A DNA stretch of 64,000 nt from Candidatus Saccharimonadota bacterium (lineage in GTDB: Bacteria; Patescibacteriota; Saccharimonadia; Saccharimonadales; Saccharimonadaceae): assembly GCA_028286365.1 (NCBI GenBank), contig JAQBRR010000001.1, forward strand, positions 248,001-312,000. The letters are read 5' to 3'. The notes beneath the pieces are model-generated. The model did no database searches. It was not told where the DNA came from and saw nothing but the letters and a program-made list of their open reading frames with translations. Shown here piece by piece: positions 1 through 64,000 of the stretch (position 1 is the stretch's first letter; each line of letters begins with the position of its first letter). The position numbers and the translations under genes were made by a program.

Positions 1-504
1 ATTCAGAATGAGTTTGAACAACATGATCTCGGTATTGCTACCAGTTCAAACCAATTGTTCCGAAGTCTCGGTTCGACAATTGGTACAGCGGTCTTTGGTG
101 CAGTTCTCACGACTGGTATTATTGCTAATCTTGGTAATATTCAGGACACATCACCATACCTTCAAATGATTCAAAAGAGTCCAGAAGTCTCAAAGATTGG
201 TAGCCTTAGTGATGCCAATACACTCCTGAATCTCAATATGCCCGACATTAAAGGTCAGGTAAGTAGTGCGGCTGAGTCTAGCTTTGCCAAGCTACCTGCT
301 ATACAAGCAACAGTTGCTAAACAAACATTTGAAAAGACTCAATCTGACTTTTCGAGCAAAGTTACTCATGCATTCTCAGATAGCTTGCATCACATCTTTG
401 TTGTTGCGACCTTCCTTGTCGCAGGTGCGACTGTACTTGTCTTCCTACTAAAGGAACGGGTGCTGAAGTCTGCAAAGCCCCAAGACACACCAGGTGAAAT
501 GTAG
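1..504 (+). CDS. MFS exporter, DHA2/EmrB-like, C-terminal part
   Basis: The reading frame is open from the first base, so only the last 167 residues are present. The start of this part reads LGIATSSNQLFRSLGSTIG, a pattern typical of the late transmembrane segments of DHA2-family (EmrB/QacA) drug:proton antiporters. A long extracytoplasmic loop with many polar residues (about residues 50-120) precedes a last membrane helix (HHIFVVATFLVAGATVLVFL) and a short charged cytoplasmic tail. Family assignment is by recognised sequence pattern; the substrate cannot be told. A TTG inside the frame is not a start, because the frame continues upstream out of the window. Confidence 0.8.
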   Translation: MQNEFEQHDLGIATSSNQLFRSLGSTIGTAVFGAVLTTGIIANLGNIQDTSPYLQMIQKSPEVSKIGSLSDANTLLNLNMPDIKGQVSSAAESSFAKLPAIQATVAKQTFEKTQSDFSSKVTHAFSDSLHHIFVVATFLVAGATVLVFLLKERVLKSAKPQDTPGEM

Positions 505-579
505 CAAATAAAACGTTTGTGCTTTAAAAATTAATAGGGTACAATATAACTATTAGCGCTATTGCCTGCAGTGCCACTC

Positions 580-608
580 TTGACGTGTGACTTTATAATT
601 GATACTAT
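580..608 (+). promoter_or_regulatory. Sigma70-type promoter in the 505-942 intergenic region
   Basis: TTGACG (580-585) and TACTAT (603-608) are separated by exactly 17 bases. Transcription would run into a stretch with only a very small ORF (747-839) and end at the hairpin near 900-935. It could make a small mRNA or a short RNA. Confidence 0.55.
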
Positions 609-746
609 TAATCCTGTCCCTTGCGCCAAAACATTTAATTTAAAGGTCGAAGCGCGCGAGGTAAGTACATTGGGAGAGTAGCCAGAACGTCCGAATTTTT
701 CGGCGTAATGCGTGAAACGTCAACCAGTACAAGGAGTAAAAATCAC

Positions 747-839
747 ATGCCAATAGCCATCGAATTTGTGCCTTCAAGGCGCAAAAAGATAGCCGTGGAT
801 GTGGTGCCTGCCGAATGGCAACTGTATATTGCACAGTAG
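747..839 (+). CDS. Possible 30-residue small protein
   Basis: ATG at 747 follows AAGGAG (731-736) at a 10-base spacing and opens a 30-codon frame (MPIAIEFVPSRRKK..., ending LYIAQ) that stops at 839. The same frame is open back to 639, with another ATG at 708. It lies downstream of the promoter at 580-608 and upstream of the bidirectional terminator. The peptide is basic in the middle and has no recognisable family. It may be real, or the transcript may be a non-coding RNA. The antisense 64-codon frame over the same bases looks like a shadow. Confidence 0.25.
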   Translation: MPIAIEFVPSRRKKIAVDVVPAEWQLYIAQ

Positions 840-897
840 AATCATTCTAGTTAATGATTCAAATCCGTCTTACTCATCTGAGTGAGATACCAAAAAA

Positions 898-935
898 AGA
901 AAACACCCCAAGGCACCGGGGTGTTTTCGCTTTTT
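898..935. terminator. Bidirectional intrinsic terminator
   Basis: The stem AAAACACCCC / GGGGTGTTTT has an 8-base loop. It is followed on the + strand by CGCTTTTTA and on the - strand by a run of T (from the A-rich 892-900). It can end the + transcript from 580 and the - strand dsbA-like gene, whose stop is at 943. Confidence 0.85.
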
Positions 936-942
936 AGAAGGA

Positions 943-1662
943 TTAACTACCAGCAGGAGGTGTAACGCCTACTTTCTTAAGGTCAGCGTTAATCAACGCA
1001 CGGAGTTGATCACCATTGTTCTGTTGAACGTCGCTAATAACATCACTGCTGAGTTGTACGCCGTTTAGGTAAATGGTTGGTGTTGAGTTAATATTTAACT
1101 TGTTACCAATCGCTTGGTCGAACGAAATCTTTTTATTGACATTATCAGCTGCAAGATCTGTCGTAAATTTGGCTGTATCAAGTCCAAGAGTTTTTGCATA
1201 ACTAACGAGCGTAGATGTCACAGCAGTGCCTGTAAGGTCTACCCAGTCGCTCTGGTGTTCATAAAGGTAATTATTCATATCCCAGTACTTGCCTTGAAGC
1301 CCAGCGGCTTCGGCTGCAGCTGCACCAGAACGAGCGTTCGGGTGAATGGTCGAAAGCGGGAAGTTACGGAAGACAAAGGCAAGCTGGTCTTTATACTGCT
1401 CGGTGATTTTACGAATATTTGGGTGAGCACTTCCACAGGCAGGACACTGCAAATCACCGTATTCGATTAATATAACTTTGCTGCTCGCATTGCCATACAC
1501 TTCGTCGGCAATATTACCACTAGCAGGCGTAGCGGGTAAGATCGTGTCCTGCTTCACGCTAGAAACGTCGACGATCGGGTTGGCGTTACGCGACGTGATA
1601 ACCAGGGCTGTCAGTAAGCCCACAACAATAACGGCAAAAATAATCCAGGCTTTCTTACTCAC
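943..1662 (-). CDS. DsbA-like membrane-anchored thiol-disulfide oxidoreductase
   Basis: 239 residues. An N-terminal membrane segment (about residues 5-23) anchors an extracytoplasmic thioredoxin-fold domain of the DsbA/Thioredoxin_4 type. The redox motif CPAC is at 73-76 in the context GDLQCPACGSAHP, and the cis-proline loop is seen as NSTPTIYLNG near residue 195. It probably introduces or shuffles disulfides in exported proteins. The start is GTG with AAGGAG 8 bases upstream, so this gene uses a classical ribosome binding site unlike many neighbours. An ATG five bases upstream is out of frame. No DsbB/VKOR partner is seen next to it. Confidence 0.88.
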   Translation of the reverse strand: MSKKAWIIFAVIVVGLLTALVITSRNANPIVDVSSVKQDTILPATPASGNIADEVYGNASSKVILIEYGDLQCPACGSAHPNIRKITEQYKDQLAFVFRNFPLSTIHPNARSGAAAAEAAGLQGKYWDMNNYLYEHQSDWVDLTGTAVTSTLVSYAKTLGLDTAKFTTDLAADNVNKKISFDQAIGNKLNINSTPTIYLNGVQLSSDVISDVQQNNGDQLRALINADLKKVGVTPPAGS

Positions 1663-1736
1663 AACATACTCTCCTTATAACTAGTCCTACTATTATAGCA
1701 AATTGGTAGTGTGGTCTGTTGTACAATAAGCATATA

Positions 1737-2735
1737 ATGTTCACGTTTTTACTAATTTTGACAATTTTCTGCTTTATACTGCTCGTTCTCGTAGCTGGTA
1801 TGCATCCCACGATGTCTTCATTGAGTACCTATGAACTCCGTAGGAGGGCAGAGAATAGTGATCACCATGCGGCTGAGTTAGTAGGTAAGCAGCTTCTGCT
1901 GCAAGACGTGATATCTAATCTAAAGATCAAAGTAGCATTTCTACTCGTGGCACTGTCGTTTCTACTTGTTGCAACCTTTGGGGCTTTTATTGGAACGATC
2001 TTGATTATCGTCATTCTATTTGAATATGGTGCGCTGGCTCGACTACGGTTCATCAAGAAGCTATCTAGTCGTCTCTATGGCATGTTGGAATCAAAACTTC
2101 TCATAATTGCCCAAAAGTCAGCATCTATTATGAAGTTTATTCGCTCGGACGTAGAACCTGAAAATATATTTCATCTAGGCTCACGTCAAGAACTTGAGCA
2201 TCTTATTGACCAATCCGAAGGTGTGCTGACGCCAGATGACAAGAGGCTAGTTGTCCATAGTCTCGCGTTTGGTGATACGTTGGTTTCACGTATCATGACG
2301 ACAGCAGGTGAGATAGCAAGCATCAAAAAGACTGAATTCTTGGGCCCACTAACCTTAGATGACCTTCATAGGACAGGACACAGTAGACTACCAGTTATCG
2401 GAAGTGATATGGATCATATCGTTGGAGTGCTGCATCTTGAAAATCTCTTGGCGCTTGATATTAAACGATCTGTCACAGCTGAAAAGGCAATGGATCCACA
2501 CGTTGTCTATCTGCATCAAGATCAAACTTTAACTCATGCACTTGCGGCAATGCTTCGCACGCATCGACATCTATTTATCGTTATTGATTCGTCTCGCAAT
2601 ACTGTCGGCATTGTGACACTTAATGATGTCATTGAAGCACTGATCGGACGCAAAATTATTGACGAATTCGATGGTCATGAAAGTATTCGAGCTGTATCAG
2701 AGCGTAGCCTGCACGAGAAACGCCCAGAAGCTTAG
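1737..2735 (+). CDS. CBS-domain membrane protein, CorC/HlyC (CNNM)-like
   Basis: 332 residues from ATG 1737. An N-terminal membrane segment is followed by a helical pair around residues 65-100. Then come two CBS motifs (SRIMTTAGEI..., with HSRLPVIGSDMDHIVGVLHLENLL, and EKAMDPHVVYLHQDQ... with GIVTLNDVIEALIG). This is the order of CorC/HlyC-type transport accessory proteins with a shortened DUF21-like part; no C-terminal CorC_HlyC domain is evident. A TTG at 1719 lies in frame, but ATG 1737 follows a TACAAT -10-like box (1722-1727) at 9 bases and is the better start. It may affect Mg2+/Co2+ handling; this is inference. Confidence 0.75.
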   Translation: MFTFLLILTIFCFILLVLVAGMHPTMSSLSTYELRRRAENSDHHAAELVGKQLLLQDVISNLKIKVAFLLVALSFLLVATFGAFIGTILIIVILFEYGALARLRFIKKLSSRLYGMLESKLLIIAQKSASIMKFIRSDVEPENIFHLGSRQELEHLIDQSEGVLTPDDKRLVVHSLAFGDTLVSRIMTTAGEIASIKKTEFLGPLTLDDLHRTGHSRLPVIGSDMDHIVGVLHLENLLALDIKRSVTAEKAMDPHVVYLHQDQTLTHALAAMLRTHRHLFIVIDSSRNTVGIVTLNDVIEALIGRKIIDEFDGHESIRAVSERSLHEKRPEA

Positions 2736-2756
2736 CCCCTTACTAGCCTTAAGGGG
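2736..2756 (+). terminator. Hairpin after the CBS gene, no clear T-run
   Basis: CCCCTTA (2736-2742) pairs with TAAGGGG (2750-2756) directly after the stop codon. No T tract follows, so it may be a weak terminator or 3'-end stabiliser. Confidence 0.35.
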
Positions 2757-2783
2757 GGTCAGGATGATACACTACAGAGTATT

Positions 2784-4094
2784 ATGACACGAACATTAGC
2801 CGCAGAATTACCCGCGAGTATTGGCGAAACAGTCACACTCCAGGGCTGGTTACACAAAAAACGCCTACTGGGCGGACTCAATTTTATTACTCTTAGAGAC
2901 CGTAGCGGACTTGCTCAAACACTCATTATTGATGATGAACTTGAGAAACTTCGTGGTTTACAAACGGGTACGGTACTCGCTCTCACCGGCACTGTCGTAG
3001 CAGATGAACGCGCACCGGGTGGTGCCGAACTTCACGACGTTACAGTCGAAGTGACGGTCCCCGTCACTGACGAGCCGCCAATCGAAATTGATAAACCACT
3101 CGGTCATGAGTCTGAGAATCTGGACACATTATTTGATAATCGGGTGATTGGCCTTCGCAACCTTCAGGAACAAACCATCTTCAAGGTTCAAGCAAAAGTA
3201 CTCGAGACTGCCAGGAAGTACTTTATTGATAATCATTTCACAGAGATGAACACTCCGAAGCTACTGGCCGAGCCAACTGAAGGTGGTGCTGAAGTCTTTA
3301 CGCTCGACTACTTTGGAAAAACTGCATCCTTAGCGCAGAGTGCACAGTTCTACAAACAGATGATGGTCGGTGTGTTTGAACGTGTCTTTGAAACGAACCC
3401 AACATATCGAGCAGAGCAAAGTGCGACGACGCGGCATATGACCGAATATATTACGATTGATGCCGAGATGGGCTTTATTGAATTCGACGATCTACTGATA
3501 TTTACGAGTGGTCTCATTAATGCAATTATCAACAATGTGTGGGACTCATATGGTGATCAGCTCAAGAAGTGGAATGCGCATAAGCCTGTGCTAACTGAAA
3601 ATTTCCCACGTCTCTCAATGGCCGAAGTCCATGCACTCTATGCTAAGAATAATTCCGAAGATTATAGCAGTGAAGATGATCTGCGACCTGATGAAGAACG
3701 CTGGATCTGTGAGTACGCCAAGAAGAATCTTGGTAGTGAAGCAATCTTTGTGACCGAATGGCCAAGCAGTAGTATGAAATTCTATCACCGCAAAAATGCT
3801 GATAATCCCGAAATTGCTGATCGTAGCGACCTGCTATTTCGCGGTATCGAAATTGCGACAGTACCAATGCGTGAAAACCGTTATGACGTCCTCGTTGAGC
3901 AGTTAAAGACGATTGCACATGGTGATCCAGAACACCCAGGCTTTAAATATTACCTACAGGCCTTTCAGTATGGCTTACCTCCACATGGTGGATTTGGTCT
4001 CGGGCTTGAGCGTCTAACCGAAAAAATTGTTGGACTCAACAACGTTAAAGAAGCGACGCTTTTCCCCCGCGATATCAATCGCCTTACTCCTTAA
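2784..4094 (+). CDS. aspS: Aspartyl-tRNA synthetase, archaeal/non-discriminating type
   Basis: 436 residues, close to the length of archaeal-type AspRS and much shorter than the bacterial type (about 590), which carries a GAD insertion that is missing here. An N-terminal OB-fold (VTLQGWLHKKRLLGGLNFITLRD) binds the anticodon. Class II motif 2 is seen as YRAEQSATTRHMTEY and motif 3 as GFGLGLERL near residue 403. It charges tRNA-Asp and, if non-discriminating, also tRNA-Asn, which would require GatCAB elsewhere. ATG 2784 has a TACACT box 10 bases upstream. The family call is firm; discrimination cannot be decided from sequence here. Confidence 0.92.
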   Translation: MTRTLAAELPASIGETVTLQGWLHKKRLLGGLNFITLRDRSGLAQTLIIDDELEKLRGLQTGTVLALTGTVVADERAPGGAELHDVTVEVTVPVTDEPPIEIDKPLGHESENLDTLFDNRVIGLRNLQEQTIFKVQAKVLETARKYFIDNHFTEMNTPKLLAEPTEGGAEVFTLDYFGKTASLAQSAQFYKQMMVGVFERVFETNPTYRAEQSATTRHMTEYITIDAEMGFIEFDDLLIFTSGLINAIINNVWDSYGDQLKKWNAHKPVLTENFPRLSMAEVHALYAKNNSEDYSSEDDLRPDEERWICEYAKKNLGSEAIFVTEWPSSSMKFYHRKNADNPEIADRSDLLFRGIEIATVPMRENRYDVLVEQLKTIAHGDPEHPGFKYYLQAFQYGLPPHGGFGLGLERLTEKIVGLNNVKEATLFPRDINRLTP

Positions 4095-4174
4095 AAGCGA
4101 CCGCATTCCTAAGCGAGCTTTCAGTTTATCTAATATATACTTACTGATAGATCTAAAAATAGAAGGAATTAAAT

Positions 4175-4687
4175 ATGTCGGATCAAACTAGGACCAAAAT
4201 CATTGGCCTTATCGTTATTGTGCTGCTTACGACCGTCGGAACTGTCGGTGCGGCTGCCTATAATGCACGATCGACCCAGCAGATAGCCGCTAGTGCGAGT
4301 CAGCCGAATGTAGTAGGTAGTAGCCCTAGTTCGCAGACAGCGACGACATCTTCAACTCCCTCTACTGCTTCATCGTCATCGAGCGCAACTTATAAAGATG
4401 GTACATACACTGCCAACGGGTCATTTTATACACCGGATGGTACTGAGCAAATTGGTGTCACACTAACACTTGCAAGTAATAAAATTACCGCTGTCTCAAT
4501 TGATTCATCATCAATATACTCTGGTACCTCAGCAGAATACACTGACAGATTTAGTAGCGGTATTAGTAGTGTGGTTGTCGGTAAGAATATTGCAGATGTA
4601 CAAGTATATAGAATATCTGGCGCATCGCTTACACCGATGGGCTTTAATAACGCACTCAGCGCGATTGAAAATGAAGCCAAAGCCTAG
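4175..4687 (+). CDS. Exported FMN-binding domain protein (covalent flavin carrier)
   Basis: 170 residues. A membrane segment (about 9-27) is followed by a Ser/Thr-rich linker (about 35-72), then an FMN_bind domain (YKDGTYTANGSFYTPDG... to the end). The motif SGASLTP near 148-154 fits the site where ApbE attaches FMN through a phosphoester to Ser/Thr. AGAAGGA lies 9 bases upstream of ATG. It overlaps apbE by 17 bases, so the substrate and its modifying enzyme are translationally coupled. It should act outside the membrane as a one-electron or two-electron relay. Confidence 0.85.
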   Translation: MSDQTRTKIIGLIVIVLLTTVGTVGAAAYNARSTQQIAASASQPNVVGSSPSSQTATTSSTPSTASSSSSATYKDGTYTANGSFYTPDGTEQIGVTLTLASNKITAVSIDSSSIYSGTSAEYTDRFSSGISSVVVGKNIADVQVYRISGASLTPMGFNNALSAIENEAKA

Positions 4688-5525
4688 CATTACATTTGAA
4701 GCTTTGGGTACGGAGTGGATGATAGAGGCCATTGACGTCGCGCGCCAGCAAACCAATATTAAGAATGAGCTTGATCGCATCGATCATATTTGGTCACGTT
4801 TCCAGGATGACTCACTTATTTCACTCATGGCAAAAGAGGCTGGTACGTATGAGCTTGATCAATCTGATGCTCTGCTTATGAAATGGTATCAGCAGCTCTA
4901 CGAGGCAACTGATGGCTTAGTAAGTCCTCTGATCGGGCAAGCACTTGTTGATGCCGGTTATGATCAAGCATATTCACTAAAGCCAAAAACTATCGTTCAT
5001 TCATCTCCGACATGGGAGGACACGTTAGTTATTGGAATTGATTCTATAACAATCAAACAACCAGCTCTCATTGATGTTGGTGCCGCTGGTAAGGGCTATG
5101 CTGTCGATCAGGTAGCGCGTCTGCTTGACGGTGACTACTGTGTTGATGCGAGCGGAGACATACTCGTTCATGGTCAAGAGATGCGTATTGGTCTCCAGAG
5201 CCCACACGACGAGACACAGTTAATTGGTGTTGCGACAATTAAAAACGAAAGTATCTGCGGATCCGCTATTACTCGTCGGGCCTGGGGTGATTGGCATCAT
5301 ATCATTAACCCAAAAACTGCTAAGCCAGTCGACGACATTATCGCGACCTGGGTGATCGCAGATAATGCAATGCATGCCGATGGTCTCGCAACGGCTCTAT
5401 TCTTTGTCTCGCCAGAAAAACTTAACCAACTTACACAGTTTGAGTACTGTATTATATATCGTAACGGTACCGTGAAATCAGTAGGTCAGAAAATAGAATT
5501 ATTTACCGAGAAGGCTACCAAGTAA
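4671..5525 (+). CDS. apbE: FAD:protein FMN transferase (ApbE)
   Basis: 284 residues from ATG 4671 inside the end of the FMN-binding gene; the longer upstream frame belongs to that neighbour. The family pattern is visible: an N-terminal LGTEWMIEA, DGLVSPLIGQALVDAGYD, IDVGAAGKGYAVDQVARLL, ASGDILVHG, and a C-terminal HHIINPKTAKPVDD followed by ADGLATALF. ApbE transfers FMN from FAD to Ser/Thr on exported proteins using Mg2+. No signal peptide or lipobox is seen, so it may work at the inner face or be exported in another way. Its stop overlaps the next start by one base (TAATG). Confidence 0.9.
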   Translation: MKPKPSITFEALGTEWMIEAIDVARQQTNIKNELDRIDHIWSRFQDDSLISLMAKEAGTYELDQSDALLMKWYQQLYEATDGLVSPLIGQALVDAGYDQAYSLKPKTIVHSSPTWEDTLVIGIDSITIKQPALIDVGAAGKGYAVDQVARLLDGDYCVDASGDILVHGQEMRIGLQSPHDETQLIGVATIKNESICGSAITRRAWGDWHHIINPKTAKPVDDIIATWVIADNAMHADGLATALFFVSPEKLNQLTQFEYCIIYRNGTVKSVGQKIELFTEKATK

Positions 5526-7024
5526 TGCGTCAGTATATCGAAAAATTTATTGATAGCATGACGATGTATCGCCTTGTTCTTTATGGTCTTTATTTAATTA
5601 CTGCGACTGCGTTTGTCCTGAGCCTTCTTGGCCAACTATCATTTACGGTTTTAGAACTGGGGCCGACACTACTTGTTTTACTGGTTGTGTCCTATGTCTC
5701 AAGTAAGTTATTCGCGTGGACGTTTTCTGCACCGTATAACCCAGAGTCATGGCAGATCACCGCTTTTATTGTATTCTTTCTAATTTTCCCTCAAAGTGAC
5801 CTAAAGGGCTATCTTTTAACCGCACTTGTTGCGTTTTTATCTGTTGCTTCAAAGTATATACTCGCCATTCGTGGTCGTCATATATTTAACCCAGCAGCAG
5901 TCGCTGTCGTTATTAGTGGTCTCCTCGGACTTTTAGGCGCAACTTGGTGGGTAGCAACGCTACTGCTCTTGCCTGTTGTTTCAATCGTCGGATTAGTGAT
6001 TACCTGGAAACTACGTCATTTTATGATGGTATTTGTTTATGGACTCGTCAGTGTTAGTTTGGCTGGTATCATTGCGCTTGTAGCTGGACGTGATTTAGGT
6101 GAAGCGTTTAAGACTGTCATCATCTCTACGCCGATTGTGTTTGCTGGTACGATTATGTTAACGGAACCGTTAACGTCACCAACGACTAAACGGAGCCAGG
6201 TTATCTATGCCGTACTCGTTGCCGTGCTTGGGGGATTACAGATTGGTTGGATATCAAAGCCGGACGTTGCACTTTTGGTTGGCAACCTGTTTAGCTTCTT
6301 AACTGGTCAACGACGTGCTATAAAGTTAGAGTTTGTGAGTAGTACTCAGATTACACCTTCCGTCTATTCAATTGTATTTAAACCAGTGAATCCAATTCGA
6401 TTTAAGGCTGGGCAGTATATTGAGCTGACCCTGCCGCATGAACATCCAGATGATCGAGGCATTAGACGTACATTTTCAATTGCTTCGCGACCGGGCGATC
6501 AATATATCAAATTAGGGCTAGTCACGGCAATTCCATCAAGTACCTTCAAGACAGCGCTACTTGCATTAAGTCCTGGTACGATCGTCAGAGCAACTGAGGT
6601 TGGGGGAAGTTTTGTCTTACCTGATAATATTGATGAGCCTATCGTAATGATTGCAGGTGGCATTGGGATTACGCCATTTCGCTCAATGATTGATGATTTG
6701 ATTGCCAAGCAAGAAAAGCGTCCTGTTGTTTTATTCTACGCAGCCCGCCAAGAAAATTTATTAGTCTATGGTGGACTACTCAACGAAGCGCGTAAGCAAC
6801 TTGGTATTATGATCGTACCAATAGTTGCACAGCCAAGTTCGACCTGGGCAGGGGAAAAGGGTTATCTAGATATGCAGACCATCGAACGCTATGTTGGTAA
6901 TGTTTACGAACATACCTTTTATATTTCAGGACCTAATGCAATGGCGTTATCGTTTCGAGAACAGCTTCGCGCAGCGGGGATTACCCCGAGCCGCATTAAA
7001 ACAGATTATTTTTCTGGTTACTAG
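5525..7024 (+). CDS. NqrB/RnfD-like membrane domain fused to a ferredoxin-NAD(P) reductase domain
   Basis: 499 residues. Residues 1-265 form about eight to ten membrane helices with the NqrB/RnfD signatures [11 protein letters not shown] (117-127) and TEPLTSPTT (213-221), the latter at the place where RnfD/NqrB carry FMN. Residues 268-499 form an FNR-type module: the FAD motif [10 protein letters not shown] (314-323) and the NAD(P) motif GGIGITPF (378-385). The fusion can take electrons from NAD(P)H to FAD and pass them across the membrane to the flavinylated partner encoded upstream. The order FMN_bind-ApbE-fusion, with overlaps of 17 and 1 bases, makes a compact extracytosolic electron-transfer operon. 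The final acceptor is not encoded here. Confidence 0.85.
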
Positions 7025-7047
7025 CAAAACAAGCTATGATAGAACAT

Positions 7048-7545
7048 ATGGATGATGCTAATGTTCCAGTTGAAACCGCAACGGTAGCTCCGACTGTTCC
7101 TGCAGTTGCTACAAAGCCCAATAAACAACGCCACTTTCTGGCTGTTTTCTTCTTTAGTTATATGTGGGGCACCTTTGGCATTGATCGTTTTTATCTTGGA
7201 AAAGTGGGGACTGGAATCTTAAAACTCGTAACGATTGGTGGCTTTGGTATTTGGACGATTATCGACTTAGCACTTATTACGTCAGGTGCTATGCGGGACA
7301 AACAGGGCAATGAGATGTTAGAAGCTGCCAGGTATAAAAAGTTCGCTGGGCGGACTATTTTGTGGTCTGCAGTTATTATAGCGGCAGGCGTACTCGTCAG
7401 TGGCATTAGTCTTATCTTGACAATAACAGCACTTATCACACAGGTTCAAAGTGGTGGTCTAGATATTCAAAAGCTGCTTCCATCTGGAGTTTTACCGACG
7501 AGCTCAACGACACAGTCAGTTGATCCATCTACTCTCGGTTTTTAG
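7048..7545 (+). CDS. TM2-domain membrane protein
   Basis: 165 residues. A Pro/Val/Thr-rich N-terminus is followed by the TM2 domain ([20 protein letters not shown] then [11 protein letters not shown]), with two close membrane helices and a third later helix (about 105-130). The function of TM2 proteins is not known. ATG 7048 is 7 bases after TATGAT (7035-7040), so the upstream in-frame ATG at 7036 overlaps the -10 box and is less likely. The stop shares the bases TTAG with the convergent alkA-like gene. Confidence 0.75.
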
Positions 7546-8186
7546 TTAACAGCAGGCTTGTTATCGAGCGAGTGCCAGACGTACCAACTAGCGACTGATT
7601 CATACGGATGCCAGCTGTTCGACGTCGCAATTTCTTCCATGTCTTGAGTGCTTGGTGAATGATCAAAACCATAGAGTTTTTGTATGCCGTTTTTAATGCC
7701 GAGATCACCAACAGGTAAAACATCCAAACGTCCCATGCAAAAAATCAAAAACATATGAACGGTCCATACACCAACGCCTTTAATCTGTGTCAATTCTGCG
7801 ATAATTTCATCATTTGTTAGCACGTCGAGGTGATTGAACTTTACTGAACCTTCAATAACTTTCAGTGCGAGGTCTTGAATATAGCTACCCTTTTGCCTGG
7901 ACAGACCAACACCTCTTAGCTCTTCTATATTTTTTGTTAAGATCTGATCTGGCGTGGGAAAGACATCATCTGGAAATAGTGCGAGGAAGCGTTTAAAAAT
8001 AGTCGCTGCGGCTTTAACACTTAATTGTTGTGAGACGATGCTTTCGACTAATGTCTGATAGTAATTCTTGTGTGGGGTGATAGTAGCAATACCAGCCTGT
8101 GCGATAACTGGAGCTAAGGCTGCATCATTCTTTGATAGATATTCTGCAGCTATTTTTAGGTTGCTATCATTTGCGAGAATTACCAT
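7542..8186 (-). CDS. DNA-3-methyladenine glycosylase, AlkA/HhH-GPD type
   Basis: 214 residues. The fold signatures are [19 protein letters not shown], the helix-hairpin-helix [13 protein letters not shown], and the catalytic Asp in [14 protein letters not shown]. It should excise alkylated bases such as 3-methyladenine. ATG at 8186 starts one base after the stop of the upstream MBL gene (stop ends at 8188 on this strand); a TTG four codons earlier (8198) would overlap that gene. The pair is probably one transcript with msrA. Confidence 0.85.
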
Positions 8187-8187
8187 T

Positions 8188-8823
8188 CTAAAATTCAATC
8201 GTTTGTCGTCGATCGAGACGTGTATAGCTAGTGCCTAACTTCTCCGCGAAAATAGGTACCAGACGATCTGCGATGCCTTTACCAGAGGGCGATAGGATTG
8301 CGTCGTGTGTAGGAAAGACAAGGCGAGGTTTTACTGCGATTAAAAACTCGATTGTCTCACTGATTTTTAGCCATGGGGCACTAACGGGGAGGGCAAGCAC
8401 ATCGATTGGTTTGTTCGGTAAAGCGAACGAATCTCCGGGGTAATATAACTTTTGATTAATGAGTACACCAAGATTGTCGATAAGCGGTATATCGGGATGG
8501 ATTTCGGCATGTGTGCCACCAAAGAATTCTAAATCAAATGGGCCAACTGTGACGACGTCGCCAGCTGTGACTGCTTGGGACTTATGGTCGGGCATTTCTT
8601 GAGTGACGGATTTTAGGGAAATTAAAACGGAGTCAGGGTTTTTGTCATATATTGATGCCAATAAGTCTGAGTCAAAATGGTCAGCGTGTTCGTGCGTAAT
8701 AACGATCGCAACGATATTGTTAGTCACTTGGAAGTCGGTTGTGAAATTGCCTGGATCGACTACAAGAATCTGCCCATCTTCCTCAACCGTAAAACAAGCA
8801 TGTTCATATTTTGTTATTTTCAT
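8188..8823 (-). CDS. MBL-fold metallohydrolase (UlaG-like)
   Basis: 211 residues. The metallo-beta-lactamase motif HEHADHFD is at about 64-71, a later His in GGTHAEIHP, the Asp in YYPGDSF, and the last ligand in FPTHDA. The N-terminal MKITKYEHACFTVE resembles the UlaG/YtnP-like group of small hydrolases. Substrate unknown. It begins two bases after the msrA stop and runs directly into the alkA-like gene, suggesting a repair and detoxification operon msrA-mbl-alkA. Confidence 0.82.
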   Translation of the reverse strand: MKITKYEHACFTVEEDGQILVVDPGNFTTDFQVTNNIVAIVITHEHADHFDSDLLASIYDKNPDSVLISLKSVTQEMPDHKSQAVTAGDVVTVGPFDLEFFGGTHAEIHPDIPLIDNLGVLINQKLYYPGDSFALPNKPIDVLALPVSAPWLKISETIEFLIAVKPRLVFPTHDAILSPSGKGIADRLVPIFAEKLGTSYTRLDRRQTIEF

Positions 8824-8825
8824 AA

Positions 8826-9353
8826 TTAATCCTCCTTAAACCATTTCTTATATGCTGCGCGCGCTTTAACTATTTTAGGAGTAATTACAATTGAACAGTA
8901 GCCATTGCCGGGATTTTTATTAAAGTAATCTTGATGATAATCTTCGGCCGTGTAAAACGTGTCGAGCTTGCTAATTGTTGTTACTGGCTCGTTATCCCAG
9001 TGACTTTTTGAACGCTCTAAGGCTGCTTCAAAATCTTTTTTTTGAACTTCATTCGCGTAAAACATCGCCGAACGATATTGTGTACCAACGTCATTACCTT
9101 GCCGATTGAGCGTTGTCGGATCATGGATTAGGAAAAACAAATCGAGAATCGTTTTAGCAGGAATAATTTTCTCGTCAAAGGTGATTTCTACCACTTCAGC
9201 ATGTCCTGTCTCGCCAGTCGAAACGGCTTCATAAGATGGGTCAGTTGTGTCGCCCCCAGCGTAGCCACTTACAACAGACTCAACACCTTTAAGTCGTCGA
9301 TAAACGGCATCCAAACACCAAAAACATCCTCCTGCAATCACGTATGTTGTCAT
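8826..9353 (-). CDS. msrA: Peptide-methionine (S)-S-oxide reductase MsrA
   Basis: 175 residues from ATG 9353. The active-site motif GGCFWC is at residues 8-13, and GTQYRSAMFY and AEDYHQDYF are typical MsrA blocks. It repairs the S-epimer of methionine sulfoxide. A longer frame extends 22 codons upstream, but a TATAAT box (complement of 9360-9365) ends 6 bases before ATG 9353, which predicts a leaderless mRNA. No resolving Cys pair beyond the C-terminal YCSIV is clear. Confidence 0.93.
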   Translation of the reverse strand: MTTYVIAGGCFWCLDAVYRRLKGVESVVSGYAGGDTTDPSYEAVSTGETGHAEVVEITFDEKIIPAKTILDLFFLIHDPTTLNRQGNDVGTQYRSAMFYANEVQKKDFEAALERSKSHWDNEPVTTISKLDTFYTAEDYHQDYFNKNPGNGYCSIVITPKIVKARAAYKKWFKED

Positions 9354-9383
9354 ACTTCTATTATACGCCGTTATACTAGAGTG
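9354..9383. promoter_or_regulatory. Divergent leaderless promoters msrA / mutY-like
   Basis: Only 30 bases separate the two start codons. TATAAT for msrA occupies 9365-9360 on the - strand and TATACT for the + gene occupies 9372-9377; each ends 6 bases before its start codon (ATG 9353 and GTG 9384). Each -35 must lie inside the region of the other promoter or gene. Confidence 0.7.
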
Positions 9384-10223
9384 GTGAATAAGGATGACTT
9401 CCAGAAAATTGTGTTGCAACGTGGCCGAGAGTTGTATCGTGATATGCCATGGCGCGCTAACACAGATCCATATTATGTACTCGTCAGTGAACTAATGCTG
9501 CAACAGACCCAGGTTGACCGGGTGATACCGAAGTTTAATGCGTTTGTTGGTAAATTTCCTGATGTGGGAGCACTCGCTAAGGCATCATTAGCCGACGTAC
9601 TTATTGCCTGGAGTGGCCTGGGCTATAATCGCCGAGCTAAATTCTTGCATGATGCAGCCAAGAAAGTAACCGCTGAGTTTAACGGAATTATTCCAGCGAC
9701 GCTCGATGAGCTTGTAAGTCTACCGGGCATCGGTCCAAACACGGCAAGCGCGATCCTAGCGTACGGTTTTAATCAACCCATCGTCTTTGTTGAGACGAAT
9801 ATCCGTACAGTTTATTTTTATCACTTTTTTAAGGATGCTCAAAGAGTTAGCGATAAAGAATTACTAAAACTCGTGGCCGAAACATTTCCTATTGACCTCG
9901 AGCTTGACGCGATGAGAAAAACAACAGGTTTGTCTTATAGCCGTTCTTGGTACCAAGCATTGATGGATTATGGCAGCTATCTAAAAAAACAGGGTGCGGG
10001 ACAGGTCAGTAAAAGTCAGCATTATGTAAAACAGTCACCATTAAAAGGTAGCGTACGTGAAGTTCGTGGCCAGATCATTACCGCGCTAACAATGCGCGAT
10101 ATGAGTGAAGATGAACTACGATCTATAGTTACTACTGACGAACGTTTTCCGTTGGCGCTTCAAGGTCTCGTTGATGACGGGTTGATAAGTCGCACAGGTC
10201 TAATACTTCATTTGACCAAATAG
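9384..10223 (+). CDS. MutY-like adenine DNA glycosylase without Fe-S cluster
   Basis: 279 residues from GTG 9384, which lies 6 bases after TATACT; the longer frame reaching into msrA is a shadow. MutY/EndoIII hallmarks are ELMLQQTQVDRV (catalytic Glu at 36) and the helix-hairpin-helix LPGIGPNTA (113-121). Two oddities are visible. The segment normally reading D-x-N-V-x-R has E137 in VFVETNIRT, so the usual catalytic Asp is Glu. The C-terminal part (ALMDYGSYLKKQGAGQ...) has no cysteines where the 4Fe-4S cluster normally binds. A short winged-helix-like tail follows instead of the NUDT1-like domain. It probably removes A opposite 8-oxoG. Confidence 0.8.
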   Translation: MNKDDFQKIVLQRGRELYRDMPWRANTDPYYVLVSELMLQQTQVDRVIPKFNAFVGKFPDVGALAKASLADVLIAWSGLGYNRRAKFLHDAAKKVTAEFNGIIPATLDELVSLPGIGPNTASAILAYGFNQPIVFVETNIRTVYFYHFFKDAQRVSDKELLKLVAETFPIDLELDAMRKTTGLSYSRSWYQALMDYGSYLKKQGAGQVSKSQHYVKQSPLKGSVREVRGQIITALTMRDMSEDELRSIVTTDERFPLALQGLVDDGLISRTGLILHLTK

Positions 10224-10240
10224 CCGTGGAAAGCGATAAT
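10212..10240 (+). promoter_or_regulatory. Promoter of the 10248 gene, leaderless
   Basis: TTGACC (10212-10217) and GATAAT (10235-10240) have a 17-base spacer. The -10 box ends 7 bases before ATG 10248. The -35 box lies in the last codons of the mutY-like gene. Confidence 0.7.
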
Positions 10241-10247
10241 AGGTAAG

Positions 10248-10796
10248 ATGTTAAACTCCCGACGACTGATTACACTAGGACTACTTGCGACCGTCGTAGC
10301 GTCAGTGGTTTTCTTGACACGTGTCTCTGCTGACGACTCATCGATGACAGACGCGCAGATTGTCCGTATCAAGGCTAGTTGTACTAGTGCCAAAACCTCT
10401 CTAAACCAACTACGAGTTAGCGATGCACTACTTCGGGTAAACCGTGGACAAATGTACGATTCAATGACGAGCAAGCTGATGTCTCCATTTAACAGTCGGG
10501 TTGATAGTAACAACTTGAATTCAAAAGACCTCGTTTCAATTACGAACAATTACAACACGGCATTTACGACGTTTAGTAATGACTATCAGGCGTACGCCGA
10601 ACAGTTATCCTCAGCACTTAATATTGATTGTCAGAAAGAGCCTGTTGCCTTTTATGATGCAGTGGCTAGTAGTAGGACTAAACGCGGCCAAGTACACAGC
10701 GATGTCGTTATTCTTCACCAATACATCGATGATTATGCAACTGCTTTTGGTACATTTGTTAGTGATAATCAACAAACAATTGGAGTAGGTAAGTAA
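10248..10796 (+). CDS. Secreted or membrane-anchored protein of unknown function
   Basis: 182 residues. A signal or anchor helix covers about 7-24 (ITLGLLATVVASVVFL) and is followed by a mostly helical extracytoplasmic part with two cysteines (about 45 and 126) that could form a disulfide. No family is recognised. The stop overlaps the next start (TAATG), so the two genes are coupled. It starts with a leaderless promoter. Confidence 0.65.
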   Translation: MLNSRRLITLGLLATVVASVVFLTRVSADDSSMTDAQIVRIKASCTSAKTSLNQLRVSDALLRVNRGQMYDSMTSKLMSPFNSRVDSNNLNSKDLVSITNNYNTAFTTFSNDYQAYAEQLSSALNIDCQKEPVAFYDAVASSRTKRGQVHSDVVILHQYIDDYATAFGTFVSDNQQTIGVGK

Positions 10797-11164
10797 TGGA
10801 TGCGAACAAAGAAGCCACTACTGTTGAATTGGGCTTTTGGGATCAACATCGCTTTCTCATACTCATTGGACTAGCAATCGCTGTTGCGCTCGTACTCGTT
10901 ACGATCAGCATGGCGTTATATTCGAGTAGTGGAGCAATACAACTGGATCTCAGTCGTCCGGGTTATAAAGCTGTCACAAGTCAAGCTGCAAACGATGAAA
11001 GTAGCTTTGTTGATTATCCAACGTCAGGCAAGCTAGACGCCAAGGCAATCAATGATTTCAAAACACTCTATGATACGCAAGCCGCCAAAGCAAAGGCTGT
11101 CGATGCATTTGGCGGTGATCCACTAAACCCCGATACGCTCAGTATCAGCGCACCGCAGAACTAG
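10796..11164 (+). CDS. Small single-pass membrane protein, unknown
   Basis: 122 residues. A cytoplasmic N-terminus of about 18 residues precedes one strong membrane helix (RFLILIGLAIAVALVLVTIS) and a polar exterior part. It is translationally coupled to the preceding secreted protein, so the two may form a complex. The stop shares CTAG with the convergent murC gene. No family recognised. Confidence 0.6.
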   Translation: MDANKEATTVELGFWDQHRFLILIGLAIAVALVLVTISMALYSSSGAIQLDLSRPGYKAVTSQAANDESSFVDYPTSGKLDAKAINDFKTLYDTQAAKAKAVDAFGGDPLNPDTLSISAPQN

Positions 11165-12423
11165 TTAGAGACTTTTCGTATCTGGCTTCGTAACCAACCG
11201 TCAATTGCACCTGCTCCCATACCAACGACGAGTTTTCCGTCACTTCTAGCACTTTGGATATCGTTCCATAATTCGTCGTCGAACCGGGCAACATGAACAT
11301 GATTACGGTTTGTAATGTTATGGATTAAATCTTCAGGTTTTAAAATAGCTAAGTTAGGGTCTTCGCGTGACAAGTAAGTCGGAAGCCAATAAATGTCTTC
11401 GGCCAACTCGAATTGATTGGTGTAATCATCCTTAATTTCATGTTGTCGAATATTCTGATGTGGTTGATAGACAAGCACAACGTGATCAGACAGTTCGCGT
11501 GCCAGCTGCAAAGTCGCAGCGATTTCGACTGGATGATGCCCGTAATCACTATATAAATTATCACCAAGCTTCTCGAACCGACGGTCTGTTCCTGGGAAGC
11601 GCAGCAATATATCGTTAATATCTTCACTGAGGCGCAACCTAGTGAAGGCATCTTGCACCAGCACTGCGTTACGACGATTGTGGAGGCCAATCATTGCAAT
11701 ATCAGGCATACTCTTCGTAGCTTCAAGTAAGGTAACGTTGTGAAGACCTTCAAATGCCTCGGCATGCTGGTCGCTCCAAGCAATCACTGACTCACTGTTG
11801 ATAGCAAACTCTCGAAACGCATCCAGGTAATCTTTCGGCTTTGGATAGGTGTCAGGGTGATCGTAATCAAGAGAAGGGATGAGTGCAAGGTACGGTGAGA
11901 AGTAGAGCATATTGCGATCAAACTCATCACACTCATAGACAAAATATTCACTCTTTGGATCATAGGCGCCACTCGGGCCAAATGTCAGAGTAGTACCGAT
12001 TGAATAGCTGACGGGAATACCTAACTCTTTCATAGTCCAGATGACCATACCTGTCGTTGTCGTTTTACCATGTGTTCCACTAATCGCGATGAGCTTTAAG
12101 TTCTTTTCTTCGATAAAATGAGCTAAATATTCACCTCGTTTTGCCGTCGGTATGCCAAGTTTTTTTGCTAAGACCAGCTCTGGGTGATCTTCCTTAATTG
12201 CGGGCGTGTAGACGAACCAATCAATGGGATTAGCTTCATGGGTCATTTGCAAAAACGATCCATCCTGTGGCCCGATATGAACGTCAATATTGGTCTCAGC
12301 TAACTTATCCGTCATCAGGCCTTCTTCGATATCTGACCCATAGACACCGTAGCCCGCATCACGTGCAATCTCAGCCAGGGGGCCCATTCCTACGCCACCA
12401 AGCCCCGAAAAGAAGATATTCAT
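11161..12423 (-). CDS. murC: UDP-N-acetylmuramate-L-alanine ligase (MurC), Mur ligase family
   Basis: 420 residues. An N-terminal Rossmann segment (FFSGLGGVGMGPLAEIARDAGY) is followed by the ATP-binding loop GTHGKTTTT (116-124), the central-domain ECDEFDRN and a C-terminal ligase domain with DYGHHPVEI, which is characteristic of MurC/Mpl. It adds L-Ala to UDP-MurNAc in peptidoglycan synthesis; Mpl is the alternative. TATACT (complement of 12430-12435) ends 6 bases before ATG 12423, so the message should be leaderless. It is slightly shorter than typical MurC (about 450-490). Confidence 0.85.
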   Translation of the reverse strand: MNIFFSGLGGVGMGPLAEIARDAGYGVYGSDIEEGLMTDKLAETNIDVHIGPQDGSFLQMTHEANPIDWFVYTPAIKEDHPELVLAKKLGIPTAKRGEYLAHFIEEKNLKLIAISGTHGKTTTTGMVIWTMKELGIPVSYSIGTTLTFGPSGAYDPKSEYFVYECDEFDRNMLYFSPYLALIPSLDYDHPDTYPKPKDYLDAFREFAINSESVIAWSDQHAEAFEGLHNVTLLEATKSMPDIAMIGLHNRRNAVLVQDAFTRLRLSEDINDILLRFPGTDRRFEKLGDNLYSDYGHHPVEIAATLQLARELSDHVVLVYQPHQNIRQHEIKDDYTNQFELAEDIYWLPTYLSREDPNLAILKPEDLIHNITNRNHVHVARFDDELWNDIQSARSDGKLVVGMGAGAIDGWLRSQIRKVSN

Positions 12424-12478
12424 AGGATAAGTATATCATCCCTCGGTCGGCCCCTATGTTATACTAGGCACATAATTG

Positions 12479-13126
12479 ATGTGGGGTGTTCGGGTGGCAG
12501 ACAAGGGTCGAGTACGACGAAGTATGAAGCAGTTGCAGCGGGTCAAGACCTGGCAGCTGGTTATTCTGCTGATCTTGGCAGGCTTTCTTGCTGCAACATT
12601 TTTACGTCTTAACAATATTGGCATGGTCGAAAGGCGGGCTGCGGTTCAGGCGGCTGACGATGGCGGTAACAGCGATACAATCATCAATAGATTGTACGAT
12701 TTACAACGGTTTGTAACGGCTCATATGAACGCTGATATGGGGAAGGGCGTCTATCTAGTTTCAAGTTACAAACGAGATGTCCAGGTCGCGTACACCAAAG
12801 CATCAAGCGATACGAATCCTAACGGCAATATTTATGAAAAAGCCCAAGAAGTTTGCGCGCCAAAATTCACCCGTTGGTCAGAGGCGTATGTTCAATGTAC
12901 CACTAGTGAACTGGCTAAATATCCCGCAGCGGCCAACCTTGAGGCGGCCGTTAATCTGCCTCATGCTGATAGCTATTTGTATGACTACGTTTCACCCCTT
13001 TGGTCACCTGATTTTGCCGGGTGGTCAGTGCTTGTATGTGTGGCTCTCATCCTTATGATAATTGCCCGTCTCATCAGTGTAGCTATCCTGCGGGTTATCT
13101 TGCATCAACAGTATAAATCCATCTAA
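12479..13126 (+). CDS. Two-helix membrane protein of unknown function
   Basis: About 215 residues. A basic N-terminus precedes a membrane helix (LVILLILAGFLAATFL), an extracytoplasmic part of about 120 residues with two cysteines (ICAPK-like VCAPKF and VQCTTS), and a second helix near the C-terminus (VLVCVALILMIIARL). ATG 12479 is 13 bases after TATACT (12460-12465); a TTG at 12476 and a GTG at 12494 are in frame and cannot be excluded. Divergent from murC. No family recognised. Confidence 0.6.
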   Translation: MWGVRVADKGRVRRSMKQLQRVKTWQLVILLILAGFLAATFLRLNNIGMVERRAAVQAADDGGNSDTIINRLYDLQRFVTAHMNADMGKGVYLVSSYKRDVQVAYTKASSDTNPNGNIYEKAQEVCAPKFTRWSEAYVQCTTSELAKYPAAANLEAAVNLPHADSYLYDYVSPLWSPDFAGWSVLVCVALILMIIARLISVAILRVILHQQYKSI

Positions 13127-13129
13127 ATG

Positions 13130-13158
13130 TTGACAGCGTGCTTCTGAGGCTGTACTCT
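13130..13158 (+). promoter_or_regulatory. Promoter of the 68-residue protein gene
   Basis: TTGACA (13130-13135) and TACTCT (13153-13158) with a 17-base spacer. The message has a leader of about 28 bases with AGGAGGAG (13179-13186), so this gene, unlike many here, uses a strong ribosome binding site. Confidence 0.55.
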
Positions 13159-13193
13159 AACTCTCGTATAGCACTAACAGGAGGAGAATCTTA

Positions 13194-13400
13194 ATGGCTT
13201 ACAGTCACAAAAATTCAAAGGGAGTTACTTACTACTTGCACAGCACCGAAGTTACACTTCGTGGTGGCAAGCCACAAACTATCTACTTTTTCGCAAAGGT
13301 AGAGAAGAACGCGAAGGGTCACCCAGTTGATCTTCCAGAAGACCGTGAAGTTAAAGAAAACCCACGAAACGGTTTCTTGACAGTTTCTAAGAAAAAATAG
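13194..13400 (+). CDS. Conserved small basic protein (68 residues)
   Basis: Starts MAYSHKNSKGVTYYLHSTEV and contains the pattern GGKPQTIYFFAK, ending with a lysine-rich tail. Proteins with this pattern are common as small uncharacterised proteins in Patescibacteria; this is recalled, not searched. Very strong Shine-Dalgarno AGGAGGAG 7 bases before ATG suggests high expression. The size, charge and expression signal would suit a nucleic-acid or ribosome-associated role, but this is inference. Confidence 0.75.
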   Translation: MAYSHKNSKGVTYYLHSTEVTLRGGKPQTIYFFAKVEKNAKGHPVDLPEDREVKENPRNGFLTVSKKK

Positions 13401-13415
13401 TCTTACGTAATAGAC

Positions 13416-13500
13416 TTGCAGCATAAGCGCGTTTGGTAGTATAGTAATACCCAAACAAACAGGTGCCAGAATTGCCTCCTCCCCAGGGGGCAATTTTGTT
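13416..13500 (+). ncRNA. Possible very short RNA: promoter followed at once by a terminator
   Basis: TTGCAG (13416-13421) and TATAGT (13440-13445) have an 18-base spacer. About 20 bases after the expected start site an intrinsic terminator begins: AATTGCCTCC (13470-13479) pairs with GGGGGCAATT (13486-13495), followed by TTGTT. The product would be only about 45-50 bases. The hairpin also serves as terminator for the gene at 13194-13400. Confidence 0.35.
13470..13500 (+). terminator. Intrinsic terminator
   Basis: A 10-pair stem (one G-T pair), AATTGCCTCC with GGGGGCAATT, a 6-base loop and a following T-rich run. It closes the 13194-13400 unit. Confidence 0.8.
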
Positions 13501-13557
13501 ATCAGTCTTTTTCGCAAAATTGATTTTTCGCTTTATTCGCTAAATCACTTTATACCC

Positions 13558-13580
13558 TTTCCAAGGTTCAACCTTGGAAA
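13558..13580. promoter_or_regulatory. 23-base perfect palindrome upstream of the ABC transporter operon
   Basis: Two 11-base arms (TTTCCAAGGTT and AACCTTGGAAA) flank a single central C at 13569. The centre is about 70 bases before the expected transcription start of the ABC operon. It could be an operator for a dimeric regulator or a bidirectional hairpin; no T-run longer than three follows. No regulator gene lies next to it. Confidence 0.5.
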
Positions 13581-13640
13581 AGTATGTGACAGATGAATAA
13601 CTCCTTGAATCATACGCAATTTCACGTACAATAGACCGTA

Positions 13641-14402
13641 ATGACATTCATGATTGAAGTGAAGAATCTCAAGAAACGCTATGGGGACAAGCAGGCTGTT
13701 GACGGTGTAAGTTTTGATGTAAAGAAGGGTGAAATTTTTGGCATCCTCGGTCCTAACGGTGCCGGCAAGACGACAACACTCGAAATGATGGAAACACTAC
13801 GCCCTATTGATAGTGGGACCGTCTTTATTGATGGCATTGACGTCGCTAAGGATCCTCAGACTATTAAGTATCTCATTGGTGTTCAGCCGCAGACGCCTGC
13901 CTTCCAGGACAAAACCAAACTAACAGAAGTGATCGAGATGTTTGCCGCCGCGTATGGAGAGAAAGTTGACCCTATAGCGTTCCTCCGCGATGTGGATCTT
14001 GAGGAGAAGGCGAATAGCTACGTTGAGAGTCTTTCTGGTGGTCAAAAACAGCGTCTGAGCATAACCACAGCCCTTGTACATGGCCCTAAGGTATTCTTCC
14101 TCGATGAACCGACGACTGGTCTTGATCCCCAAGCTCGTCGCAACTTATGGGGATTAATCGAGAAAGTTCGAGATCGTGGCATCAGTGTTATCATGACGAC
14201 TCACTATATGGACGAAGCCGAGGTACTCTGTGACCGAATTGCCGTTATGGACAATGGCAAGATTGTCGCTATCGATACTCCCAAGAACCTCATCAAGCAA
14301 CTCCTAAGGCGTGGCTTTACCAAGCAGCAGCACGTCGAGCAAGCCAACCTCGAAGACGTATTTATTGATCTTACCGGTAAGGGTCTGAGGGAGGACGCAT
14401 AA
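13641..14402 (+). CDS. ABC transporter ATP-binding protein (ABC-2/DrrA-like)
   Basis: 253 residues. Walker A GPNGAGKTT is at 37-45, the signature LSGGQKQR at about 134-141 and Walker B FFLDEPTTGLDP just after 150. The His switch is in MTTHYMDEAE. The short C-terminal tail fits DrrA/NatA-type exporters. TTGAAT-16-TACAAT ends 8 bases before ATG 13641; ATG 13650 is an alternative. It overlaps the permease gene by one base and forms one transporter with it. Confidence 0.92.
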   Translation: MTFMIEVKNLKKRYGDKQAVDGVSFDVKKGEIFGILGPNGAGKTTTLEMMETLRPIDSGTVFIDGIDVAKDPQTIKYLIGVQPQTPAFQDKTKLTEVIEMFAAAYGEKVDPIAFLRDVDLEEKANSYVESLSGGQKQRLSITTALVHGPKVFFLDEPTTGLDPQARRNLWGLIEKVRDRGISVIMTTHYMDEAEVLCDRIAVMDNGKIVAIDTPKNLIKQLLRRGFTKQQHVEQANLEDVFIDLTGKGLREDA

Positions 14403-15511
14403 TGAAGCGCTCACTATTTACCGTTCTGACATTTGTACGCATTAACACTAAGCGGTTCTTTCGTGACCGTTTGGCCCTATTTTTTACCATTGGTTTTCCG
14501 CTTATATTCCTGTTTGTCTTTGGCGGACTCAACAGTGGTAGCGGTAACGTCTCGTTTAATGTTGCGGTAATTAATAATTCAAAAAGTGATTTTTCAAAGA
14601 CGTTTACTAGCCAACTAACTGCCAGTAAGATTCTCAAAGTCAACAAAGATGTCACGACTCTCGATGCCGCTAAAGAAAAAATGACTAGGTCAGAACTTGA
14701 TGCTGTCATTGAACTACCAGCTAACTTCGGTGATATTACAGCTGGTACGACCTATCCAAGTGGCCAAGCTAATGTTATTTATACCCAGAACAACCAGCAA
14801 TCAGCTACCGCGCTGACCTCAATACTGGATACAGAGTTCAAGGCAATTAACGGCAAGTTTGTCACGAACGTTACACCATTTACGGTGACGAGTCAGCAGC
14901 TAAACGAACGTAGTCTATCTCCGTTTGACTACACGTTTGCAGGGCTACTGGGCTTTGCGATTATCGGTATGGGTATTTTTGGTCCAGTGAATGTCTTCCC
15001 AGAACTAAAGAAGATGGGAATCCTGAGGCGCCTTAGTACAACGCCGCTCAAGGTTTGGCAGTATTTCCTCTCAACAATGATTGGACAGGCTGTTATTGGT
15101 CTTCTGAGTCTCGGCATTATGTTTGTGGTGGCGATAGCCGTATTCCACCTGCAGGTAGTTGGGAACTGGCTTGAACTTGCGCTATTCATTGTTCTTGGCA
15201 TTGTGACAATCCTGGGGATTGGTCTGGCGCTTGGTGGTTGGGCCAAGAACGAGCGTCAAGCAGCGCCACTGACGAACATTATCGTCTTTCCGATGATGTT
15301 TCTCTCGGGTACGTTTTTCCCTCGTTACCTCATGCCTGACTGGCTTCAAAATATCTCTGCGTTTTTGCCACTAACTCCTATTATTGACGGCATTCGTCTG
15401 ATTGCGACCGAGGGTAAGCATCTTATCGATTTGTTGCCTCAGATTGGCCTCATCGGTGCATGGCTCGTCATCATCTACTTCATCGCCTTTCGGGTTTTCC
15501 GCTGGGAGTAG
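14402..15511 (+). CDS. ABC-2 type transporter permease
   Basis: 369 residues. One N-terminal helix (LALFFTIGFPLIFLFVFGG) is followed by an extracytoplasmic domain of about 150 residues (SFNVAVINNS... to FTVTSQ), then five further helices with the ABC2_membrane pattern (GMGIFGPVNVFPELKKMGILRRL, GWAKNERQAAPLTNI, FPMMFLSGTFFPRYLMP). This is the YhgE/NatB-like arrangement of exporters of drugs, lipids or peptides. Substrate unknown. One-base overlap with the ATPase gene. Confidence 0.9.
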   Translation: MKRSLFTVLTFVRINTKRFFRDRLALFFTIGFPLIFLFVFGGLNSGSGNVSFNVAVINNSKSDFSKTFTSQLTASKILKVNKDVTTLDAAKEKMTRSELDAVIELPANFGDITAGTTYPSGQANVIYTQNNQQSATALTSILDTEFKAINGKFVTNVTPFTVTSQQLNERSLSPFDYTFAGLLGFAIIGMGIFGPVNVFPELKKMGILRRLSTTPLKVWQYFLSTMIGQAVIGLLSLGIMFVVAIAVFHLQVVGNWLELALFIVLGIVTILGIGLALGGWAKNERQAAPLTNIIVFPMMFLSGTFFPRYLMPDWLQNISAFLPLTPIIDGIRLIATEGKHLIDLLPQIGLIGAWLVIIYFIAFRVFRWE

Positions 15512-15512
15512 A

Positions 15513-15541
15513 TTGACTTTTAATACTACTTATGCTATAGT
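15513..15541 (+). promoter_or_regulatory. Leaderless promoter of the 15549 gene
   Basis: TTGACT (15513-15518), 17-base spacer ending TATGC, TATAGT (15536-15541), then 7 bases to ATG 15549. Almost the same architecture is found again at 16064-16092. Confidence 0.8.
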
Positions 15542-15548
15542 TTAACTC

Positions 15549-16055
15549 ATGACTTTAAATAGTAATCACGAATTCGATCGACGCTTTCTAGGCGGTAATT
15601 CTACCGGTGGTGGATTTGATGATGCACATGATGTTGTCCGATTTTCTCATCGTACTAGGGTTGGCGAGGAAGCAGCAGCTGAACTCGCACGAATGCAACA
15701 GGGAAAGCAAGCTCTTGTTGCTAAACAAGCACTTGTTGCCTCAGGTGTTAGTGAACGACCTTCCCTATACATTGTCGAGGATATTGAGACGCCTATCTTT
15801 GAAGAACTTGGTGACCATTTAGGTGATGATTCAAATTTATCAACTCGAGCAAAGATTGATCTCATGGAAGCAATGTTAAGCGAAAAAGAACGTCAGGATG
15901 CAGATGCTGCTGAGCGTGCTGCTCATAGTGCATCAAGACGGTTAGTCACGACACATGAAGCCAAAGGCCAAACAGGTATACTTCCAAAGTTACCTACTAA
16001 TAAGAGATTCAGTAAGAGATCAAAATACGGACCTAAAAGAACAGGCAACGTATAA
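15549..16055 (+). CDS. Soluble protein of unknown function (168 residues)
   Basis: Rich in charged residues and Ala, with predicted helices around 40-70 and 100-135 (DLMEAMLSEKERQDADAAERA). A basic C-terminal tail (RFSKRSKYGPKRTG) could bind nucleic acid. No signal peptide, no membrane helix, no recognised family. It is the first of three consecutive unknown soluble genes; the next has a near-identical promoter. Confidence 0.6.
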   Translation: MTLNSNHEFDRRFLGGNSTGGGFDDAHDVVRFSHRTRVGEEAAAELARMQQGKQALVAKQALVASGVSERPSLYIVEDIETPIFEELGDHLGDDSNLSTRAKIDLMEAMLSEKERQDADAAERAAHSASRRLVTTHEAKGQTGILPKLPTNKRFSKRSKYGPKRTGNV

Positions 16056-16063
16056 TAGCTAAA

Positions 16064-16092
16064 TTGACTTATATAACCTCTTATGCTATAAT
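16064..16092 (+). promoter_or_regulatory. Leaderless promoter of the 16099 gene
   Basis: TTGACT (16064-16069), 17-base spacer ending TATGC, TATAAT (16087-16092), then 6 bases to ATG 16099. This is a near-consensus promoter with an extended -10. Confidence 0.85.
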
Positions 16093-16098
16093 ATAGAT

Positions 16099-16731
16099 AT
16101 GACAAGGTCAGCACGCGCAATAGCGTTTGAACGCGAACACGGAACTCCTCAACCTAAACCGATGGTTGATTTAGTACTATCAACTGATACCGCTTCATCG
16201 GAGCAGCTGTTTGAATTGGTTGATCCTGCCGCACCGCCCTCTGAGCATCCAGTCGATGTCCCCGAACGAATCGTGCTTGGTGAAGATACCTCAGCAGAAG
16301 ATGCGGCGCTAGCAGCATTGACTAACGTGGTGAAAACACTCGGTATGCGTGGTCGAAATCAAGGCCGTGATATGATTCTCAAAACTGGCGGTAACAGGTT
16401 TATTACTGACGTAGACCATCCATATGAGCGATCAGACTGGATGGACGGCAAAGAAGATGGATTAGCAGATGGAAATCTGAAGGATTATGATGTCTTGAAT
16501 AATACTGCAGCGAGATTGCAAGCAGGTGAGGATCCAGCTGAAGTGATTACGTCGCGAGAGCGCCTAAAAGCCATACTAGAGTCTGAACTTAAAACTGGCG
16601 CGATGCGTAAGGTTGATCTTGGCGGCCGGACTGGTGAGGTTCGCGTAGATGCCAATTACCGTCGCAAACTTCTTGCTGATTCTGATGCGACTAAACGTTT
16701 AATCGATTCGTTACGACTGAGGAGTAGATAA
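16099..16731 (+). CDS. Soluble protein of unknown function (210 residues)
   Basis: An acidic N-terminal half (VPERIVLGEDTSAEDAALAA) and a basic C-terminal half (RVDANYRRKLLADSDATKRL). No membrane segment or recognised domain. It starts leaderless after a strong promoter, and the next gene follows two bases after its stop, so the two are co-transcribed. Confidence 0.6.
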   Translation: MTRSARAIAFEREHGTPQPKPMVDLVLSTDTASSEQLFELVDPAAPPSEHPVDVPERIVLGEDTSAEDAALAALTNVVKTLGMRGRNQGRDMILKTGGNRFITDVDHPYERSDWMDGKEDGLADGNLKDYDVLNNTAARLQAGEDPAEVITSRERLKAILESELKTGAMRKVDLGGRTGEVRVDANYRRKLLADSDATKRLIDSLRLRSR

Positions 16732-16733
16732 CC

Positions 16734-17579
16734 ATGAACAACCCAAACAGGGAAGCGCCACCTGCAGTAAATACTATTGATATGACAGATGCTGTATTGT
16801 ATGCGGGAATATTACCACACTCCACAAACGAGCGTGATCATGCGTATGAACTACTTGATCCGAAATATACTACGTACGGTGCAAAGGCGTATATCGAAGG
16901 GATTGCTACTATGCAAGCAACATTAGCTGCTGCGGCGCTGCCTCGAGAAATATGGCCTGGCGCATCGCTTGGGTTTAAGAGCGAGGGCCGAAAGGTTGAA
17001 GAGGCTCGACTTAAAGACGAGACTCGGAAAGAGATCCAAGAAGTCCTTGTCGACCACATGATGGACTATACTGAGGACGCAAAGTTAACGATTGACTCAC
17101 TATATGCTCTTGATATGGAGCTTGAGGATGTTGATTCAGCCGAGAAGTTTGAGATACCAGATGAGCTTGATTTGTATCCAGAATTACAGCGTGCAGTTGC
17201 GGCGTTAGTACGACTTTATGAGACAAGACAGTATATCGCCGAAGGAGAACCTCGTAAAACTCGTATGAATACTGACTTACTTGATGATGGTAGTAGCAAA
17301 GTTCAAAAGCGGATGGCTATCGCGATGCATGACGTAACCGTTGGTGAAGCTAGACGGGATCTTACCGAGGCGCTACGTTTGGAAATTGGTCGTCTTGAGT
17401 TGTGGCTCGATCAGTTATTTGGACATCCTGGCAAATCGGCTCAAGTGGTTGAACTTGGTGAAGAAGGTAGTTTCGATGAACCGACTACTCGCCGTCGATA
17501 CGGAGCTATTGCGATTAACGATGATATAGCAGCGCGCATCAGCAGTCGCATAAATACTTTTGATACGTACAGAGAATAA
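16734..17579 (+). CDS. Soluble, largely helical protein of unknown function (281 residues)
   Basis: Acidic and mostly helical (KLTIDSLYALDMELEDVDSA; VGEARRDLTEALRLEIGRLE). No recognised family. It follows the 16099 gene by two bases, with AGGAG in that gene's last codons as a possible ribosome binding site. The operon ends at a bidirectional terminator just downstream. Three neighbouring unknown soluble proteins may work together. Confidence 0.6.
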   Translation: MNNPNREAPPAVNTIDMTDAVLYAGILPHSTNERDHAYELLDPKYTTYGAKAYIEGIATMQATLAAAALPREIWPGASLGFKSEGRKVEEARLKDETRKEIQEVLVDHMMDYTEDAKLTIDSLYALDMELEDVDSAEKFEIPDELDLYPELQRAVAALVRLYETRQYIAEGEPRKTRMNTDLLDDGSSKVQKRMAIAMHDVTVGEARRDLTEALRLEIGRLELWLDQLFGHPGKSAQVVELGEEGSFDEPTTRRRYGAIAINDDIAARISSRINTFDTYRE

Positions 17580-17581
17580 TA

Positions 17582-17608
17582 AAAACAACCGCATTGCTGC
17601 GACAGTTT
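17582..17608. terminator. Bidirectional terminator between the 16734 operon and the tRNA
   Basis: AACAACCGCA and TGCGACAGTT pair (one mismatch, two G-T pairs) around the loop TTGC. On the + strand TTTTGG follows; on the - strand a T-rich TTGTTTTTATT follows. It ends the + operon and the tRNA transcript on the - strand. Confidence 0.7.
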
Positions 17609-17640
17609 TGGTGGGGCCAGGTAGAGTTGAACTATCTACC
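17609..17640 (-). pseudogene. Truncated tRNA 3' part (T arm, acceptor 3' strand, CCA)
   Basis: These 32 bases match the 3' end of the adjacent CAT tRNA (17660-17691) at 29 of 32 positions and end in an encoded CCA. The T stem no longer pairs properly and there is no 5' half. It lies downstream of the intact tRNA in the same transcript, before the terminator. Confidence 0.75.
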
Positions 17641-17642
17641 TC

Positions 17643-17759
17643 GTTTATTTTGTAGCCACTGGTGGGGCTGGATAGAGTTGAACTATCTACCAAGTGGTTA
17701 TGAGCCGCCTGCTCTGACCGATGAGCTACAGCCCCTCGACCAGTGGTTACAAAATAAAC
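17643..17759. repeat. 20-base inverted repeats flanking the tRNA
   Basis: Positions 17643-17662 and 17740-17759 are inverted copies matching at 19 of 20 bases (GTTTATTTTGTA.CCACTGG). The left arm includes the tRNA's own encoded CCA. In the precursor RNA the 5' leader and 3' trailer would pair and extend the acceptor stem, leaving the 3' CCA inside a helix. Confidence 0.85.
17660..17735 (-). tRNA. tRNA with anticodon CAT (Ile2 or elongator Met)
   Basis: The acceptor stem GGGGCTG/CAGCCCC, D arm, anticodon loop CTCATAA, T arm GATAG-TTCAACT-CTATC and encoded CCA are all visible. The anticodon stem GGCGG/CCACT contains one C-A mismatch. The pattern GCAGGCGRCTCATAAYCRCTTGGT is closest to known tRNA-Ile2 (lysidine-modified CAT), and TilS is encoded at 29690, but elongator Met cannot be excluded. 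Confidence 0.88.
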
Positions 17760-17819
17760 CTGTTCTGACATATTATAGCCTATAGCTACACCTTGGGCTA
17801 TAATGTAGCTGAGTACGTT

Positions 17820-18266
17820 ATGAAAAAAATAAACATCCGCCGTCTCTATTATCACATTCGTCACAAATATTTCACGTTGAATAACGTGGTAATTACTATT
17901 GCCTTTGCGATTGCTGCTGGTTGGGTGTGGGGGTCACTCGGTGTAATGCAGCGTAACTATAGTCTTCAAAAAGATATTGACTACAAACAGCGTCAACTAC
18001 AACTGGCACAGCTAGAAACGAGTAGTTTGGAACTTGAGGGCCGCTACTATCAGACTCAGGAGTATCAAGAACTTGCCGCACGTCAGGATTTGGGTTTGGC
18101 GTTGCCAGGTGAATCTGTTTTGATTCTACCCCCAAATACTCAGGCAGCTAAGAATGCCGACAATGTGACACCAACACAGGCCAGTGGGCCAATCCAGCAA
18201 GTGAGTAATTTTACGCAGTGGATGAACTTCTTGTTTGGCGCAAACAGCAAGAATTCTTCGAGCTAG
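17820..18266 (+). CDS. DivIC/FtsB-like septum protein
   Basis: 148 residues from ATG 17820. A basic N-terminus precedes one membrane helix (NVVITIAFAIAAGWVWGSLG), then a coiled-coil stretch (about 55-90, rich in Gln/Leu: YKQRQLQLAQLETSSLELEG), and a flexible C-terminus. This is the layout of FtsB/DivIC proteins that link FtsL to FtsQ in the divisome. TATAAT (17799-17804) lies 15 bases upstream. The family call is by architecture, so moderate. Confidence 0.65.
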   Translation: MKKINIRRLYYHIRHKYFTLNNVVITIAFAIAAGWVWGSLGVMQRNYSLQKDIDYKQRQLQLAQLETSSLELEGRYYQTQEYQELAARQDLGLALPGESVLILPPNTQAAKNADNVTPTQASGPIQQVSNFTQWMNFLFGANSKNSSS

Positions 18267-18312
18267 GTTGCCTTGTAAAAAACGTTCTGATCTGTTAACA
18301 TGGTGGATGTAT

Positions 18313-18390
18313 CGCGGGGTGGAGCAGTCTGGTCAGCTCGGATGGCTCATAACCATCAGGTCGCAGGTTCGAATCCTGCCCCCGCAACCA
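18313..18390 (+). tRNA. Initiator tRNA-fMet (CAT)
   Basis: The acceptor stem CGCGGGG pairs with CCCCGCA with a C1-A72 mismatch, diagnostic of bacterial initiators. Anticodon loop CTCATAA, T arm GCAGG-TTCGAAT-CCTGC, CCA encoded. The anticodon stem GATGG/CCATC lacks the usual three consecutive G-C pairs; only two are kept. Confidence 0.9.
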
Positions 18391-18396
18391 AGAAAT

Positions 18397-18432
18397 AATC
18401 CTGAACTTTTAGTTCGGGATTTTCTCTTTTTA
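18397..18432 (+). terminator. Intrinsic terminator after tRNA-fMet
   Basis: AATCCTGAAC (18397-18406) pairs with GTTCGGGATT (18412-18421) with one G-T pair, followed by a T-rich run. The following 18433-18622 shows no gene that I can support; it ends in the promoter of the 18658 gene. Confidence 0.88.
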
Positions 18433-18622
18433 ATGTGCAGGGCGAAGTATAATGCACAACAGCAGTGAAACAATACCTTAACCGAATCTTGTGCCATAGG
18501 TCACGAATACAATACTTAGCAACTCGGGCACGAAATGATTATTTATTATTTAAAGTAGCATTTAGGTGATTAATCGCACTAGTAATGAAAAAGACAGCTA
18601 GTAATCGAAAGTGTTAATGCTG

Positions 18623-18651
18623 TTGACGCTTGGGAGGGCATATCATATAGT
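18623..18651 (+). promoter_or_regulatory. Leaderless promoter of the 18658 gene
   Basis: TTGACG (18623-18628), 17-base spacer, TATAGT (18646-18651), then 6 bases to ATG 18658. Confidence 0.8.
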
Positions 18652-18657
18652 TCGCTG

Positions 18658-19128
18658 ATGCTAGGAAGAAATTTTATAGTCAGTCCCGACATTCTTGAAG
18701 TCGTGACCGAGCGAACCATAAACTCAAGTGCAGCAAAACTTTTTAAGGATTACACGGATCCACTACTAATACCAAGGTGGTGGGGAGAAGAATCAGTGCA
18801 AACAGCTGTTGAGGTGCAAAACCTACAAGAAGGCGGTTCGTGGCGTTACATACAGACCGAACCAAACAATACATCGTATGCGTGGAGCGGTATCTATCAA
18901 GAATTTACCAAACCAAGCAAGATTGTTTCAACTTTTGTCCTAGAGCCACAGCCTGGACATGTGTATATCGGGACGGCCCTCTTTAATGAACTACCGAATG
19001 GTATGACTCAGCTCGTAGAAAAACTTAAATTCCTTAATGTTGAGGACCTTAATCAAATGATCAGTATGGGCATGGAGCAAAAAACAGCCGAAAGGATGGA
19101 CCGCTTAGCGTTTGTCGTTGAGAATTAG
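18658..19128 (+). CDS. SRPBCC / AHSA1-like protein
   Basis: 156 residues. The pattern is that of the AHSA1 (START-like) domain: VTERTINSSAAKLFKDYTDP, LIPRWWG, GGSWRYIQTEP, WSGIYQEFTKPSKIVSTF, and a C-terminal helix with MEQKTAERMDRL. Such proteins bind hydrophobic ligands in a helix-grip pocket; bacterial members often have no known ligand. Leaderless start. A Crp/Fnr regulator follows with its own promoter. Confidence 0.75.
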   Translation: MLGRNFIVSPDILEVVTERTINSSAAKLFKDYTDPLLIPRWWGEESVQTAVEVQNLQEGGSWRYIQTEPNNTSYAWSGIYQEFTKPSKIVSTFVLEPQPGHVYIGTALFNELPNGMTQLVEKLKFLNVEDLNQMISMGMEQKTAERMDRLAFVVEN

Positions 19129-19173
19129 TTAACGCATTTAGCGGCAAACATCTAACAAGTATATACTTAAGGT

Positions 19174-19845
19174 ATGTCCATCTTTCAATCTAATCAGTCG
19201 ATGCCCCAGGGTGGTAGGACCATTAGCTCTTACTTCAACGATGGTTATGAGATGGAATTCACGACAGGGGACAGCATTGTTGACGGGTTGAGTGAGCCTG
19301 ACGGAGTGTATCTCATAAAAGAGGGTTTTGTTAAATCATACTCTACCTCTCATGACGGTCATGCAAATCTTTTACTGATCCACGAAGCAGGTGAATTAAT
19401 TCCGCTGCCATGGGCTCTAGACGGTGGTCACACGACGGGACTGTTCTATGAAGCAATGAGTGATGTTTCTGTCATAAAATCTTCAAAAGACAGTCTGCGC
19501 CTCGCTATGGGTAATAATATGTCACTTATGCAGGAAGTGTTAGACCAGGCTGTTAATGTGATCGCCATCTATACCCAGAGGATACAGATTCTAGAATTTC
19601 GTACTGCTCGAGGAAGAGTGGTTGCGGAGTTACTTTTCTTGGCTGAAAGATTTGGCAAAGTAAGTGGTGACAATGTGATTATTGGAGCTCCGATAACCCA
19701 TCAGGACATAGCCGACTCTATAAACATGAATCGTGAAACAGCAAGTAGAGCACTTGGACAGCTATTTCGGGAGAAACTCATTGATCAAACAGAACATTTA
19801 TTTACTATACCTAGCTTCTCAAAGTTATTAGCTGCACTAAAATAA
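19174..19845 (+). CDS. Crp/Fnr-family transcription regulator
   Basis: 223 residues. An N-terminal cyclic-nucleotide-type beta barrel (YLIKEGFVKSYSTSHDGHAN..., LIHEAGELIPLP) is joined by a long helix to a winged helix-turn-helix (ITHQDIADSINMNRETASRALGQL). The barrel lacks an obvious cAMP phosphate-binding cassette and has no Cys cluster as in FNR, so the signal is unknown. TATACT ends 6 bases before ATG 19174, so the message should be leaderless. It is one of few recognisable transcription factors in the window. Confidence 0.87.
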   Translation: MSIFQSNQSMPQGGRTISSYFNDGYEMEFTTGDSIVDGLSEPDGVYLIKEGFVKSYSTSHDGHANLLLIHEAGELIPLPWALDGGHTTGLFYEAMSDVSVIKSSKDSLRLAMGNNMSLMQEVLDQAVNVIAIYTQRIQILEFRTARGRVVAELLFLAERFGKVSGDNVIIGAPITHQDIADSINMNRETASRALGQLFREKLIDQTEHLFTIPSFSKLLAALK

Positions 19846-19896
19846 TCAACACTATTCTCTAGTAATTCTTGCCGGCACTTTAGTTCTTTACTCCCC

Positions 19897-19926
19897 TTGC
19901 CCTTTTTTGTCAGATGTGGGTATACT
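19897..19926 (+). promoter_or_regulatory. Promoter of prs
   Basis: TTGCCC (19897-19902), 18-base spacer, TATACT (19921-19926). It gives a leader of about 60 bases. Confidence 0.5.
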
Positions 19927-19938
19927 ACTGGTAGGCAC

Positions 19939-19965
19939 GCTGACGTAGGTAGGACTATCGTCAGC
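19939..19965 (+). promoter_or_regulatory. Leader hairpin of prs
   Basis: GCTGACG (19939-19945) and CGTCAGC (19959-19965) form a perfect 7-pair stem with a 13-base loop in the 5' leader. It lies about 28 bases before ATG. It may shield or stabilise the message, or be a protein site; no known riboswitch pattern is recognised. Confidence 0.5.
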
Positions 19966-19992
19966 AGTTTAAATTTTAATGATGGGGTAATT

Positions 19993-21006
19993 ATGATACA
20001 GTTCCAAATCGATCCAGCACAGTACGCAAGGACATACTTAGCAAGCGGCAGTACGCACGTTGAACTAGCTCAACAAACGAGTGATGAAATGGGGATCGAA
20101 TTAGGGAACGTTGAACGCAAGATGTTCCCAAATACTGAGTTGTATATCCGATATGGTGACTCTATTCGCGGCAAACATGTCTTTATTATTCAGTCACTTG
20201 CAGCAGTTGATAGTCGTTCGGTAAATGACTCATTTATGGAAGCACTCATTATGGTTGATGCAGCTAAACGTGCATCAGCTTCTGAGATTACAGTCGTTGT
20301 GCCATATCTAGCTTATGGTCGCCAAGATCGCAAGGCGAGGGGACGTGAACCAATTTCGGCGGCAGCGGTTATTCGTTCGCTACAAAGTGCGGGGGCTGAT
20401 CGTATCGTGAGCGTTGATATGCACTCGGCACAAACTCAGGCAACTTTTAACGGTCCATTCGATCACTTAACAGCGGAAACACTCATTCAGGCGGCACTTG
20501 AAGAACGTGTTAAGGGTGACGTTGAAAAGTTTGTTGTTGTTTCACCAGATGGTGGGCGAGCTAAAGTTGCCGAAGATTACGCTAATGAACTCGGCGTGAG
20601 TGTCGTTCATATGACCAAATCTCGTGATCGAGAGGATTCCAGTAAAATTGCTCGTCCACATGTTATTGCAGGTGTTGAAGGTCTTACCTGTTTGATGATT
20701 GACGATATCATCGATACTGCCGGTACATTAGTATCTGCTGCAGAAACGCTAAAGCGCTCAGGCGCAGCACGTATCATTACCTGTGCAACTCACGGAATTT
20801 TCTCGAAACCTGCACTCGAACGCTTAATGGCGGCCCCAATCGATGAAATCATCGTGACTAATACTGTGCCACTTGATGAAGCCAAGAAAGTACTAGGTGA
20901 TAAATTAGAAATCCTATCAATCGCGCCAATACTCGCACAGACCCTGACCGAAATCACGACTCGTGGTTCAGTGTCCAAGATATTCAACGATCGTAATTAC
21001 CACTAG
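19993..21006 (+). CDS. prs: Ribose-phosphate pyrophosphokinase
   Basis: 337 residues from ATG 19993; the open frame further upstream includes the promoter and is not coding. The signatures are FIIQSLAAVDSRSVNDSFME (variant of the N-terminal ATP site), PYLAYGRQDRKARGREPIS, VDMHSAQ and the PRPP loop LMIDDIIDTAGTLVSAAE. It makes PRPP from ribose 5-phosphate and ATP for nucleotide synthesis and salvage. GGGG upstream is a modest ribosome binding site. It is slightly longer than the common length of about 315. Confidence 0.94.
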   Translation: MIQFQIDPAQYARTYLASGSTHVELAQQTSDEMGIELGNVERKMFPNTELYIRYGDSIRGKHVFIIQSLAAVDSRSVNDSFMEALIMVDAAKRASASEITVVVPYLAYGRQDRKARGREPISAAAVIRSLQSAGADRIVSVDMHSAQTQATFNGPFDHLTAETLIQAALEERVKGDVEKFVVVSPDGGRAKVAEDYANELGVSVVHMTKSRDREDSSKIARPHVIAGVEGLTCLMIDDIIDTAGTLVSAAETLKRSGAARIITCATHGIFSKPALERLMAAPIDEIIVTNTVPLDEAKKVLGDKLEILSIAPILAQTLTEITTRGSVSKIFNDRNYH

Positions 21007-21073
21007 GCAATTAAATTAATGCTTTACTTCCCAAGTGGGAAGGACTATATTCAACTGCAAAGGAAAAAATACT

Positions 21074-21544
21074 ATGACAATTATTCATCACGAACCGGTT
21101 CCTACTTATCACGTCGAAGACCTCTCACCTGAACAGCAAGATGATCTAAACGGAGCAACCCGAGCACTTGTGGCAATCACAGGAAGAATAAAAATATTAA
21201 TGGGTGACAGATTTAAATCAGCATCTGTAGTAGAATTACATACATTCGAGCCAACTGAAGGTACAGAAGTTGAAGAAAGTGAATCATCTGAACGCAGCGT
21301 AGAAGACATACAGCGCCTAGAAGAATCTGTTGAGCTTGTACGCCAATTGATCGCAGAAGCAGGTGAGCAAGGTATGTCAGTCGATGAGTTTCAATCCGCT
21401 GCATCTGCCGCAGGTATTGATGTAAAAAACGAAGCAGTTATGCAGGCACTTATCTTCGGATTTGATGAAGGTAAATTTTCTATTAGAGATCGTGACAACC
21501 GCATTGTTGCTGAATCAGTTAGCTCTGAACTTCAAGAAGCTTAG
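21074..21544 (+). CDS. Protein of unknown function (156 residues)
   Basis: Starts at ATG 21074 with AAAGGA upstream and a TTTACT-17-TATATT promoter (21023-21051). The protein is acidic, with a Glu/Ser-rich middle (EESESSERSVED) and a C-terminal segment that resembles a winged-helix-like fold (VRQLIAEAGEQGMSVDEFQS... GFDEGKFSIRD). No firm family. The stop shares TTAG with the convergent flavoprotein gene. Confidence 0.6.
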   Translation: MTIIHHEPVPTYHVEDLSPEQQDDLNGATRALVAITGRIKILMGDRFKSASVVELHTFEPTEGTEVEESESSERSVEDIQRLEESVELVRQLIAEAGEQGMSVDEFQSAASAAGIDVKNEAVMQALIFGFDEGKFSIRDRDNRIVAESVSSELQEA

Positions 21545-22914
21545 CCGAGTTTAGACGCCGCAATCCTAACTGCTTCACTCCAGCTCAGGAATGCGTGTGG
21601 CGTCTCGGCGATATTGTCAGCAGTTAGATTATGTTTAACAGCTAGGGCTAGTTCTTGAATTATCTCTCCAGCATGAGGGGCGACGACCGTTGCGCCTAGT
21701 ACGACGCCTTTTTTATCAGTGATAAGTTTGACGAAGCCATCACGAAAATCAGCAGTATTGCTGCGTGCGGTCAGGTTAAGGGGAGCGATTGCTTTATTGA
21801 TTGACAGGTCACGTTTCAAGCAGTCATCTTCGCTGAGGCCGACATGAGCAATTTCTGGGTAGGTGAATATGACGCCAGGAGTTGCTGTGTAGTCTGGTGC
21901 AGCCTTGGCATTACTAAGAATATTATGGGCTGCGATTCTGCTTTCTAGGAGGGCACTATGCGTATTACTCGTTCTACCGAGGACATCACCAGCGGCAAAG
22001 ATATGCTTAACAGTCGTTTGGAGGTATTCATTAACCTCAATTCCTTTCGGCGTGTATTTCACGGTCGCATTTTCAAGTCCAAGATCAACATTGGGCTCGC
22101 GTCCAGCTGCGATCAAGATTTCATCGGCACGAACTGATTTTTCGACACCACCGCGTGAGATAATGATTCGTTTACCGAGCCCATCCTTTGCTACTGATAA
22201 AATTCGGGTTTCAGTAAGTGAAGTTACGCCTTTTTGCTCACGGAGGATTCGCTCCATCAGGGTACCTACTTCAGAATCTAAATGGGGTAGAATGCGACTT
22301 GCCTTTTCGGCTAAATAAACCTTGGTACCAAATGTTGCCATCAGTTGAGCAATCTCAACACCGACCTGGCCAGCACCAATAATAAATAGACTTTTTGGTG
22401 GACGAATGGAGTATAAAATGGCTCGAGCCGTAATATAGCCAGCTTCCTGAAGTCCTGGGATATCGGGTACAATCCACTTCGAACCCGACGCAATCAGGAA
22501 CTTGTTAGCAGACAGATGTCGGCGGTTAACACTAATTTCGTTAGGTGACAGGAAGCGCGCGATGCCACTAAAGGCACTAATCCCCTGGTTCTCGTAATAC
22601 CGACGATTGCCTCCTGCTCCTGTTCGCGTCACAACTAAATCTTTCCAAGCACGTAGTGAGGGGTAGTTGTAGCCAAGTGTTGAGGTCCTTAGCCCAAATC
22701 TTGAGCCATTACTTGCCTCGTCGTATAGGTGGGCAGCATGAAGTAGGGCGTTGGTTGGTACATCTCCCCAGTTAGGTGAGTCACCCCCGAATGTGTCAGC
22801 TTCGATGATTGCGACACGCTTACCAGCCTTGGCGGCGAGGGTTGCAGCCGCACTACCACCAGCACCGCTACCGATAACGATGAGGTCATAGTCAAAGCTG
22901 TGTTTTTTTGCCAT
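21541..22914 (-). CDS. FAD/NAD(P) oxidoreductase of the dihydrolipoamide dehydrogenase family lacking the redox disulfide
   Basis: 457 residues. The FAD loop GSGAGG (15-20), NAD loop GAGQVGVEIAQ, FAD motif FAAGDV and the C-terminal dimerisation domain are all present. The active-site segment, normally GGTCxNxGCxPxKA, reads GGDSPNWGDVPTNA (43-56): both cysteines are replaced (Ser46, Asp51) and the Lys is Asn. The C-terminal HxxxxxE segment is kept as HAFLSWSE. It is therefore unlikely to reduce a disulfide or Hg(II) in the usual way. GGAG lies near ATG 22914. It is the last gene of an operon with an ATP-cone protein and a membrane protein. Confidence 0.85.
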   Translation of the reverse strand: MAKKHSFDYDLIVIGSGAGGSAAATLAAKAGKRVAIIEADTFGGDSPNWGDVPTNALLHAAHLYDEASNGSRFGLRTSTLGYNYPSLRAWKDLVVTRTGAGGNRRYYENQGISAFSGIARFLSPNEISVNRRHLSANKFLIASGSKWIVPDIPGLQEAGYITARAILYSIRPPKSLFIIGAGQVGVEIAQLMATFGTKVYLAEKASRILPHLDSEVGTLMERILREQKGVTSLTETRILSVAKDGLGKRIIISRGGVEKSVRADEILIAAGREPNVDLGLENATVKYTPKGIEVNEYLQTTVKHIFAAGDVLGRTSNTHSALLESRIAAHNILSNAKAAPDYTATPGVIFTYPEIAHVGLSEDDCLKRDLSINKAIAPLNLTARSNTADFRDGFVKLITDKKGVVLGATVVAPHAGEIIQELALAVKHNLTADNIAETPHAFLSWSEAVRIAASKLG

Positions 22915-22927
22915 AATTTTTCTCCAA

Positions 22928-23215
22928 TTAAATCGTTATAAGATATTGTTCGTACATATAGGCCGCATCGGGATGATGAGTATGTAGGTGTTTGGCGGTA
23001 ATTATACGAATGTCTTGACTCGTAATCTCGGGCTTGTCCTCGAGCCAGTTATCAACACTGTCACAGACTGCAGTCGCTATTGATTCAGCTTGTCCGACAG
23101 GTGTTCGAACACTCAAGCATGCGGCAATAATACTGGCGTATAGTTTCTCGCGTAGGAAATACTCACCTTGTCGTCTACCTCCGCGCTTTACAACATCAAC
23201 CGCAGTACCTACCAT
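22928..23215 (-). CDS. Stand-alone ATP-cone domain protein
   Basis: 95 residues. It fits the ATP-cone pattern over nearly its whole length: VVKRGGRRQGEYFLREKLYASIIAAC, then helices, then ITSQDIRIITAKHL and DAAYMYEQYL. ATP-cones sense ATP/dATP as regulatory domains of ribonucleotide reductase and NrdR; here there is no zinc ribbon and no catalytic domain. The start overlaps the stop of the upstream membrane gene (TAATG) and the flavoprotein gene follows after 13 bases. Confidence 0.75.
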   Translation of the reverse strand: MVGTAVDVVKRGGRRQGEYFLREKLYASIIAACLSVRTPVGQAESIATAVCDSVDNWLEDKPEITSQDIRIITAKHLHTHHPDAAYMYEQYLITI

Positions 23216-23931
23216 TACATGCCTCCCCCGACAATGTGAAAGACAACTTCATTTACATAGACAAAGAATCCGAGAATTAAGAGGCCACCACCACCAGCGA
23301 AGCGCAGAAATTGCTTGTTATTCTCACGCCATTTCTGAATACGACTGAGGCTATGTCCACTGCCAATTAGGCCCCATACGATAAGCGACGAAAGGGTTGA
23401 AATAACGGTATATATGACTAGCCCAACCAGCTGCCAGATACTTGGCAGGCCAATCAGAACGAGTGCTGTGATAACGACTGGGCCGATGATGAATAGTAGC
23501 TCGCTGATAACACCAGTTAGTCCAAGACTAAATGATTCGGCGGCCGTTTTGGTCACTTTGCTACGCTCATTTAAATGACGCGCAAAAGAGCGAGGAACCC
23601 ATAGCGATGTTCCTTTTTCGCGGCGGTAGTAAAACAGCCAGACGGCGACACCAACACCAACAAGTAGCCCACAGGCACAGGCCCAGACTAATTGTGGAAT
23701 TTGCGTACCAAAGATATCAAGTAGCACGAGCACCAAAAACGATACGAGTAGTAGCGTCATGATCTTTGTGCCGGCAATAAAACTGAGCGTCAGGCGCATG
23801 AGTTTGGCGTGTGAGCGCTTGGCTCCAATCGTATGACTACTAAGCATAGTCAGAACACTCACGCTCAGCTGAAAACTGGCATGAATAAGGGCGGCGAAGC
23901 CGACAACGAGGAGCGAGGTGAGTGTATCCAT
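23215..23931 (-). CDS. Polytopic membrane protein of unknown function
   Basis: 238 residues from ATG 23931; a longer frame upstream crosses the likely promoter (TATAAA near 23960). About six helices in two groups are joined by a basic cytoplasmic loop (YYRREKG... RHLNERSKVTK). The first helix contains AALIHASFQLSVSVLTML and a later one SLGLTGVISELLFIIG, a two-halves layout reminiscent of small transporters of the LysE/CcdA/TauE type, but no family is firmly recognised. It starts an operon with the ATP-cone protein and the Cys-less flavoprotein. Confidence 0.65.
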   Translation of the reverse strand: MDTLTSLLVVGFAALIHASFQLSVSVLTMLSSHTIGAKRSHAKLMRLTLSFIAGTKIMTLLLVSFLVLVLLDIFGTQIPQLVWACACGLLVGVGVAVWLFYYRREKGTSLWVPRSFARHLNERSKVTKTAAESFSLGLTGVISELLFIIGPVVITALVLIGLPSIWQLVGLVIYTVISTLSSLIVWGLIGSGHSLSRIQKWRENNKQFLRFAGGGGLLILGFFVYVNEVVFHIVGGGM

Positions 23932-24075
23932 ATGTTTATTTTTTGTTTCCTCTCCCTTATTTATAGCATAAACGGGACAAAACGGTAAAGAAATAGGCAT
24001 AAGGGTATTGCTTTTTTATAACATTTATGCTTAAATAGTATCACTACAAAATAAAACAAAAAAGAAAGCAAAACT

Positions 24076-24228
24076 ATGGACACAGACGCACCAGTATCAG
24101 ATGTAGAATCAGTCACAATGAGCGATATTCTGCAATTAACAAGTACCTGGGATCGCCCTCGCACAACCGAAGAGTTGCTTGGCTTTATTGCTCGTCGCGA
24201 AGCAGCAATTACAGAAATAAACGAATAA
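24076..24228 (+). CDS. Small acidic protein (50 residues), unknown
   Basis: ATG 24076 opens MDTDAPVSDVESVTMSD..., with a helical, charged C-terminus (TTEELLGFIARREAAITEINE), ending at TAA 24226-24228. Composition and reading direction look natural, and there is no competing frame. It lies alone between a divergent gene and a convergent one. An A/G-rich stretch precedes the start but there is no clear Shine-Dalgarno. Confidence 0.5.
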   Translation: MDTDAPVSDVESVTMSDILQLTSTWDRPRTTEELLGFIARREAAITEINE

Positions 24229-24246
24229 GATCTTTAAAATAAAAAT

Positions 24247-25068
24247 CTATTTAATATGACTCGTCACGAGCGTAATGACTGGAGACGACATCTCGTCTTT
24301 AGACATTTCTCTCGAGGTATCGAGTAAGTACATAGGACGATCAACGGAGCTGGTCGCCTGAATGTCAGGTAGGTGAGAAACTGTAACGCCAACAGGACGA
24401 ACGAGTGGCTGCACTGCGCGGTTTTCATCGGCATTATTTCGTGCCTTGATTTGTAACACTAACTCCTCAACGGATGCTTTCTCGTCAGGGGCAAGATCCT
24501 CATAAAGTCGATTTGCAAAGCCGAGCGTGCGACGGGCACCAATAACAGGGTCGCAGATAAAGTAAAGTCCGAGGCGGAAATCGCACAGACCATCACGTTC
24601 AAGCCCCGCACCAACTTCCTCTAGGGCTCTACCATCGAGTAATACAACCTCGTAGCCATCAGTACGAGCGTCCTCTAGCCATCGTTTCAGGAGTTCGTCC
24701 TTGAAGTACTGTGACAGTGGCCGAGCGCCAATTTTAGCACTGTTATGACCGACTTCATTTGTATAGAGTAAATCGTCGCGTTCTGTTTTTTCCATATGAT
24801 AAACATCTTTGACGAGCTGCATACAATCCTGAATATTCTGGTCGTCGCCAAGGAACGCATCGATTGCATCTGGATTATCAAGGTCAACACCTGCACGCGT
24901 CGCAGCAACAACTAAAACGCGGAACACTTGTCCCGCATCAATGAGCATTACTTTATAGTTCCCGGTATCACGCAGGTAATCCTTGGTTGCTTGAACGATG
25001 GTGCCTTTGCCACTACGAGCCTCGCCGTCGAACGTAATCAAAATAGGGAGAGGATTATTCGTTGCCAT
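24247..25068 (-). CDS. Cytidylate kinase-like P-loop kinase
   Basis: 273 residues from ATG 25068. The P-loop GEARSGKGT (15-23) and the following LRDTG...LIDAGQVFRV pattern resemble (d)CMP kinase (normally G.AGSGKGT and TGAMYR). A lid-like basic region (GARRTLGFANRLYEDLAPDEK) and an R-N-DENRAV segment (KARNNADENRAVQPL, compare R..D..R in Cmk) support it. TATAGT lies 8 bases before this ATG, making an upstream TTG (25077) unlikely. Substrate is inferred. Confidence 0.65.
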   Translation of the reverse strand: MATNNPLPILITFDGEARSGKGTIVQATKDYLRDTGNYKVMLIDAGQVFRVLVVAATRAGVDLDNPDAIDAFLGDDQNIQDCMQLVKDVYHMEKTERDDLLYTNEVGHNSAKIGARPLSQYFKDELLKRWLEDARTDGYEVVLLDGRALEEVGAGLERDGLCDFRLGLYFICDPVIGARRTLGFANRLYEDLAPDEKASVEELVLQIKARNNADENRAVQPLVRPVGVTVSHLPDIQATSSVDRPMYLLDTSREMSKDEMSSPVITLVTSHIK

Positions 25069-25121
25069 TGGGCCCAACTATAGCAAATTATTTAAGAGGT
25101 CGCAAGGTGGCGGGCGCTCGG

Positions 25122-25784
25122 CTACTCTGTAATAATTCTATGAAGTACGGCGGCGAGAGCTACCTGCGATGGTTTGTCTAAATGAACACCGTCCTCACCT
25201 GTCTGTGTGAGTGGTGCTGAGTCCAAGAAGAGCGAATTTGTCTCATTAGCAACTTGCTGTACATACTGAGCGAGGTCATGAGATTTTTGAACAGACGTTT
25301 CGTCGTATATATTCGCCGTTGGCATGCTATCAATAAAGTGAAGCGCGTGATCGTCCATATAGGGTGGACTGACGAGAATAATTTTTGGCTGTTTTAATGA
25401 TCTGGTCTCACAAAATGATCTAACATATTCGGGGAATTGGCCGAGTGCTTTGGCGATATCTTGCGCTGAACGATTATAGACAGTCTTGAGATCATTTGTT
25501 CCGAGCATGATAATGATGAAATCTAAGGGCAAATGGCTTTCAAGGCAGGCCTTAAAATAGGTAAGTCCGTTTCGATTGGGCTTGTTGGGATTGGGGTGAT
25601 CGAGGTCCGTTGTTCGCCCACCGAGACCTTCCTCGATAATATAGTAGTCATCCCCAAGCTCCTTCTGTAATATACCAGTCCAGCGTTCATCAGCAGCAAA
25701 GCGGCCGCTACGATTTGGCTTTTGTCCGTAGGTATTTGATGCGCCATAACACAGGATCGTTTTAGCTTTAGGATTGGTATTCAT
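25122..25784 (-). CDS. SGNH/GDSL-family hydrolase
   Basis: 220 residues. The blocks are block I GASNTYG with Ser16 (the usual Asp before Ser is Ala), block II GLGGRTT, block III GTND and block V DGVHLD, giving a Ser-His-Asp set. There is no signal peptide, so it should act in the cytoplasm on an ester or acetyl group. TATCAT ends 6 bases before ATG 25784. Confidence 0.85.
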   Translation of the reverse strand: MNTNPKAKTILCYGASNTYGQKPNRSGRFAADERWTGILQKELGDDYYIIEEGLGGRTTDLDHPNPNKPNRNGLTYFKACLESHLPLDFIIIMLGTNDLKTVYNRSAQDIAKALGQFPEYVRSFCETRSLKQPKIILVSPPYMDDHALHFIDSMPTANIYDETSVQKSHDLAQYVQQVANETNSLFLDSAPLTQTGEDGVHLDKPSQVALAAVLHRIITE

Positions 25785-25968
25785 GAGGTTATGATAGCAG
25801 ATAAAGCATGAACTGATCGAGTAAATAAGATTGTCATGAATAAAAATAAAGACAATCCTGAAGTCTAACGGTAGGTGTTAAGATAACCATGCAGCAAAGC
25901 TTGTAATTTGCTTATTAACCATTACCTTGATAGTATTACCATAGGTACCATGTTCATGGATGAGAATA

Positions 25969-25994
25969 GAGATTAGTGATGTATACCTAATCTC
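25969..25994 (+). promoter_or_regulatory. Hairpin upstream of the ice-binding-like surface gene
   Basis: GAGATTAG (25969-25976) and CTAATCTC (25987-25994) form a perfect 8-pair stem with a 10-base loop. The 25785-26094 region otherwise shows no supported gene; an ORF through it in frame with the surface gene would put residues before the signal peptide. Confidence 0.35.
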
Positions 25995-26094
25995 AGTATC
26001 TCCCGTTAAACATATCACTCAACCCTCTATACGTTTCTGGTTGGAACTGATGCACAGATCACTCAGGACATTAACCAGTAAACAGAGGGCAGTT

Positions 26095-27033
26095 ATGAGA
26101 AAATTCAGCAATACTAAAGTAGTCGGCGGCATATTCATAGCTGTCAGTGTATTTATTACCAGTCTAGTAATAGGCGTAAGTCCTGTTGCACGAGCTGCTC
26201 AGTCAACCGTTAATTTAGGTGGAGCTGCTCCATTTGCGATACTTGCAGGCACACCCAATATTACGGATGCCGGCAATACATCTGTTATTCATGGCAACGT
26301 TGGGCTAAGCCCTGCGACCGGTGCGGGCATTGGCCTTCTGTGTTCACAAGTAACAGGTACTATCTACTCCGTTGATGCAACTGGACCACTACCTTGTCGA
26401 GTAACAAATGGTCCGTTGATGGTTATCGCAAAAAATAATCTTACTAACGCTTATATTGATGCTGCAGGACGAACACCACTCACGACTGTTCCAACTGAAC
26501 TTGGTGGGACGACATTAGTAGCTGGTGTGTATAATTCTACGTCAACGACCTTTGGTATTACCGCAGGGGCTGGATCATTGACGTTGAATGGCCAGGGTGA
26601 TTCCTCCTCCGTCTTTATCTTCCAAGCGCCGTTTAGTGGTAATGGACTGACGGTTGGCAATGGCAGTACCGTGTCACTTATTAATGGTGCGCAAGCTTGT
26701 AATGTCTTTTGGCGGGTTGATACCGCGAGTATCGGATCAACTGCTAACTTTGTTGGGACAATACTTGCACTTAACTCTATAACTGCCGCAAATGGGGCAA
26801 CTATTTCGGGTAGGTTATTAGCCCGAAATGGAAATGTCACACTTATTAATGACACTATTACGACATCGACTTGTGCGGGAAATGATACGTCTGATAACAC
26901 CGTTGTTGTTCCTGGATTACCTAACACTGGACTTTTTAGCAGCCAAAGTTTGTTGTGGATTGTTGTTCCTTCAGCAATTGTCTTAGTGGTTTTACTACTT
27001 GCCTATGTTGGTCGTAGAAAACACTTAATTTAG
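26095..27033 (+). CDS. Ice-binding-like (DUF3494) surface protein with LPXTG anchor
   Basis: 312 residues from ATG 26095, chosen because it places a signal peptide (about 9-34, ending VARAAQ) at the N-terminus and has GAGGG upstream. Residues 38-255 match the DUF3494 ice-binding-like fold (LGGAAPFAILAGTPNITDAG; VIHGNVGLSP; VYNSTSTTFGITAG; SVFIFQAPF; NVFWRVDTASIGSTANFVGT). The C-terminus has LPNTG (275-279), a membrane helix and the basic tail GRRKHLI, a sortase signal. DUF3494 proteins include ice-binding adhesins, but many bind other surfaces. Its sortase is encoded 7 bases downstream. Confidence 0.87.
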   Translation: MRKFSNTKVVGGIFIAVSVFITSLVIGVSPVARAAQSTVNLGGAAPFAILAGTPNITDAGNTSVIHGNVGLSPATGAGIGLLCSQVTGTIYSVDATGPLPCRVTNGPLMVIAKNNLTNAYIDAAGRTPLTTVPTELGGTTLVAGVYNSTSTTFGITAGAGSLTLNGQGDSSSVFIFQAPFSGNGLTVGNGSTVSLINGAQACNVFWRVDTASIGSTANFVGTILALNSITAANGATISGRLLARNGNVTLINDTITTSTCAGNDTSDNTVVVPGLPNTGLFSSQSLLWIVVPSAIVLVVLLLAYVGRRKHLI

Positions 27034-27040
27034 ACTTTTC

Positions 27041-27688
27041 ATGCGCAGGCAGCACGCCAAGAAACCATCCAAAACTACATTACGGAGAATACTATTGTTT
27101 GTTGGCGTGCCAGTAGTTTCGTCTTGCCTCATGTTTATACTTTTGCATGTCTTTGTACCTATTCCTTATAGTTCTACACCGTCAGTAAGAACAGTCATTA
27201 TAGTTCCAACGTCTCCCAAGGTCATAAAAGCTAGCGCTATTGTCAGCGCACTGCCGGTGCGCCTTGAGATTACAAGTATTAACATTGACACGACAATCTA
27301 CACAGCAGGGCTAACGAGTAGTGGGGATATGGATATAAGTGAAAACCCTGACGAAGTTGCCTGGTATCAGTTTGGTCCAAAACCGGGAGAGATAGGTAGT
27401 GCTGTGATTGCGGGGCACTATGGCTGGAAGGATGGTCATGGTTCAATTTTCAACAATCTCCACATGCTCGTAAAGGGTGACGAAGTTTCTGTTTATGATC
27501 AAAAAGGCGTTAAAAAGGTGTTCGTTGTGCAGGCAACTCAGATATATAACCCTGACGCGGATGCAACTAAAGTGTTTGTCTCTACTGATAAGAAAGCGCA
27601 CCTTAATCTAATTACGTGTGAAGGGACTTGGGTAAATACCAAGGATAGCTACTCAAATCGACTTGTTGTCTTTACGGACTTGAAATAA
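27041..27688 (+). CDS. Sortase (class D/E-like)
   Basis: 215 residues. An N-terminal membrane anchor (about 17-37) precedes the sortase barrel. Catalytic His126 (AGHYGW), Cys193 (LITCEG) and Arg207 (SNRLVVF) are all present. It should cleave the LPNTG protein encoded immediately upstream and attach it to the cell surface. The one-substrate operon suggests a dedicated pair. No housekeeping sortase is seen in the window. Confidence 0.92.
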   Translation: MRRQHAKKPSKTTLRRILLFVGVPVVSSCLMFILLHVFVPIPYSSTPSVRTVIIVPTSPKVIKASAIVSALPVRLEITSINIDTTIYTAGLTSSGDMDISENPDEVAWYQFGPKPGEIGSAVIAGHYGWKDGHGSIFNNLHMLVKGDEVSVYDQKGVKKVFVVQATQIYNPDADATKVFVSTDKKAHLNLITCEGTWVNTKDSYSNRLVVFTDLK

Positions 27689-27721
27689 AAAATAGCGTCC
27701 GAAGACGCCAAATCCTAATTT

Positions 27722-27798
27722 TGGTAGCACCGACAGGGCTCGAACCTGTGACCTTAGGCTTATGAGTCCTACGCTCTAACCAGCTGAGCTACGGTGCC
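27722..27798 (-). tRNA. tRNA-Met elongator (CAT)
   Basis: GGCACCG/CGGTGCT acceptor stem (G1-U72), D arm GCTCAGCTGGTTAGAGC, anticodon loop CTCATAA, T arm ACAGG-TTCGAGC-CCTGT, CCA encoded. The anticodon stem TAGGA/GCCTA has one A-G mismatch. The T-arm region GGTCACAGGTTCGA is like known elongator Met tRNAs. A TACAAT box lies 8 bases before its 5' end. Confidence 0.9.
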
Positions 27799-27852
27799 GT
27801 AGAGATGATTGTAGCAAAGAACTGGTGGGTTTTCCAGGGGTACTCGTGGTGG

Positions 27853-28010
27853 TATAATAAGATTACTTCCACGTGATACTCACTGGCATTCGCTAAGCGT
27901 CCCTCACGAACGGATCATTCATTGTCTTCGGGCACTTGCTAGAAACGGGCAAGTAAACGGGCAATACAATCAGAATCGTTTCTCAATAAAACTTTTGAGG
28001 ACTCTTGATT
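27853..28010 (+). promoter_or_regulatory. Promoter and long leader of the Y-family polymerase operon
   Basis: TATAAT (27853-27858) gives a leader of about 145 bases before ATG 28011. It contains a stem ACTTGC/GCAAGT near 27938-27954 and GAGGA 9 bases before the start. No known riboswitch or LexA box (GAAC-N4-GTTC type) is recognised. Confidence 0.4.
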
Positions 28011-28277
28011 ATGAATGATGAAACTTTTTTAAATGAACGGATTAACGTCGTAGCAGTGTTTGGCGAGGGACTTAATCCCTGTCGGCCGATACGTTTTAGG
28101 CGACCTAATGGCAGAGAAATCGAAGTGAGTGAAATCGGGCTACGCCATCCTAGCACGCAGGGTAAGCGCATAATTCATGTATTTGATGTGACTGACGGCG
28201 GCGCGGATTATCGACTAGAATTTGATAGTGAGCGACTCACCTGGCACCTCAAGATGGAGTCGGATCATTATGACTGA
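28011..28277 (+). CDS. Small protein paired with the Y-family polymerase
   Basis: 88 residues from ATG 28011 with GAGGA upstream; a TTG at 28005 is in frame. The sequence (MNDETFLNERINVVAVFGEG..., PIRFRRPNGREIEVSEIGLR, DYRLEFDSERLTWHLK) resembles small DUF6504-type proteins found beside translesion polymerases, but this is recalled similarity only. It overlaps the polymerase gene by 8 bases, so the two are coupled; it may bind or regulate the polymerase. Confidence 0.7.
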   Translation: MNDETFLNERINVVAVFGEGLNPCRPIRFRRPNGREIEVSEIGLRHPSTQGKRIIHVFDVTDGGADYRLEFDSERLTWHLKMESDHYD

Positions 28278-29499
28278 GTTTAACAACGAGCGACCGTTCA
28301 TTATGCATGTTGATCTGAATAGTTGTTTTGCAACAGTCGAGCAGCAAGCTCGTCCAATGTTACGAGGTAAGCCGGTTGCAATTGTGAATCGTCGGACCGA
28401 CACGACAGCGATTGTGACTGCTAGCTATGAAGCGAAGGTGCTTGGCGTAAAGGTTGGTATGAAGTTACGCGAAGCCAGGCTTCTGTGTCCAGATATTATT
28501 GGTCTGGAAAGCGACCCAGCGAAATATCGGTTTGTCTATCACAAGCTGCTCGATATCATGCACGACTATTCTGCGCACGTGACGATGAAGAGCATTGATG
28601 AGGGTGTGATTGATTTTCATGATACAACAGCGGCCATTAGGGGCCGTAACTTAGAAGATATTGGACTCGAAATCAAAGAGCGTTTGAAGACTGAGATTGG
28701 AGTCTGGATGCGCTGTAACGTTGGCATCAGTACTAATCGATTCCTCGCGAAAACTGCGGCTGGACTACATAAACCTGACGGACTCGACATTATTACACCG
28801 GGTAATCTTCGCGAGGTACTAAAAACGCTGAAGCTAACAGATCTTACTGGCATCGCAGGCCGTAACGAAAAACGCTTAAATAGTGTTGGGATCTATACTC
28901 CCATAGACTTTTTGAATGCCGATGTCGTGACACTTCAAAAAGTTGTTTTTAAAAGTGTTGTCGGTCAGTGGTGGTACAAACGCCTGAGAGGCTGGGAAGT
29001 TGATGACGTTGAAAGTGACGTTAAGCGCGTCGGACGTCAGTATGTGTTAGAAAGTTTCGACTTGTCTTATGAACAGATTCTACAGCGCTTACATCATTTA
29101 TGTGAATCGGTAGGGAGTCGAATGCGCGCTCAGAATAAAGCTGCTCGTGGCATATACGTATATGCCAAGACACTTGACCGTACGTATTGGCATGCAAGCA
29201 GTATGTCTCAGATTGCGTTTTGCAGTGATCAGACAGTCTTTGTCCAGGCCCAGCGGCTTTTTGAAAATGCGCCAACGAATATGCGAGAGATCGGTATTCA
29301 TTGTTACGAACTTGAGAATATTGATGATCCGCAACTGAGTCTATTCAAAGATCAAATTGTTCGCGAACGTCAGATTACGGGCGCTATTGATGATATCAAT
29401 AAGCAATTTGGTGAACGAACGATTCACTCAGCCGATACCTTGGGAACGGGAATTTATGTCAAGCAAAAGGTACCATTTGGCAGCACGCGGTATCTGTAG
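28270..29499 (+). CDS. dinB: Y-family DNA polymerase (DinB/Pol IV-like)
   Basis: 409 residues from ATG 28270. Catalytic motifs are MHVDLNSCFATVEQ (Asp15) and SIDEG (108-111), with the family's VGIST..LAKTAAG block and a thumb HhH segment. A little-finger domain follows. A clamp-binding motif QLSLF occurs near residue 360, about 45 residues before the end. It should carry out error-prone bypass of damaged DNA. The N-terminal Cys in NSCFATVEQ is the UmuC/DinB-like aromatic-gate position. Overlap with the preceding small gene suggests coupled expression. Confidence 0.92.
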   Translation: MTEFNNERPFIMHVDLNSCFATVEQQARPMLRGKPVAIVNRRTDTTAIVTASYEAKVLGVKVGMKLREARLLCPDIIGLESDPAKYRFVYHKLLDIMHDYSAHVTMKSIDEGVIDFHDTTAAIRGRNLEDIGLEIKERLKTEIGVWMRCNVGISTNRFLAKTAAGLHKPDGLDIITPGNLREVLKTLKLTDLTGIAGRNEKRLNSVGIYTPIDFLNADVVTLQKVVFKSVVGQWWYKRLRGWEVDDVESDVKRVGRQYVLESFDLSYEQILQRLHHLCESVGSRMRAQNKAARGIYVYAKTLDRTYWHASSMSQIAFCSDQTVFVQAQRLFENAPTNMREIGIHCYELENIDDPQLSLFKDQIVRERQITGAIDDINKQFGERTIHSADTLGTGIYVKQKVPFGSTRYL

Positions 29500-29516
29500 A
29501 GCGTATACTAATATAT

Positions 29517-29690
29517 ATGAACAAGACGATAATTATTACTTCTGCGACCATCATGGGGTTAGTCGGCGGGGCTGTTCCGTTCCTATTCGGAGATACTGAT
29601 CCGTTTAGTGGCTGGAGCATCTTCATCGGTACCATTGGCGGTTTTGTCGGTATCTGGCTAGGAGTGGTTATCTCGAATCGAGTTGGATAA
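29517..29690 (+). CDS. Small two-helix membrane protein (57 residues)
   Basis: ATG 29517 opens MNKTIIITSATIMGLVGGAV..., with two Gly-rich membrane helices joined by a short acidic loop (FGDTDPFSG) and ending SNRVG. TATACT (29504-29509) ends 7 bases before ATG, so it has its own leaderless promoter. The stop overlaps the tilS start (TAATG). No family is known to me. Confidence 0.7.
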   Translation: MNKTIIITSATIMGLVGGAVPFLFGDTDPFSGWSIFIGTIGGFVGIWLGVVISNRVG

Positions 29691-30529
29691 TGACAACCTC
29701 AAAGTATGTCGTTGCGGTGAGCGGCGGAGTTGACTCGGTCGTACTACTACACAAGTTCGTACAACACCCAGAACTTGAAGTTATCGTAGCGCACTTTGAT
29801 CACGGTATTCGTGATGACTCTCACGATGATGCTTTATTTGTTGAACAGCTTGCAAGAATCTACGGTCTACCATTTGAAACCAAGCGAGAAGATCTGGGCA
29901 GGAGGGCAAGTGAAGAATATGCGAGAGATCGTCGTTACGAATTTCTGCGCGCGGTGGCTAAGAAACACGACGCAAGACTCGTAACAGCACATCACGCTGA
30001 TGATGCTATCGAAACAGTTGCAATTAACGTCACGCGCGGCACTGGGTGGCGAGGCCTAGCTGTACTTGACTCAGACGTTATGAGGCCTCTACTTGATATG
30101 AGCAAACAGGAGATTATTGACTATGCTCAGGCTCATAATCTGCAATGGCACGAGGATAGTACGAATGCCAGTGATACCTATCTGCGTAACCGAATTCGAC
30201 GAAAAACTAGTAGCATGTCAGCTGATGAAAAACGTCAGTTACTTGGACTACGGGCTCATCAAATTGCATCTAAAAAGACAATCGATGCCGAAGTTCGCAA
30301 ACTAGTAGGCGACGGACCATCGTATAGCCGGTATTTCTTTATCCACGCTGAAATTAGTACTGCTCTTGAATGTTTACGACTTGTTTCACGGGCACGCTTG
30401 ACGCGTCCGCAACTTGAACGTGCGTTACTTGCTATTAAGACCAACAAAGCAGGCAGCGTCTATGAGGCGGGCGCAGGTGTACAATTTCGTTTCACCCCTC
30501 GTAATTTTACTGTTGAACTGATAAAATAA
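29690..30529 (+). CDS. tilS: tRNA(Ile)-lysidine synthase
   Basis: 279 residues. The PP-loop SGGVDS is at 10-15, followed by VAHFDHGIRDDSHDDA, AHHADDAIETV and the TilS signature WHEDSTNASDTYLRNRIR. It converts C34 of the CAT-anticodon tRNA-Ile2 to lysidine so that it reads AUA. The protein is shorter than E. coli TilS and lacks most of the C-terminal domains. Its likely substrate tRNA is at 17660-17735. Coupled to the small membrane protein upstream. Confidence 0.93.
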   Translation: MTTSKYVVAVSGGVDSVVLLHKFVQHPELEVIVAHFDHGIRDDSHDDALFVEQLARIYGLPFETKREDLGRRASEEYARDRRYEFLRAVAKKHDARLVTAHHADDAIETVAINVTRGTGWRGLAVLDSDVMRPLLDMSKQEIIDYAQAHNLQWHEDSTNASDTYLRNRIRRKTSSMSADEKRQLLGLRAHQIASKKTIDAEVRKLVGDGPSYSRYFFIHAEISTALECLRLVSRARLTRPQLERALLAIKTNKAGSVYEAGAGVQFRFTPRNFTVELIK

Positions 30530-30581
30530 GAGTTAGTTGACACGTCTATTACTGCAAAACGAAAGGCACAGATAATTTTTT

Positions 30582-32444
30582 ATGGCACTTAAATCTCCGA
30601 TATCCCCCAAGAAACCAAGCAATCTGATTCGACTCAGTTTGTTTTGGGCAATTTTAGTATTTGGCATCCTGGCATTTGTTGCCATCACCTCACCTCACGA
30701 CACACTAAAGGAAGTTCCTATTTCTGAAGTCGTTAGTAAAGCTAATGCAGGTGAAATTACCAAGATAGAAATCCAAGGCAACGACATGAAAATCACACCG
30801 AAGGGTAGTGATGTACCGACCGAGAAATCAACTAAAGAAGCAACAACCAGTATCTATGATCAGGGACTCAACAAGGATGCCAAGACTGAGGTTGATATCG
30901 TTCCACCATCAACGACCGGTGATACTATCTGGAACCTTGCGATTATTATCGTCCCAGTTCTCCTAATTGCTGGATTCTTTATGTTCATGATGCGTCAGGC
31001 CCAGGGCCAAAATAACCAGGCGCTTGGCTTCGGCAAATCAAAGGCTAAACTGTATGGTCAGGATAAGGGTCGTGTTGTTTTTGATGACATTGCTGGTAAT
31101 GATTCAGCCAAGCAAGACCTTGAAGAAGTCGTAGACTTTCTCAAACATCCTAAGAAATACGAAGCGCTTGGAGCCAAAATACCAAAGGGAGTTTTGCTTG
31201 TTGGTAGCCCAGGTACAGGTAAAACGATGCTTGCACGTGCCGTTGCAGGTGAAGCGAATGTACCATTCTTTTCAATCAGTGGTTCTGAATTTGTGGAAAT
31301 GTTTGTTGGTGTTGGTGCCTCACGTGTTCGTGATTTATTTACCAAAGCCAAAAAGAATGCTCCTGCCATTATCTTCATTGACGAGATCGATGCTGTTGGA
31401 CGAAAGCGTGGTAGCGGTATGGGTGGTGGTCACGATGAACGTGAGCAGACCCTCAACCAAATCCTCGTTGAAATGGATGGATTCGAAACGGGTACCAACG
31501 TGATTGTGCTCGCGGCGACTAACCGTGCTGATGTGCTTGACCCGGCTCTACTCCGTCCCGGACGTTTTGATCGCCGTACAAATATTACGTTACCTGAGCG
31601 TAGAGACCGCGAAGCAATTTTGAAAGTTCACTTCAAAAAGAAACCAGCTGACGACACAGTTAATCTCGATGCACTTGCTGCTAAAACTGCGGGTTCATCA
31701 GGTGCTGATCTCGCTAATATTGCAAACGAGGCTGCCATTGTTGCCGCACGTCGCAATGCCAAGAAGATCAGTAACAAAGACTTAACTGAAGCGTTCGAAA
31801 AAGTTGCGATTGGTCCAGAGCGTAAAGCTAAGATCATGAACGAGAAAGAAAAGGAAATTACTGCCTACCACGAAGCAGGTCATGCAATCGTAGGACACGT
31901 TCTACCTGACAGTGATCCTGTTCACAAGGTTACAATTATCCCCCGTGGCGGTACTGGCGGCGTTACTTGGTTCTTGCCACCTGAAGACAGTAGCTACACA
32001 AATGTTTACGAGTTTAAGGATATCCTAGCACGTGCCATGGGTGGTCGTATCGCCGAAGAGATCATGTACGGTAAAGATGGTATCACGACGGGTGCTGGTT
32101 CTGACCTGCGAAAAGCAACTGAGATCGCACGCGACATGGTGATTGAACAAGGAATGGGGACTAAGCTTCGTGACCAAGTTTTCCATGACGATAACGGTGG
32201 CATGGTCTTTGACAAGATGACACATGATCGACCATACGGCGAAGAGACAGCCAAGCAAATTGATATTGAAGTTCGTAACCTTGTTGAAGAAGCACGAATT
32301 CGTGCGCGCGAAGTACTCATACAAAACAAAAAGAGCCTCGATATACTTGCTAAGGCACTCCTCAAGGAAGAAACACTTGAAGAAGACCGCGTTGTTGAAC
32401 TCCTGAAGGATGCAACATTACCTAAGGAGGCCAAGCTGTACTAA
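30582..32444 (+). CDS. ftsH: ATP-dependent zinc metalloprotease FtsH
   Basis: 620 residues. Two N-terminal membrane helices (about 17-36 and 115-136) flank an extracytoplasmic domain. The AAA domain has Walker A GSPGTGKT (208-215), Walker B IIFIDEID, and the second region of homology [17 protein letters not shown]. The protease site is HEAGH (430-434). It degrades misfolded membrane and regulatory proteins. murJ and lepA follow closely on the same strand, so they are probably co-transcribed. Confidence 0.97.
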
Positions 32445-32462
32445 GCTTAGTGGTTATCTTCT

Positions 32463-34118
32463 ATGCCAAGTCTACGAAGTACCGTCGCTCGAGCAAATAA
32501 AAAGCTTCCGCTCCAGCTAGCAGCTACTTTGTTGGCTGGTTCGACGCTACTCTCAAGTATCCTTGGTCTTATCCGAGAGCGACTCTTAAATGGTCTCTAT
32601 CTCCATACGTATCCGCTAGGCATCGACGCCTATACGGTGGCCTTCACGATTCCTGACTTTATGTTTTTCATCCTGACGTCAGGTGCACTCAGTGTGACGT
32701 TCATTCCGATATTTAATCAGCGTCTTGCTGGCGGCAACAAAAAATCAGCCTGGGAATTATCGACAAGTATTTTAAATTTCATGGCTATTTTGACATTTGC
32801 TGTCAGTATTCTGATTATCATTTTTGCCGATCCACTTGTTCATTATGTGGTTGGTCCTGGTCTTGATGAGTCTGGTAGGGCACTGGCTGTTAGTATGATG
32901 CGTGTGATTGCGGTCAACCCACTATTATTTGCAATCGCAACGGTTGTTGCGAGTATGCAACAAGCTATCGGACGATTTACGTTCTTTGCACTCGCGCCAA
33001 CCGTCTATAGTATCGGCATTATCATCGGAGCATTATTTTTTACAAAAGGCATTAACATATTTGGCTGGCAAGTTTTTGAAGGTGGAATTATGGGACTGGC
33101 GCTCGGTGTAATCCTTGGTTCAATACTACAGCTACTCGTTAGTAGTATTGGGTTACTAGGGATGGGCTTTGATTATCGCTTTAAGATTTTTTGGAAAAAC
33201 AAAGGTTTTCGTAGAATGCTTTTGATACTACCTGCACGCTCACTCGATCAAGGTATTGACTATGTGAATAGTATTGTTGAAGTTAACCTAGCATCTCGTA
33301 TGGCTGCAGCAACGATTCGTTCATACCAACAAGCCACCATGTTGTCATTCGTACCAATTAATCTTATTGGTGTCGCGATTAGTACGGCTGCATTTCCACG
33401 AATGTCAGAACGACTAGCTGAGGGCCGACCCGATCTATATAAACAAGAATTACAAACAGTGCTCCGCGTTATTATTTGGCTCGCGCTTCCCGTAACCGTT
33501 ATTGCATTCTTCCTGCGAGGTTACCTCGTAAGCTTTATTATTAATGGTGGTGACACGCTGATTGCAAGCATCTTTGGAATACTGGCGATTGTTATTACCT
33601 TTCGCTCTATTTACTATATTGCGGCGAAAAGTTTCTATGCGCACCAAGACACCAAGACGCCACTCTACGTTTCTTTCTTTACGATTGCACTAAACATTAC
33701 CTTAGCCGTCTGGTTCACTATGGGGCTTGGCATGGGACCATATGGACTAGCTTGGGCCGCTGCCATTGTTGCAGTTGTTGAAGTCTCGATATTGCTCACG
33801 ATTATGACACGTCGTATTCCGGGATTATTCGGAAGAGCATTTGTGGGCTCGGTCGCGAGAATGACAAGTGCTGCAGGATTTACGGCGCTCGTTACATATA
33901 TTCTTGTAAACTTATTACCACTCAGCGCTAATGAACAAGGTTTCTATTCGAGCTTTCCAAAATTCTTGTTCATTGTTCTGGTGAGCGGAATCGCATACTT
34001 ATTTTTTAGTAATTTGTTAAAGCTTGAAGAAGTAAGACCGATCTTAACACGCACTAAACGAATCGTTATTTATATTTTAACGCGTGCTAAAAGAATCATC
34101 TTCTACAAGGATAGATAA
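32463..34118 (+). CDS. murJ: Lipid II flippase MurJ (MviN family)
   Basis: 551 residues with about 14 membrane helices. The N-terminal AATLLAGSTLLSSILGLIRERLL, DAYTVAFTIPDFMFFILTSGALS and VTFIPIF are typical MviN/MurJ blocks, and RSLDQGIDYVNSIVEVNLAS with ISTAAFPRMSE matches the central part. It moves lipid II across the membrane, in line with murC elsewhere in the window. A basic C-terminal tail with repeated TRTKRIVIY-like segments is cytoplasmic. Confidence 0.94.
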   Translation: MPSLRSTVARANKKLPLQLAATLLAGSTLLSSILGLIRERLLNGLYLHTYPLGIDAYTVAFTIPDFMFFILTSGALSVTFIPIFNQRLAGGNKKSAWELSTSILNFMAILTFAVSILIIIFADPLVHYVVGPGLDESGRALAVSMMRVIAVNPLLFAIATVVASMQQAIGRFTFFALAPTVYSIGIIIGALFFTKGINIFGWQVFEGGIMGLALGVILGSILQLLVSSIGLLGMGFDYRFKIFWKNKGFRRMLLILPARSLDQGIDYVNSIVEVNLASRMAAATIRSYQQATMLSFVPINLIGVAISTAAFPRMSERLAEGRPDLYKQELQTVLRVIIWLALPVTVIAFFLRGYLVSFIINGGDTLIASIFGILAIVITFRSIYYIAAKSFYAHQDTKTPLYVSFFTIALNITLAVWFTMGLGMGPYGLAWAAAIVAVVEVSILLTIMTRRIPGLFGRAFVGSVARMTSAAGFTALVTYILVNLLPLSANEQGFYSSFPKFLFIVLVSGIAYLFFSNLLKLEEVRPILTRTKRIVIYILTRAKRIIFYKDR

Positions 34119-34123
34119 TTCAG

Positions 34124-35902
34124 ATGAATCAAACACAGATTCGTAACTTTTGTATTATTGCCCATATTGATCACGGTAAGTCTACTCTTGCCGATCGTAT
34201 GCTCGAGATCACCGGTACGGTACTCAAGCGTGACATGAAGTCACAACTACTCGATAGTATGGATCTGGAACGTGAAAAGGGAATTACGATTAAACTTGCG
34301 CCTGTTCGTATGAAGTATAAAGATTACGATCTTAACCTGATTGATACACCTGGGCATGTCGACTTTAGTTATGAAGTCAGTCGCTCGCTTGCTGCCTGTG
34401 AAGGTGCTGTCCTAGTAGTTGATGCGAGTCAGGGCATTCAGGCCCAGACACTTGCGAACGTATATTTAGCGCTTGCTGCTAACCTCACGATTATCCCAGT
34501 CCTTAATAAAATAGATTTGCCTGCCGCCGACGTCGCACGAGTAAGTGCTGAAATCATTAACTTACTAGGCTGCACGGATGATGAAATTTTGAAGATTAGT
34601 GCCAAGACTGGTCAAGGAGTAGATGCAGTACTTGATGCAGTCATTGAGCGAATCGCACCACCGAGGGGTGATAGCGCTGCACCGACAAGGGCGCTTATCT
34701 TTGATAGCTATTACGATGACTATCGAGGCGTTATTCTCTATATCCGTGTTGTTGATGGCACGATTAAAAAAGGCGATACAATTGAGATGATTGCAACTAG
34801 CGCAAATGGTTTGGCGCTCGAGGTCGGGTCTCTCAGCCCAGCGATGAAAGCTGGCGGTGATCTGGGTAATGGTGAAATTGGTTATATTGTGACCAACCTA
34901 CGCACCACGCGTGAAGCACGAGTGGGAGACACAGTCACGACGAAACGCTCTCATACCGATGAGCAATTGCCTGGTTACAAATTAGTAAAGCCATTTGTCT
35001 ATGCAGGATTCTTTCCTGTTAGTAATGATGATTATCAAGACCTGAAGGATGCTGTTGAAAAATTAAGTCTTAGTGATTCTGCCTTGCAGTTTGAACCAGA
35101 AAACTCACCAGTCTTAGGCTTTGGTGTACGTATTGGTTTCTTGGGGCTACTGCATATGGATATTATCCGAGAGCGCCTAGAGCGTGAGTACAATCTTGAT
35201 TTAGTTGTAACGAATCCATCAACCGACTACCAAGTTAGTCTTTCATCAGGTGATGAACTCGATATTAAAAGCGCCAGTGAACTGCCAGATGTGAGTCGAG
35301 TGCGTGAGATTCGTGAACCTTGGATTAAAGGCGAGATTGTCGTACCGCAATCCTATATTGGTGCGGTACTGCAGCTGATTATCAATAAGCGCGGTCGACA
35401 AAGTAATCTTAGCTACATTGATGAGCAGGCACTTATTAGTTTTGAAGCACCGCTTGCTAATTTATTAACAGATTTTTATGATCAGCTAAAGTCTGTCACG
35501 AGCGGCTACGGCTCATTTAATTACGAACTCGATAATTATCGCACAGAAGACTTAGTACGTATTGATTTTTATGTCGCTGGCGCAATGATTGATGCGCTTA
35601 GTATTATGGCGCACAGATCTGAATCTCAGTACCTCGGTCGGACTATCGTCGATAAATTAAAAGATGTTATTCCTAGGCAAAACTTCCAAGTTGCACTTCA
35701 GGCTGCGATTGGCGGTAAATTTATTGCACGCGCTGATCTATCGGCCTATCGCAAGGATGTGACAACTGGTCTGTATGGTGGTGATGTATCGCGTAAAAAG
35801 AAGGTTCTGGCTAAACAAGCCAAAGGAAAAAAACGTATGAAGCGTTTTGGCAAAGTAGATATCCCATCTGAAGCATTTACCGTAATGCTCAAACGTGACT
35901 AG
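34124..35902 (+). CDS. lepA: Elongation factor 4 (LepA)
   Basis: 592 residues. The GTPase motifs are G1 AHIDHGKST (13-21), G2/G3 region EREKGITIK and DTPGHVDF, and G4 NKIDLP. The LepA-specific C-terminal domain is present (GGDVSRKKKVLAKQAKGKKRM). It binds stalled ribosomes and is the near-universal bacterial EF-4. It starts five bases after murJ. The stop shares CTAG with the convergent tatC stop. Confidence 0.97.
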   Translation: MNQTQIRNFCIIAHIDHGKSTLADRMLEITGTVLKRDMKSQLLDSMDLEREKGITIKLAPVRMKYKDYDLNLIDTPGHVDFSYEVSRSLAACEGAVLVVDASQGIQAQTLANVYLALAANLTIIPVLNKIDLPAADVARVSAEIINLLGCTDDEILKISAKTGQGVDAVLDAVIERIAPPRGDSAAPTRALIFDSYYDDYRGVILYIRVVDGTIKKGDTIEMIATSANGLALEVGSLSPAMKAGGDLGNGEIGYIVTNLRTTREARVGDTVTTKRSHTDEQLPGYKLVKPFVYAGFFPVSNDDYQDLKDAVEKLSLSDSALQFEPENSPVLGFGVRIGFLGLLHMDIIRERLEREYNLDLVVTNPSTDYQVSLSSGDELDIKSASELPDVSRVREIREPWIKGEIVVPQSYIGAVLQLIINKRGRQSNLSYIDEQALISFEAPLANLLTDFYDQLKSVTSGYGSFNYELDNYRTEDLVRIDFYVAGAMIDALSIMAHRSESQYLGRTIVDKLKDVIPRQNFQVALQAAIGGKFIARADLSAYRKDVTTGLYGGDVSRKKKVLAKQAKGKKRMKRFGKVDIPSEAFTVMLKRD

Positions 35903-36921
35903 AAGGAAACAAGACGAGCTCGAGGATCGAGTGGAATTGGGTCATGTACGCGGTGAACCCATTCAGGTGGCGTAATGGCAGCTGGTCGAACTTTAGGTGA
36001 TCGAATATCCATACTTGTTTGCTTTGATGGTCGCGTGCTACTTACAACAGGTGTCTGAAAAACTGGCTGTGCATGTTCTACTTCGGGTTGTTGTCCGATG
36101 AGATCTTCAAAGGACAGTACTTCGAGGGATAACGTAGAGTCTGGCATAGCCGATAAGTCTAAGCGAGGTTGGAGTGCCTTTGCTCTGTGGTTTGCATGTG
36201 CGTGTTGAATCGCCACGATAACTATTGAAAGATTGTAGAGAACGATAATCGGCAGTGCAATTAGTAGGGTTGTTATTAAATCAAAGGCAAATGGTACCAA
36301 AACACTAATAACCAAGCTACCTATAATAACCCATTTTTCACTTGATAAAAGCATTCGTGGGCGGAGCGGCTTAATGCGATCAATAAATCCAATCAAAAGG
36401 GGAATTTGGAAGACAATAACAAAAGTAATAATGACATTAGTCACAAATCCTAAATAACTGTCGGCTGATATCAGTGCATTCAGGCCGCTAACTTGAAAGC
36501 CTGCAAAGAACCGAAGTGCTCCTGGGATAATGTAGTAAAAGCCAAAGGCGGCACCAGCAAACGCAAGCAGTGCTGACATTAGGGAAGTGGTAACAACACG
36601 CCTGACTGGTATTGGCTGTGAGAACGCTGGTCTAATGAACATGATGAGGTTGAATATAATAACAGGAATCGCAATAGCAAGAGCTCCCATAAAACAGATC
36701 TTCATCACGAACGAAAAGCTACCAGATGGTGTGCTGTAAAAGAGTGGTGAGCCAAGAGGTGAGCGTAAGAAATTAAGCAGTGGTCCGTAGAAGGCATAGA
36801 CGACGACTCCCGCGAGAGTGAGCGCAAGTATAGATATCAGTAGCCGTCTCCGTAGTTCACGGATATGATCAACCAGCTTAGTCGCAGAATGCGAATGTTG
36901 TACTGATTTTGGCACGGCCAC
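35899..36921 (-). CDS. tatC: Sec-independent translocase TatC with C-terminal extension
   Basis: 340 residues. Six membrane helices with the TatC start LVDHIRELRRRLLIS, FYSTPSGSFSFVMKICFMGALAI, and the ...FYYIIPGALRFFAGF block. It recognises twin-arginine signals. After the last helix (about residue 230) there is an unusually long cytoplasmic tail of about 105 residues rich in Pro, Ser, Thr and Arg. Start GTG 36921 has GGGGG just upstream. It follows tatA by six bases. The stop shares CTAG with lepA. Confidence 0.93.
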   Translation of the reverse strand: MAVPKSVQHSHSATKLVDHIRELRRRLLISILALTLAGVVVYAFYGPLLNFLRSPLGSPLFYSTPSGSFSFVMKICFMGALAIAIPVIIFNLIMFIRPAFSQPIPVRRVVTTSLMSALLAFAGAAFGFYYIIPGALRFFAGFQVSGLNALISADSYLGFVTNVIITFVIVFQIPLLIGFIDRIKPLRPRMLLSSEKWVIIGSLVISVLVPFAFDLITTLLIALPIIVLYNLSIVIVAIQHAHANHRAKALQPRLDLSAMPDSTLSLEVLSFEDLIGQQPEVEHAQPVFQTPVVSSTRPSKQTSMDIRSPKVRPAAITPPEWVHRVHDPIPLDPRARLVSF

Positions 36922-36927
36922 CCCCGG

Positions 36928-37122
36928 TTATGATTTTTTAGTCGTCTTCTTGACTGTCTTTGCAGCTACTTCGTCTTTGTCGTCGTATTCGCCGTTTAGC
37001 GCTTTTTTGAATTCGCTACGCGATTTACCGAGTCCCCTGGCAAATTCTGGAAGCTTCTTGCCTCCAACAAATAATAGCACTATCGCTAGAACGATAATTG
37101 CAATAATTTCAATTTTTCCCAT
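36928..37122 (-). CDS. tatA: Twin-arginine translocase subunit TatA
   Basis: 64 residues. One N-terminal helix (IEIIAIIVLAIVLLFVGGKKLP), the hinge KKLPEFARGLGKS and an amphipathic helix, then a Lys-rich tail. It forms the pore with TatC downstream. AGGGAG stands 6 bases before ATG 37122. TatA alone, without TatB, is the minimal system. Confidence 0.95.
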   Translation of the reverse strand: MGKIEIIAIIVLAIVLLFVGGKKLPEFARGLGKSRSEFKKALNGEYDDKDEVAAKTVKKTTKKS

Positions 37123-37191
37123 ATACTCCCTCTTTCTCTCTACGTACTACTATTAATATAAGCAATAAGAGGTGATTTTACAAGGGGGTTA

Positions 37192-37809
37192 TTAGCGCGA
37201 GGCACGCTCGGCGAGTTGTTTGACGATGTCGTCTCGAACCTCTTCGCGAGACTTAGTTGCGTCGATTTCGATTAGTAAACCAAGCTGACGGTAATGATCA
37301 ATAACGGGTGTGGTTTTTTGTTCAAATTCTTCGAACCTGGTCTCAATGAGTTTTTCGTCATCATCATCGCGATCCCCGCGATCTTTTAAGTCTTTACTTT
37401 TGTGAAGACGTTCTAAGGCATCTTCGCGAGATACAACCAGGTAGATAACAGCCTTTAGAGGATGGCTCGCTTCCTCTAATACTTGCATGACACCATCTTC
37501 TTCACCGTACCAACGACCAACAGAGCTTAGTAGGAGAGGTTTGCCTTGAAGTGAGGATTGGCTAAGGTAGGGAAGTACCATTTTGACAAATAGACTACTA
37601 GGCATGAGTGTCCCTTCATCAAAGTAGGACTTTATCTCGGGCGTAATCCCGGCTCGAAAAATGTCACCGCTGCCAATTTGAGGCCCGTTAAACAATTTTG
37701 CTAAGCGATTAGTTTGATCATCTTTGCCCGCGAAAGGTAAGCCGAAGATATTAATCGAACCGCTTCCTAACCAGTCAGAAATAGTAGCAATCTGTTTTGG
37801 ATCAACCAT
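37192..37809 (-). CDS. Adenylate kinase-like nucleoside monophosphate kinase
   Basis: 205 residues. The P-loop is GLPFAGKDDQT (23-33), where Adk normally has G.PGAGKGTQ. IGSGDIFRAG resembles the NMP-binding ISTGDMLRA, and a DR.D-type lid segment (KDRGDRDDDDEKLIETR) matches the RxDD of Adk. The lid is short. It may act on a different nucleotide or be a slightly degenerate Adk. TATACT lies 11 bases before ATG, so the leader is very short. Confidence 0.72.
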   Translation of the reverse strand: MVDPKQIATISDWLGSGSINIFGLPFAGKDDQTNRLAKLFNGPQIGSGDIFRAGITPEIKSYFDEGTLMPSSLFVKMVLPYLSQSSLQGKPLLLSSVGRWYGEEDGVMQVLEEASHPLKAVIYLVVSREDALERLHKSKDLKDRGDRDDDDEKLIETRFEEFEQKTTPVIDHYRQLGLLIEIDATKSREEVRDDIVKQLAERASR

Positions 37810-37922
37810 ATGTAGTAGGTAGTATACTGATTCTCCCGTGAATCGACAAGTGTAAGCGCGTATCTCATTACCGTTCGTGGTCCTACTACCCGATTTACTG
37901 ACCCAAAAGCCTCACGGGCTTT

Positions 37923-37949
37923 CTAGCACTCATTGACATTGAGTGCCAA
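37923..37949. promoter_or_regulatory. CIRCE operator of hrcA-grpE
   Basis: CTAGCACTC, 9-base spacer, GAGTGCCAA. The -35 box TTGACA (37933-37938) lies in the spacer and pairs with TACAAT (37957-37962) at 18 bases. HrcA binding would block the promoter. The -10 ends 6 bases before ATG 37969. Confidence 0.93.
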
Positions 37950-37968
37950 ATCGGGCTACAATATTGAC

Positions 37969-38679
37969 ATGACAGAACGCCAAATGCAGATACTGGCCGC
38001 AATTATCGAACAGCATGCAGAGATCGCTGCACCAGTGGGAAGTGTAATGCTTGCCAAGCTTTTTGGCGTATCGAGCGCCACGATTCGAAGCGAAATGGCA
38101 CGTCTTGAAGAAATGGGTCTGATTGCTCAGCCACATACTAGTGCTGGTCGTGTCCCGACTGATGCAGGCTATCGTTTTTATGTTAATACTCTCAATGAGT
38201 TACATGCCAATGAACCACAGACGATGTTATCAGATCGTAGTGCTAAGGCGATTGAAGCTCGCGTTGGTAACCAGACGGGCGCTGATCGAGCAATTCGTAG
38301 TGCTGTTGATAGTCTTGTTGATCTGACGCACAATTTAGGCCTCGCTACGATTGGCGATGAACTGTATCTTAGTGGTATTGGTAATCTTTTCTCGCAACCG
38401 GAATTTGCCTCAGCTAATCACACTCAGGAAGTAGCAAGACTACTTGATAATTTAGAGCCTTGGTTACGCGAAGCTGCTCCTAATGAGCCATTGAACGTTT
38501 ATATTGGTGCCGAAAACCCTATCGGTAAGTCTAGTGGCGCAAGTCTCATTATTAGCAGGTTTCGTTCACCATACAGTGACCGTAGTTATATTGGAGTCCT
38601 CGGATCAACTCGTCAAAGTTACGCAAAGGTAATGCGCCTCGTTCGTCATGCGGGTGCAATGTTGGAGGAAGTATTGTAA
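37969..38679 (+). CDS. hrcA: Heat-inducible transcription repressor HrcA (short form)
   Basis: 236 residues from ATG 37969, which lies 6 bases after TACAAT; a TTG at 37933 would be inside the operator. The winged helix (MTERQMQILAAIIEQ..., GVSSATIRSEMARLEEMGLI, QPHTSAGRVPTDAGYRFYV) is typical. Common HrcA has about 340 residues; the middle dimerisation/inserted region is much reduced. C-terminal GAF-like block SLIISRFRSPYSDRSYIGVLG is kept. It represses its own operon and, by CIRCE sites, dnaK and dnaJ. Confidence 0.93.
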   Translation: MTERQMQILAAIIEQHAEIAAPVGSVMLAKLFGVSSATIRSEMARLEEMGLIAQPHTSAGRVPTDAGYRFYVNTLNELHANEPQTMLSDRSAKAIEARVGNQTGADRAIRSAVDSLVDLTHNLGLATIGDELYLSGIGNLFSQPEFASANHTQEVARLLDNLEPWLREAAPNEPLNVYIGAENPIGKSSGASLIISRFRSPYSDRSYIGVLGSTRQSYAKVMRLVRHAGAMLEEVL

Positions 38680-39143
38680 TGGCAAAGAGTAAAATTCAAG
38701 AACAACTCGAACTGCAAGTGGCAGAACTAACTGGTGACGTACAGCGTACGCGTGCCGACTTCGAGAACTTTCGTAAACGTTCAGAGGCTGACAAATTACA
38801 AGCTCGTGAATCAGGTCAGGCCAGTGCTATCCTGAAATTACTCCCTGTGATTGATAATATTGAGCGTGCCATTGCCTACACTCCAGAGGAGCTTAAAGAC
38901 AATGCTTGGGTACAAAGTGTCTCAGGACTCGTCAAGAATCTCGATAAATCACTCGAGAGTTTAAATCTTAAGCGTATCGATGCAAGCGTAGGTACTGTTT
39001 TTAATCCAGACTTTCACGAAGCAATTCAGTTTGACGAAGATGCAACTGGCGAGCACGAAGTAATAGCCGAGGAAATGCAGGCTGGCTACACGTTAAATGG
39101 TCATGTGATTCGTCACGCGATGGTTAAAGTAACACGTCAATAA
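38679..39143 (+). CDS. grpE: Nucleotide exchange factor GrpE
   Basis: 154 residues. A coiled-coil N-terminus (EQLELQVAELTGDVQRTRADFENFRKR) and the C-terminal beta domain (FNPDFHEAIQFDED, EEMQAGYTLNGHVIRHAMVKV) are typical. It releases ADP from DnaK. The start overlaps the hrcA stop (TAATG) and GGAGGA lies upstream. dnaK is separated from it by about 800 bases that contain an unrelated gene on the other strand. Confidence 0.95.
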   Translation: MAKSKIQEQLELQVAELTGDVQRTRADFENFRKRSEADKLQARESGQASAILKLLPVIDNIERAIAYTPEELKDNAWVQSVSGLVKNLDKSLESLNLKRIDASVGTVFNPDFHEAIQFDEDATGEHEVIAEEMQAGYTLNGHVIRHAMVKVTRQ

Positions 39144-39187
39144 TACTCATTCCACATTCCACTACACAGTGATGAAACATGGAATGA

Positions 39188-39203
39188 GCAGGGAGGACCC
39201 TGC
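39188..39203. terminator. Hairpin between grpE and the inserted gene
   Basis: GCAGGG-AGGA-CCCTGC forms a perfect 6-pair stem. A larger stem CTCATTCCA/TGGAATGAG (39147-39189) surrounds the region just after grpE. Neither has a good T-run. Confidence 0.4.
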
Positions 39204-39242
39204 GCATCCAGACACATATTTCGCACGTTCGATTTGGGTTTC

Positions 39243-39650
39243 TCAGCCGAAGTTGATGGTGTATGCGCTAATGCGCTCACCATTATCCTCTAACGAGATC
39301 CCAGCAAAGAACGTGTTCACTCTCCGAATTGCTTGCTTGAAGATGTCAAGCTCGAGACCACCTAGGGATAGGTGGTAACGCAACTCGGAGGCTTGTGAAA
39401 CACGTGAGTGCCCGTCACCTATGACGAAGCGCTGACAGCCGGTGGGCGGTAGCGCAGGTTTAGTTCGCGACGGTCTGATGCTGGCGCATGATACGGCTCG
39501 ACGATAGTCGACCTCACATGCATCGAAGAACATATCGTACAGGCTGGGGCCTGCAAGTAATGCTTCGATTGCCGACGGCTTGCCTTCTTGCGGGTTCTCC
39601 ATGAAGGGAACTCCTGCAATACGGGCGAGCGTTTGGGGCATGATGCTCAT
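39243..39650 (-). CDS. Unknown protein, probably horizontally acquired (135 residues)
   Basis: ATG 39650 has AGAGAGGA just upstream. The product starts MSIMPQTLARIAGVPFMENP and ends NGERISAYTINFG at TGA. It contains three cysteines and an Arg/Pro-rich middle (SIRPSRTKPALPPTG). No family recognised. The gene is clearly more GC-rich than its neighbours, lies antisense within the otherwise conserved hrcA-grpE-dnaK-dnaJ group, and is preceded by a hairpin (39671-39704), which suggests recent acquisition. Confidence 0.6.
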   Translation of the reverse strand: MSIMPQTLARIAGVPFMENPQEGKPSAIEALLAGPSLYDMFFDACEVDYRRAVSCASIRPSRTKPALPPTGCQRFVIGDGHSRVSQASELRYHLSLGGLELDIFKQAIRRVNTFFAGISLEDNGERISAYTINFG

Positions 39651-39670
39651 TGGATCCTCTCTGATATATC

Positions 39671-39704
39671 AAGAATCCGCGTCGAGTTTTCACTCAAGCG
39701 GATT
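39671..39704 (-). promoter_or_regulatory. Hairpin upstream of the inserted gene
   Basis: GAATCCGC and GCGGATTC form a perfect 8-pair stem, with an inner GAGT/ACTC stem, about 20 bases before the 39650 start on the - strand. It may be a leader structure, the terminator of a lost neighbour, or an edge mark of the insert. Confidence 0.4.
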
Positions 39705-39815
39705 CACTTGTCTTGGAGCTGCAATATGAAATTGTGTTGATGTTCCTTTAGACCGAGACTGATAATAGTCTCCTAGTAAGGTAAAATCAAGCTATTTTAT
39801 GTACAATTTTATAAG

Positions 39816-39842
39816 TTGGCACTCTTGACACGAGAGTGCCAA
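39816..39842. promoter_or_regulatory. CIRCE operator 1 of dnaK
   Basis: TTGGCACTC, 9-base spacer, GAGTGCCAA: a perfect palindrome. The -35 TTGACA (39825-39830) lies in the spacer; TATAAT (39849-39854) follows after 18 bases. Confidence 0.95.
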
Positions 39843-39862
39843 CTTATGTATAATGAAGTTAC

Positions 39863-39889
39863 TTGGCAATCTAGGACGTAGAGTGCTAA
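39863..39889. promoter_or_regulatory. CIRCE operator 2 of dnaK (degenerate)
   Basis: TTGGCAATC, 9-base spacer, GAGTGCTAA. The left arm has two mismatches to consensus. It lies just downstream of the transcription start in the dnaK leader, 21 bases from the first operator. Confidence 0.75.
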
Positions 39890-39940
39890 GATTGTAGATA
39901 GAAGATGCATACTTGATTAATTAAATTAGGAGATATAAAT

Positions 39941-41839
39941 ATGGGTAAAATTATTGGAATCGACCTCGGTACAACTAACAGCGCTGTGGCTTACATGGTT
40001 GCAGGCAAACCTGAAGTAATCGCAAATGCTGAGGGTAATCGTACAACACCAAGTGTTGTGGCGATTAACAAGAACGGTGAACGTTTAGTCGGGCAAGTTG
40101 CTCAACGTCAGCGTGTCACGAACGCCAAGAACACTATTTACGGTGTGAAACGTTTGATTGGTCGTAAATTTGGTGATAAGGAAGTTCAAAAAGATCTTGA
40201 TATTATGCCATACGAGATCGTCAAAAAGGGCGATGGTGTCGCCGTTAAGATGGGTGACAAAGATTATTCACCAGAAGAAGTATCGGCCATGATCCTTTCA
40301 AAGCTAAAGGCAGATGCCGAGGCATTCCTCGGCGAAAAAGTCACCGAAGCCGTTATTACGGTTCCTGCGTATTTCGATGACTCACAGAGGCAAGCTACTA
40401 AAGATGCCGGTAAGATTGCAGGCTTAGAAGTTAAGCGTATTATTAACGAACCAACTGCAGCTGCACTTGCCTATGGTCTAGACAGCAAGAAAGACGAAAA
40501 GATTGCTGTATTTGACCTTGGTGGTGGAACATTCGACGTTTCAATCCTCGAGCTTGGTGACGGCGTCTTTGAAGTTAAGTCAACCAATGGTGACACACAC
40601 CTCGGGGGTGAAGACTTTGATAACCGTATCGTTAATCACTTCCTTGATGTGTTTAAGAATGAACAAGGAATTGACCTAAAGTCTGACAAAGCTGCAATGC
40701 AACGCCTCAAGGACGAAGCTGAAAAAGCCAAGAAAGAACTCTCAAGCACTGCTGAGACTGATATCAATCTGCCATTCCTAACAGCTGACGCTGAAGGTCC
40801 AAAACACTTCGAGTACAAACTAACTCGCTCTAAATTAGAGGAACTTGTTAAAGATTTGATCGATGGCGTAACTGGTCCTGTTGAAAAAGCACTTAAGGAT
40901 GCCAAGTTGAAGCCAAGTGAGATTGATGAAATCGTTTTGGTTGGTGGTATGACTCGTATGCCAGCAGTTGTTGAGAAGGTTAAGGAAATCTTTGGTAAAG
41001 ATCCGCTAAAGGGTGTGAACCCTGACGAAGTTGTTGCCATCGGTGCAGCAATTCAAGGTGGAGTTCTTGCTGGTGACGTCAAAGATGTCCTGCTTCTTGA
41101 CGTAACGCCACTGTCCCTTGGTATTGAGACCATGGGTGGTGTTGCAACGAAGCTTATCGAACGAAACACAACTGTTCCGACGTCTAAATCTGAGACATTT
41201 AGCACGGCTGCTGATAACCAACCACAGGTTGAGATTCACGTTACCCAGGGTGAGCGTGAGCTCGCTGGCGATAACAAGTCACTCGGTCGTTTTAGTCTCG
41301 ACGGAATCGCACCTGCCCCTCGCGGCATTCCTCAGATCGAAGTTACATTTAATATCGATGCCAACGGAATCCTCAACGTTACAGCTAAGGATAAGGGAAC
41401 TGGTAAAGAGCAATCAATCACGATCTCTAACAGCGGTAACCTGTCTAAGGAAGATATCGAAAAGGCAGCTAAGGATGCAGAAGAGCATGCTGATGACGAC
41501 AAGAAGAAACGAGCTAGCATTGAAGCACGTAACACTCTAGAGAGTGCAATTTACCAAGCTGAGAAGATGCCTGATGAATACAAAGACAAGATTAGTGATG
41601 ACGACAAGAAAATCATTACTGATGCAGTCGAGGAGGCTAAGAAGCACCAGACAAGCGACGACAAAGATGAGCTTGAGGCTGCAGCTAAGACACTCACTGA
41701 CACGATCATGCCAATTGGCGCAAAGATGTACGAAGCTGCTTCAAAAGAGGAAGCACCTGCCTCTGAAGACGCTGACAAGAAAGATGATGAACCTGTTGAA
41801 GGTGAAGTTGTTGACGAAAAAGAAGACAAAAAGAAGTAG
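39941..41839 (+). CDS. dnaK: Chaperone DnaK (Hsp70)
   Basis: 632 residues. [14 protein letters not shown], the ATPase blocks [26 protein letters not shown] and [10 protein letters not shown], then the substrate domain ([17 protein letters not shown]) and an acidic C-terminus ending DKEDKKK-like. AGGAGA 7 bases before ATG; it has a leader of about 80 bases, unlike the leaderless hrcA. Controlled by two CIRCE sites. A strong terminator follows. Confidence 0.98.
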
Positions 41840-41854
41840 TCTATCTATTACTTC

Positions 41855-41887
41855 CAAAAATGAGCCGAGTATTCGGCTCATTTTTTG
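41855..41887 (+). terminator. Intrinsic terminator of dnaK
   Basis: AAATGAGCCGA pairs with TCGGCTCATTT around a short loop, followed by TTTTTT. Confidence 0.92.
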
Positions 41888-41944
41888 TTATAAACGTTAA
41901 GGAGTATAATAAAAGTACACATATAACCAAAGAGGAGGTACCAT

Positions 41945-42208
41945 ATGGGAATCATCGGATGGATAATATTAGGTGGACTTGCCGGCTGGATCGCGTCAAT
42001 GATCGCTGGAACAAATAGGCAACAAGGCTTACTTGGCAACATCGTTGTCGGGATTATAGGTGGGTTGCTCGGTGGATTCATCGTCGGCCTATTTGGGGTC
42101 GATGGGGTCAACGGCTTTAATCTATGGAGTTTTGCTGTCGCGGTTCTCGGGGCAGTGATTGCACTCTGGATTTGGAAAATGATTACTGGTCGTAAAGCGG
42201 CCGCTTAA
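41945..42208 (+). CDS. GlsB/YeaQ/YmgE-type small membrane protein
   Basis: 87 residues, three Gly-rich membrane helices with the transglycosylase-associated pattern (GIIGWIILGGLAGWIASMI; GLLGNIVVGIIGGLLGG). Such proteins are induced by envelope or acid stress in other bacteria; mechanism unknown. AGAGGAGGT lies 6 bases before ATG and TATAAT at 41905-41910. It sits between dnaK and dnaJ with its own promoter. Confidence 0.85.
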   Translation: MGIIGWIILGGLAGWIASMIAGTNRQQGLLGNIVVGIIGGLLGGFIVGLFGVDGVNGFNLWSFAVAVLGAVIALWIWKMITGRKAAA

Positions 42209-42276
42209 AGATTAATCAACGATATACAAATTGTCTGATAGGAGCCTATAGTTATACAATGACTATGCTTACTGTG

Positions 42277-42303
42277 CTAGCACTCTGGACTTTTGAGTGC
42301 TAG
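42277..42303. promoter_or_regulatory. CIRCE operator of the dnaJ operon
   Basis: CTAGCACTC, 9-base spacer, GAGTGCTAG: a perfect palindrome. TGGACT (42286-42291) in the spacer can serve as -35 and TATACT (42309-42314) as -10, spacing 17. ATG 42325 follows after 10 bases. Confidence 0.94.
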
Positions 42304-42324
42304 TTTTATATACTATTAACAGAT

Positions 42325-43398
42325 ATGAATAAACGTGACTACTATGAAGTACTCGGCATCACGAAGGGTGCTTCAGCTGATGAAATTAAAAAAGCCTATC
42401 GTAAGGCAGCTGTTAAATACCATCCCGATAAAGAGGGCGGTGATGAGGCTAAGTTCAAGGAAGTATCCGAAGCTTACGAAGTATTAAAGGATAGTCAAAA
42501 ACGTCAACGGTATGATCAATTTGGTCATGCTGGTGTTGGTGGTGCAAGCAGTGGATCAGGCGGTTACGGCGGCGGAGGCAATCCATTCGAAGGATTCAAC
42601 GCGCAGAACTTTGATTTCGGTGAGGGTCTTGGTGATATCTTTGGTCAGTTCTTTGGTGGCGGTGGACAGCGTCGACAAGCACCCCAGCGTGGTCGTGATG
42701 TCGAAGTTAGTATACAGCTGACATTCGAGGAAGCGATCTTTGGCGTTGAGGAAAAGATTGAACTTGAGATGGATGATGAGTGTGAGCATTGCCATGGTAC
42801 GACCGTCGAACCAGGATATGAGATGAAAACGTGTCCAACCTGTAAGGGTGCGGGTCAAGTTAACCGTGTGATGAATACGATTTTTGGCCAGATTCAGCAG
42901 AATGTTGTCTGCGAAACCTGTAGCGGACGCGGCAAAGTACCAGAAAAAGTCTGTACAGTCTGTCACGGCAAAGGTACTCAGCGCCGCAAGCGTACGATTA
43001 ACCTTAAGGTCCCTGCCGGTATTGATGATGGTGCGACTATTCGAGTAACAGGTAATGGTGAAGCCATCGGTAATGGTCAAAAGGGCGATTTGTATGTAAA
43101 TGTTCGCGTCAAGGCACACAAACACTTTACACGCGAAGGCGATATTATCTTGTCTGAAGCACATATCAGTATGATTGATGCAGCACTTGGTACAGAAATA
43201 GACGTCGATACAGTTGATGGAGATATTCGTATGAAGATACCCTCTGGTACACAATCTGGAACTGACTTTAAACTATCAAACCATGGCGTTCCACATGTTA
43301 ATAATGACAAACAGCGTGGCCCTCACATTGTTAGTGTTATTGTTGATACTCCAACGAAGCTTTCGAAGAAACAAAAACAGTTACTCGAAGATTTTTAA
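42325..43398 (+). CDS. dnaJ: Chaperone DnaJ (Hsp40)
   Basis: 357 residues. J domain with HPD (33-35), a Gly/Phe-rich linker ([20 protein letters not shown]), four zinc-binding CxxCxGxG-type repeats (CEHCHG, CPTCKG, CETCSG, CTVCHG) and the C-terminal substrate domains. It stimulates DnaK ATPase. The stop overlaps the next gene start (TAATG), so the ATP-grasp genes downstream share its heat-shock transcript. Confidence 0.98.
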
Positions 43399-44216
43399 TG
43401 CAAAATAATAACTCTATTATTATTGTCAGCGGAACAGCTAACGGGCCGGGAGCGCTTGAGCTGCAGGTAGCCGCCAGGAGACTCGGATTCACGGCATCTA
43501 TAGTTGCACCTGATGATGAAAATATCGTCACTCAAATTGCAGAGGCTACGCACGCAATCTATCGAGTTGGTCCAAAAAGCTACTCGTTATATGCAAGTCT
43601 TTTAGAAAAATTAGGGGGATCTGATCGTGAGGTACTTGCCCATGTCCTTCGAGCTTTTGATAAACGCGACACATTCACAATGTTATCGGAAGCATCTATT
43701 TCCATTCCTAGGTCGTGGTTAATAAAGACGGGCGATCCATTCAGCGGCGATACATTTGTGGTTAAAATACCAAAGGGCAATCAGGGGCGCGGCGTTGAGC
43801 TTATTCATAATCAAGCCGAGCTTGATGCGTTTTATAAAACTTACGCCGATGAGCAAGAATACCTCGCTCAGGAATTTATCGCAGAAGCTCATGCACAAGA
43901 TAAGCGTTTATTCGTCGTTGGTGATACGGTTGTTGCCGCGATGAAACGTACTTCAACAACCGATGACTTTCGTGCAAACCTCCACTTAGGCGCAGAGGGA
44001 AATGTGTATGCACCGACACCCGAAGAAATCGATATGGCGCGACAGTCCATTGCTGCATTTGGCCTTAGCTACGGCGGAGTTGATATAATAGATAGCAGTC
44101 GTGGTCCACTTGTCTTAGAAGTAAATCCATCTCCAGGATTTGGTATTAGTCAGGTGACAGGTGTTGACGTCGCAAATGAAGTAATTAAAAACCTGTTAGG
44201 AGTGGGCAATGATTGA
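43398..44216 (+). CDS. ATP-grasp ligase, RimK-like
   Basis: 272 residues. An N-terminal Rossmann-like pre-ATP-grasp part (SIIIVSGTANGPGALELQVAA) and the ATP-grasp fold: FVVKIPKGNQGRGVELI, DKRLFVVGDTVVAAMKR, DFRANLHLGAEG and VLEVNPSPGFG with the Mg-binding Glu/Asn. RimK-type enzymes join an amino acid to a carboxylate on a protein or small molecule. It is coupled to dnaJ upstream and overlaps the second ATP-grasp by 8 bases. Substrate unknown. Confidence 0.85.
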   Translation: MQNNNSIIIVSGTANGPGALELQVAARRLGFTASIVAPDDENIVTQIAEATHAIYRVGPKSYSLYASLLEKLGGSDREVLAHVLRAFDKRDTFTMLSEASISIPRSWLIKTGDPFSGDTFVVKIPKGNQGRGVELIHNQAELDAFYKTYADEQEYLAQEFIAEAHAQDKRLFVVGDTVVAAMKRTSTTDDFRANLHLGAEGNVYAPTPEEIDMARQSIAAFGLSYGGVDIIDSSRGPLVLEVNPSPGFGISQVTGVDVANEVIKNLLGVGND

Positions 44217-45225
44217 TTTAACAAGTATTCCAGAAGAAGAACTAGGTCAGACTCAAAAAGAAATTAGACGCCATGTCATTGAACGTGGTTGGAAGGCTCT
44301 CATTCCGTATAAAGGGTCTGCGCATTACTTTCTAACGCGTGCTGATGGTAAAGAATTGCATATTTTCAGCTCTACGCCACCAACAACGAGTTATGCAGCG
44401 GCGAGTCTTGCAAATGATAAATTCGCCACCTATGAATTGCTCCTCGGTAGCGTTACGCCACAACTCGAAACAGTCAAAGTAGGTGAGACCGGTGACCTCC
44501 AATATGCCAATGAATTACTAAGCCGTGTTGGTAAGGTTGTTGCTAAGCCAATTGACGGTGGCCATGGACACGGAATCACGGTTGGTATTACGAATGAACA
44601 AGAGCTGGCGGAAGCTGTTGAGATCGCCAAGGATCATACCAAAAACGTACGAGCTGCACTCATTCAACAACACTACAATCACGACGTAATCTATGATTTA
44701 CGAATTCTTTGCATTGATTATCAGTATGCTGCAGGTATTCAACGTGTGGCAGCACGAGTATTTGGTGACGACGTTCACACAGTTAAAGAGTTGATTGATC
44801 TAGAGAATCAAAAGGAAGATCGCGGCAAAGCATATCACACTCGCTTAGCGACAATCGATACTCGCTTAGCCATGTCGTACTTAAAAGAAAAAGCTAATAC
44901 CGTACCTGCTAAAGAGGAAGAAGTGCAAGTTATTGGCGTCGCAAACTATGGTGCTGGTGGTGAGACGGTTGATGTGACTGACAATATTCCTGATTGGCTG
45001 ATTGAATGTGCGATTGATGTTGCGAAACGCTGTGGCCTAGCTGTTGCAGGTGTTGATTTTATGTTAGCAAAATTTCCAGAAAAACATATGACTCGGGAGG
45101 ATCTCGATCCAGCGATGACTGAGGTTAATAAAGCCCCACTACTGACCATGCACGATACGCCAACGTCTGGAATTTCGCGTCATGTTATGTCCAGGTATAT
45201 GGACTATCTCGCGTCACTGACGTAA
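44209..45225 (+). CDS. ATP-grasp ligase, GshAB/cyanophycin synthetase-like
   Basis: 338 residues. ATP-grasp signatures: VVAKPIDGGHGHGITVGI, DLRILCIDYQYAAGIQRV, GVDFML and TEVNKAPLLTMHDTPTSG. The pattern of the ATP-binding loop is closest to the ligase part of GshAB or cyanophycin synthetase; no Mur-ligase domain follows. It overlaps the RimK-like gene by 8 bases. Together they could build or attach a short peptide in two steps. Confidence 0.82.
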   Translation: MIDLTSIPEEELGQTQKEIRRHVIERGWKALIPYKGSAHYFLTRADGKELHIFSSTPPTTSYAAASLANDKFATYELLLGSVTPQLETVKVGETGDLQYANELLSRVGKVVAKPIDGGHGHGITVGITNEQELAEAVEIAKDHTKNVRAALIQQHYNHDVIYDLRILCIDYQYAAGIQRVAARVFGDDVHTVKELIDLENQKEDRGKAYHTRLATIDTRLAMSYLKEKANTVPAKEEEVQVIGVANYGAGGETVDVTDNIPDWLIECAIDVAKRCGLAVAGVDFMLAKFPEKHMTREDLDPAMTEVNKAPLLTMHDTPTSGISRHVMSRYMDYLASLT

Positions 45226-45266
45226 AAATAACACCTTAGAAACGGTTTTATCATACAGTCTGACTA

Positions 45267-45295
45267 TTGACTAAATCAATAAAAAGTGATAATAT
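45267..45295 (+). promoter_or_regulatory. Upstream promoter of the third ATP-grasp gene
   Basis: TTGACT (45267-45272), 17-base spacer, TAATAT (45290-45295). A 9-pair hairpin AATAACAAC/GTTGTTATT (45309-45334) follows in the leader. A second -10, TATATT (45349-45354), ends 6 bases before ATG 45361. Confidence 0.65.
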
Positions 45296-45360
45296 GCTGA
45301 AGTTACTAAATAACAACGTATTTTGGTTGTTATTATAAGCATAAGGGCTATATTAAGAGT

Positions 45361-46680
45361 ATGTCAGAATTTGATGAAGCAAAAAACCGCGACATGGTCC
45401 TCTTTACGGGGTCTTACCTTAGTGTCCAAAGAGATGCTATGAAGCGTCTTGAAAAACTTCTCGACAAGCAGATTACTGCCTGTGTCATTCTCGATGTCGC
45501 AGATTCAACCGCCAAGAATCACGTTGCAGTAGACCCTAAAGCAGTCGTCATTTATGCTGATTTCTCATCTACTCAAAAACTCCAGCAAGCACTTGCGCCT
45601 TACAAGGAACGCTTCCTTGCGGTTACGTGTCGCGCCGAGAAGAATATTCCACTTTTCAAGAAGGTTATTCCACATGTTCCATACATTAATACCCCATCTG
45701 AGCTATCTCTTGATTGGACAACCGACAAAGTAAAGATGCGTCAGCTACTTCGTAACTATGACAAGTCGATTTCACCAAAGTTTACCGTTGTTCACGATGC
45801 AAATAAAGAAACGCTTGATCGTATTGAGCGTACAGTTGGTTTCCCTTTGATGATTAAGCCATCTGGCCTTGCTGCTAGTCTGCTAGTGACCCTTTGTTAC
45901 CACCGCGAGGAGCTCGAGGCGAACTTGAAGAACACTGTTCACAAGATCAATCGTATCTACAAAGAGCGTAAGGGACGTGGGGAACCACAGATCTTGGTTG
46001 AAGAATTCATGGAAGGCGTCATGTATTCGATTGATGCCTACGTTAACCAACGTGGAGTGATCTATTACACGCCAATGGTTCACGTTCGAACAGGACGCGC
46101 GGTTGGCTATGAAGACTTCTTTGGCTACATGCGCATTACGCCAGTTAATTTGAAGCCTCACAAAATTGAAGATGCCAAAAAGGCAGCCGAGAAGGCAATT
46201 GAAGCTCTTGGTATGCGTAGTACGACCTGTCATATCGAACTCATGAAGACCGAAGATGGCTGGAAGGTTATCGAACTTGGTCCACGCGTTGGTGGCTTCC
46301 GTCATGAAATGTATCAGTTGTCATACGGCATTGATCACTCACTCAATGATATCCTGATTCGAATTCCTAAAAAGCCGATTATCTCTAAAAAGGTAAAGGG
46401 CTACACATCAGTGATGCAGTTTTATGCTCGTAAAAAGGGAAAGCTAAGTCGTATCGACGGTATCAACAAGGTACGTAAACTTGAATCATTCAAGCGTATT
46501 GATGTTATCAAAAAGATTGGCGATATGTGTGACTTTGCACGTAATGGTGACTCACCTGTATTTACAATTGTGCTCTTTAACAAAGATCGCTCACGACTCC
46601 TAGCTGACATTCGTCGTCTAGAGCAGGCGATTCGTATTAATGTTACTGTTGCGAGTCGTAAGACTATTAAATCAGTATAA
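45361..46680 (+). CDS. ATP-grasp carboxylate-amine ligase-like protein
   Basis: 439 residues. An N-terminal domain (DMVLFTGSYLSVQRDAMKRL) is followed by the ATP-grasp fold: FPLMIKPSGLAASLLV, ILVEEFMEGVMYSIDAYV and CHIELMKTEDGWKVIELGPRVGG. The last motif is typical of biotin-carboxylase/BacD-type ligases. The C-terminal region of about 130 residues is extra. It has its own promoters and may be transcribed apart from dnaJ. It is the third ATP-grasp in a row. Substrate unknown. Confidence 0.82.
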   Translation: MSEFDEAKNRDMVLFTGSYLSVQRDAMKRLEKLLDKQITACVILDVADSTAKNHVAVDPKAVVIYADFSSTQKLQQALAPYKERFLAVTCRAEKNIPLFKKVIPHVPYINTPSELSLDWTTDKVKMRQLLRNYDKSISPKFTVVHDANKETLDRIERTVGFPLMIKPSGLAASLLVTLCYHREELEANLKNTVHKINRIYKERKGRGEPQILVEEFMEGVMYSIDAYVNQRGVIYYTPMVHVRTGRAVGYEDFFGYMRITPVNLKPHKIEDAKKAAEKAIEALGMRSTTCHIELMKTEDGWKVIELGPRVGGFRHEMYQLSYGIDHSLNDILIRIPKKPIISKKVKGYTSVMQFYARKKGKLSRIDGINKVRKLESFKRIDVIKKIGDMCDFARNGDSPVFTIVLFNKDRSRLLADIRRLEQAIRINVTVASRKTIKSV

Positions 46681-46730
46681 CTTTTAGGTAGAAGATTTCA
46701 GGTTCTTGCCATAGAGCATATAATAAGTAG

Positions 46731-47345
46731 ATGAATCTTCACCGTACATCTGGAAAGCCTGATTGGGAAAACGTAAAGCAAGTTGATCGCAATATTTTTC
46801 AGCGATTGTCAGCAAAAACGTACGGAATTATCTCACCTGCAAACATTATTACTCTTATTGGTCTGGGCATTGTAATCTATGGTCTTATTGCAATTTTACG
46901 TCAACAGTTTTGGCTTGGCTTGGTATTACTAGCGATCGGTCGTCTACTCGATATTATCGATGGTGTAGTGGCAGAGTCAACACAAACAAAGTCTCCGCTC
47001 GGTGAATTATTTGATGCAGCATCAGACAAAGTTGGAACATTACTTACGATAATTGTATTGATATTCGCTGGCATTACATATTGGTGGGTGATCCTAGCAC
47101 TCGTTATTCCACAAGCCGTAATTCCACTCGTAACGTTCTATAAGAAAACAAAAGGTACTAATATTCATCCGACACGACAAGGAAAACTAAGCATGGCCAC
47201 GGCATGGGTTGGTATTGTAGGACTAGTCATTGTTAAGGCGTTAAATGGTTTTTGGCCGCTCGCAGTTGGTATTTATATAGTTATTGGCCTATCTTTAACA
47301 TTAGGATTATATGCTCTTTGGCAGTATTCAACTAATAGAGATTAG
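46731..47345 (+). CDS. CDP-alcohol phosphatidyltransferase-family protein with altered motif
   Basis: 204 residues with about five or six membrane helices. The family motif D-x2-D-G-x2-A-R-x8-G-x3-D-x3-D is present with exact spacing (D74, D77, G78, A81, G91, D95, D99), but the Arg is Glu82. It should transfer a phosphatidyl or related group from a CDP-activated lipid to an alcohol. TATAAT ends 6 bases before ATG 46731. The stop shares TTAG with the convergent CarS-like gene. Confidence 0.82.
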   Translation: MNLHRTSGKPDWENVKQVDRNIFQRLSAKTYGIISPANIITLIGLGIVIYGLIAILRQQFWLGLVLLAIGRLLDIIDGVVAESTQTKSPLGELFDAASDKVGTLLTIIVLIFAGITYWWVILALVIPQAVIPLVTFYKKTKGTNIHPTRQGKLSMATAWVGIVGLVIVKALNGFWPLAVGIYIVIGLSLTLGLYALWQYSTNRD

Positions 47346-47899
47346 ATCGGGTCTTCTTTAAGGCCAAGCGTATAACCAATATAACTTGCAAGTAAGTGTC
47401 CTAAGAACCATACAACAAATATCCATACATATTGAAGTGGCGACAAAATGACAAAGAATAGTGTTACGATTACGCTGCCGATAATATAATCCAGCTGGTC
47501 GAAGGGTATCCAAGCTTTTCCTGATCTAATATTCTTTTGTCGTTTAAAGAAACTTTCAATAGCATCACCTCCAAGTGCGCCAATCGCAAAAAGTGGTCCG
47601 AGTATTAGGGTAGGAAGAGTTGTATAGTTGACTCCATCCGCTGCGTAATGCGCCCACTCAAAATTATCGAATAGAAGTTGCTGGACCCACAATAGTAACG
47701 TTGCGACAATAATACCTGAAATGATTCCACGCCAAGTTTTGTGTGGTCCAAGCAGGCGATGTCCATGCCATATCTTGCCTGCATCAATTGGAGCATTAAA
47801 CTTTTTTAGAAATGGTATTGCAGCAGTAAAGACAGGAATAGCGTTTGAGATAGCAGCTGGGAATAAGAACCAAATAGCAAATAATATATCCTGAACCAT
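47342..47899 (-). CDS. CDP-archaeol synthase (CarS)-like CTP transferase
   Basis: 185 residues with about five membrane helices. The motif GGDAIESFFKRQKNIRSGKA, followed by WIPFDQLDYIIGS, is the CarS/CdsA signature (GD..ES..KR...GK....D..D...G). An N-terminal KIWHGHRLLGPHKTWRG is typical of CarS. In archaea it activates digeranylgeranylglycerol phosphate with CTP; in bacteria the substrate is unknown and is likely a phosphatidic-acid-like lipid. Leaderless start, with a -10 shared with the divergent gene. Confidence 0.83.
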   Translation of the reverse strand: MVQDILFAIWFLFPAAISNAIPVFTAAIPFLKKFNAPIDAGKIWHGHRLLGPHKTWRGIISGIIVATLLLWVQQLLFDNFEWAHYAADGVNYTTLPTLILGPLFAIGALGGDAIESFFKRQKNIRSGKAWIPFDQLDYIIGSVIVTLFFVILSPLQYVWIFVVWFLGHLLASYIGYTLGLKEDPI

Positions 47900-47919
47900 A
47901 CATTTAGTATACTTGATAC
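47900..47919. promoter_or_regulatory. Symmetric bidirectional -10 element
   Basis: The palindrome AGTATACT (47906-47913) contains TATACT on both strands. On the + strand it ends 6 bases before ATG 47920; on the - strand it ends 6 bases before ATG 47899. The start codons are 20 bases apart, so both genes should be leaderless and cannot fire at the same time. Confidence 0.8.
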
Positions 47920-48804
47920 ATGAGTTACTCGACTATTGCTATCATTTATAATCCTAATAGTACTGGGTCTGGGGAAGTGCTTGCTCGGGACCTAGAAGAA
48001 CAAATTCACACACGTTTACCAAACCAGAAAGTTGAACTCATCGAGACTGGGCATGCAGGTCATGGAGAAGAATTAGCCTACTCAATCGCTTTGTCGTCGA
48101 AGAATCCTCTCATTATTTCTTCAAGTGGAGATGGTGGGTACCATGAGGTTATTAACGGAATAATGAGAGCGCAAAAAAAAGGCTTAAAAATCACTACAGG
48201 TCTATTGCCAGCCGGTAACGCTAATGACCATTATCATAATTTACACACCAGAGATATTATTGATCAAATTGTAAGTAATGAAACAACCAAAATTGACTTG
48301 CTGAAAATTGTTGGCACATCAAAAGGTAAACGCGTTGAACGGTATGCGCATTCATATATCGGATTTGGCCTTACGCCGATAGTAGGAAACGAACTAAACA
48401 AAACAAAACTAACTCCTCTTAATGAGTTTTGGATCGTTGCTCGATCACTTTTTGCTATAAAACCAATTCGATTAAAGATCGGTGACAAAACTCGACATTA
48501 TGAAAGTATTATTTTTAGCAATGTCGATGTAATGTCTAAGTATTTAAAAATATCTCAACCTTCTAGTGTGACTGACGGTAAGTTTGAGGTAACTATTTTT
48601 AAGCGACATAATAAGCTAAAACTCATTATGCTTTTGCTTCAGGCATCAGTCAAAGCTCTTAAAGAAGATGAACAAGTGAGCGAATTTTCACTAAAAACGG
48701 TTCGTAATACTTTAGTGCAAGCAGATGGGGAGATTATGACACTCGATGGACACTCAGATGTATCTATCACAATTGAACCCCGAGTATTAACCTGTATTAT
48801 TTAA
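47920..48804 (+). CDS. Diacylglycerol kinase-like lipid kinase
   Basis: 294 residues. The DAGK catalytic motif is SGDGGYHEVINGIM (near 69-82; usually GGDGT..E..NG), preceded by AIIYNPNSTGSGEV and followed by LLPAGNANDHYH. It probably phosphorylates a diacylglycerol or related lipid. With the divergent CarS-like gene and the CDP-alcohol transferase it could complete a route from lipid alcohol to CDP-lipid to phospholipid. Confidence 0.87.
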   Translation: MSYSTIAIIYNPNSTGSGEVLARDLEEQIHTRLPNQKVELIETGHAGHGEELAYSIALSSKNPLIISSSGDGGYHEVINGIMRAQKKGLKITTGLLPAGNANDHYHNLHTRDIIDQIVSNETTKIDLLKIVGTSKGKRVERYAHSYIGFGLTPIVGNELNKTKLTPLNEFWIVARSLFAIKPIRLKIGDKTRHYESIIFSNVDVMSKYLKISQPSSVTDGKFEVTIFKRHNKLKLIMLLLQASVKALKEDEQVSEFSLKTVRNTLVQADGEIMTLDGHSDVSITIEPRVLTCII

Positions 48805-48868
48805 TTTTTAGTGAACAGTTGAACGACACCAAAAAATTTTAAACTTCTAGCCTGCTATAATAGTGCTT

Positions 48869-49357
48869 ATGAACGTTGTATTCCTCTTCGCGGGTCTTGC
48901 GGTTGTCTTATTTATCTCAGCCTTTATAACTAGGCGACGATTTGGGCTACTTGGACTAGCACTGGCTGCTGGATCTATCCTTAGCGGAATTTGGAGTTTT
49001 GATGCAGGACTCGTCGTGGGCACGATTGGCGTTATTCCACCTGGTCCACTCACAACTTCTCTGACACTCGGACTGCTCGTACTATTACCTGCGATCGTGT
49101 TGTTATTTCACGGACATACGTATAAAAGTTTACTAGGCAGAGTTGTCGGTGCGTTACTGTTTACCGTGCTCGCGCTGGCATTCCTTATTACGCCTCTTGG
49201 CTTTAGTCTGCCACTTAGTGGGGTCGGTGCAAATATCTACGCCCAACTAGTCAAATATAAAGAGGTGATTATTAGTATCGGTCTGGTTATTGCGGTACTT
49301 GATTTGTTTTTCACGAAACCTGCCGCACCACTTCTCGAACGCAAGTCTAAACGTTGA
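48869..49357 (+). CDS. Polytopic small membrane protein, unknown
   Basis: 162 residues from ATG 48869, which is 7 bases after TATAAT (48856-48861); an in-frame GTG at 48863 would be too close to the -10. About five membrane helices with short loops (FLFAGLAVVLFISAFITRR; LTLGLLVLLPAIVLLFHG) and a basic C-terminus. No family recognised. Confidence 0.65.
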   Translation: MNVVFLFAGLAVVLFISAFITRRRFGLLGLALAAGSILSGIWSFDAGLVVGTIGVIPPGPLTTSLTLGLLVLLPAIVLLFHGHTYKSLLGRVVGALLFTVLALAFLITPLGFSLPLSGVGANIYAQLVKYKEVIISIGLVIAVLDLFFTKPAAPLLERKSKR

Positions 49358-49382
49358 CGCCCACCTCTATAAGTGGTATATT
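49354..49382 (+). promoter_or_regulatory. Promoter of tRNA-Lys
   Basis: TTGACG (49354-49359) overlaps the end of the preceding gene; TATATT (49377-49382) follows after 17 bases. The start site would be about 5 bases before the tRNA. Confidence 0.75.
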
Positions 49383-49393
49383 TTTATAGATGC

Positions 49394-49470
49394 GGGACCA
49401 TAGCTCAGCTGGTTAGAGCACCTGCCTTTTAAGCAGGGTGTCGTGGGTTCAAGCCCCACTGGTCCCTCCA
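49394..49470 (+). tRNA. tRNA-Lys (TTT)
   Basis: GGGACCA/TGGTCCC acceptor stem, D arm GCTCAGCTGGTTAGAGC, anticodon stem-loop CCTGC-CTTTTAA-GCAGG, T arm GTGGG-TTCAAGC-CCCAC, discriminator T, CCA encoded. The T discriminator is unusual for tRNA-Lys. Confidence 0.95.
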
Positions 49471-49677
49471 AAGAAATTGACTCACCTCGTGTGGGTCTAT
49501 TTCTATGGAGGGCCATGCGTTTAACCCACGACACGCCAGGGTGGAGTGAGCGAGAACTGCCGGTGGCAGTTCGCAAGGCAACCTTCCGATGGCAACTGGT
49601 TTGCCAATCGAGAAGTTGAGCAAGCCCCACTGATTAATTTTTCACAGCTAATTCTCAGAATTTGTTATACTATGGCC
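49471..49677. other. Structured region after tRNA-Lys with tRNA-like fragments
   Basis: No supported gene. On the - strand, 49496-49543 contains GTGTCGTGGGTT and GGCCCTCCA, close to the 3' half of the tRNA-Lys just upstream. On the + strand, 49620-49631 repeats CAAGCCCCACTG from the same tRNA. Stems ACTGCC/GGCAGT and CGAT-GGCAA/TTTGCC-ATCG are also visible. It may be the remnant of tRNA duplication or a small structured RNA. Confidence 0.45.
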
Positions 49678-51135
49678 ATGAATTGGTGGGTTCTACGTCG
49701 ACGAGTGCATATATCTTGGCTAATTTGCATACTGTGTCTCGCGCTACTGATTGGTATATTTTTATCTCGTTATGCGCCACCTGCTCTCTTTGCATCAGTC
49801 GCATGGATGTTAACAGGAAGCTTAATCGTTGGGCTTACATTATGGCATCGTAATATTTTTCTGATTCCGCTACTTGTTATAGCTGGTATGCTTATTGGAT
49901 TATGGCGCGGCTCAGTCCAGAATGTCGAACTATCTGGCATGAGGCAGTATATCGGTAAAGTGTTAACAGTTAAAGGCAATGTTCGCGAGGATGTCGATAC
50001 AGATGCGTCGGGTAGTCTGGTAATTCGTATGGATACATTGCAGATAAAAGGGAAGTCGGTCGCTGGCTCACTATGGGTGAGTGCAAAAACGGATACCGAT
50101 ATCAAACGCAGTGATCATATAACGATTACAGGCAAAATGGGTGAGGGCTTTGGAAGTTTTGTTGGTACGGTATATCAAGCACGTCTCCTATCGGTCACTC
50201 GTCCTCAACCTGGAGACGTCGCGCGGGTTGTCAGGGACTGGTTCGCGGATAGCGTACGGAGGGCTATTCCTAGCCCACAGTCGAGCCTAGGCATTGGCTA
50301 CCTTGTTGGTCAAAAGCGAGCACTACCAGCGGATTTAGTTGAAGCTCTTCAGATTGCGGGACTTACTCATGTTGTCGTTGCAAGTGGGTATAACCTTACA
50401 ATTCTGGTGAGGTTGGCACGTCGACTATTTGAAAAAGTTTCAAAGTATTTATCTGCACTTTCAGCGAGTGTGATGATTGGTGGTTTCATTGCCGTGACCG
50501 GACTTAGTCCCAGTATGTCGCGTGCTGGACTTGTCGCGGGACTCAGCCTGGCTGCATGGTATTACGGTAGACGCTTTCACCCGCTTGTTCTACTCTCATT
50601 TGCTGCTGCGGTCACGGTTACGATAAATCCAAGTTATATATGGGGGGATCTCGGATGGCAGCTTTCATTTGCGTCATTTGCAGGTGTGATGATTCTCACG
50701 CCATTACTTCAACGATTCTTTTTTGGTCAGAAGAAACCTGGATTTTTGCGTCAAATTTTAGGAGAAACAATATCAGCGACGATTGCGACTGCGCCGATTC
50801 TCATTAGTGCTTTTGGGCAGTTCTCAAATGTTGCGGTAATCGCCAATTTATTGGTATTGCCACTTGTGCCGCTTGCGATGTTGTTAACATTTATTGCAGG
50901 GGTTGGAGCTCTTCTATTTCCTATTCTAGCCACTATTGTCGGTCTACCAGCTACCTGGCTTTTGACCTATATGACGAGTGTCGCGCAGTATTTGTCCCAC
51001 GTCTCCTGGGCAATTACGTCCGTGTCGTTGCCGTCATGGGCAGTTGGTTTATGCTACTTGGGACTTATTAGCCTATGTACACTATTGTGGCGTGTGACCA
51101 GGTACGATTTAAAGAATACCAATATCGTGGAGTAG
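49678..51135 (+). CDS. comEC: ComEC/Rec2-family DNA uptake channel, without MBL domain
   Basis: 485 residues from ATG 49678, which is 6 bases after TATACT (49666-49671); the longer frame starts inside the tRNA-Lys remnant. An N-terminal OB-like soluble part (DUF4131-type, LTVKGNVREDVDTD) lies between helices, followed by the Competence domain (GLTHVVVASGYNLTILVRL; GLSPSMSRAGLVAGLSL). The C-terminal metallo-beta-lactamase domain found in many ComEC proteins is absent. It should carry single-stranded DNA into the cell; pilus genes are at 62-64 kb. Confidence 0.9.
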   Translation: MNWWVLRRRVHISWLICILCLALLIGIFLSRYAPPALFASVAWMLTGSLIVGLTLWHRNIFLIPLLVIAGMLIGLWRGSVQNVELSGMRQYIGKVLTVKGNVREDVDTDASGSLVIRMDTLQIKGKSVAGSLWVSAKTDTDIKRSDHITITGKMGEGFGSFVGTVYQARLLSVTRPQPGDVARVVRDWFADSVRRAIPSPQSSLGIGYLVGQKRALPADLVEALQIAGLTHVVVASGYNLTILVRLARRLFEKVSKYLSALSASVMIGGFIAVTGLSPSMSRAGLVAGLSLAAWYYGRRFHPLVLLSFAAAVTVTINPSYIWGDLGWQLSFASFAGVMILTPLLQRFFFGQKKPGFLRQILGETISATIATAPILISAFGQFSNVAVIANLLVLPLVPLAMLLTFIAGVGALLFPILATIVGLPATWLLTYMTSVAQYLSHVSWAITSVSLPSWAVGLCYLGLISLCTLLWRVTRYDLKNTNIVE

Positions 51136-51142
51136 ATGTTAT

Positions 51143-52684
51143 CTACCAACTCCCGCCGCCGCCGCCACCAAAACCACCGCCGCCTATGCCACCACCGGAA
51201 CTGACACTGCTATTACTTGAGACGACGTTCGCGAAACTACTACCAAGATCTGAAGCAAGTGATATTGCAGAGAAGGCCACTAAGTTGCCGCTATACCAAC
51301 CTGTAGACTGAGTGAGATCAATGCCATCAAATTTCTTTGCCCATTGTTTCTCGACGCCAAGTGCAATCGCGTAGGGAAGTAATGCATTGAAGCGTTCTGG
51401 AGTTTTGTCAGGTGCATCGGTAAAGTTGAGTCGATCTTTTTCAACGACGCTCAAGTATAATTTGAATCCATCAACTTGTGCCCATTCTTTTGCCCCCTCG
51501 TCAGTCAGTGTTCCGCGCATGAAAATGTCACCACTATTTTGGTAATAGCCAAGGTTCGTTAGGTCAGACTTAATCGATGATTTGAAGATTGATACTTCGC
51601 TTGCCATAGTGCCTTTATCAAGCTGGGAAAGTTTAACCTGTTGGTTAGCACCAAAGAATGAACTAAGTAAAAGAGACTCTGTGCGCGGTAGAGTATCACC
51701 ATTTTTTAGAAGGACTAGCTGATAATCCTTCGAGCCAAAAAGACCAGTCTTAGGAAGATAGATAATTTTAATATAGCCCTGTACTGCCCAATTAATAACT
51801 GTTGCCGTGATCTCGCGATTATCAGAAACATCATCTTCGAGTAAGCCAATATGAGCGGGCGATAAGCCTTTGGGCGGTTCATACTGCGCAACAACGATTT
51901 GGCGTTTTTTACGTCTATGTGTACGAACTGCCCGAATTATAAATATGACAGCAACTCCAACTACGACGAGCGCAATGAGTATACCAATTGCAGCACTTCC
52001 GATTGCAGCCAGTACATCTTCGGTTCGCATTTTGTTAGGTTGTAGATAGTTTGTAACGTAGCTGTTTGGCAGAGTTGCATTAATTGTGACGCCTTGATAA
52101 GGCGCGACGTAGTCAACCATTAACTCACCTAGGTTTGTACTTTGATTGCTGGCACCATACCACGAAACATTACTAAGTTGCGCGTTGTTCTCTAGTGTTA
52201 CTTTGGCAGAAATATTATAAATCGGTACAGTCCAACCAGATCCGACAACGTCTAGATTTAGAAAAGGTTTGTTGTCTTTTTGGGTGACAAGAGGGTAGAG
52301 TTCATAACTGATAACGTATGTATGAATACCTGTGATTGTCGTATTTGGATCACCAATCTGGATTCGCTTATTACCGCTATCGGTTGATAGTTGTGTTTGA
52401 ATGGAATTACCATTTTCATCAGTAACACTATCGAGGTTGAAATTAACATAGTAGTTTGTATTGCCATCATGGTAATCAATTGGTATATCACGATAGATTC
52501 CGTGATGAGCATTTGAAGCAAAGTCATATACGATTGTTTCCTTGACCGTAACATTATTAGTGTGGCTGATAGTAATCTGGCTATCGAAGCGACTAACTTG
52601 CTCAGTATCTGCTGCGTATGTTACTGAGTTATTTGCGATGATGACAAATATGAGCAGTCCGATAGCAATAAGCAGTTTCTTCAT
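51143..52684 (-). CDS. DUF2207 membrane protein with Gly-rich C-terminus
   Basis: 513 residues. A signal peptide (1-24, ending TYAAD) precedes an extracytoplasmic DUF2207 domain (ISHTNNVTVKETIVYDF; HHGIYRDIPIDY), a membrane helix (about 225-250), a basic stretch RTHRRKKR and a cytoplasmic region. It ends SSGGGIGGGGFGGGGGGSW, a tail seen in many DUF2207 proteins. Function not known. TAAGAT ends 6 bases before ATG 52684. Confidence 0.88.
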   Translation of the reverse strand: MKKLLIAIGLLIFVIIANNSVTYAADTEQVSRFDSQITISHTNNVTVKETIVYDFASNAHHGIYRDIPIDYHDGNTNYYVNFNLDSVTDENGNSIQTQLSTDSGNKRIQIGDPNTTITGIHTYVISYELYPLVTQKDNKPFLNLDVVGSGWTVPIYNISAKVTLENNAQLSNVSWYGASNQSTNLGELMVDYVAPYQGVTINATLPNSYVTNYLQPNKMRTEDVLAAIGSAAIGILIALVVVGVAVIFIIRAVRTHRRKKRQIVVAQYEPPKGLSPAHIGLLEDDVSDNREITATVINWAVQGYIKIIYLPKTGLFGSKDYQLVLLKNGDTLPRTESLLLSSFFGANQQVKLSQLDKGTMASEVSIFKSSIKSDLTNLGYYQNSGDIFMRGTLTDEGAKEWAQVDGFKLYLSVVEKDRLNFTDAPDKTPERFNALLPYAIALGVEKQWAKKFDGIDLTQSTGWYSGNLVAFSAISLASDLGSSFANVVSSNSSVSSGGGIGGGGFGGGGGGSW

Positions 52685-52838
52685 AAATCAATCTTACCAT
52701 GTACTTTCGTCACTCTTACTTTGCCAAGGACGGACCTTTGCTCAGCAAAAATTAAGCTTTTAAAATAGTCCGAGTCATTGGATCATTTCCGTATCTGTTA
52801 TAATAAAGGTAATACGATAATTATCTGGAGAAGAAGAT

Positions 52839-53558
52839 ATGTCTGGACATAGCAAATGGTCTACAATCAAACGTGAAAAAGGCGCCAAGGATGCAAAACG
52901 TGGAGCAGTATTTACGCAAATCGGTAATTTAATTGCAATAGCAGCTCGCAGTGGAGCAGATCCTTCGATGAATTCGAGCCTTGCTATGGCAATTGAAAAA
53001 GCAAAACAGGCCAACATGCCAGCAGCGAATATTCAGCGTGCAATCGACCGAGTTGCGGATAAAAACGCTGCAGTCCTAGAAGAAACAACATACGAAGGTA
53101 TGGGTCCTGGAGGAGTTGGTATTATTATTGAAACAGCAACCGACAACAAGAATCGTACCTTTCCTGAAGTTCGTTCAGCTCTCACAAAGAATGGTGGACG
53201 CGTTGCAGATGCCGGCAGCGTCACATTCCAGTTTAGTCGTAAAGGCGTGATTCGTGTTGCTGCTAGTGGCGAAGATGCACTACTAGCAATTCTAGATGCG
53301 GGCGCCGAAGACGCAGTCGAAGAGGACGGTGAAATTATTGTCTATACCGAGCTAAAAGATCTTGCGAAAGTGCGTCAGGCGATTATTGATTCAGGACTGA
53401 GCGTTGTAGAAGCGGACTTACAATATATTCCAAATAGTTCTGTTGTTGTAGACGATCCAGAAGTTGCAGCACGCGTACTTAAGGTACTAGACGCGCTTGA
53501 TGATCTTGATGATGTGGTTGGTGTTCATACCAATGCAGATATTACAGCTGAAATTTAG
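52839..53558 (+). CDS. yebC: YebC/PmpR-family regulator
   Basis: 239 residues. MSGHSKWSTIKREKGAKDAKRG..., NIQRAIDR and TYEGMGPGGVGIIIE are family hallmarks. YebC proteins bind DNA or act on ribosomes stalled at proline stretches. GGAGAAGAAG lies before ATG and TATAAT is at 52799-52804. It lies upstream of ruvC, as in many bacteria, but a surface protein gene with its own promoter stands between. Confidence 0.96.
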   Translation: MSGHSKWSTIKREKGAKDAKRGAVFTQIGNLIAIAARSGADPSMNSSLAMAIEKAKQANMPAANIQRAIDRVADKNAAVLEETTYEGMGPGGVGIIIETATDNKNRTFPEVRSALTKNGGRVADAGSVTFQFSRKGVIRVAASGEDALLAILDAGAEDAVEEDGEIIVYTELKDLAKVRQAIIDSGLSVVEADLQYIPNSSVVVDDPEVAARVLKVLDALDDLDDVVGVHTNADITAEI

Positions 53559-53571
53559 CTTTAAATAATCC

Positions 53572-53600
53572 TTGATTTTTGCTGAGAATTTGTATATTAT
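53572..53600 (+). promoter_or_regulatory. Leaderless promoter of the lamin-tail surface protein
   Basis: TTGATT (53572-53577), 17-base spacer, TATTAT (53595-53600), then 6 bases to ATG 53607. Confidence 0.8.
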
Positions 53601-53606
53601 TTTGAT

Positions 53607-55469
53607 ATGCGTAAGCGTTTTGTGGTGGCGATGCTTGCAGTCTCATCCGTAATTTGCGGACTAAATATTCAAAATGCCCTAGCGGTGAGTCCCTCAATTG
53701 TACTTAGTCAGGTACAACTTGGTAACTCCGCATCGGCATCAAATGAATTTATTGAAGTATATAATAACTCATCGAATGAGACGGAAATTACTAATTGGTG
53801 TTTATATTATGCGAGTGCTAGCTCAACGCAAATTGGTAGTAAACTCGGCTGTTTTGTACCAGAAAATGACAGTTTGCACTTATATATACCGACACACACC
53901 TATGTGTTCGCTATTTCAACAGCACTCGCAACCAGCCTACCGAGTCTAGGTAGTGATCTTAAGTTCGCTGCGACACTATCTGGAACGGCTGGCCATGTTA
54001 GAGTCGTTGATGGTGACGGCATTGAGATTGATAAAGTGGGTTGGGGTACGACTGCTATCTCTCCTGAGACATTATTTACGCCAACGGCTCCTCTCGGTAA
54101 GGTATTAGGGCGAAAAGTAAACACACTTTTAAATACTTTGCAGGATACAGACAACAACAGTCTTGATTTTGAACTAGTCACCGCACGATCTAACTATGTC
54201 TATGGCTCTATATATGAAATTCAAGATCTTTGTAAAAATATAGCAGGCATTCAAACCAGTATTCCGGGCGGATACTCGGTAGACACAAATGCGAATTGCA
54301 TACCTCCGCCGGTTGATATGTGTACTAATATCGATGGGTTGCAAGCAGTTATGCCTACAGGATATGGGCTTGATGAAAATGACCTATGTCAGCCTGATGT
54401 ATGTAGTAATATCAGCGGCCTGCAAATTATCGTACCTTCAAGTAAAGAGCTGGACTCAAACGGGAATTGTGTGGATCATGATTATTGTCTCAATATTTCG
54501 GGAATCCAAACAATCATTCCAGATGGATACCATGCAGGTAATCAGGGTTTATGTCTTCTTGATATATTACCAATTAAAGTTAATGAGTTACTCGCGAACG
54601 CTGTCGGTAGTGATAATGGGCATGAATTTATTGAACTATATAATCCAAATGACGCTCCGGTTGATTTAATCGTCTATTTATTAAAAATTGGTATCGATGC
54701 GCCTAAATTCTATAGTTTTCCCCTAGAAAGTGCGATAGAGCCTCATGGCTATATAAGTTTCTCCGATGATGATATACCATTTACGTTGGTCAACTCTATG
54801 AGTCAAGTGAGTCTTGTCAGTGTTGATAATCAACTGGTTGATGAGTCACCGATCTACAATAATCCACAAGACGGTATTGCTTGGGCACTCATCGATGGTA
54901 CGTGGCAATATACCAATCAGCCAACACCGAATGCAAAGAATCTTGCATCGATTGTGTCGCAAGATACTGTTGAAGAAGTAGTTGTTGGCTTAAATCCGTG
55001 CGCGCCGAACCAGTATCGTAATCCAGACACGAATCGCTGCCGCTTGCTCATAACGGTTGGATCAACCCTCGTTGCATGCCAGGATGGTCAATATAGAAGT
55101 GAAATAACAAACAGGTGTCGAAGTATTGCGTCGGATGTTGCGACGCTAACGCCATGTGATGCAAATCAAGAACGTAATCCTGAAACAAACAGATGCCGAT
55201 TGATCACATCGAGCACGTCTGAGCCAACTCCGTGTAAGCCAGGCCAAGAGCGTAATCCAGATACTAATCGTTGTCGAACGGTCGCTAGTAGTGTACCCAC
55301 TGCTGAGTTTGCCGTGGAGCCAGTTACTGATACAAGTAGCGGTATTGTTGGATGGTTGGCAGTTGGAGGTGTCTGTCTTATTGCACTTGCCTATGCAGGG
55401 TGGGAATGGAGAGAGGAATTAATTCAAGCTGTTCGTAGACTCTCAACATTCTTTCATTTACAGAAATAA
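53607..55469 (+). CDS. Large surface protein: two lamin-tail domains and two kinds of Cys repeats
   Basis: 620 residues. A signal peptide (1-26) is followed by a lamin-tail domain (about 30-195), four repeats of about 30 residues of the form C.NI.G.Q..P.GY..D.N..C, a second lamin-tail domain (about 325-440), four repeats of about 22-25 residues of the form C..GQ.RNP.TNRCR (for example CKPGQERNPDTNRCR), and a C-terminal membrane helix with a basic tail. The paired Cys in each repeat probably form disulfides outside the cell, which fits the DsbA-like enzyme. It may serve in host or surface contact; this is inference. Confidence 0.85.
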   Translation: MRKRFVVAMLAVSSVICGLNIQNALAVSPSIVLSQVQLGNSASASNEFIEVYNNSSNETEITNWCLYYASASSTQIGSKLGCFVPENDSLHLYIPTHTYVFAISTALATSLPSLGSDLKFAATLSGTAGHVRVVDGDGIEIDKVGWGTTAISPETLFTPTAPLGKVLGRKVNTLLNTLQDTDNNSLDFELVTARSNYVYGSIYEIQDLCKNIAGIQTSIPGGYSVDTNANCIPPPVDMCTNIDGLQAVMPTGYGLDENDLCQPDVCSNISGLQIIVPSSKELDSNGNCVDHDYCLNISGIQTIIPDGYHAGNQGLCLLDILPIKVNELLANAVGSDNGHEFIELYNPNDAPVDLIVYLLKIGIDAPKFYSFPLESAIEPHGYISFSDDDIPFTLVNSMSQVSLVSVDNQLVDESPIYNNPQDGIAWALIDGTWQYTNQPTPNAKNLASIVSQDTVEEVVVGLNPCAPNQYRNPDTNRCRLLITVGSTLVACQDGQYRSEITNRCRSIASDVATLTPCDANQERNPETNRCRLITSSTSEPTPCKPGQERNPDTNRCRTVASSVPTAEFAVEPVTDTSSGIVGWLAVGGVCLIALAYAGWEWREELIQAVRRLSTFFHLQK

Positions 55470-55483
55470 ACTATACTTAAGCT

Positions 55484-55957
55484 ATGAGAATCATTGGCAT
55501 TGATCCAGGCACAGGCATCATGGGTTTTGGTGTTATTGACGTCGTGAAGGACAAGATGAAGCTTGTGGATGCTGGCGTTATTACCACACCTGCTCATACG
55601 CCTCATGATGAACGCCTCGAAGACATCTTTGATAGTCTGACTGAGATCATTAAAGCAACGAAACCAGAAGTTATGTCAGTTGAAAAATTATTTTTCACAA
55701 ACAATGTCACAACTGCAATGACCGTTGCGGAAGCTCGCGGGGTTGCCTTGTTGGTCGGACGAAAGGCAAAACTACCTATTGCTGAGTACACGCCTAACCA
55801 AATCAAACAGACGTTGACCGGCTACGGTAAGGCGGATAAAAAACAGGTGCAAGAGATGGTGCGCATTCAACTGGGACTAAAAGATGTACCAAAACCTGAT
55901 GACTGTGCCGATGCACTTGCAGCTGCAATTACTCATTTCTTGATGAGCCGTCACTAA
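55484..55957 (+). CDS. ruvC: Holliday junction resolvase RuvC
   Basis: 157 residues. MRIIGIDPGTGIMGFGV contains the catalytic Asp7; SVEKLFFTNN contains the second acid; DDCADALAAAI carries the C-terminal acids. It cuts Holliday junctions with RuvAB. TATACT (55472-55477) ends 6 bases before ATG. Its last 29 bases overlap the convergent gene on the - strand. Confidence 0.97.
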   Translation: MRIIGIDPGTGIMGFGVIDVVKDKMKLVDAGVITTPAHTPHDERLEDIFDSLTEIIKATKPEVMSVEKLFFTNNVTTAMTVAEARGVALLVGRKAKLPIAEYTPNQIKQTLTGYGKADKKQVQEMVRIQLGLKDVPKPDDCADALAAAITHFLMSRH

Positions 55958-56561
55958 AAACGTGCGTTCCAGGGCGAGGCTTAACGGGCTTAAGGATTAG
56001 GCTGCCTTCATCACCGAGGATTCGGCCAATCCATGCAATTGGAAGAAAGGTTCCGTAATTTCCAGTGTATAAGTGAGGCCTTGGATGTTCTGATCTTGTA
56101 GCCTGGTTGACGATATCAGGTTGAGCCTCACGTAGTTCGATTAAACTACCTTGTTCTAAGTAATTGCGGGCAGGTGTCGCGACGTGATCAAGAATAGTGA
56201 AAGGACGAACTGCCTGATGACCTACTCGAACGAGGAGCTCACTATATTGATCGTTTTTTACACCCTCGACAAGTTCTTGAAAACCCTCTAATAACTGTTG
56301 CGGAAGGTCTATAGGCGGCAGGTGGGCGTCAAATCGAGTTTTGTTAACAGACAGATAGTGCTCACGTATTTGTGTTTCTATTCCACTCACAAAGCCTTGG
56401 CTACTGAATGTAACGAAGGGCTCTGTAGGAGGTTTAGTATCTTCCTCCGCCCTCGCAATTTCTGCAAACTGTAGATCGATTTCTTGAGTGTAAAAAAGGT
56501 CGGATAGTGGTGTGTCTATATCACCAACAGAGCGTTGATCGATAAATTCCAACTCTGACAT
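55929..56561 (-). CDS. Unknown soluble protein (about 210 residues)
   Basis: The TTGCTT-16-TATAGT promoter lies just upstream; ATG 56561 is 9 bases after the -10 and ATG 56567 only 3 bases, so 56561 is preferred. The product starts MSELEFIDQRSVGDIDTPLS, is acidic in the first half and has no membrane helix or recognised domain. The C-terminus (GNYGTFLPIAWIGRILGDEG, PVKPRPGTHVF) is beta-like. It overlaps the end of ruvC antisense by 29 bases. Confidence 0.6.
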   Translation of the reverse strand: MSELEFIDQRSVGDIDTPLSDLFYTQEIDLQFAEIARAEEDTKPPTEPFVTFSSQGFVSGIETQIREHYLSVNKTRFDAHLPPIDLPQQLLEGFQELVEGVKNDQYSELLVRVGHQAVRPFTILDHVATPARNYLEQGSLIELREAQPDIVNQATRSEHPRPHLYTGNYGTFLPIAWIGRILGDEGSLILKPVKPRPGTHVFSDGSSRNE

Positions 56562-56679
56562 GCTCATGTCACTATACGCCAAAATAAAAATAAAGCAAAA
56601 GCACAATGTTTTTGTAGTTGATGATAAGAATTAACATTAACTAGCTGAAAGGACACACCTCACGTATAATGATAAACAT

Positions 56680-57249
56680 ATGATAGCGCATGTTTCTGGG
56701 GTAGTTGCTGAAAAGTTCGGTAGTGCGGTGATTGTTGATGTCGCTGGGGTAGGTTACGAGGTGCAAGTTGCCGCTGGTGATTTCGACAGAGCAATACTAG
56801 GCGAAGATATTAAATTCCATACTTATCATCACATTCGTGAGCAATCGCAAGAATTATTTGGATTTTCTAGCTTGGCCGCCAAGAAATTATTTGAACTTTT
56901 GATTACCGTGCAAGGTGTCGGACCCAAGGCTGCACTGTCTATTTTGTCATTAGGAGACAGCGAGCAAGTTCGTAACGCCATCGCTAATGGTGATAGCGCC
57001 TACATTACTCAGGCAAGCGGAGTAGGTAAGCGAATTGCTGAACGAGTGGTTGTTGATCTATCTGATAAGGTCGGGCTTGCTATTCAACTTACACGCAAAA
57101 TCGGATCATCAAGTATGATTGTTAGCGATGAAGCACTAGAGGCTCTCATTGCGCTCGGCTATACTCTTGCAGATGCAACAAAGGCGCTCGAAAATATTGC
57201 AACAGATATTCCAACTGCACAACGTGTTACTTTGGCACTGAAAGGATAG
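56680..57249 (+). CDS. ruvA: Holliday junction helicase subunit RuvA
   Basis: 189 residues. The N-terminal OB fold (MIAHVSGVVAEKFGSAVIVDVAGVGYEV), two helix-hairpin-helix motifs (LITVQGVGPKAALSIL and ASGVGKRIAERVVVDL) and the RuvB-binding C-terminal domain are present. TATAAT ends 9 bases before ATG. The next gene begins 3 bases after its stop. Confidence 0.96.
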   Translation: MIAHVSGVVAEKFGSAVIVDVAGVGYEVQVAAGDFDRAILGEDIKFHTYHHIREQSQELFGFSSLAAKKLFELLITVQGVGPKAALSILSLGDSEQVRNAIANGDSAYITQASGVGKRIAERVVVDLSDKVGLAIQLTRKIGSSSMIVSDEALEALIALGYTLADATKALENIATDIPTAQRVTLALKG

Positions 57250-57252
57250 CAA

Positions 57253-58146
57253 ATGATTACTATTCCGACCAAGAAACTGAAAAATGGTTTTGAGCTCCCA
57301 GTCTATGGATTGGGTCTTTGGGGTATGGGCGGAAGACGTGAGGTGGATGATTCTAAAGATACTGTCGAAGTTGAGGCAATTAGAGCAGCAGTTGACGCAG
57401 GAGTTACACATATTGATACCGCTGAGGTATATGGTGTAGGTCACGCAGAAGAACTACTCGGCAAGGCAATTGAGGATTATGACAGATCAAAACTAATTCT
57501 GGCTAGTAAAGTTACCGGTGCAAATCAATCCTATGATAACGTCATGAGATCATGCGAGGGCAGCCTTAAGCGTATTGGAACTGACTATCTCGATCTTTAT
57601 ATGCTCCATAGTTTTCCCAACCCTGGTATTGATATAACTGATACGATGCGTGCGATGGATGAACTAATACGACAGGGAATGATAAAAAATATTGGACTTA
57701 GTAATGTAACGCAACGACGTTTTAACGTTGCCCAAAGTTTGACAGAAAATAAAATTGTCTGTAATCAAGTACATTACAATGTACAGTACCGCGAAGTAGA
57801 GCAACGGGGTCTCTTAAAATATGCGCAAGGCAATGATGTGATGTTGGTTGCTTGGCGGCCTCTCCAGAAAGGCGCTTTACCGAATGCGCCGATCATAGCC
57901 GAGCTTGCTGAAAAATATAATAAGACACCTTCGCAAATTGCAATTAACTGGTTAATATCTCAGCAAAATGTCGTTACAATCGCAAAGACGAGCAGCGTCG
58001 ATCATTTAATCGAAAACTTAGGAGCAATCGATTGGGTGATGGAGAACGAGGATATCGAACGTATTCGTGAAGATTTTCCGAACCAACAATTTGTCTCGGA
58101 TGCTGTGCCGCTTGACTATCCATCTGATACACCGCCTAATTACTAA
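57253..58146 (+). CDS. Aldo/keto reductase
   Basis: 297 residues. The (beta/alpha)8 pattern has the catalytic set Asp and Tyr in HIDTAEVYG, Lys in LASKV and His in YMLHSF. The NADPH-binding C-terminal part AINWLISQQNVVTIAKTSSVDHL is typical. Substrate unknown. It stands between ruvA and ruvB in the same direction, 3 bases after ruvA, so it shares that transcript although it has no evident link with recombination. Confidence 0.93.
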   Translation: MITIPTKKLKNGFELPVYGLGLWGMGGRREVDDSKDTVEVEAIRAAVDAGVTHIDTAEVYGVGHAEELLGKAIEDYDRSKLILASKVTGANQSYDNVMRSCEGSLKRIGTDYLDLYMLHSFPNPGIDITDTMRAMDELIRQGMIKNIGLSNVTQRRFNVAQSLTENKIVCNQVHYNVQYREVEQRGLLKYAQGNDVMLVAWRPLQKGALPNAPIIAELAEKYNKTPSQIAINWLISQQNVVTIAKTSSVDHLIENLGAIDWVMENEDIERIREDFPNQQFVSDAVPLDYPSDTPPNY

Positions 58147-58172
58147 ACGTGATTTAAGGTATACTAATGATA

Positions 58173-59201
58173 ATGGCTATTGAACGAATTATTGATACGA
58201 GTTTGCATGATGAGGATGATGACGAAGAAATCATCGAAGTAACGCTACGGCCAAAGGATTTTTCGCAGTATGTTGGACAAGACCGACTGAAAAAGAATCT
58301 TAAACTCGCAATTGCAGCAGCGAAAAAACGTGGTGATCCGATTGATCATATTTTGCTTTACGGTCCTCCTGGACTTGGTAAAACGACAATGGCGAATGTT
58401 ATCGCAAACGAAATGGGTAAAAATATCCGCGTGACTGCAGGACCAGCGATTGAACGTGCAGGAGATCTTGCGAGTATTCTTACGAACCTAAACGATGGCG
58501 ACATATTATTCATCGATGAAATTCATCGTTTGGGACGCACAGTCGAGGAAGTCCTCTATAGTGCGATGGAAGATTTCAAATTAGATATTATGATCGGTAA
58601 AGGCCCAGCAGCACGAAGTGTTCGCCTAGATTTACCGAAGTTTACGGTCATTGGGGCAACAACGCGGACTGGATCACTATCTGCGCCACTTCGTGATCGT
58701 TTCGGCCTGATGCATCGTCTCGAGTTTTATACACCTGACGAAATTGCTCAAATTATCACTCGCGCTTCGACAATCTTAGATAGTAAAATTGATCAAGCTG
58801 CTGCTAAAATGCTGTCGACTCGTGCGCGTCTAACGCCTCGTATTGCGAATCGCTTGCTTAAACGTGTACGTGACTACGCGGATGTTAACGGCGATGGTAT
58901 CATTGACGTCCAGACGACAACTTCAGCATTGGCGCTACTCGAGATTGATGAACTCGGACTTGATCCAGGTGACCGTAATCTACTCATCAGCATTATTGAT
59001 AACTACGGCTCAAATCCTGTGGGGCTCAATACTATTGCAGCACTGACGGGTGATGAAGCAACGACCATCGAAGATTTTTACGAACCATATTTAATGCAAA
59101 TCGGTTTTATCGAGCGAACGCCAAGAGGACGACGGGTTACCGCTAAGGGTCATCAGCACGTCGGCAGAACAAGCGATGATAAACAGCAGAAATTGGTGTA
59201 G
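58173..59201 (+). CDS. ruvB: Holliday junction helicase RuvB
   Basis: 342 residues from ATG 58173, which is 7 bases after TATACT (58160-58165); ATG 58167 is too close to the -10. Walker [10 protein letters not shown] (64-72), Walker [10 protein letters not shown], sensor [19 protein letters not shown] and the winged-helix C-terminus [12 protein letters not shown]. It drives branch migration with RuvA. Confidence 0.97.
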
Positions 59202-59220
59202 GTTGTTATAATGAGGCTAT

Positions 59221-59970
59221 ATGAATCCTGAAGAGGCTATATCAGATCAAGACGAACGACCTGTTGCCTATGACACAGCGGGACACCCTCTCTACATGCA
59301 CCCATCTCAGATGGCACGACCCGAGGCAATGGTCGCAAGCCAGGCTGTCCATATGGCTCAACCATCTGATATTGAAAAGCCATTCGTAAGTGATGCAACT
59401 AAAGTGAAGCATGATCGTTCACACCAGCTTTATCCAACGCTTAATTTAAGTGAGGGTGAATATGTTGTCGCTGTTGTGCGCCGTCACCCAATAGGGCTTT
59501 TCGTTGCATTCGGTCTTGGATTATTGTTCGTGACTATCGCAATTTCAGCATTATTTAATTATGATATTGTTGTTCAGATTCTGAGACTTAAAGGAGCTGC
59601 CGCTAATGTTGGCTCAATGGCTCTACCTATTATTGCTCTTGTACTACTCATCTGTTTACTGACATACGTTGCCTACTATGTGTATATAAATAATAAATTT
59701 TATCTTACGAATGAGAGCATCATCGAGCAGACGCAAACAAGTTTATTCTCTCACGTTGAGAAATCAATAGACCTTGCCAGTGTTGAAGACATAAGCTATG
59801 CGCAAACAAATGTTCTCCAAGCGTTAGTAAATTACGGAACGATTAAACTCAGTACAATTGGTGACGAAAAGTCATATCTTTATAATTACGTCGCAAGTCC
59901 TAAAGACTATGTCGACACCCTCAATAATGCGGTTGAGGCTGCCAAAAACGGCCATACGGCTGCTCTGTAG
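59221..59970 (+). CDS. bPH (DUF304)-type membrane protein
   Basis: 249 residues. A disordered N-terminus of about 75 residues is followed by two membrane helices (LFVAFGLGLLFVTIAISALF; LPIIALVLLICLLTYVAYYV) and a bacterial PH-like domain (FYLTNESIIEQTQTSLF...LASVEDISYAQTNVLQALVNYG). Role unknown, often near envelope genes. TATAAT lies 8 bases before ATG. Confidence 0.8.
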   Translation: MNPEEAISDQDERPVAYDTAGHPLYMHPSQMARPEAMVASQAVHMAQPSDIEKPFVSDATKVKHDRSHQLYPTLNLSEGEYVVAVVRRHPIGLFVAFGLGLLFVTIAISALFNYDIVVQILRLKGAAANVGSMALPIIALVLLICLLTYVAYYVYINNKFYLTNESIIEQTQTSLFSHVEKSIDLASVEDISYAQTNVLQALVNYGTIKLSTIGDEKSYLYNYVASPKDYVDTLNNAVEAAKNGHTAAL

Positions 59971-59973
59971 GTA

Positions 59974-60369
59974 CTATTTGTTTTTGCTGTCTTTTACGAA
60001 ATCAGCTTCGTTTTGCAGTGTTGTACGTAGCGTGTAACTTTTACATTGATCGCTTGTACAATTGAGGGGTTCATAGCGGTAATTGCTACCAGCTGCACCA
60101 ATTTTGACACCATTTGGGTCTGTAAATAACGCAGGATCAACAGAAGGAAGGTTTGTCTCATTTATGGTCTGTGGGTAGAAACCGTTGGCTTTATAGAAAA
60201 CCTCTTCGAGGCTATAGTACATCGCGTTAATGGCGGTTTTACGTTCGTTATCACGAGCTGCTACCTCAACGTTATTCTTTTGAATGAAGAACATAATACT
60301 TGCTCCTACTAGGAGTAGCACGATGACGATAAGTTCGATAACGGTAAAACCCCGAGAGTGCTTGTTCAT
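59974..60369 (-). CDS. Type IV pilin-like protein
   Basis: 131 residues. The prepilin start is NKHSRGFTVIELIVIVLLLV: a short basic leader, cleavage after Gly and a Glu at position 5 of the mature part. The C-terminal domain has two cysteines (NCTSDQCKSY) spaced for a disulfide loop. It is a major or minor pilin. PilN/PilO-like genes are at 63-64 kb. TATAAT ends 8 bases before ATG 60369. Confidence 0.9.
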   Translation of the reverse strand: MNKHSRGFTVIELIVIVLLLVGASIMFFIQKNNVEVAARDNERKTAINAMYYSLEEVFYKANGFYPQTINETNLPSVDPALFTDPNGVKIGAAGSNYRYEPLNCTSDQCKSYTLRTTLQNEADFVKDSKNK

Positions 60370-60438
60370 TGTCTCTCATTATAGCAAATTATCAGCGCTC
60401 GACGTATAATAATAGATAGATTAAAGAGAGGGAACAAT

Positions 60439-61479
60439 ATGGCAGCTAAAAAAGCAACAAAAGATCCGCTTCAAGAGAAGCCAACTGCGTCTGAGGGAAA
60501 GCTTAAAGCATTAGGGCTTGCGCAGGAACAAATTAACAAGCAGTTTGGTGATGGCGCAATTCGTCGACTTGGCGACACGACGACCGTTGATGTTGAGCTC
60601 GTCAGTAGTGGTGCATTATCACTAGACTTGGCATTAGGTGGTGGTTATCCAAAGGGTCGAATCCTAGAGATTTATGGACCTGAGAGCTCTGGTAAGACAA
60701 CATTAACTTTACATGCGATCGCTGAAGTTCAAAAACTTGGCGGTACGGCTGCCTTTATTGATGCCGAACACGCGCTTGATCCTGCTTATGCTCGTCGCCT
60801 TGGTGTCGATACGGATAATCTGCTGGTCTCTCAACCAGATAATGGTGAGCAGGCTCTAGAGATTGCCGAGACATTGGTTCGCTCTAATGCAGTTGATCTC
60901 GTTGTTGTTGACTCCGTTGCAGCGCTGGTTCCACAGGCTGAGATTGACGGCGACATGGGGGACAGCCACATGGGACTTCAAGCGCGCCTCATGAGCCAAG
61001 CACTCCGTAAGTTAACGGGCATTATTAGTAAAAGCAAAACAACCGTTATTTTCATTAATCAGATTCGTATGAAGATTGGTGTGATGTTTGGTAACCCTGA
61101 AACGACAACTGGTGGTAATGCGTTGAAGTTTTACGCCTCAGTTCGTCTCGATATTCGTCGTACAGGTCAAATCAAATCAGGTGAAGATATCATTGGTAAC
61201 CGTACAAAAGTAAAGGTTGTTAAGAACAAGATCGCGCCGCCTTTTAGAGTTGCAGAATTTGATATCATGTACAACGAAGGAATTTCTAAGACAGGTGACG
61301 TCTTGGATCTTGCCGTTCTTCATAATATTGTTGATAAGTCTGGTGCATGGTTTGCATATAACGACGCTAAAATTGGTCAGGGCCGTGAAGCCAGTAAAGA
61401 ATACCTCAAAGAAAATCCAAAAGTCTTGGCTGAAATCGAAGCTAAGGTTCGTGCTAAGGTAGCTGCCGAAGCCGCTTAG
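60439..61479 (+). CDS. recA: Recombinase RecA
   Basis: 346 residues. Walker [10 protein letters not shown] (80-88), [14 protein letters not shown], the [21 protein letters not shown] block and loop L2 [28 protein letters not shown]. It mediates homologous recombination. GAGAGGGA lies 7 bases before ATG and TATAAT near 60402, so the message has a short leader with a ribosome binding site. recX follows after 7 bases. Confidence 0.99.
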
Positions 61480-61486
61480 TCAAAGC

Positions 61487-62125
61487 ATGAAAATCACGGC
61501 TATAGGGATCCAGGCGCGTGACAAAAACCGCGTTAATGTGTCAGTCGATGGTAAGTATCGCTTTAGTCTTGATGTGTTTCAACTCAGTGATATCGGAATA
61601 CGAGTTGGTAATGAATATACCGACGATGAGTTAATAGCCCTCGAACAAGAGAGTCAGTTTGGTAAAGTCTACGCACGTGCGCTTGAGTATAGCTTGATGC
61701 GTCCGCATAGTGCCAAAGAAGTACGAGATTACTTGTATCGTAAAACACGGCCAACTCGTACTAAGTCAGGCGAGATGCGTGAGGGTGTGAGCCCGGAGGT
61801 AACAACTCGAGTGTTCGATCGACTAGTCGAAAAAAAGTATGTGAATGATCTGAACTTTGCTCGCTATTGGGTTGAAAACAGGTCGCTGACTAAAGGCGCT
61901 AGCAAACGCAAGTTAACCGCAGAACTGCGTACAAAAGGCGTTGAACAGTCAATCATTGAAACGCTACTTGCAGAATCTGAACGGACGGACGAAGATGAAC
62001 TTCAGAAAGTCATTTTGAAGAAACGTTCAAAATATCCTGACGAACAAAAACTGATGGCTTATTTGGCACGTCAAGGATTCTCCTACGACGATATCAAAGA
62101 AGCGTTATCAAAAACTGAGGATTAG
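61487..62125 (+). CDS. recX: RecA regulator RecX
   Basis: 212 residues. Three-helix repeats typical of RecX: YALEYSLMRPHSAKEVRDYL-like repeat 1 (ARALEYSLMRPHSAKEVRDYL), then FDRLVEKKYVNDLNFARYWVE and KLMAYLARQGFSYDDIKEAL. It modulates RecA filaments. It is in an operon with recA. Confidence 0.93.
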   Translation: MKITAIGIQARDKNRVNVSVDGKYRFSLDVFQLSDIGIRVGNEYTDDELIALEQESQFGKVYARALEYSLMRPHSAKEVRDYLYRKTRPTRTKSGEMREGVSPEVTTRVFDRLVEKKYVNDLNFARYWVENRSLTKGASKRKLTAELRTKGVEQSIIETLLAESERTDEDELQKVILKKRSKYPDEQKLMAYLARQGFSYDDIKEALSKTED

Positions 62126-62155
62126 CCAAACTGATTCTGCTTTTGGCAAAGAGTT

Positions 62156-62731
62156 TTAGGCATCAGTATTTTCGGGCTGTGGTGAGGTGGATCTAAACGG
62201 ATTAACATAGGATCGGCGTTCTGCTTTTACGACTTTTTCTATTTTTTTTGCGGTGGTTCGCACGATGATACTATGATCGTTAATCTCGACTATTTGTGAA
62301 CGGTGAACGAGAAGACTTGTCTCAGTCAATGCCTTCAATACTCCTCGTTTCACATTAAGTTGTTGGATTACAAAGTTATCTGATTCGACACTGTAATCTT
62401 CGACTTTGCCGAGTTTATGTTTTGATTGATCTATGACATTCATACCAAGGAGATTAAACCCGAGTTTATATAATTTATCAATTTTAATGACATCTTCTAA
62501 ACCGATAAATTCGTCACTACTATCGACGATCATGCCGATAGTGCTGAGTTCGCGTATATCGTCAGTTAGAACAAGGGACGGACGTTCGGTTAGTAGAGGT
62601 CCTTCAAGAACATAAGCGACAATTTTGAGACTAGCTGGGTCGATTAAAGGAGTGTTGGCTGCGGCTAGGCGTGCGCCAGTCTGGAGACTGAGTACGGGCG
62701 TGTCAATGAGTTGCGAGCCAAGGAGTAGCAT
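62156..62731 (-). CDS. PRC-barrel domain protein
   Basis: 191 residues. Two PRC-barrel-like halves: LLLGSQLIDTPVLSLQTGARLA... and GMNVIDQSKHKLGKVEDYSV. The C-terminus is basic and Ser/Pro-rich. PRC-barrels bind proteins or RNA; the exact role is unknown. TATACT ends 6 bases before ATG 62731, so it starts its own leaderless transcript next to the pilus genes. Confidence 0.82.
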   Translation of the reverse strand: MLLLGSQLIDTPVLSLQTGARLAAANTPLIDPASLKIVAYVLEGPLLTERPSLVLTDDIRELSTIGMIVDSSDEFIGLEDVIKIDKLYKLGFNLLGMNVIDQSKHKLGKVEDYSVESDNFVIQQLNVKRGVLKALTETSLLVHRSQIVEINDHSIIVRTTAKKIEKVVKAERRSYVNPFRSTSPQPENTDA

Positions 62732-62775
62732 ACTATTAGTATAAGCGTTTTACTGCGCTGTGCCAAACTGCTACG

Positions 62776-63063
62776 TTATTCGGCAAATGGGTTGATACGG
62801 TTTGAAGGTAATACGACAGGAGCGAGTGTGTCACTACTTGTATGTAACTGTTTCACGCGATCGATCGTAGCCTGATCGAAGTTTGTTGGATTAGTGGCAG
62901 CAGTATAGCCGGTTGTATCTGAAGACTGTTGAAGCGTTGCATTAAGCATTAAAACGGCAACAGCAAGTCCTGTCGTAAGCACGACGATAAAAATTGTCAG
63001 ATTGTACTTTCGAAAACCCTTAACGATTGGACCAATGAGAGTGGATATATCTTTATTCTTCAT
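62776..63063 (-). CDS. Small membrane protein of the pilus cluster
   Basis: 95 residues. A cytoplasmic N-terminus precedes one membrane helix (LTIFIVVLTTGLAVAVLML) and a polar exterior part ending SNRINPFAE. The NPF-type ending is common in PilP-like or pilus-linked small proteins of CPR bacteria, but no family is firm. It follows the PilO-like gene by four bases. Confidence 0.65.
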   Translation of the reverse strand: MKNKDISTLIGPIVKGFRKYNLTIFIVVLTTGLAVAVLMLNATLQQSSDTTGYTAATNPTNFDQATIDRVKQLHTSSDTLAPVVLPSNRINPFAE

Positions 63064-63067
63064 ACTA

Positions 63068-63625
63068 TTACCTTGTATACACCGCTATTGTTAATTGATC
63101 AATTTTCACCGACGAACTATCACCGCTAATGCGACTTAGGTTGATGCCCGTAATCTGCATTTTTGGTAAGTTACCCTCGACTTCTGTCATAAATTTAAGC
63201 AAATTCGTATAGGACACAGGACTGCCAAGTGTGATGGTTACCTGTGTTGTCGGAATTGTCGTTGCAGTGGACGATGCAGCGACCACAGGAAAGGTGTAGT
63301 TCGTGATGGTAATACCAGTTGCTGCCGCATAGGTGCTGAGATCTTGTACCGCCTGTGTTTGGTATGTGGTAGTGGACGTGAAGATGTTATTTGTCTTCGT
63401 AATAATATCTTGCTGGGTTGATAGTTCATCCTGCAATGTCTGAAGTGACTGTAAGCCTGTACCACTCGCTTGGGAATCAGCAATCGTATGGCTGACCGAA
63501 ACAGCAAAGTTATGCAACAAGTTTTGAGCAAAGTAGAAGCCGACGCCTGCAAGCAGGACTAGGAGGACGATACAAGTACCCAAGATTCCTCGTAGTGTGA
63601 CTGCGTTTAAGCCTGATTTTTTCAT
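63068..63625 (-). CDS. PilO-like type IV pilus assembly protein
   Basis: 185 residues. One N-terminal membrane helix (ILGTCIVLLVLLAGVGFYFA), a coiled-coil stretch (LQSLQTLQDELSTQQDIITK) and a ferredoxin-like C-terminal domain (TTQVTITLGSPVSYTNLLKFMTEVEGN) match the PilO layout. It aligns the pilus machinery with PilN, whose stop overlaps its start by 4 bases. Confidence 0.75.
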   Translation of the reverse strand: MKKSGLNAVTLRGILGTCIVLLVLLAGVGFYFAQNLLHNFAVSVSHTIADSQASGTGLQSLQTLQDELSTQQDIITKTNNIFTSTTTYQTQAVQDLSTYAAATGITITNYTFPVVAASSTATTIPTTQVTITLGSPVSYTNLLKFMTEVEGNLPKMQITGINLSRISGDSSSVKIDQLTIAVYTR

Positions 63626-64000
63626 TTTGCAACGTCCTTGTTGATTGAAAGACTCAAACTCACACTAATAGGGTAATCAACTGATTGGCTACCTGAACTT
63701 GAAAGTGATAGAAAACTGATGTTTGAAAACATTGGCGAAGTTGCAAGGCTATCTTTCAACGCAAGTGCTTGTTTAGTAGTTTTTGTATAGAACTGCAATG
63801 TGACTGGTGTACCAAATAAGGTCGGATTTAGATTGAGACTATCGAGAATGACACCAGTAGGCATTGCTCCCGCAATATTTGTGAGCACCTTTGTATAGAG
63901 AACCTCTTGGTCTAATATTGTCTTTGCGCTTGTGAGGCTTGCACGGAGGGATGACCCCTGCGCTTCAACTGACGAATAGGCTGAGCTTTTTGCTTGACTT
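63622..64000 (-). CDS. PilN-like type IV pilus assembly protein, partial
   Basis: The frame is open to the window end, so 125 C-terminal residues are seen; a GTG at 63888 is internal. After a helical part (RASLTSAKTILDQEVLYTKVL) the ferredoxin-like domain reads NIAGAMPTGVILDSLNLNP... VTLQFYTKTTKQALALKDSLA, the Fimbrial_assembly (PilN) pattern. It overlaps the PilO-like gene by 4 bases. Upstream pilus genes (PilM and others) probably lie beyond the window. Confidence 0.8.
   Translation of the reverse strand, partial: SQAKSSAYSSVEAQGSSLRASLTSAKTILDQEVLYTKVLTNIAGAMPTGVILDSLNLNPTLFGTPVTLQFYTKTTKQALALKDSLATSPMFSNISFLSLSSSGSQSVDYPISVSLSLSINKDVAK

Follow-up and report, generated by a model that had tools for sequence, protein, structure and literature searches.

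Predicted leaderless gene starts set by -10 promoters in a Saccharibacteria genome

Genes that are led by a TANNNT hexamer and transcribed without a leader are well described in Actinobacteria and Deinococcus-Thermus (Zheng et al. 2011, PMC3160421). In these systems, as in the genome analysed here, the first T of the hexamer lies about 12 bp before the start codon, a Shine-Dalgarno (SD) sequence is missing and such genes are mixed with SD genes. The present genome differs in that it belongs to another lineage, has a GC content of about 44% instead of being GC-rich, and carries hexamers that are more TATAAT- or TATACT-like with a TG extension. We found no mention of TM7 in PMC3160421. GeneMarkS-2 (Lomsadze et al. 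2018), as cited in PMC9581028, predicts leaderless transcription in 21.6% of bacterial species, and its leaderless class, as far as it is described there, mixes promoter and RBS models in one genome as observed here. No published description of leaderless genes in Saccharibacteria or other Patescibacteria was found; the GeneMarkS-2 species survey may already include them. On our best reading, leaderless initiation is a known process and what the sequences would add is its extension to Saccharibacteria and, less strongly, to other Patescibacteria.

Hexamers before the start codons of the window

The window is a stretch of 64,000 nucleotides, for which an earlier note had claimed that a TATAAT-like hexamer ends 6-8 bases before more than twenty start codons. 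This was borne out. All 23 listed coordinates are start codons of the type given, and in 22 of them a TANNNT hexamer ends 6 nt (17 starts) or 7 nt (7048, 15549, 29517, 48869 and 58173) before the codon. The exception, 10248, has GATAAT at 7 nt and is the weakest of the listed starts; the hexamers at 52684 and 25784 are modest. The boxes outside hrcA and the pair 47899/47920 are:

7035-7040 (+): -10 TATGAT, 7 nt before ATG 7048; TM2 domain (Pfam)
9360-9377 (both strands): two back-to-back -10 boxes, TATAAT (-) and TATACT (+), serving 9353 (-) and GTG 9384 (+)
10235-10240 (+): doubtful -10 GATAAT, 7 nt before ATG 10248
12430-12435 (-): -10 TATACT, 6 nt before ATG 12423; Mur ligase family
15536-15541 (+): -10 TATAGT with TG extension, TTGACT at 17, 7 nt before ATG 15549
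16087-16092 (+): -10 TATAAT with TG extension, TTGACT at 17, 6 nt before ATG 16099
18646-18651 (+): -10 TATAGT, TTGACG at 17, 6 nt before ATG 18658; AHSA1 domain
19162-19167 (+): -10 TATACT, 6 nt before ATG 19174; Crp-like regulator
25791-25796 (-): -10 TATCAT with TG extension, 6 nt before ATG 25784; GDSL lipase
29504-29509 (+): -10 TATACT, 7 nt before ATG 29517; 57-aa ORF
45349-45354 (+): -10 TATATT, 6 nt before ATG 45361; ATP-grasp
46719-46724 (+): -10 TATAAT, 6 nt before ATG 46731; CDP-alcohol phosphatidyltransferase
48856-48861 (+): -10 TATAAT with TG extension, 7 nt before ATG 48869
49666-49671 (+): -10 TATACT with TG extension, 6 nt before ATG 49678; ComEC-like
52691-52696 (-): weak -10 TAAGAT, 6 nt before ATG 52684; DUF2207
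53595-53600 (+): -10 TATTAT, 6 nt before ATG 53607; lamin-tail-domain protein
55472-55477 (+): -10 TATACT, 6 nt before ATG 55484; ruvC
58160-58165 (+): -10 TATACT, 7 nt before ATG 58173; ruvB
62738-62743 (-): -10 TATACT, TTGGCA at 17, 6 nt before ATG 62731

Four further genes of the window that had not been listed, 25068 (-), 56680, 59221 and 60369 (-), have TANNNT at 8-9 nt. Positions 25960-27688 encode an ice-binding-like protein followed by a sortase, possibly a surface-anchored pair.

Two further claims held in part. TTGAC-type -35 elements at 17 bases, said to accompany several boxes, are found at 10248, 15549, 16099 and 18658; at 37969 the spacing is 18 bp, and genome-wide the -35 enrichment is weak. 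The hexamers had also been said to correct the longest-ORF start of at least seven genes. This stands for 37969, where homologues align from residue 1, and for 9384, where the longer ORF would overlap the divergent gene 9353, while the proposed changes at 7048, 48869 and 58173, like the preference for 49678 instead of 49672, involve 6-12 nt, a difference too small for homology to resolve.

Distance plots, promoter elements and related genomes

For distance plots blind to promoters, the start of each ORF was taken as its first ATG and the expectation was derived from internal ATGs. A reversed-pattern control was judged too crude for a claim about distance, and these gene-based plots were used instead. 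The genome comprises 850,738 bases in two contigs, of which the window and a held-out sample of 14 stretches outside it (272 kb) cover about 40%. In the window, 15 of 72 genes have TANNNT at 6 nt against 0.6 expected (binomial 5e-17), and in the held-out DNA 40/255 genes have it against 2.5 expected (binomial 5e-35), so that the peak at 6-8 bases that the earlier note had proposed to look for is present, at 6 nt. In both plots it is sharp to one base, with shoulders at 8, 9 and 11 nt in the held-out DNA. After subtraction of the background, the hexamer lies at exactly 6 nt in about 14% of genes and within 6-9 nt in about 25%; our best reading translates this into predicted leaders of exactly 0 nt for about 14% and of 0-3 nt for about 25% of genes. 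Overall, in about one gene in six or seven the promoter should be placed for the mRNA to begin exactly at the start codon.

The same pipeline recovered Deinococcus deserti, which is known to use leaderless genes (6/28), and did not recover E. coli (1/46). TANNNT at 6 nt was found in 42/265 genes from the same family (3.5 expected), 26/236 from the same order (3.4 expected), 65/306 from named Saccharibacteria (4.3 expected), 30/363 from other Patescibacteria (3.3 expected) and 7/62 from Actinobacteria (0.1 expected); Clostridia have no peak at 6 nt (5/282 against 3.0 expected). A first sample of the phylum gave 47/285 but was biased, since high motif counts had played a part in its choice. Systematic sampling of other Patescibacteria gave a weak 8/229 against 2.2 expected, and a strong phylum-wide claim was dropped; the strong signal therefore belongs to Saccharibacteria and is patchy elsewhere.

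Features that had played no role in the selection were then counted in 56 genes of the 6-nt class and 206 other genes of this genome. A TG extension at -15/-14 is present in 20/56 compared to 9/206 (p = 4e-9; 40/60 compared to 8/182 in named Saccharibacteria) and a pyrimidine at -1 in 46/56 compared to 115/206 (p = 3e-4), whereas the -35 element is only weakly enriched (16/56 compared to 28/206, p = 0.014). The typical promoter is an extended -10 that does not strongly depend on a -35. SD-like sequences are depleted in the 6-nt class (3/56 compared to 106/206, p = 2e-11), and about half of the genes without a box (100/206) also lack one. Genes that overlap an upstream gene on the same strand rarely carry the box (1/49 compared to 52/259 others, p = 8e-4) and more often an SD (33/49 compared to 99/259). 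The split between the two modes of initiation, for which a division by function had been considered, is seen to follow gene position, that is overlap with the upstream gene.

CIRCE operators and divergent pairs

The CIRCE inverted repeat occurs in the window upstream of hrcA, dnaK and dnaJ. As it is located by its own inverted repeat, independently of any start codon, and carries the -35 in its loop, it fixes the hrcA promoter independently of the start codon.

37923-37949 (+): CIRCE operator upstream of hrcA, 2 mismatches to the consensus; 9-nt loop holds -35 TTGACA
37957-37962 (+): -10 TACAAT of hrcA, 18 bp after TTGACA and 6 nt before ATG 37969
37969-38679 (+): hrcA, predicted leaderless (Pfam HrcA C-terminal domain); the longer ORF starts at TTG 37933
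39816-39889 (+): tandem CIRCE-like elements of dnaK; the first loop holds -35 TTGACA and is followed by TATAAT, the second lies in the leader, with AGGAG before ATG 39941
42277-42303 (+): CIRCE of dnaJ; TATACT 10 nt before ATG 42325, predicted leader about 4 nt

One regulon is thus predicted to combine leadered (dnaK), short-leadered (dnaJ) and leaderless (hrcA) starts. Orthologues of HrcA align from residue 1 of the protein starting at ATG 37969; its closest named matches are Candidatus Saccharibacteria genomes at 83% identity, e.g. GW2011_GWC2_44_17, and an unplaced MAG reaches 84%, which fits the earlier note's placement of the DNA. Operator and repressor family are the same as in Clostridia and related Firmicutes. 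However, in most hrcA genes of Clostridia an SD separates CIRCE from the start codon, whereas here the operator overlaps the -35 and hrcA is predicted to have a very short leader or none. The geometry recurs in 30 genomes of the order, with predicted leaders of 0-6 nt in 17/30 and of 16-33 nt in 11/30, and with no assignment in 2/30. For five orthologues (L171, L172, L174, L177 and L180) a leader of 17 nt with no clear SD is predicted; some of them, L180 most clearly, carry a second CIRCE-like repeat ending at the ATG of hrcA.

Orthologues of the diacylglycerol kinase gene 47920 mostly keep TANNNT at 6-7 nt despite their divergence (35-47% identity), and ruvC orthologues keep the 6-nt spacing in some cases only. 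Since leaders, or an apparent position inside an operon, are seen for many ruvC and 11/30 hrcA orthologues, the leaderless state changes within the order; ruvC, often seemingly inside an operon, is a poor test of conservation.

Gene 47920 probably shares its -10 with a divergent neighbour:

47906-47913 (both strands): palindromic AGTATACT, giving a -10 TATACT on either strand, at 6 nt from ATG 47920 (+) and from ATG 47899 (-)
47920-48804 (+): diacylglycerol-kinase-domain protein (Pfam), predicted leaderless
47342-47899 (-): CarS-like/CTP transferase family protein (Pfam), predicted leaderless, divergent partner of 47920

The two start codons are separated by 20 bp, and the palindrome in this gap probably serves both genes. 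A pseudo-symmetric core that serves both strands is also known from E. coli bidirectional promoters (PMC12825309, whose main text does not mention leaderless messages); what differs at 47899/47920 is the distance of 6 nt between the common -10 and either codon, which would leave both transcripts without a leader. Precisely this arrangement was counted at 29 places in 25/192 genomes, compared to 13 for the reversed pattern (Poisson 9e-5), a modest excess over an imperfect control. ORFs of >100 aa run both ways in 6 of 20 inspected layouts (L105, L106, L112, L113, L114 and L123), and the genes differ. Orthology of these palindromic promoters had been expected but was ruled out, as different genes flank them. 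It is conceivable, if somewhat doubtful, that leaderless promoters allow extreme compaction in Saccharibacteria, with one palindromic -10 within a gap of 20 bp giving two divergent leaderless messages, the other promoter elements lying inside each other's coding sequence, and this symmetric layout arising repeatedly between unrelated gene pairs. The starts 9353 (-) and GTG 9384 (+), also divergent and of leaderless type, lie 30 bp from each other, and each has its own -10 box in the gap.

Initiation mechanism, rival explanations and meaning

With a probability of roughly 0.9, these patterns reflect ordinary leaderless initiation beside SD initiation, in which a sizeable minority of genes would have sigma-70-type, often extended -10 promoters ending 6 nt before the start. 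RNA polymerase would bind such a promoter and, because the -10 ends 6 nt before the start codon, should start on the A of the AUG; messages would begin there or 1-5 nt away, and ribosomes would initiate on the 5'-terminal AUG with no SD. SD pairing with the intact anti-SD would serve those genes that overlap an upstream one, along with some further genes (dnaK, recA). Promoter geometry, its statistics, its conservation and SD exclusion were read directly from the genomes, and we infer the actual transcript 5' ends and a 70S- or IF2-dependent binding of leaderless messages, a mode already known in other bacteria. Longer transcripts that begin at promoters further upstream may cover genes of the 6-nt class as well. 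Regarding the machinery, the 16S 3' end reads GGATCACCTCCTT with the anti-SD CCTCCT intact, and a single Sigma70_r2 match was found, i.e. only one sigma-70-type factor. For S1 there is an open frame of 366 aa that scores below the family cut-off, bS21 matches just below its cut-off and IF3 is present. Given S1 and IF3, no specialisation for leaderless messages was seen in the translation factors examined.

That promoters abut the genes but yield short leaders of 1-6 nt, i.e. near-leaderless messages, would agree with the shoulders at 8, 9 and 11 nt and with the leaders of 2-6 nt predicted for many hrcA orthologues. Still, the dominant peak at exactly 6 nt puts +1 on the A of the AUG, and we regard this explanation as quite improbable. 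Marginally less credible is that the AT-rich hexamer acts as a translation enhancer on a longer leader, as in Bacteroidota or as an S1-binding site. S1 is indeed present, and the lack of an SD in 100/206 genes without a box implies that some non-SD signal may exist, but the one-base sharpness, the TG extension, the pyrimidine at -1 and a -35 placed in the CIRCE loop with a spacing of 17-18 bp are features of promoters. Chance arising from AT-rich intergenic DNA and the choice of start codons can be practically dismissed: although upstream regions are AT-rich, with a TANNNT background of 2.9% per position, 17-21% at one position compared to 2.7-2.9% (p about 1e-26 to 1e-35) and the lack of a peak in Clostridia speak against it, and the promoter-blind, held-out test refutes it. 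The coexistence of starts set by a -10 with SD starts, as proposed in the earlier note, is thus supported by the promoter-blind plot, by independent promoter elements, by the CIRCE-anchored hrcA and by SD exclusion.

For Saccharibacteria and, to a lesser degree, other Patescibacteria, leaderless initiation beside SD initiation implies that start-site annotation tuned to SD sequences will misplace starts. hrcA exemplifies the loss or gain of a leader under a fixed operator. A small genome and a single sigma-70-type factor make Saccharibacteria a simple system for studying how leaderless and SD initiation share one ribosome.

Follow-up and report, generated by a model that had tools for sequence, protein, structure and literature searches.

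The ATP cone is known mainly from enzymes and regulators of the synthesis of DNA building blocks. Disulfide-less flavoproteins of the disulfide-reductase fold include LpdA (Rv3303c) of M. tuberculosis and SthA, with quinone-reductase or transhydrogenase activity; neither is known to us to share an operon with genes for a CcdA-like carrier and an ATP cone. ATP cones are regulatory in both ribonucleotide reductase (RNR) and NrdR, and in the latter K50, E56 and K62 contact nucleotides (PMC9110341). CcdA has six transmembrane (TM) helices arranged as two inverted 3-TM repeats, and movement has been proposed for TM1 and TM4 (PMC7329351).

Each of the three proteins considered here belongs to, or descends from, a known family. 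They are encoded in the window, the whole 64,000-nucleotide stretch of Candidatus Saccharimonadota DNA that was analysed (JAQBRR010000001.1:248001-312000), which comes from a nearly complete genome of 0.85 Mb. On its minus strand, positions 21541-23931 form a tight operon in the order MEMB-CONE-FLAV, with the following features:

23215..23931, minus strand: MEMB, a membrane protein of 238 aa, predicted to have six TM helices (3+3)
23866..23868, minus strand: Leu22 of MEMB, the first redox Cys position by alignment (SINPCAIG in relatives)
23491..23493, minus strand: Phe147 of MEMB, the second redox Cys position by alignment (ELPCTGAP in relatives)
22928..23215, minus strand: CONE, a 95-aa stand-alone ATP-cone protein matching PF03477
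21541..22914, minus strand: FLAV, a 457-aa FAD/NAD-binding protein of disulfide-reductase fold without the redox disulfide
22777..22779, minus strand: Ser46 of FLAV, replacing the first Cys of CxxxxC
22762..22764, minus strand: Asp51 of FLAV, replacing the second (flavin-side) Cys
21589..21591, minus strand: Phe442 of FLAV, by alignments the catalytic-base (His) position of dihydrolipoamide dehydrogenase

The MEMB stop and CONE start overlap in TAATG, with GGAGG ahead of the overlap, and 13 bases separate CONE from FLAV; packing and coordinates are as first described by a reading made from this stretch alone (the sequence-only reading). A promoter and terminator scan scored the real sequence no higher than shuffles. 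Close homologues are, by name, Candidatus Saccharibacteria. Elsewhere in the window, an Ice-binding-like domain protein (PF11999; 25960-27033, plus strand) is followed by a presumed sortase-like gene (27041-27688), so called from its appearance.

CONE is present in 26 of 27 other genomes of the genus and in several other families, and the first 30 loci had the order MEMB-CONE-FLAV wherever the contig was long enough, with gaps of a few bases. Across a sample of 295 genomes of the class, MEMB was found in 169 and FLAV in 181: both occurred in 165, MEMB alone in four, FLAV alone in 16 and neither in 110 (Fisher p 1.7e-57, a value that ignores shared ancestry). Among the 130 genomes with coordinates listed for both, MEMB lies upstream of FLAV on the same strand in 128, and the median gap of 306 bases is the size of the CONE gene; in the remaining two, both genes are on the same strand within 3 kb. 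FLAV is displaced by ~2.7 kb in one gut-derived locus (L089). The sequence-only reading had proposed a single unit and named scattering of its genes in relatives as the observation that would speak against it; order and spacing are instead kept in these genomes, and the three genes form one conserved unit. A plasmid origin was rejected: CONE had no plasmid match, and FLAV matches in phage records were all <60% identical.

Reading frames are open throughout, synonymous sites are saturated and replacement rates are low, with dN/dS well below 1 (~0.1 or less where measurable); the three genes of the window lineage are under strong purifying selection. An operon that was a pseudogenised remnant drifting to loss would fit the few family members that lack MEMB and FLAV, and a sub-branch (L034-L038, L044, L045, L089) with degraded cone residues and odd active sites, but the open frames, the low dN/dS, the retention of the cone across the genus and the new invariant residues of the derived clade described below all stand against it. 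For the window lineage this reading is already contradicted, and its probability is put close to nil.

The presence of a stand-alone ATP cone had been proposed together with the profile search that might disprove it. This search was run and the family matched, CONE scoring 29.8 bits against PF03477 (curated cut-off 25.8), as did 30 of 30 close homologues. When CONE was aligned by eye with the NrdR-like and RNR-like cones of its host, its K10, E18 and K24 corresponded to the NrdR nucleotide contacts K50, E56 and K62; this Lys/Glu/Lys set is kept in most loci. With the contact residues kept in CONE, control of the unit by ATP/dATP appears plausible. Nucleotide gating cannot be universal, since in one large sub-branch the N-terminal nucleotide-contact residues of the cone are degraded and FLAV has also diverged, and the operon persists there. 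A DNA-binding role of the NrdR type was rejected for CONE, which at 95 aa is a cone only and has no Zn-ribbon match. The host genome holds two further cones, in what we take from their sequences to be an NrdR-like protein and, in an 811-aa frame, RNR. Other small stand-alone cone-like proteins (~84-95 aa) sit in unrelated gene contexts elsewhere in the phylum (L156:5992-6270, L157:6008-6259, L158:6036-6290, L163:6008-6292).

FLAV matches Pyr_redox_2 (E 7.8e-53) and Pyr_redox_dim (E 2.5e-23). All 47 FLAV compared have the FAD motif G15/G17/G20/E38, and nearly all have the second glycine motif. Position 203 is almost always acidic, which suggests NAD rather than NADP, and is Glu in each of the 28 close homologues. 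Within the active-site stretch, GGDSPNWGDVPTN, S46 and D51 occupy the positions of the two redox Cys, and the description of FLAV as a remodelled NAD/FAD oxidoreductase without them is borne out. Loss of the active-site Lys, claimed in the same description, stands for the window, where Lys55 is Asn, but not as a trait of the family: Lys55 is kept in 23 of the 28 close homologues and is Asn in five, so the loss is local. The other replacements are far more constant (S46 in 28/28, D51 in 27/28, Phe442 in 28/28). Of the 37 Cys-deficient homologues, 34 carry an acidic residue (Asp or Glu) at position 51, which is best regarded as a conserved new feature, not random decay. The C-terminal His-Glu catalytic dyad of dihydrolipoamide dehydrogenase is incomplete: E447 is kept, but His is replaced by F442, a change on which the sequence-only reading was silent. 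Scores for three specific identities fell short of the curated cut-offs: MerA (354, cut-off 454; the C-terminus, AASKLG, also lacks the vicinal Cys pair), an LpdA-type NAD(P)H-quinone dehydrogenase (NF005883; 204.7, cut-off 479) and the SthA transhydrogenase (NF003585; 246, cut-off 465).

Such a protein could be a membrane-tethered NADH oxidoreductase with a non-thiol acceptor (quinone, oxygen or metal), for which MEMB would serve mainly as an anchor and CONE as a switch. The kept FAD and NAD(H) motifs, the conserved acidic position 51 and the disulfide-less precedents of LpdA and SthA all favour this, and a quinone reductase would suit a host whose haem-copper oxidase lies ~1.2 kb from a 412-aa Pyr_redox_2 frame, NDH-2-like by our own naming. 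However, neither haem-copper oxidase nor cytochrome bd was found in nine congeners that carry the operon (G003, G008, G009, G011, G012, G016, G017, G022 and G024; 94-98% complete), so a respiratory quinone pool is not the general partner, and a respiratory NADH:quinone role is disfavoured as the general function. An anchor would, in addition, leave the invariant polar residues of MEMB unexplained. The NADH oxidoreductase reading is considered unlikely, if still a serious competitor. Elsewhere in the window (4175-7024, plus strand), consecutive genes encode an FMN_bind-like protein (just below cut-off), ApbE and an oxidoreductase that is membrane-bound and has an NAD-binding domain; they look like a separate extracytoplasmic flavin electron-transfer cluster.

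MEMB had been called a small transporter-like protein, and it is indeed of carrier type, from the CcdA/DsbD lineage. The window protein itself matched no Pfam family, PF02683 included; weak matches to the FAM210, H_PPase and holin families were taken as chance, and PDB sequences searched with profiles of MEMB, of the cone and of basal MEMB yielded no relative. The lineage is instead traced through Cys-bearing, CcdA-like MEMB with the motifs SINPCAIG and ELPCTGAP, carried by L064, L065, L067, L159 and L160 in related families of the same order, and by L152-L155 in another class of Patescibacteria. Basal Cys-bearing MEMB can be aligned with the window protein from end to end, and the window and Cys-bearing groups, compared profile to profile, match with a probability of 97.7 (E 1.9e-12). 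The L160 protein passes Pfam DsbD_TM (33.4, cut-off 27.1), and other Cys-bearing MEMB among those tested match Pfam SfLAP or NCBIfam DsbD. Position 22 is Cys in 9/9 basal MEMB and Leu in 36/38 derived ones, and position 147 is Cys in 9/9 and Phe in 34/38, respectively.

A predicted MEMB model from an alignment of 47 diverse sequences (pLDDT 94.6, pTM 0.91), which replaced a poor one from 28 close relatives (pLDDT 78.9), has 3+3 helices, with TM1 broken at 18-22 and TM4 at 143-145, adjoining the former Cys positions 22 and 147. Foldseek comparison of both models with the PDB gave no significant match. New invariants have appeared in the genus-level set (H17, Q21, H33, E132, E144, Q167 and R202), and the polar residues H17, Q21 and E144, inside predicted TM helices, suggest transport; their facing is deduced from sequence and the helix breaks. 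The same residues weigh against a unit that is purely a sensor or regulator, in which FLAV would be a pseudo-enzyme responsive to NADH/FAD state, CONE would report ATP/dATP, and MEMB would be signalling or structural, without transport. Thiol chemistry that is entirely lost while ligand-binding motifs stay is what a sensor might show, and a regulatory role is what cones have in RNR and NrdR (PMC9110341), but the operon has no output protein and no DNA-binding domain, and a sensor is judged improbable.

Two observations go beyond the sequence-only reading: MEMB has also lost its redox Cys, and Cys-bearing, ancestral versions of the operon exist, which account for the starting point of the remodelling. 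In L064, L065, L067, L159 and L160, the operon encodes an exported protein, a CcdA-like MEMB, CONE and a FLAV with CxxxxC, and the L065 FLAV passes the NCBIfam cut-off for dihydrolipoyl dehydrogenase (427 against 408.8). The exported protein of these basal operons (GPVHWHADFEIWACG...) has several Cys and His, and belongs to an exported or membrane-anchored family that is encoded upstream of the CcdA-like gene, shares the motifs GPVHWHADFEIxxCG and HEHxDxRIHxEG together with several conserved Cys, and had no Pfam match in the three members tested. Its gene was located as follows:

L064, 4708-5697, minus strand: exported protein
L065, 5950-7005, minus strand: exported protein
L067, 3399-4322, plus strand: exported protein
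L160, 4271-5272, plus strand: exported protein
L152, 4633-5334, plus strand: exported protein

The loci of the other class (L152, L153 and L155, read gene by gene, and L154, by profile) have the exported protein, CcdA-like MEMB and CONE without FLAV. The cone is thus associated more widely with the CcdA-like carrier than with FLAV. In L152, the run at 1231-6647 comprises a cation P-type ATPase, an MgtE-type gene, the HWHADFE protein, the CcdA-like carrier, CONE and a Pterin_4a dehydratase, with the ATPase upstream and the Pterin_4a protein downstream. L064, L065, L067 and L160 also have an adjacent P-type ATPase-like gene, in divergent orientation.

Comparison of 54 diverse loci suggests an order for the losses. 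Apart from the degenerate locus L068, every locus with the exported gene has a MEMB with one or both Cys, and the window lineage has lost both this gene and all four redox Cys. No Cys-deficient FLAV was found beside a two-Cys MEMB, and five loci (L039, L042, L048, L059 and L062) have a CxxxxC FLAV beside a Cys-less MEMB, a distribution that fits loss from MEMB first and from FLAV later. CxxxxC is present in 10 of 47 diverse FLAV loci, all outside the window clade. In a quick FLAV tree, with the Cys columns kept in and some long branches, the Saccharibacterial sequences all group together (99), and the window falls among 31 sequences, every one Cys-deficient, that make up a clade with support 100; parsimony on this tree requires at least four changes of Cys state, or two if only well-supported branches are counted. 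The Cys-bearing L042 and L059 share a chromosomal slot with many Cys-less loci, bordered on one side by ftsH-tilS or dinB and on the other by an ftsB-like gene (names presumed from sequence appearance), flanks that mark these as orthologous slots and not replacements. Since intermediates with a Cys-bearing FLAV and a Cys-less MEMB exist, some in this same slot, the redox Cys were largely lost in situ. One degenerate operon (L070:4013-5998, minus strand) has a CcdA-like protein with one of the two Cys, a cone, and a 343-aa, barely recognisable FLAV relative.

The operon very probably originated as a transmembrane thiol relay. In the ancestor, CxxxxC FLAV would have passed electrons from NADH to a two-Cys carrier of CcdA/DsbD type and on to the exported Cys/His-rich protein, and the gene for a small ATP cone would have lain between those for carrier and FLAV; the parts are seen in the basal operons, and the electron path is proposed by analogy with their families. 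The window lineage then lost the exported partner and the four redox Cys but kept the three remaining genes together, and a thiol relay can no longer run within MEMB, CONE and FLAV. It might still run if other proteins supplied the Cys in trans, as the family's history as a thiol relay would allow, and as a DsbA-like exported thioredoxin-fold protein in the window (943-1662, minus strand) and a 316-aa Pyr_redox_2 protein of the host, which may be a thioredoxin reductase, could suggest. Both membrane Cys positions are now hydrophobic, however, the exported partner is gone, and searches of the host genome found no other DsbD_TM protein and no Pfam thioredoxin (PF00085), which makes a relay in trans very unlikely.

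Our preferred reading, held tentatively and at somewhat less than even chances, is that the present operon encodes a cone-gated, NADH/FAD-linked carrier of a non-thiol substrate. It is preferred over an NADH oxidoreductase or a pure sensor because the internal thiol relay is gone, congeners without the oxidases keep the operon, and neither DsbD_TM nor thioredoxin was found in the host. MEMB would retain the fold of a carrier, its TM1 and TM4 interrupted at the former Cys sites, and would move its substrate via the new polar site of H17, Q21 and E144. FLAV would still bind FAD and NADH and couple their state to MEMB, and CONE would bind adenine nucleotide at the cytoplasmic face and, like the cones of RNR and NrdR, act as a switch on how the complex assembles or works.

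In the literature searched, which covered little subscription content, no description was found of this gene combination, of a stand-alone cone in a membrane operon or of a graded loss of all redox Cys; nor did any paper mention a stand-alone ATP cone, or ATP cones along with Saccharibacteria. The main text of a paper on Saccharibacterial genetics makes no mention of oxidoreductases. The locus links an ATP-cone regulatory domain to a membrane redox or transport operon, and provides a natural series of stepwise loss of redox Cys, from a thiol electron carrier and from its flavoprotein, in an operon that is kept. It thereby raises a testable question, what CcdA-type carriers and disulfide-reductase flavoproteins do once their thiols are gone, and names a conserved, uncharacterised gene set in a lineage of very small genomes, some members of which are cultivated, genetically tractable epibionts (PMC10633639). 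A broader proposal, doubtful as it stands, is that an ATP cone, put to use beyond nucleotide reduction, came to gate a redox carrier in the membrane, and that in most of one Saccharibacterial family the thiol-electron carrier has turned to other cargo, driven or gated by a disulfide-less NADH flavoprotein.

Set against the known systems, CONE resembles the cones of NrdR and RNR in its profile match and conserved Lys/Glu/Lys contacts, and basal cones of the operon share NrdR spacing; it differs in having two extra residues in the first hairpin of the window protein, and in standing alone in a membrane operon without Zn-ribbon or reductase domain. FLAV has the FAD, NAD and dimerisation domains of dihydrolipoamide dehydrogenase and MerA-type reductases, but in the window lacks both Cys, the Lys and the catalytic His, and scores under all equivalog cut-offs among the matches listed. 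LpdA and SthA have the same fold and likewise do without a complete redox disulfide, although FLAV falls far below the cut-offs of both families. Finally, MEMB has deep relatives with the two in-membrane Cys of the CcdA/DsbD TM domain (PF02683), one of them over the Pfam cut-off, and aligns with them along its length, with six modelled TM helices and broken TM1 and TM4; unlike CcdA and DsbD, the window protein carries Leu and Phe where the two Cys would be, and is itself without a Pfam match.
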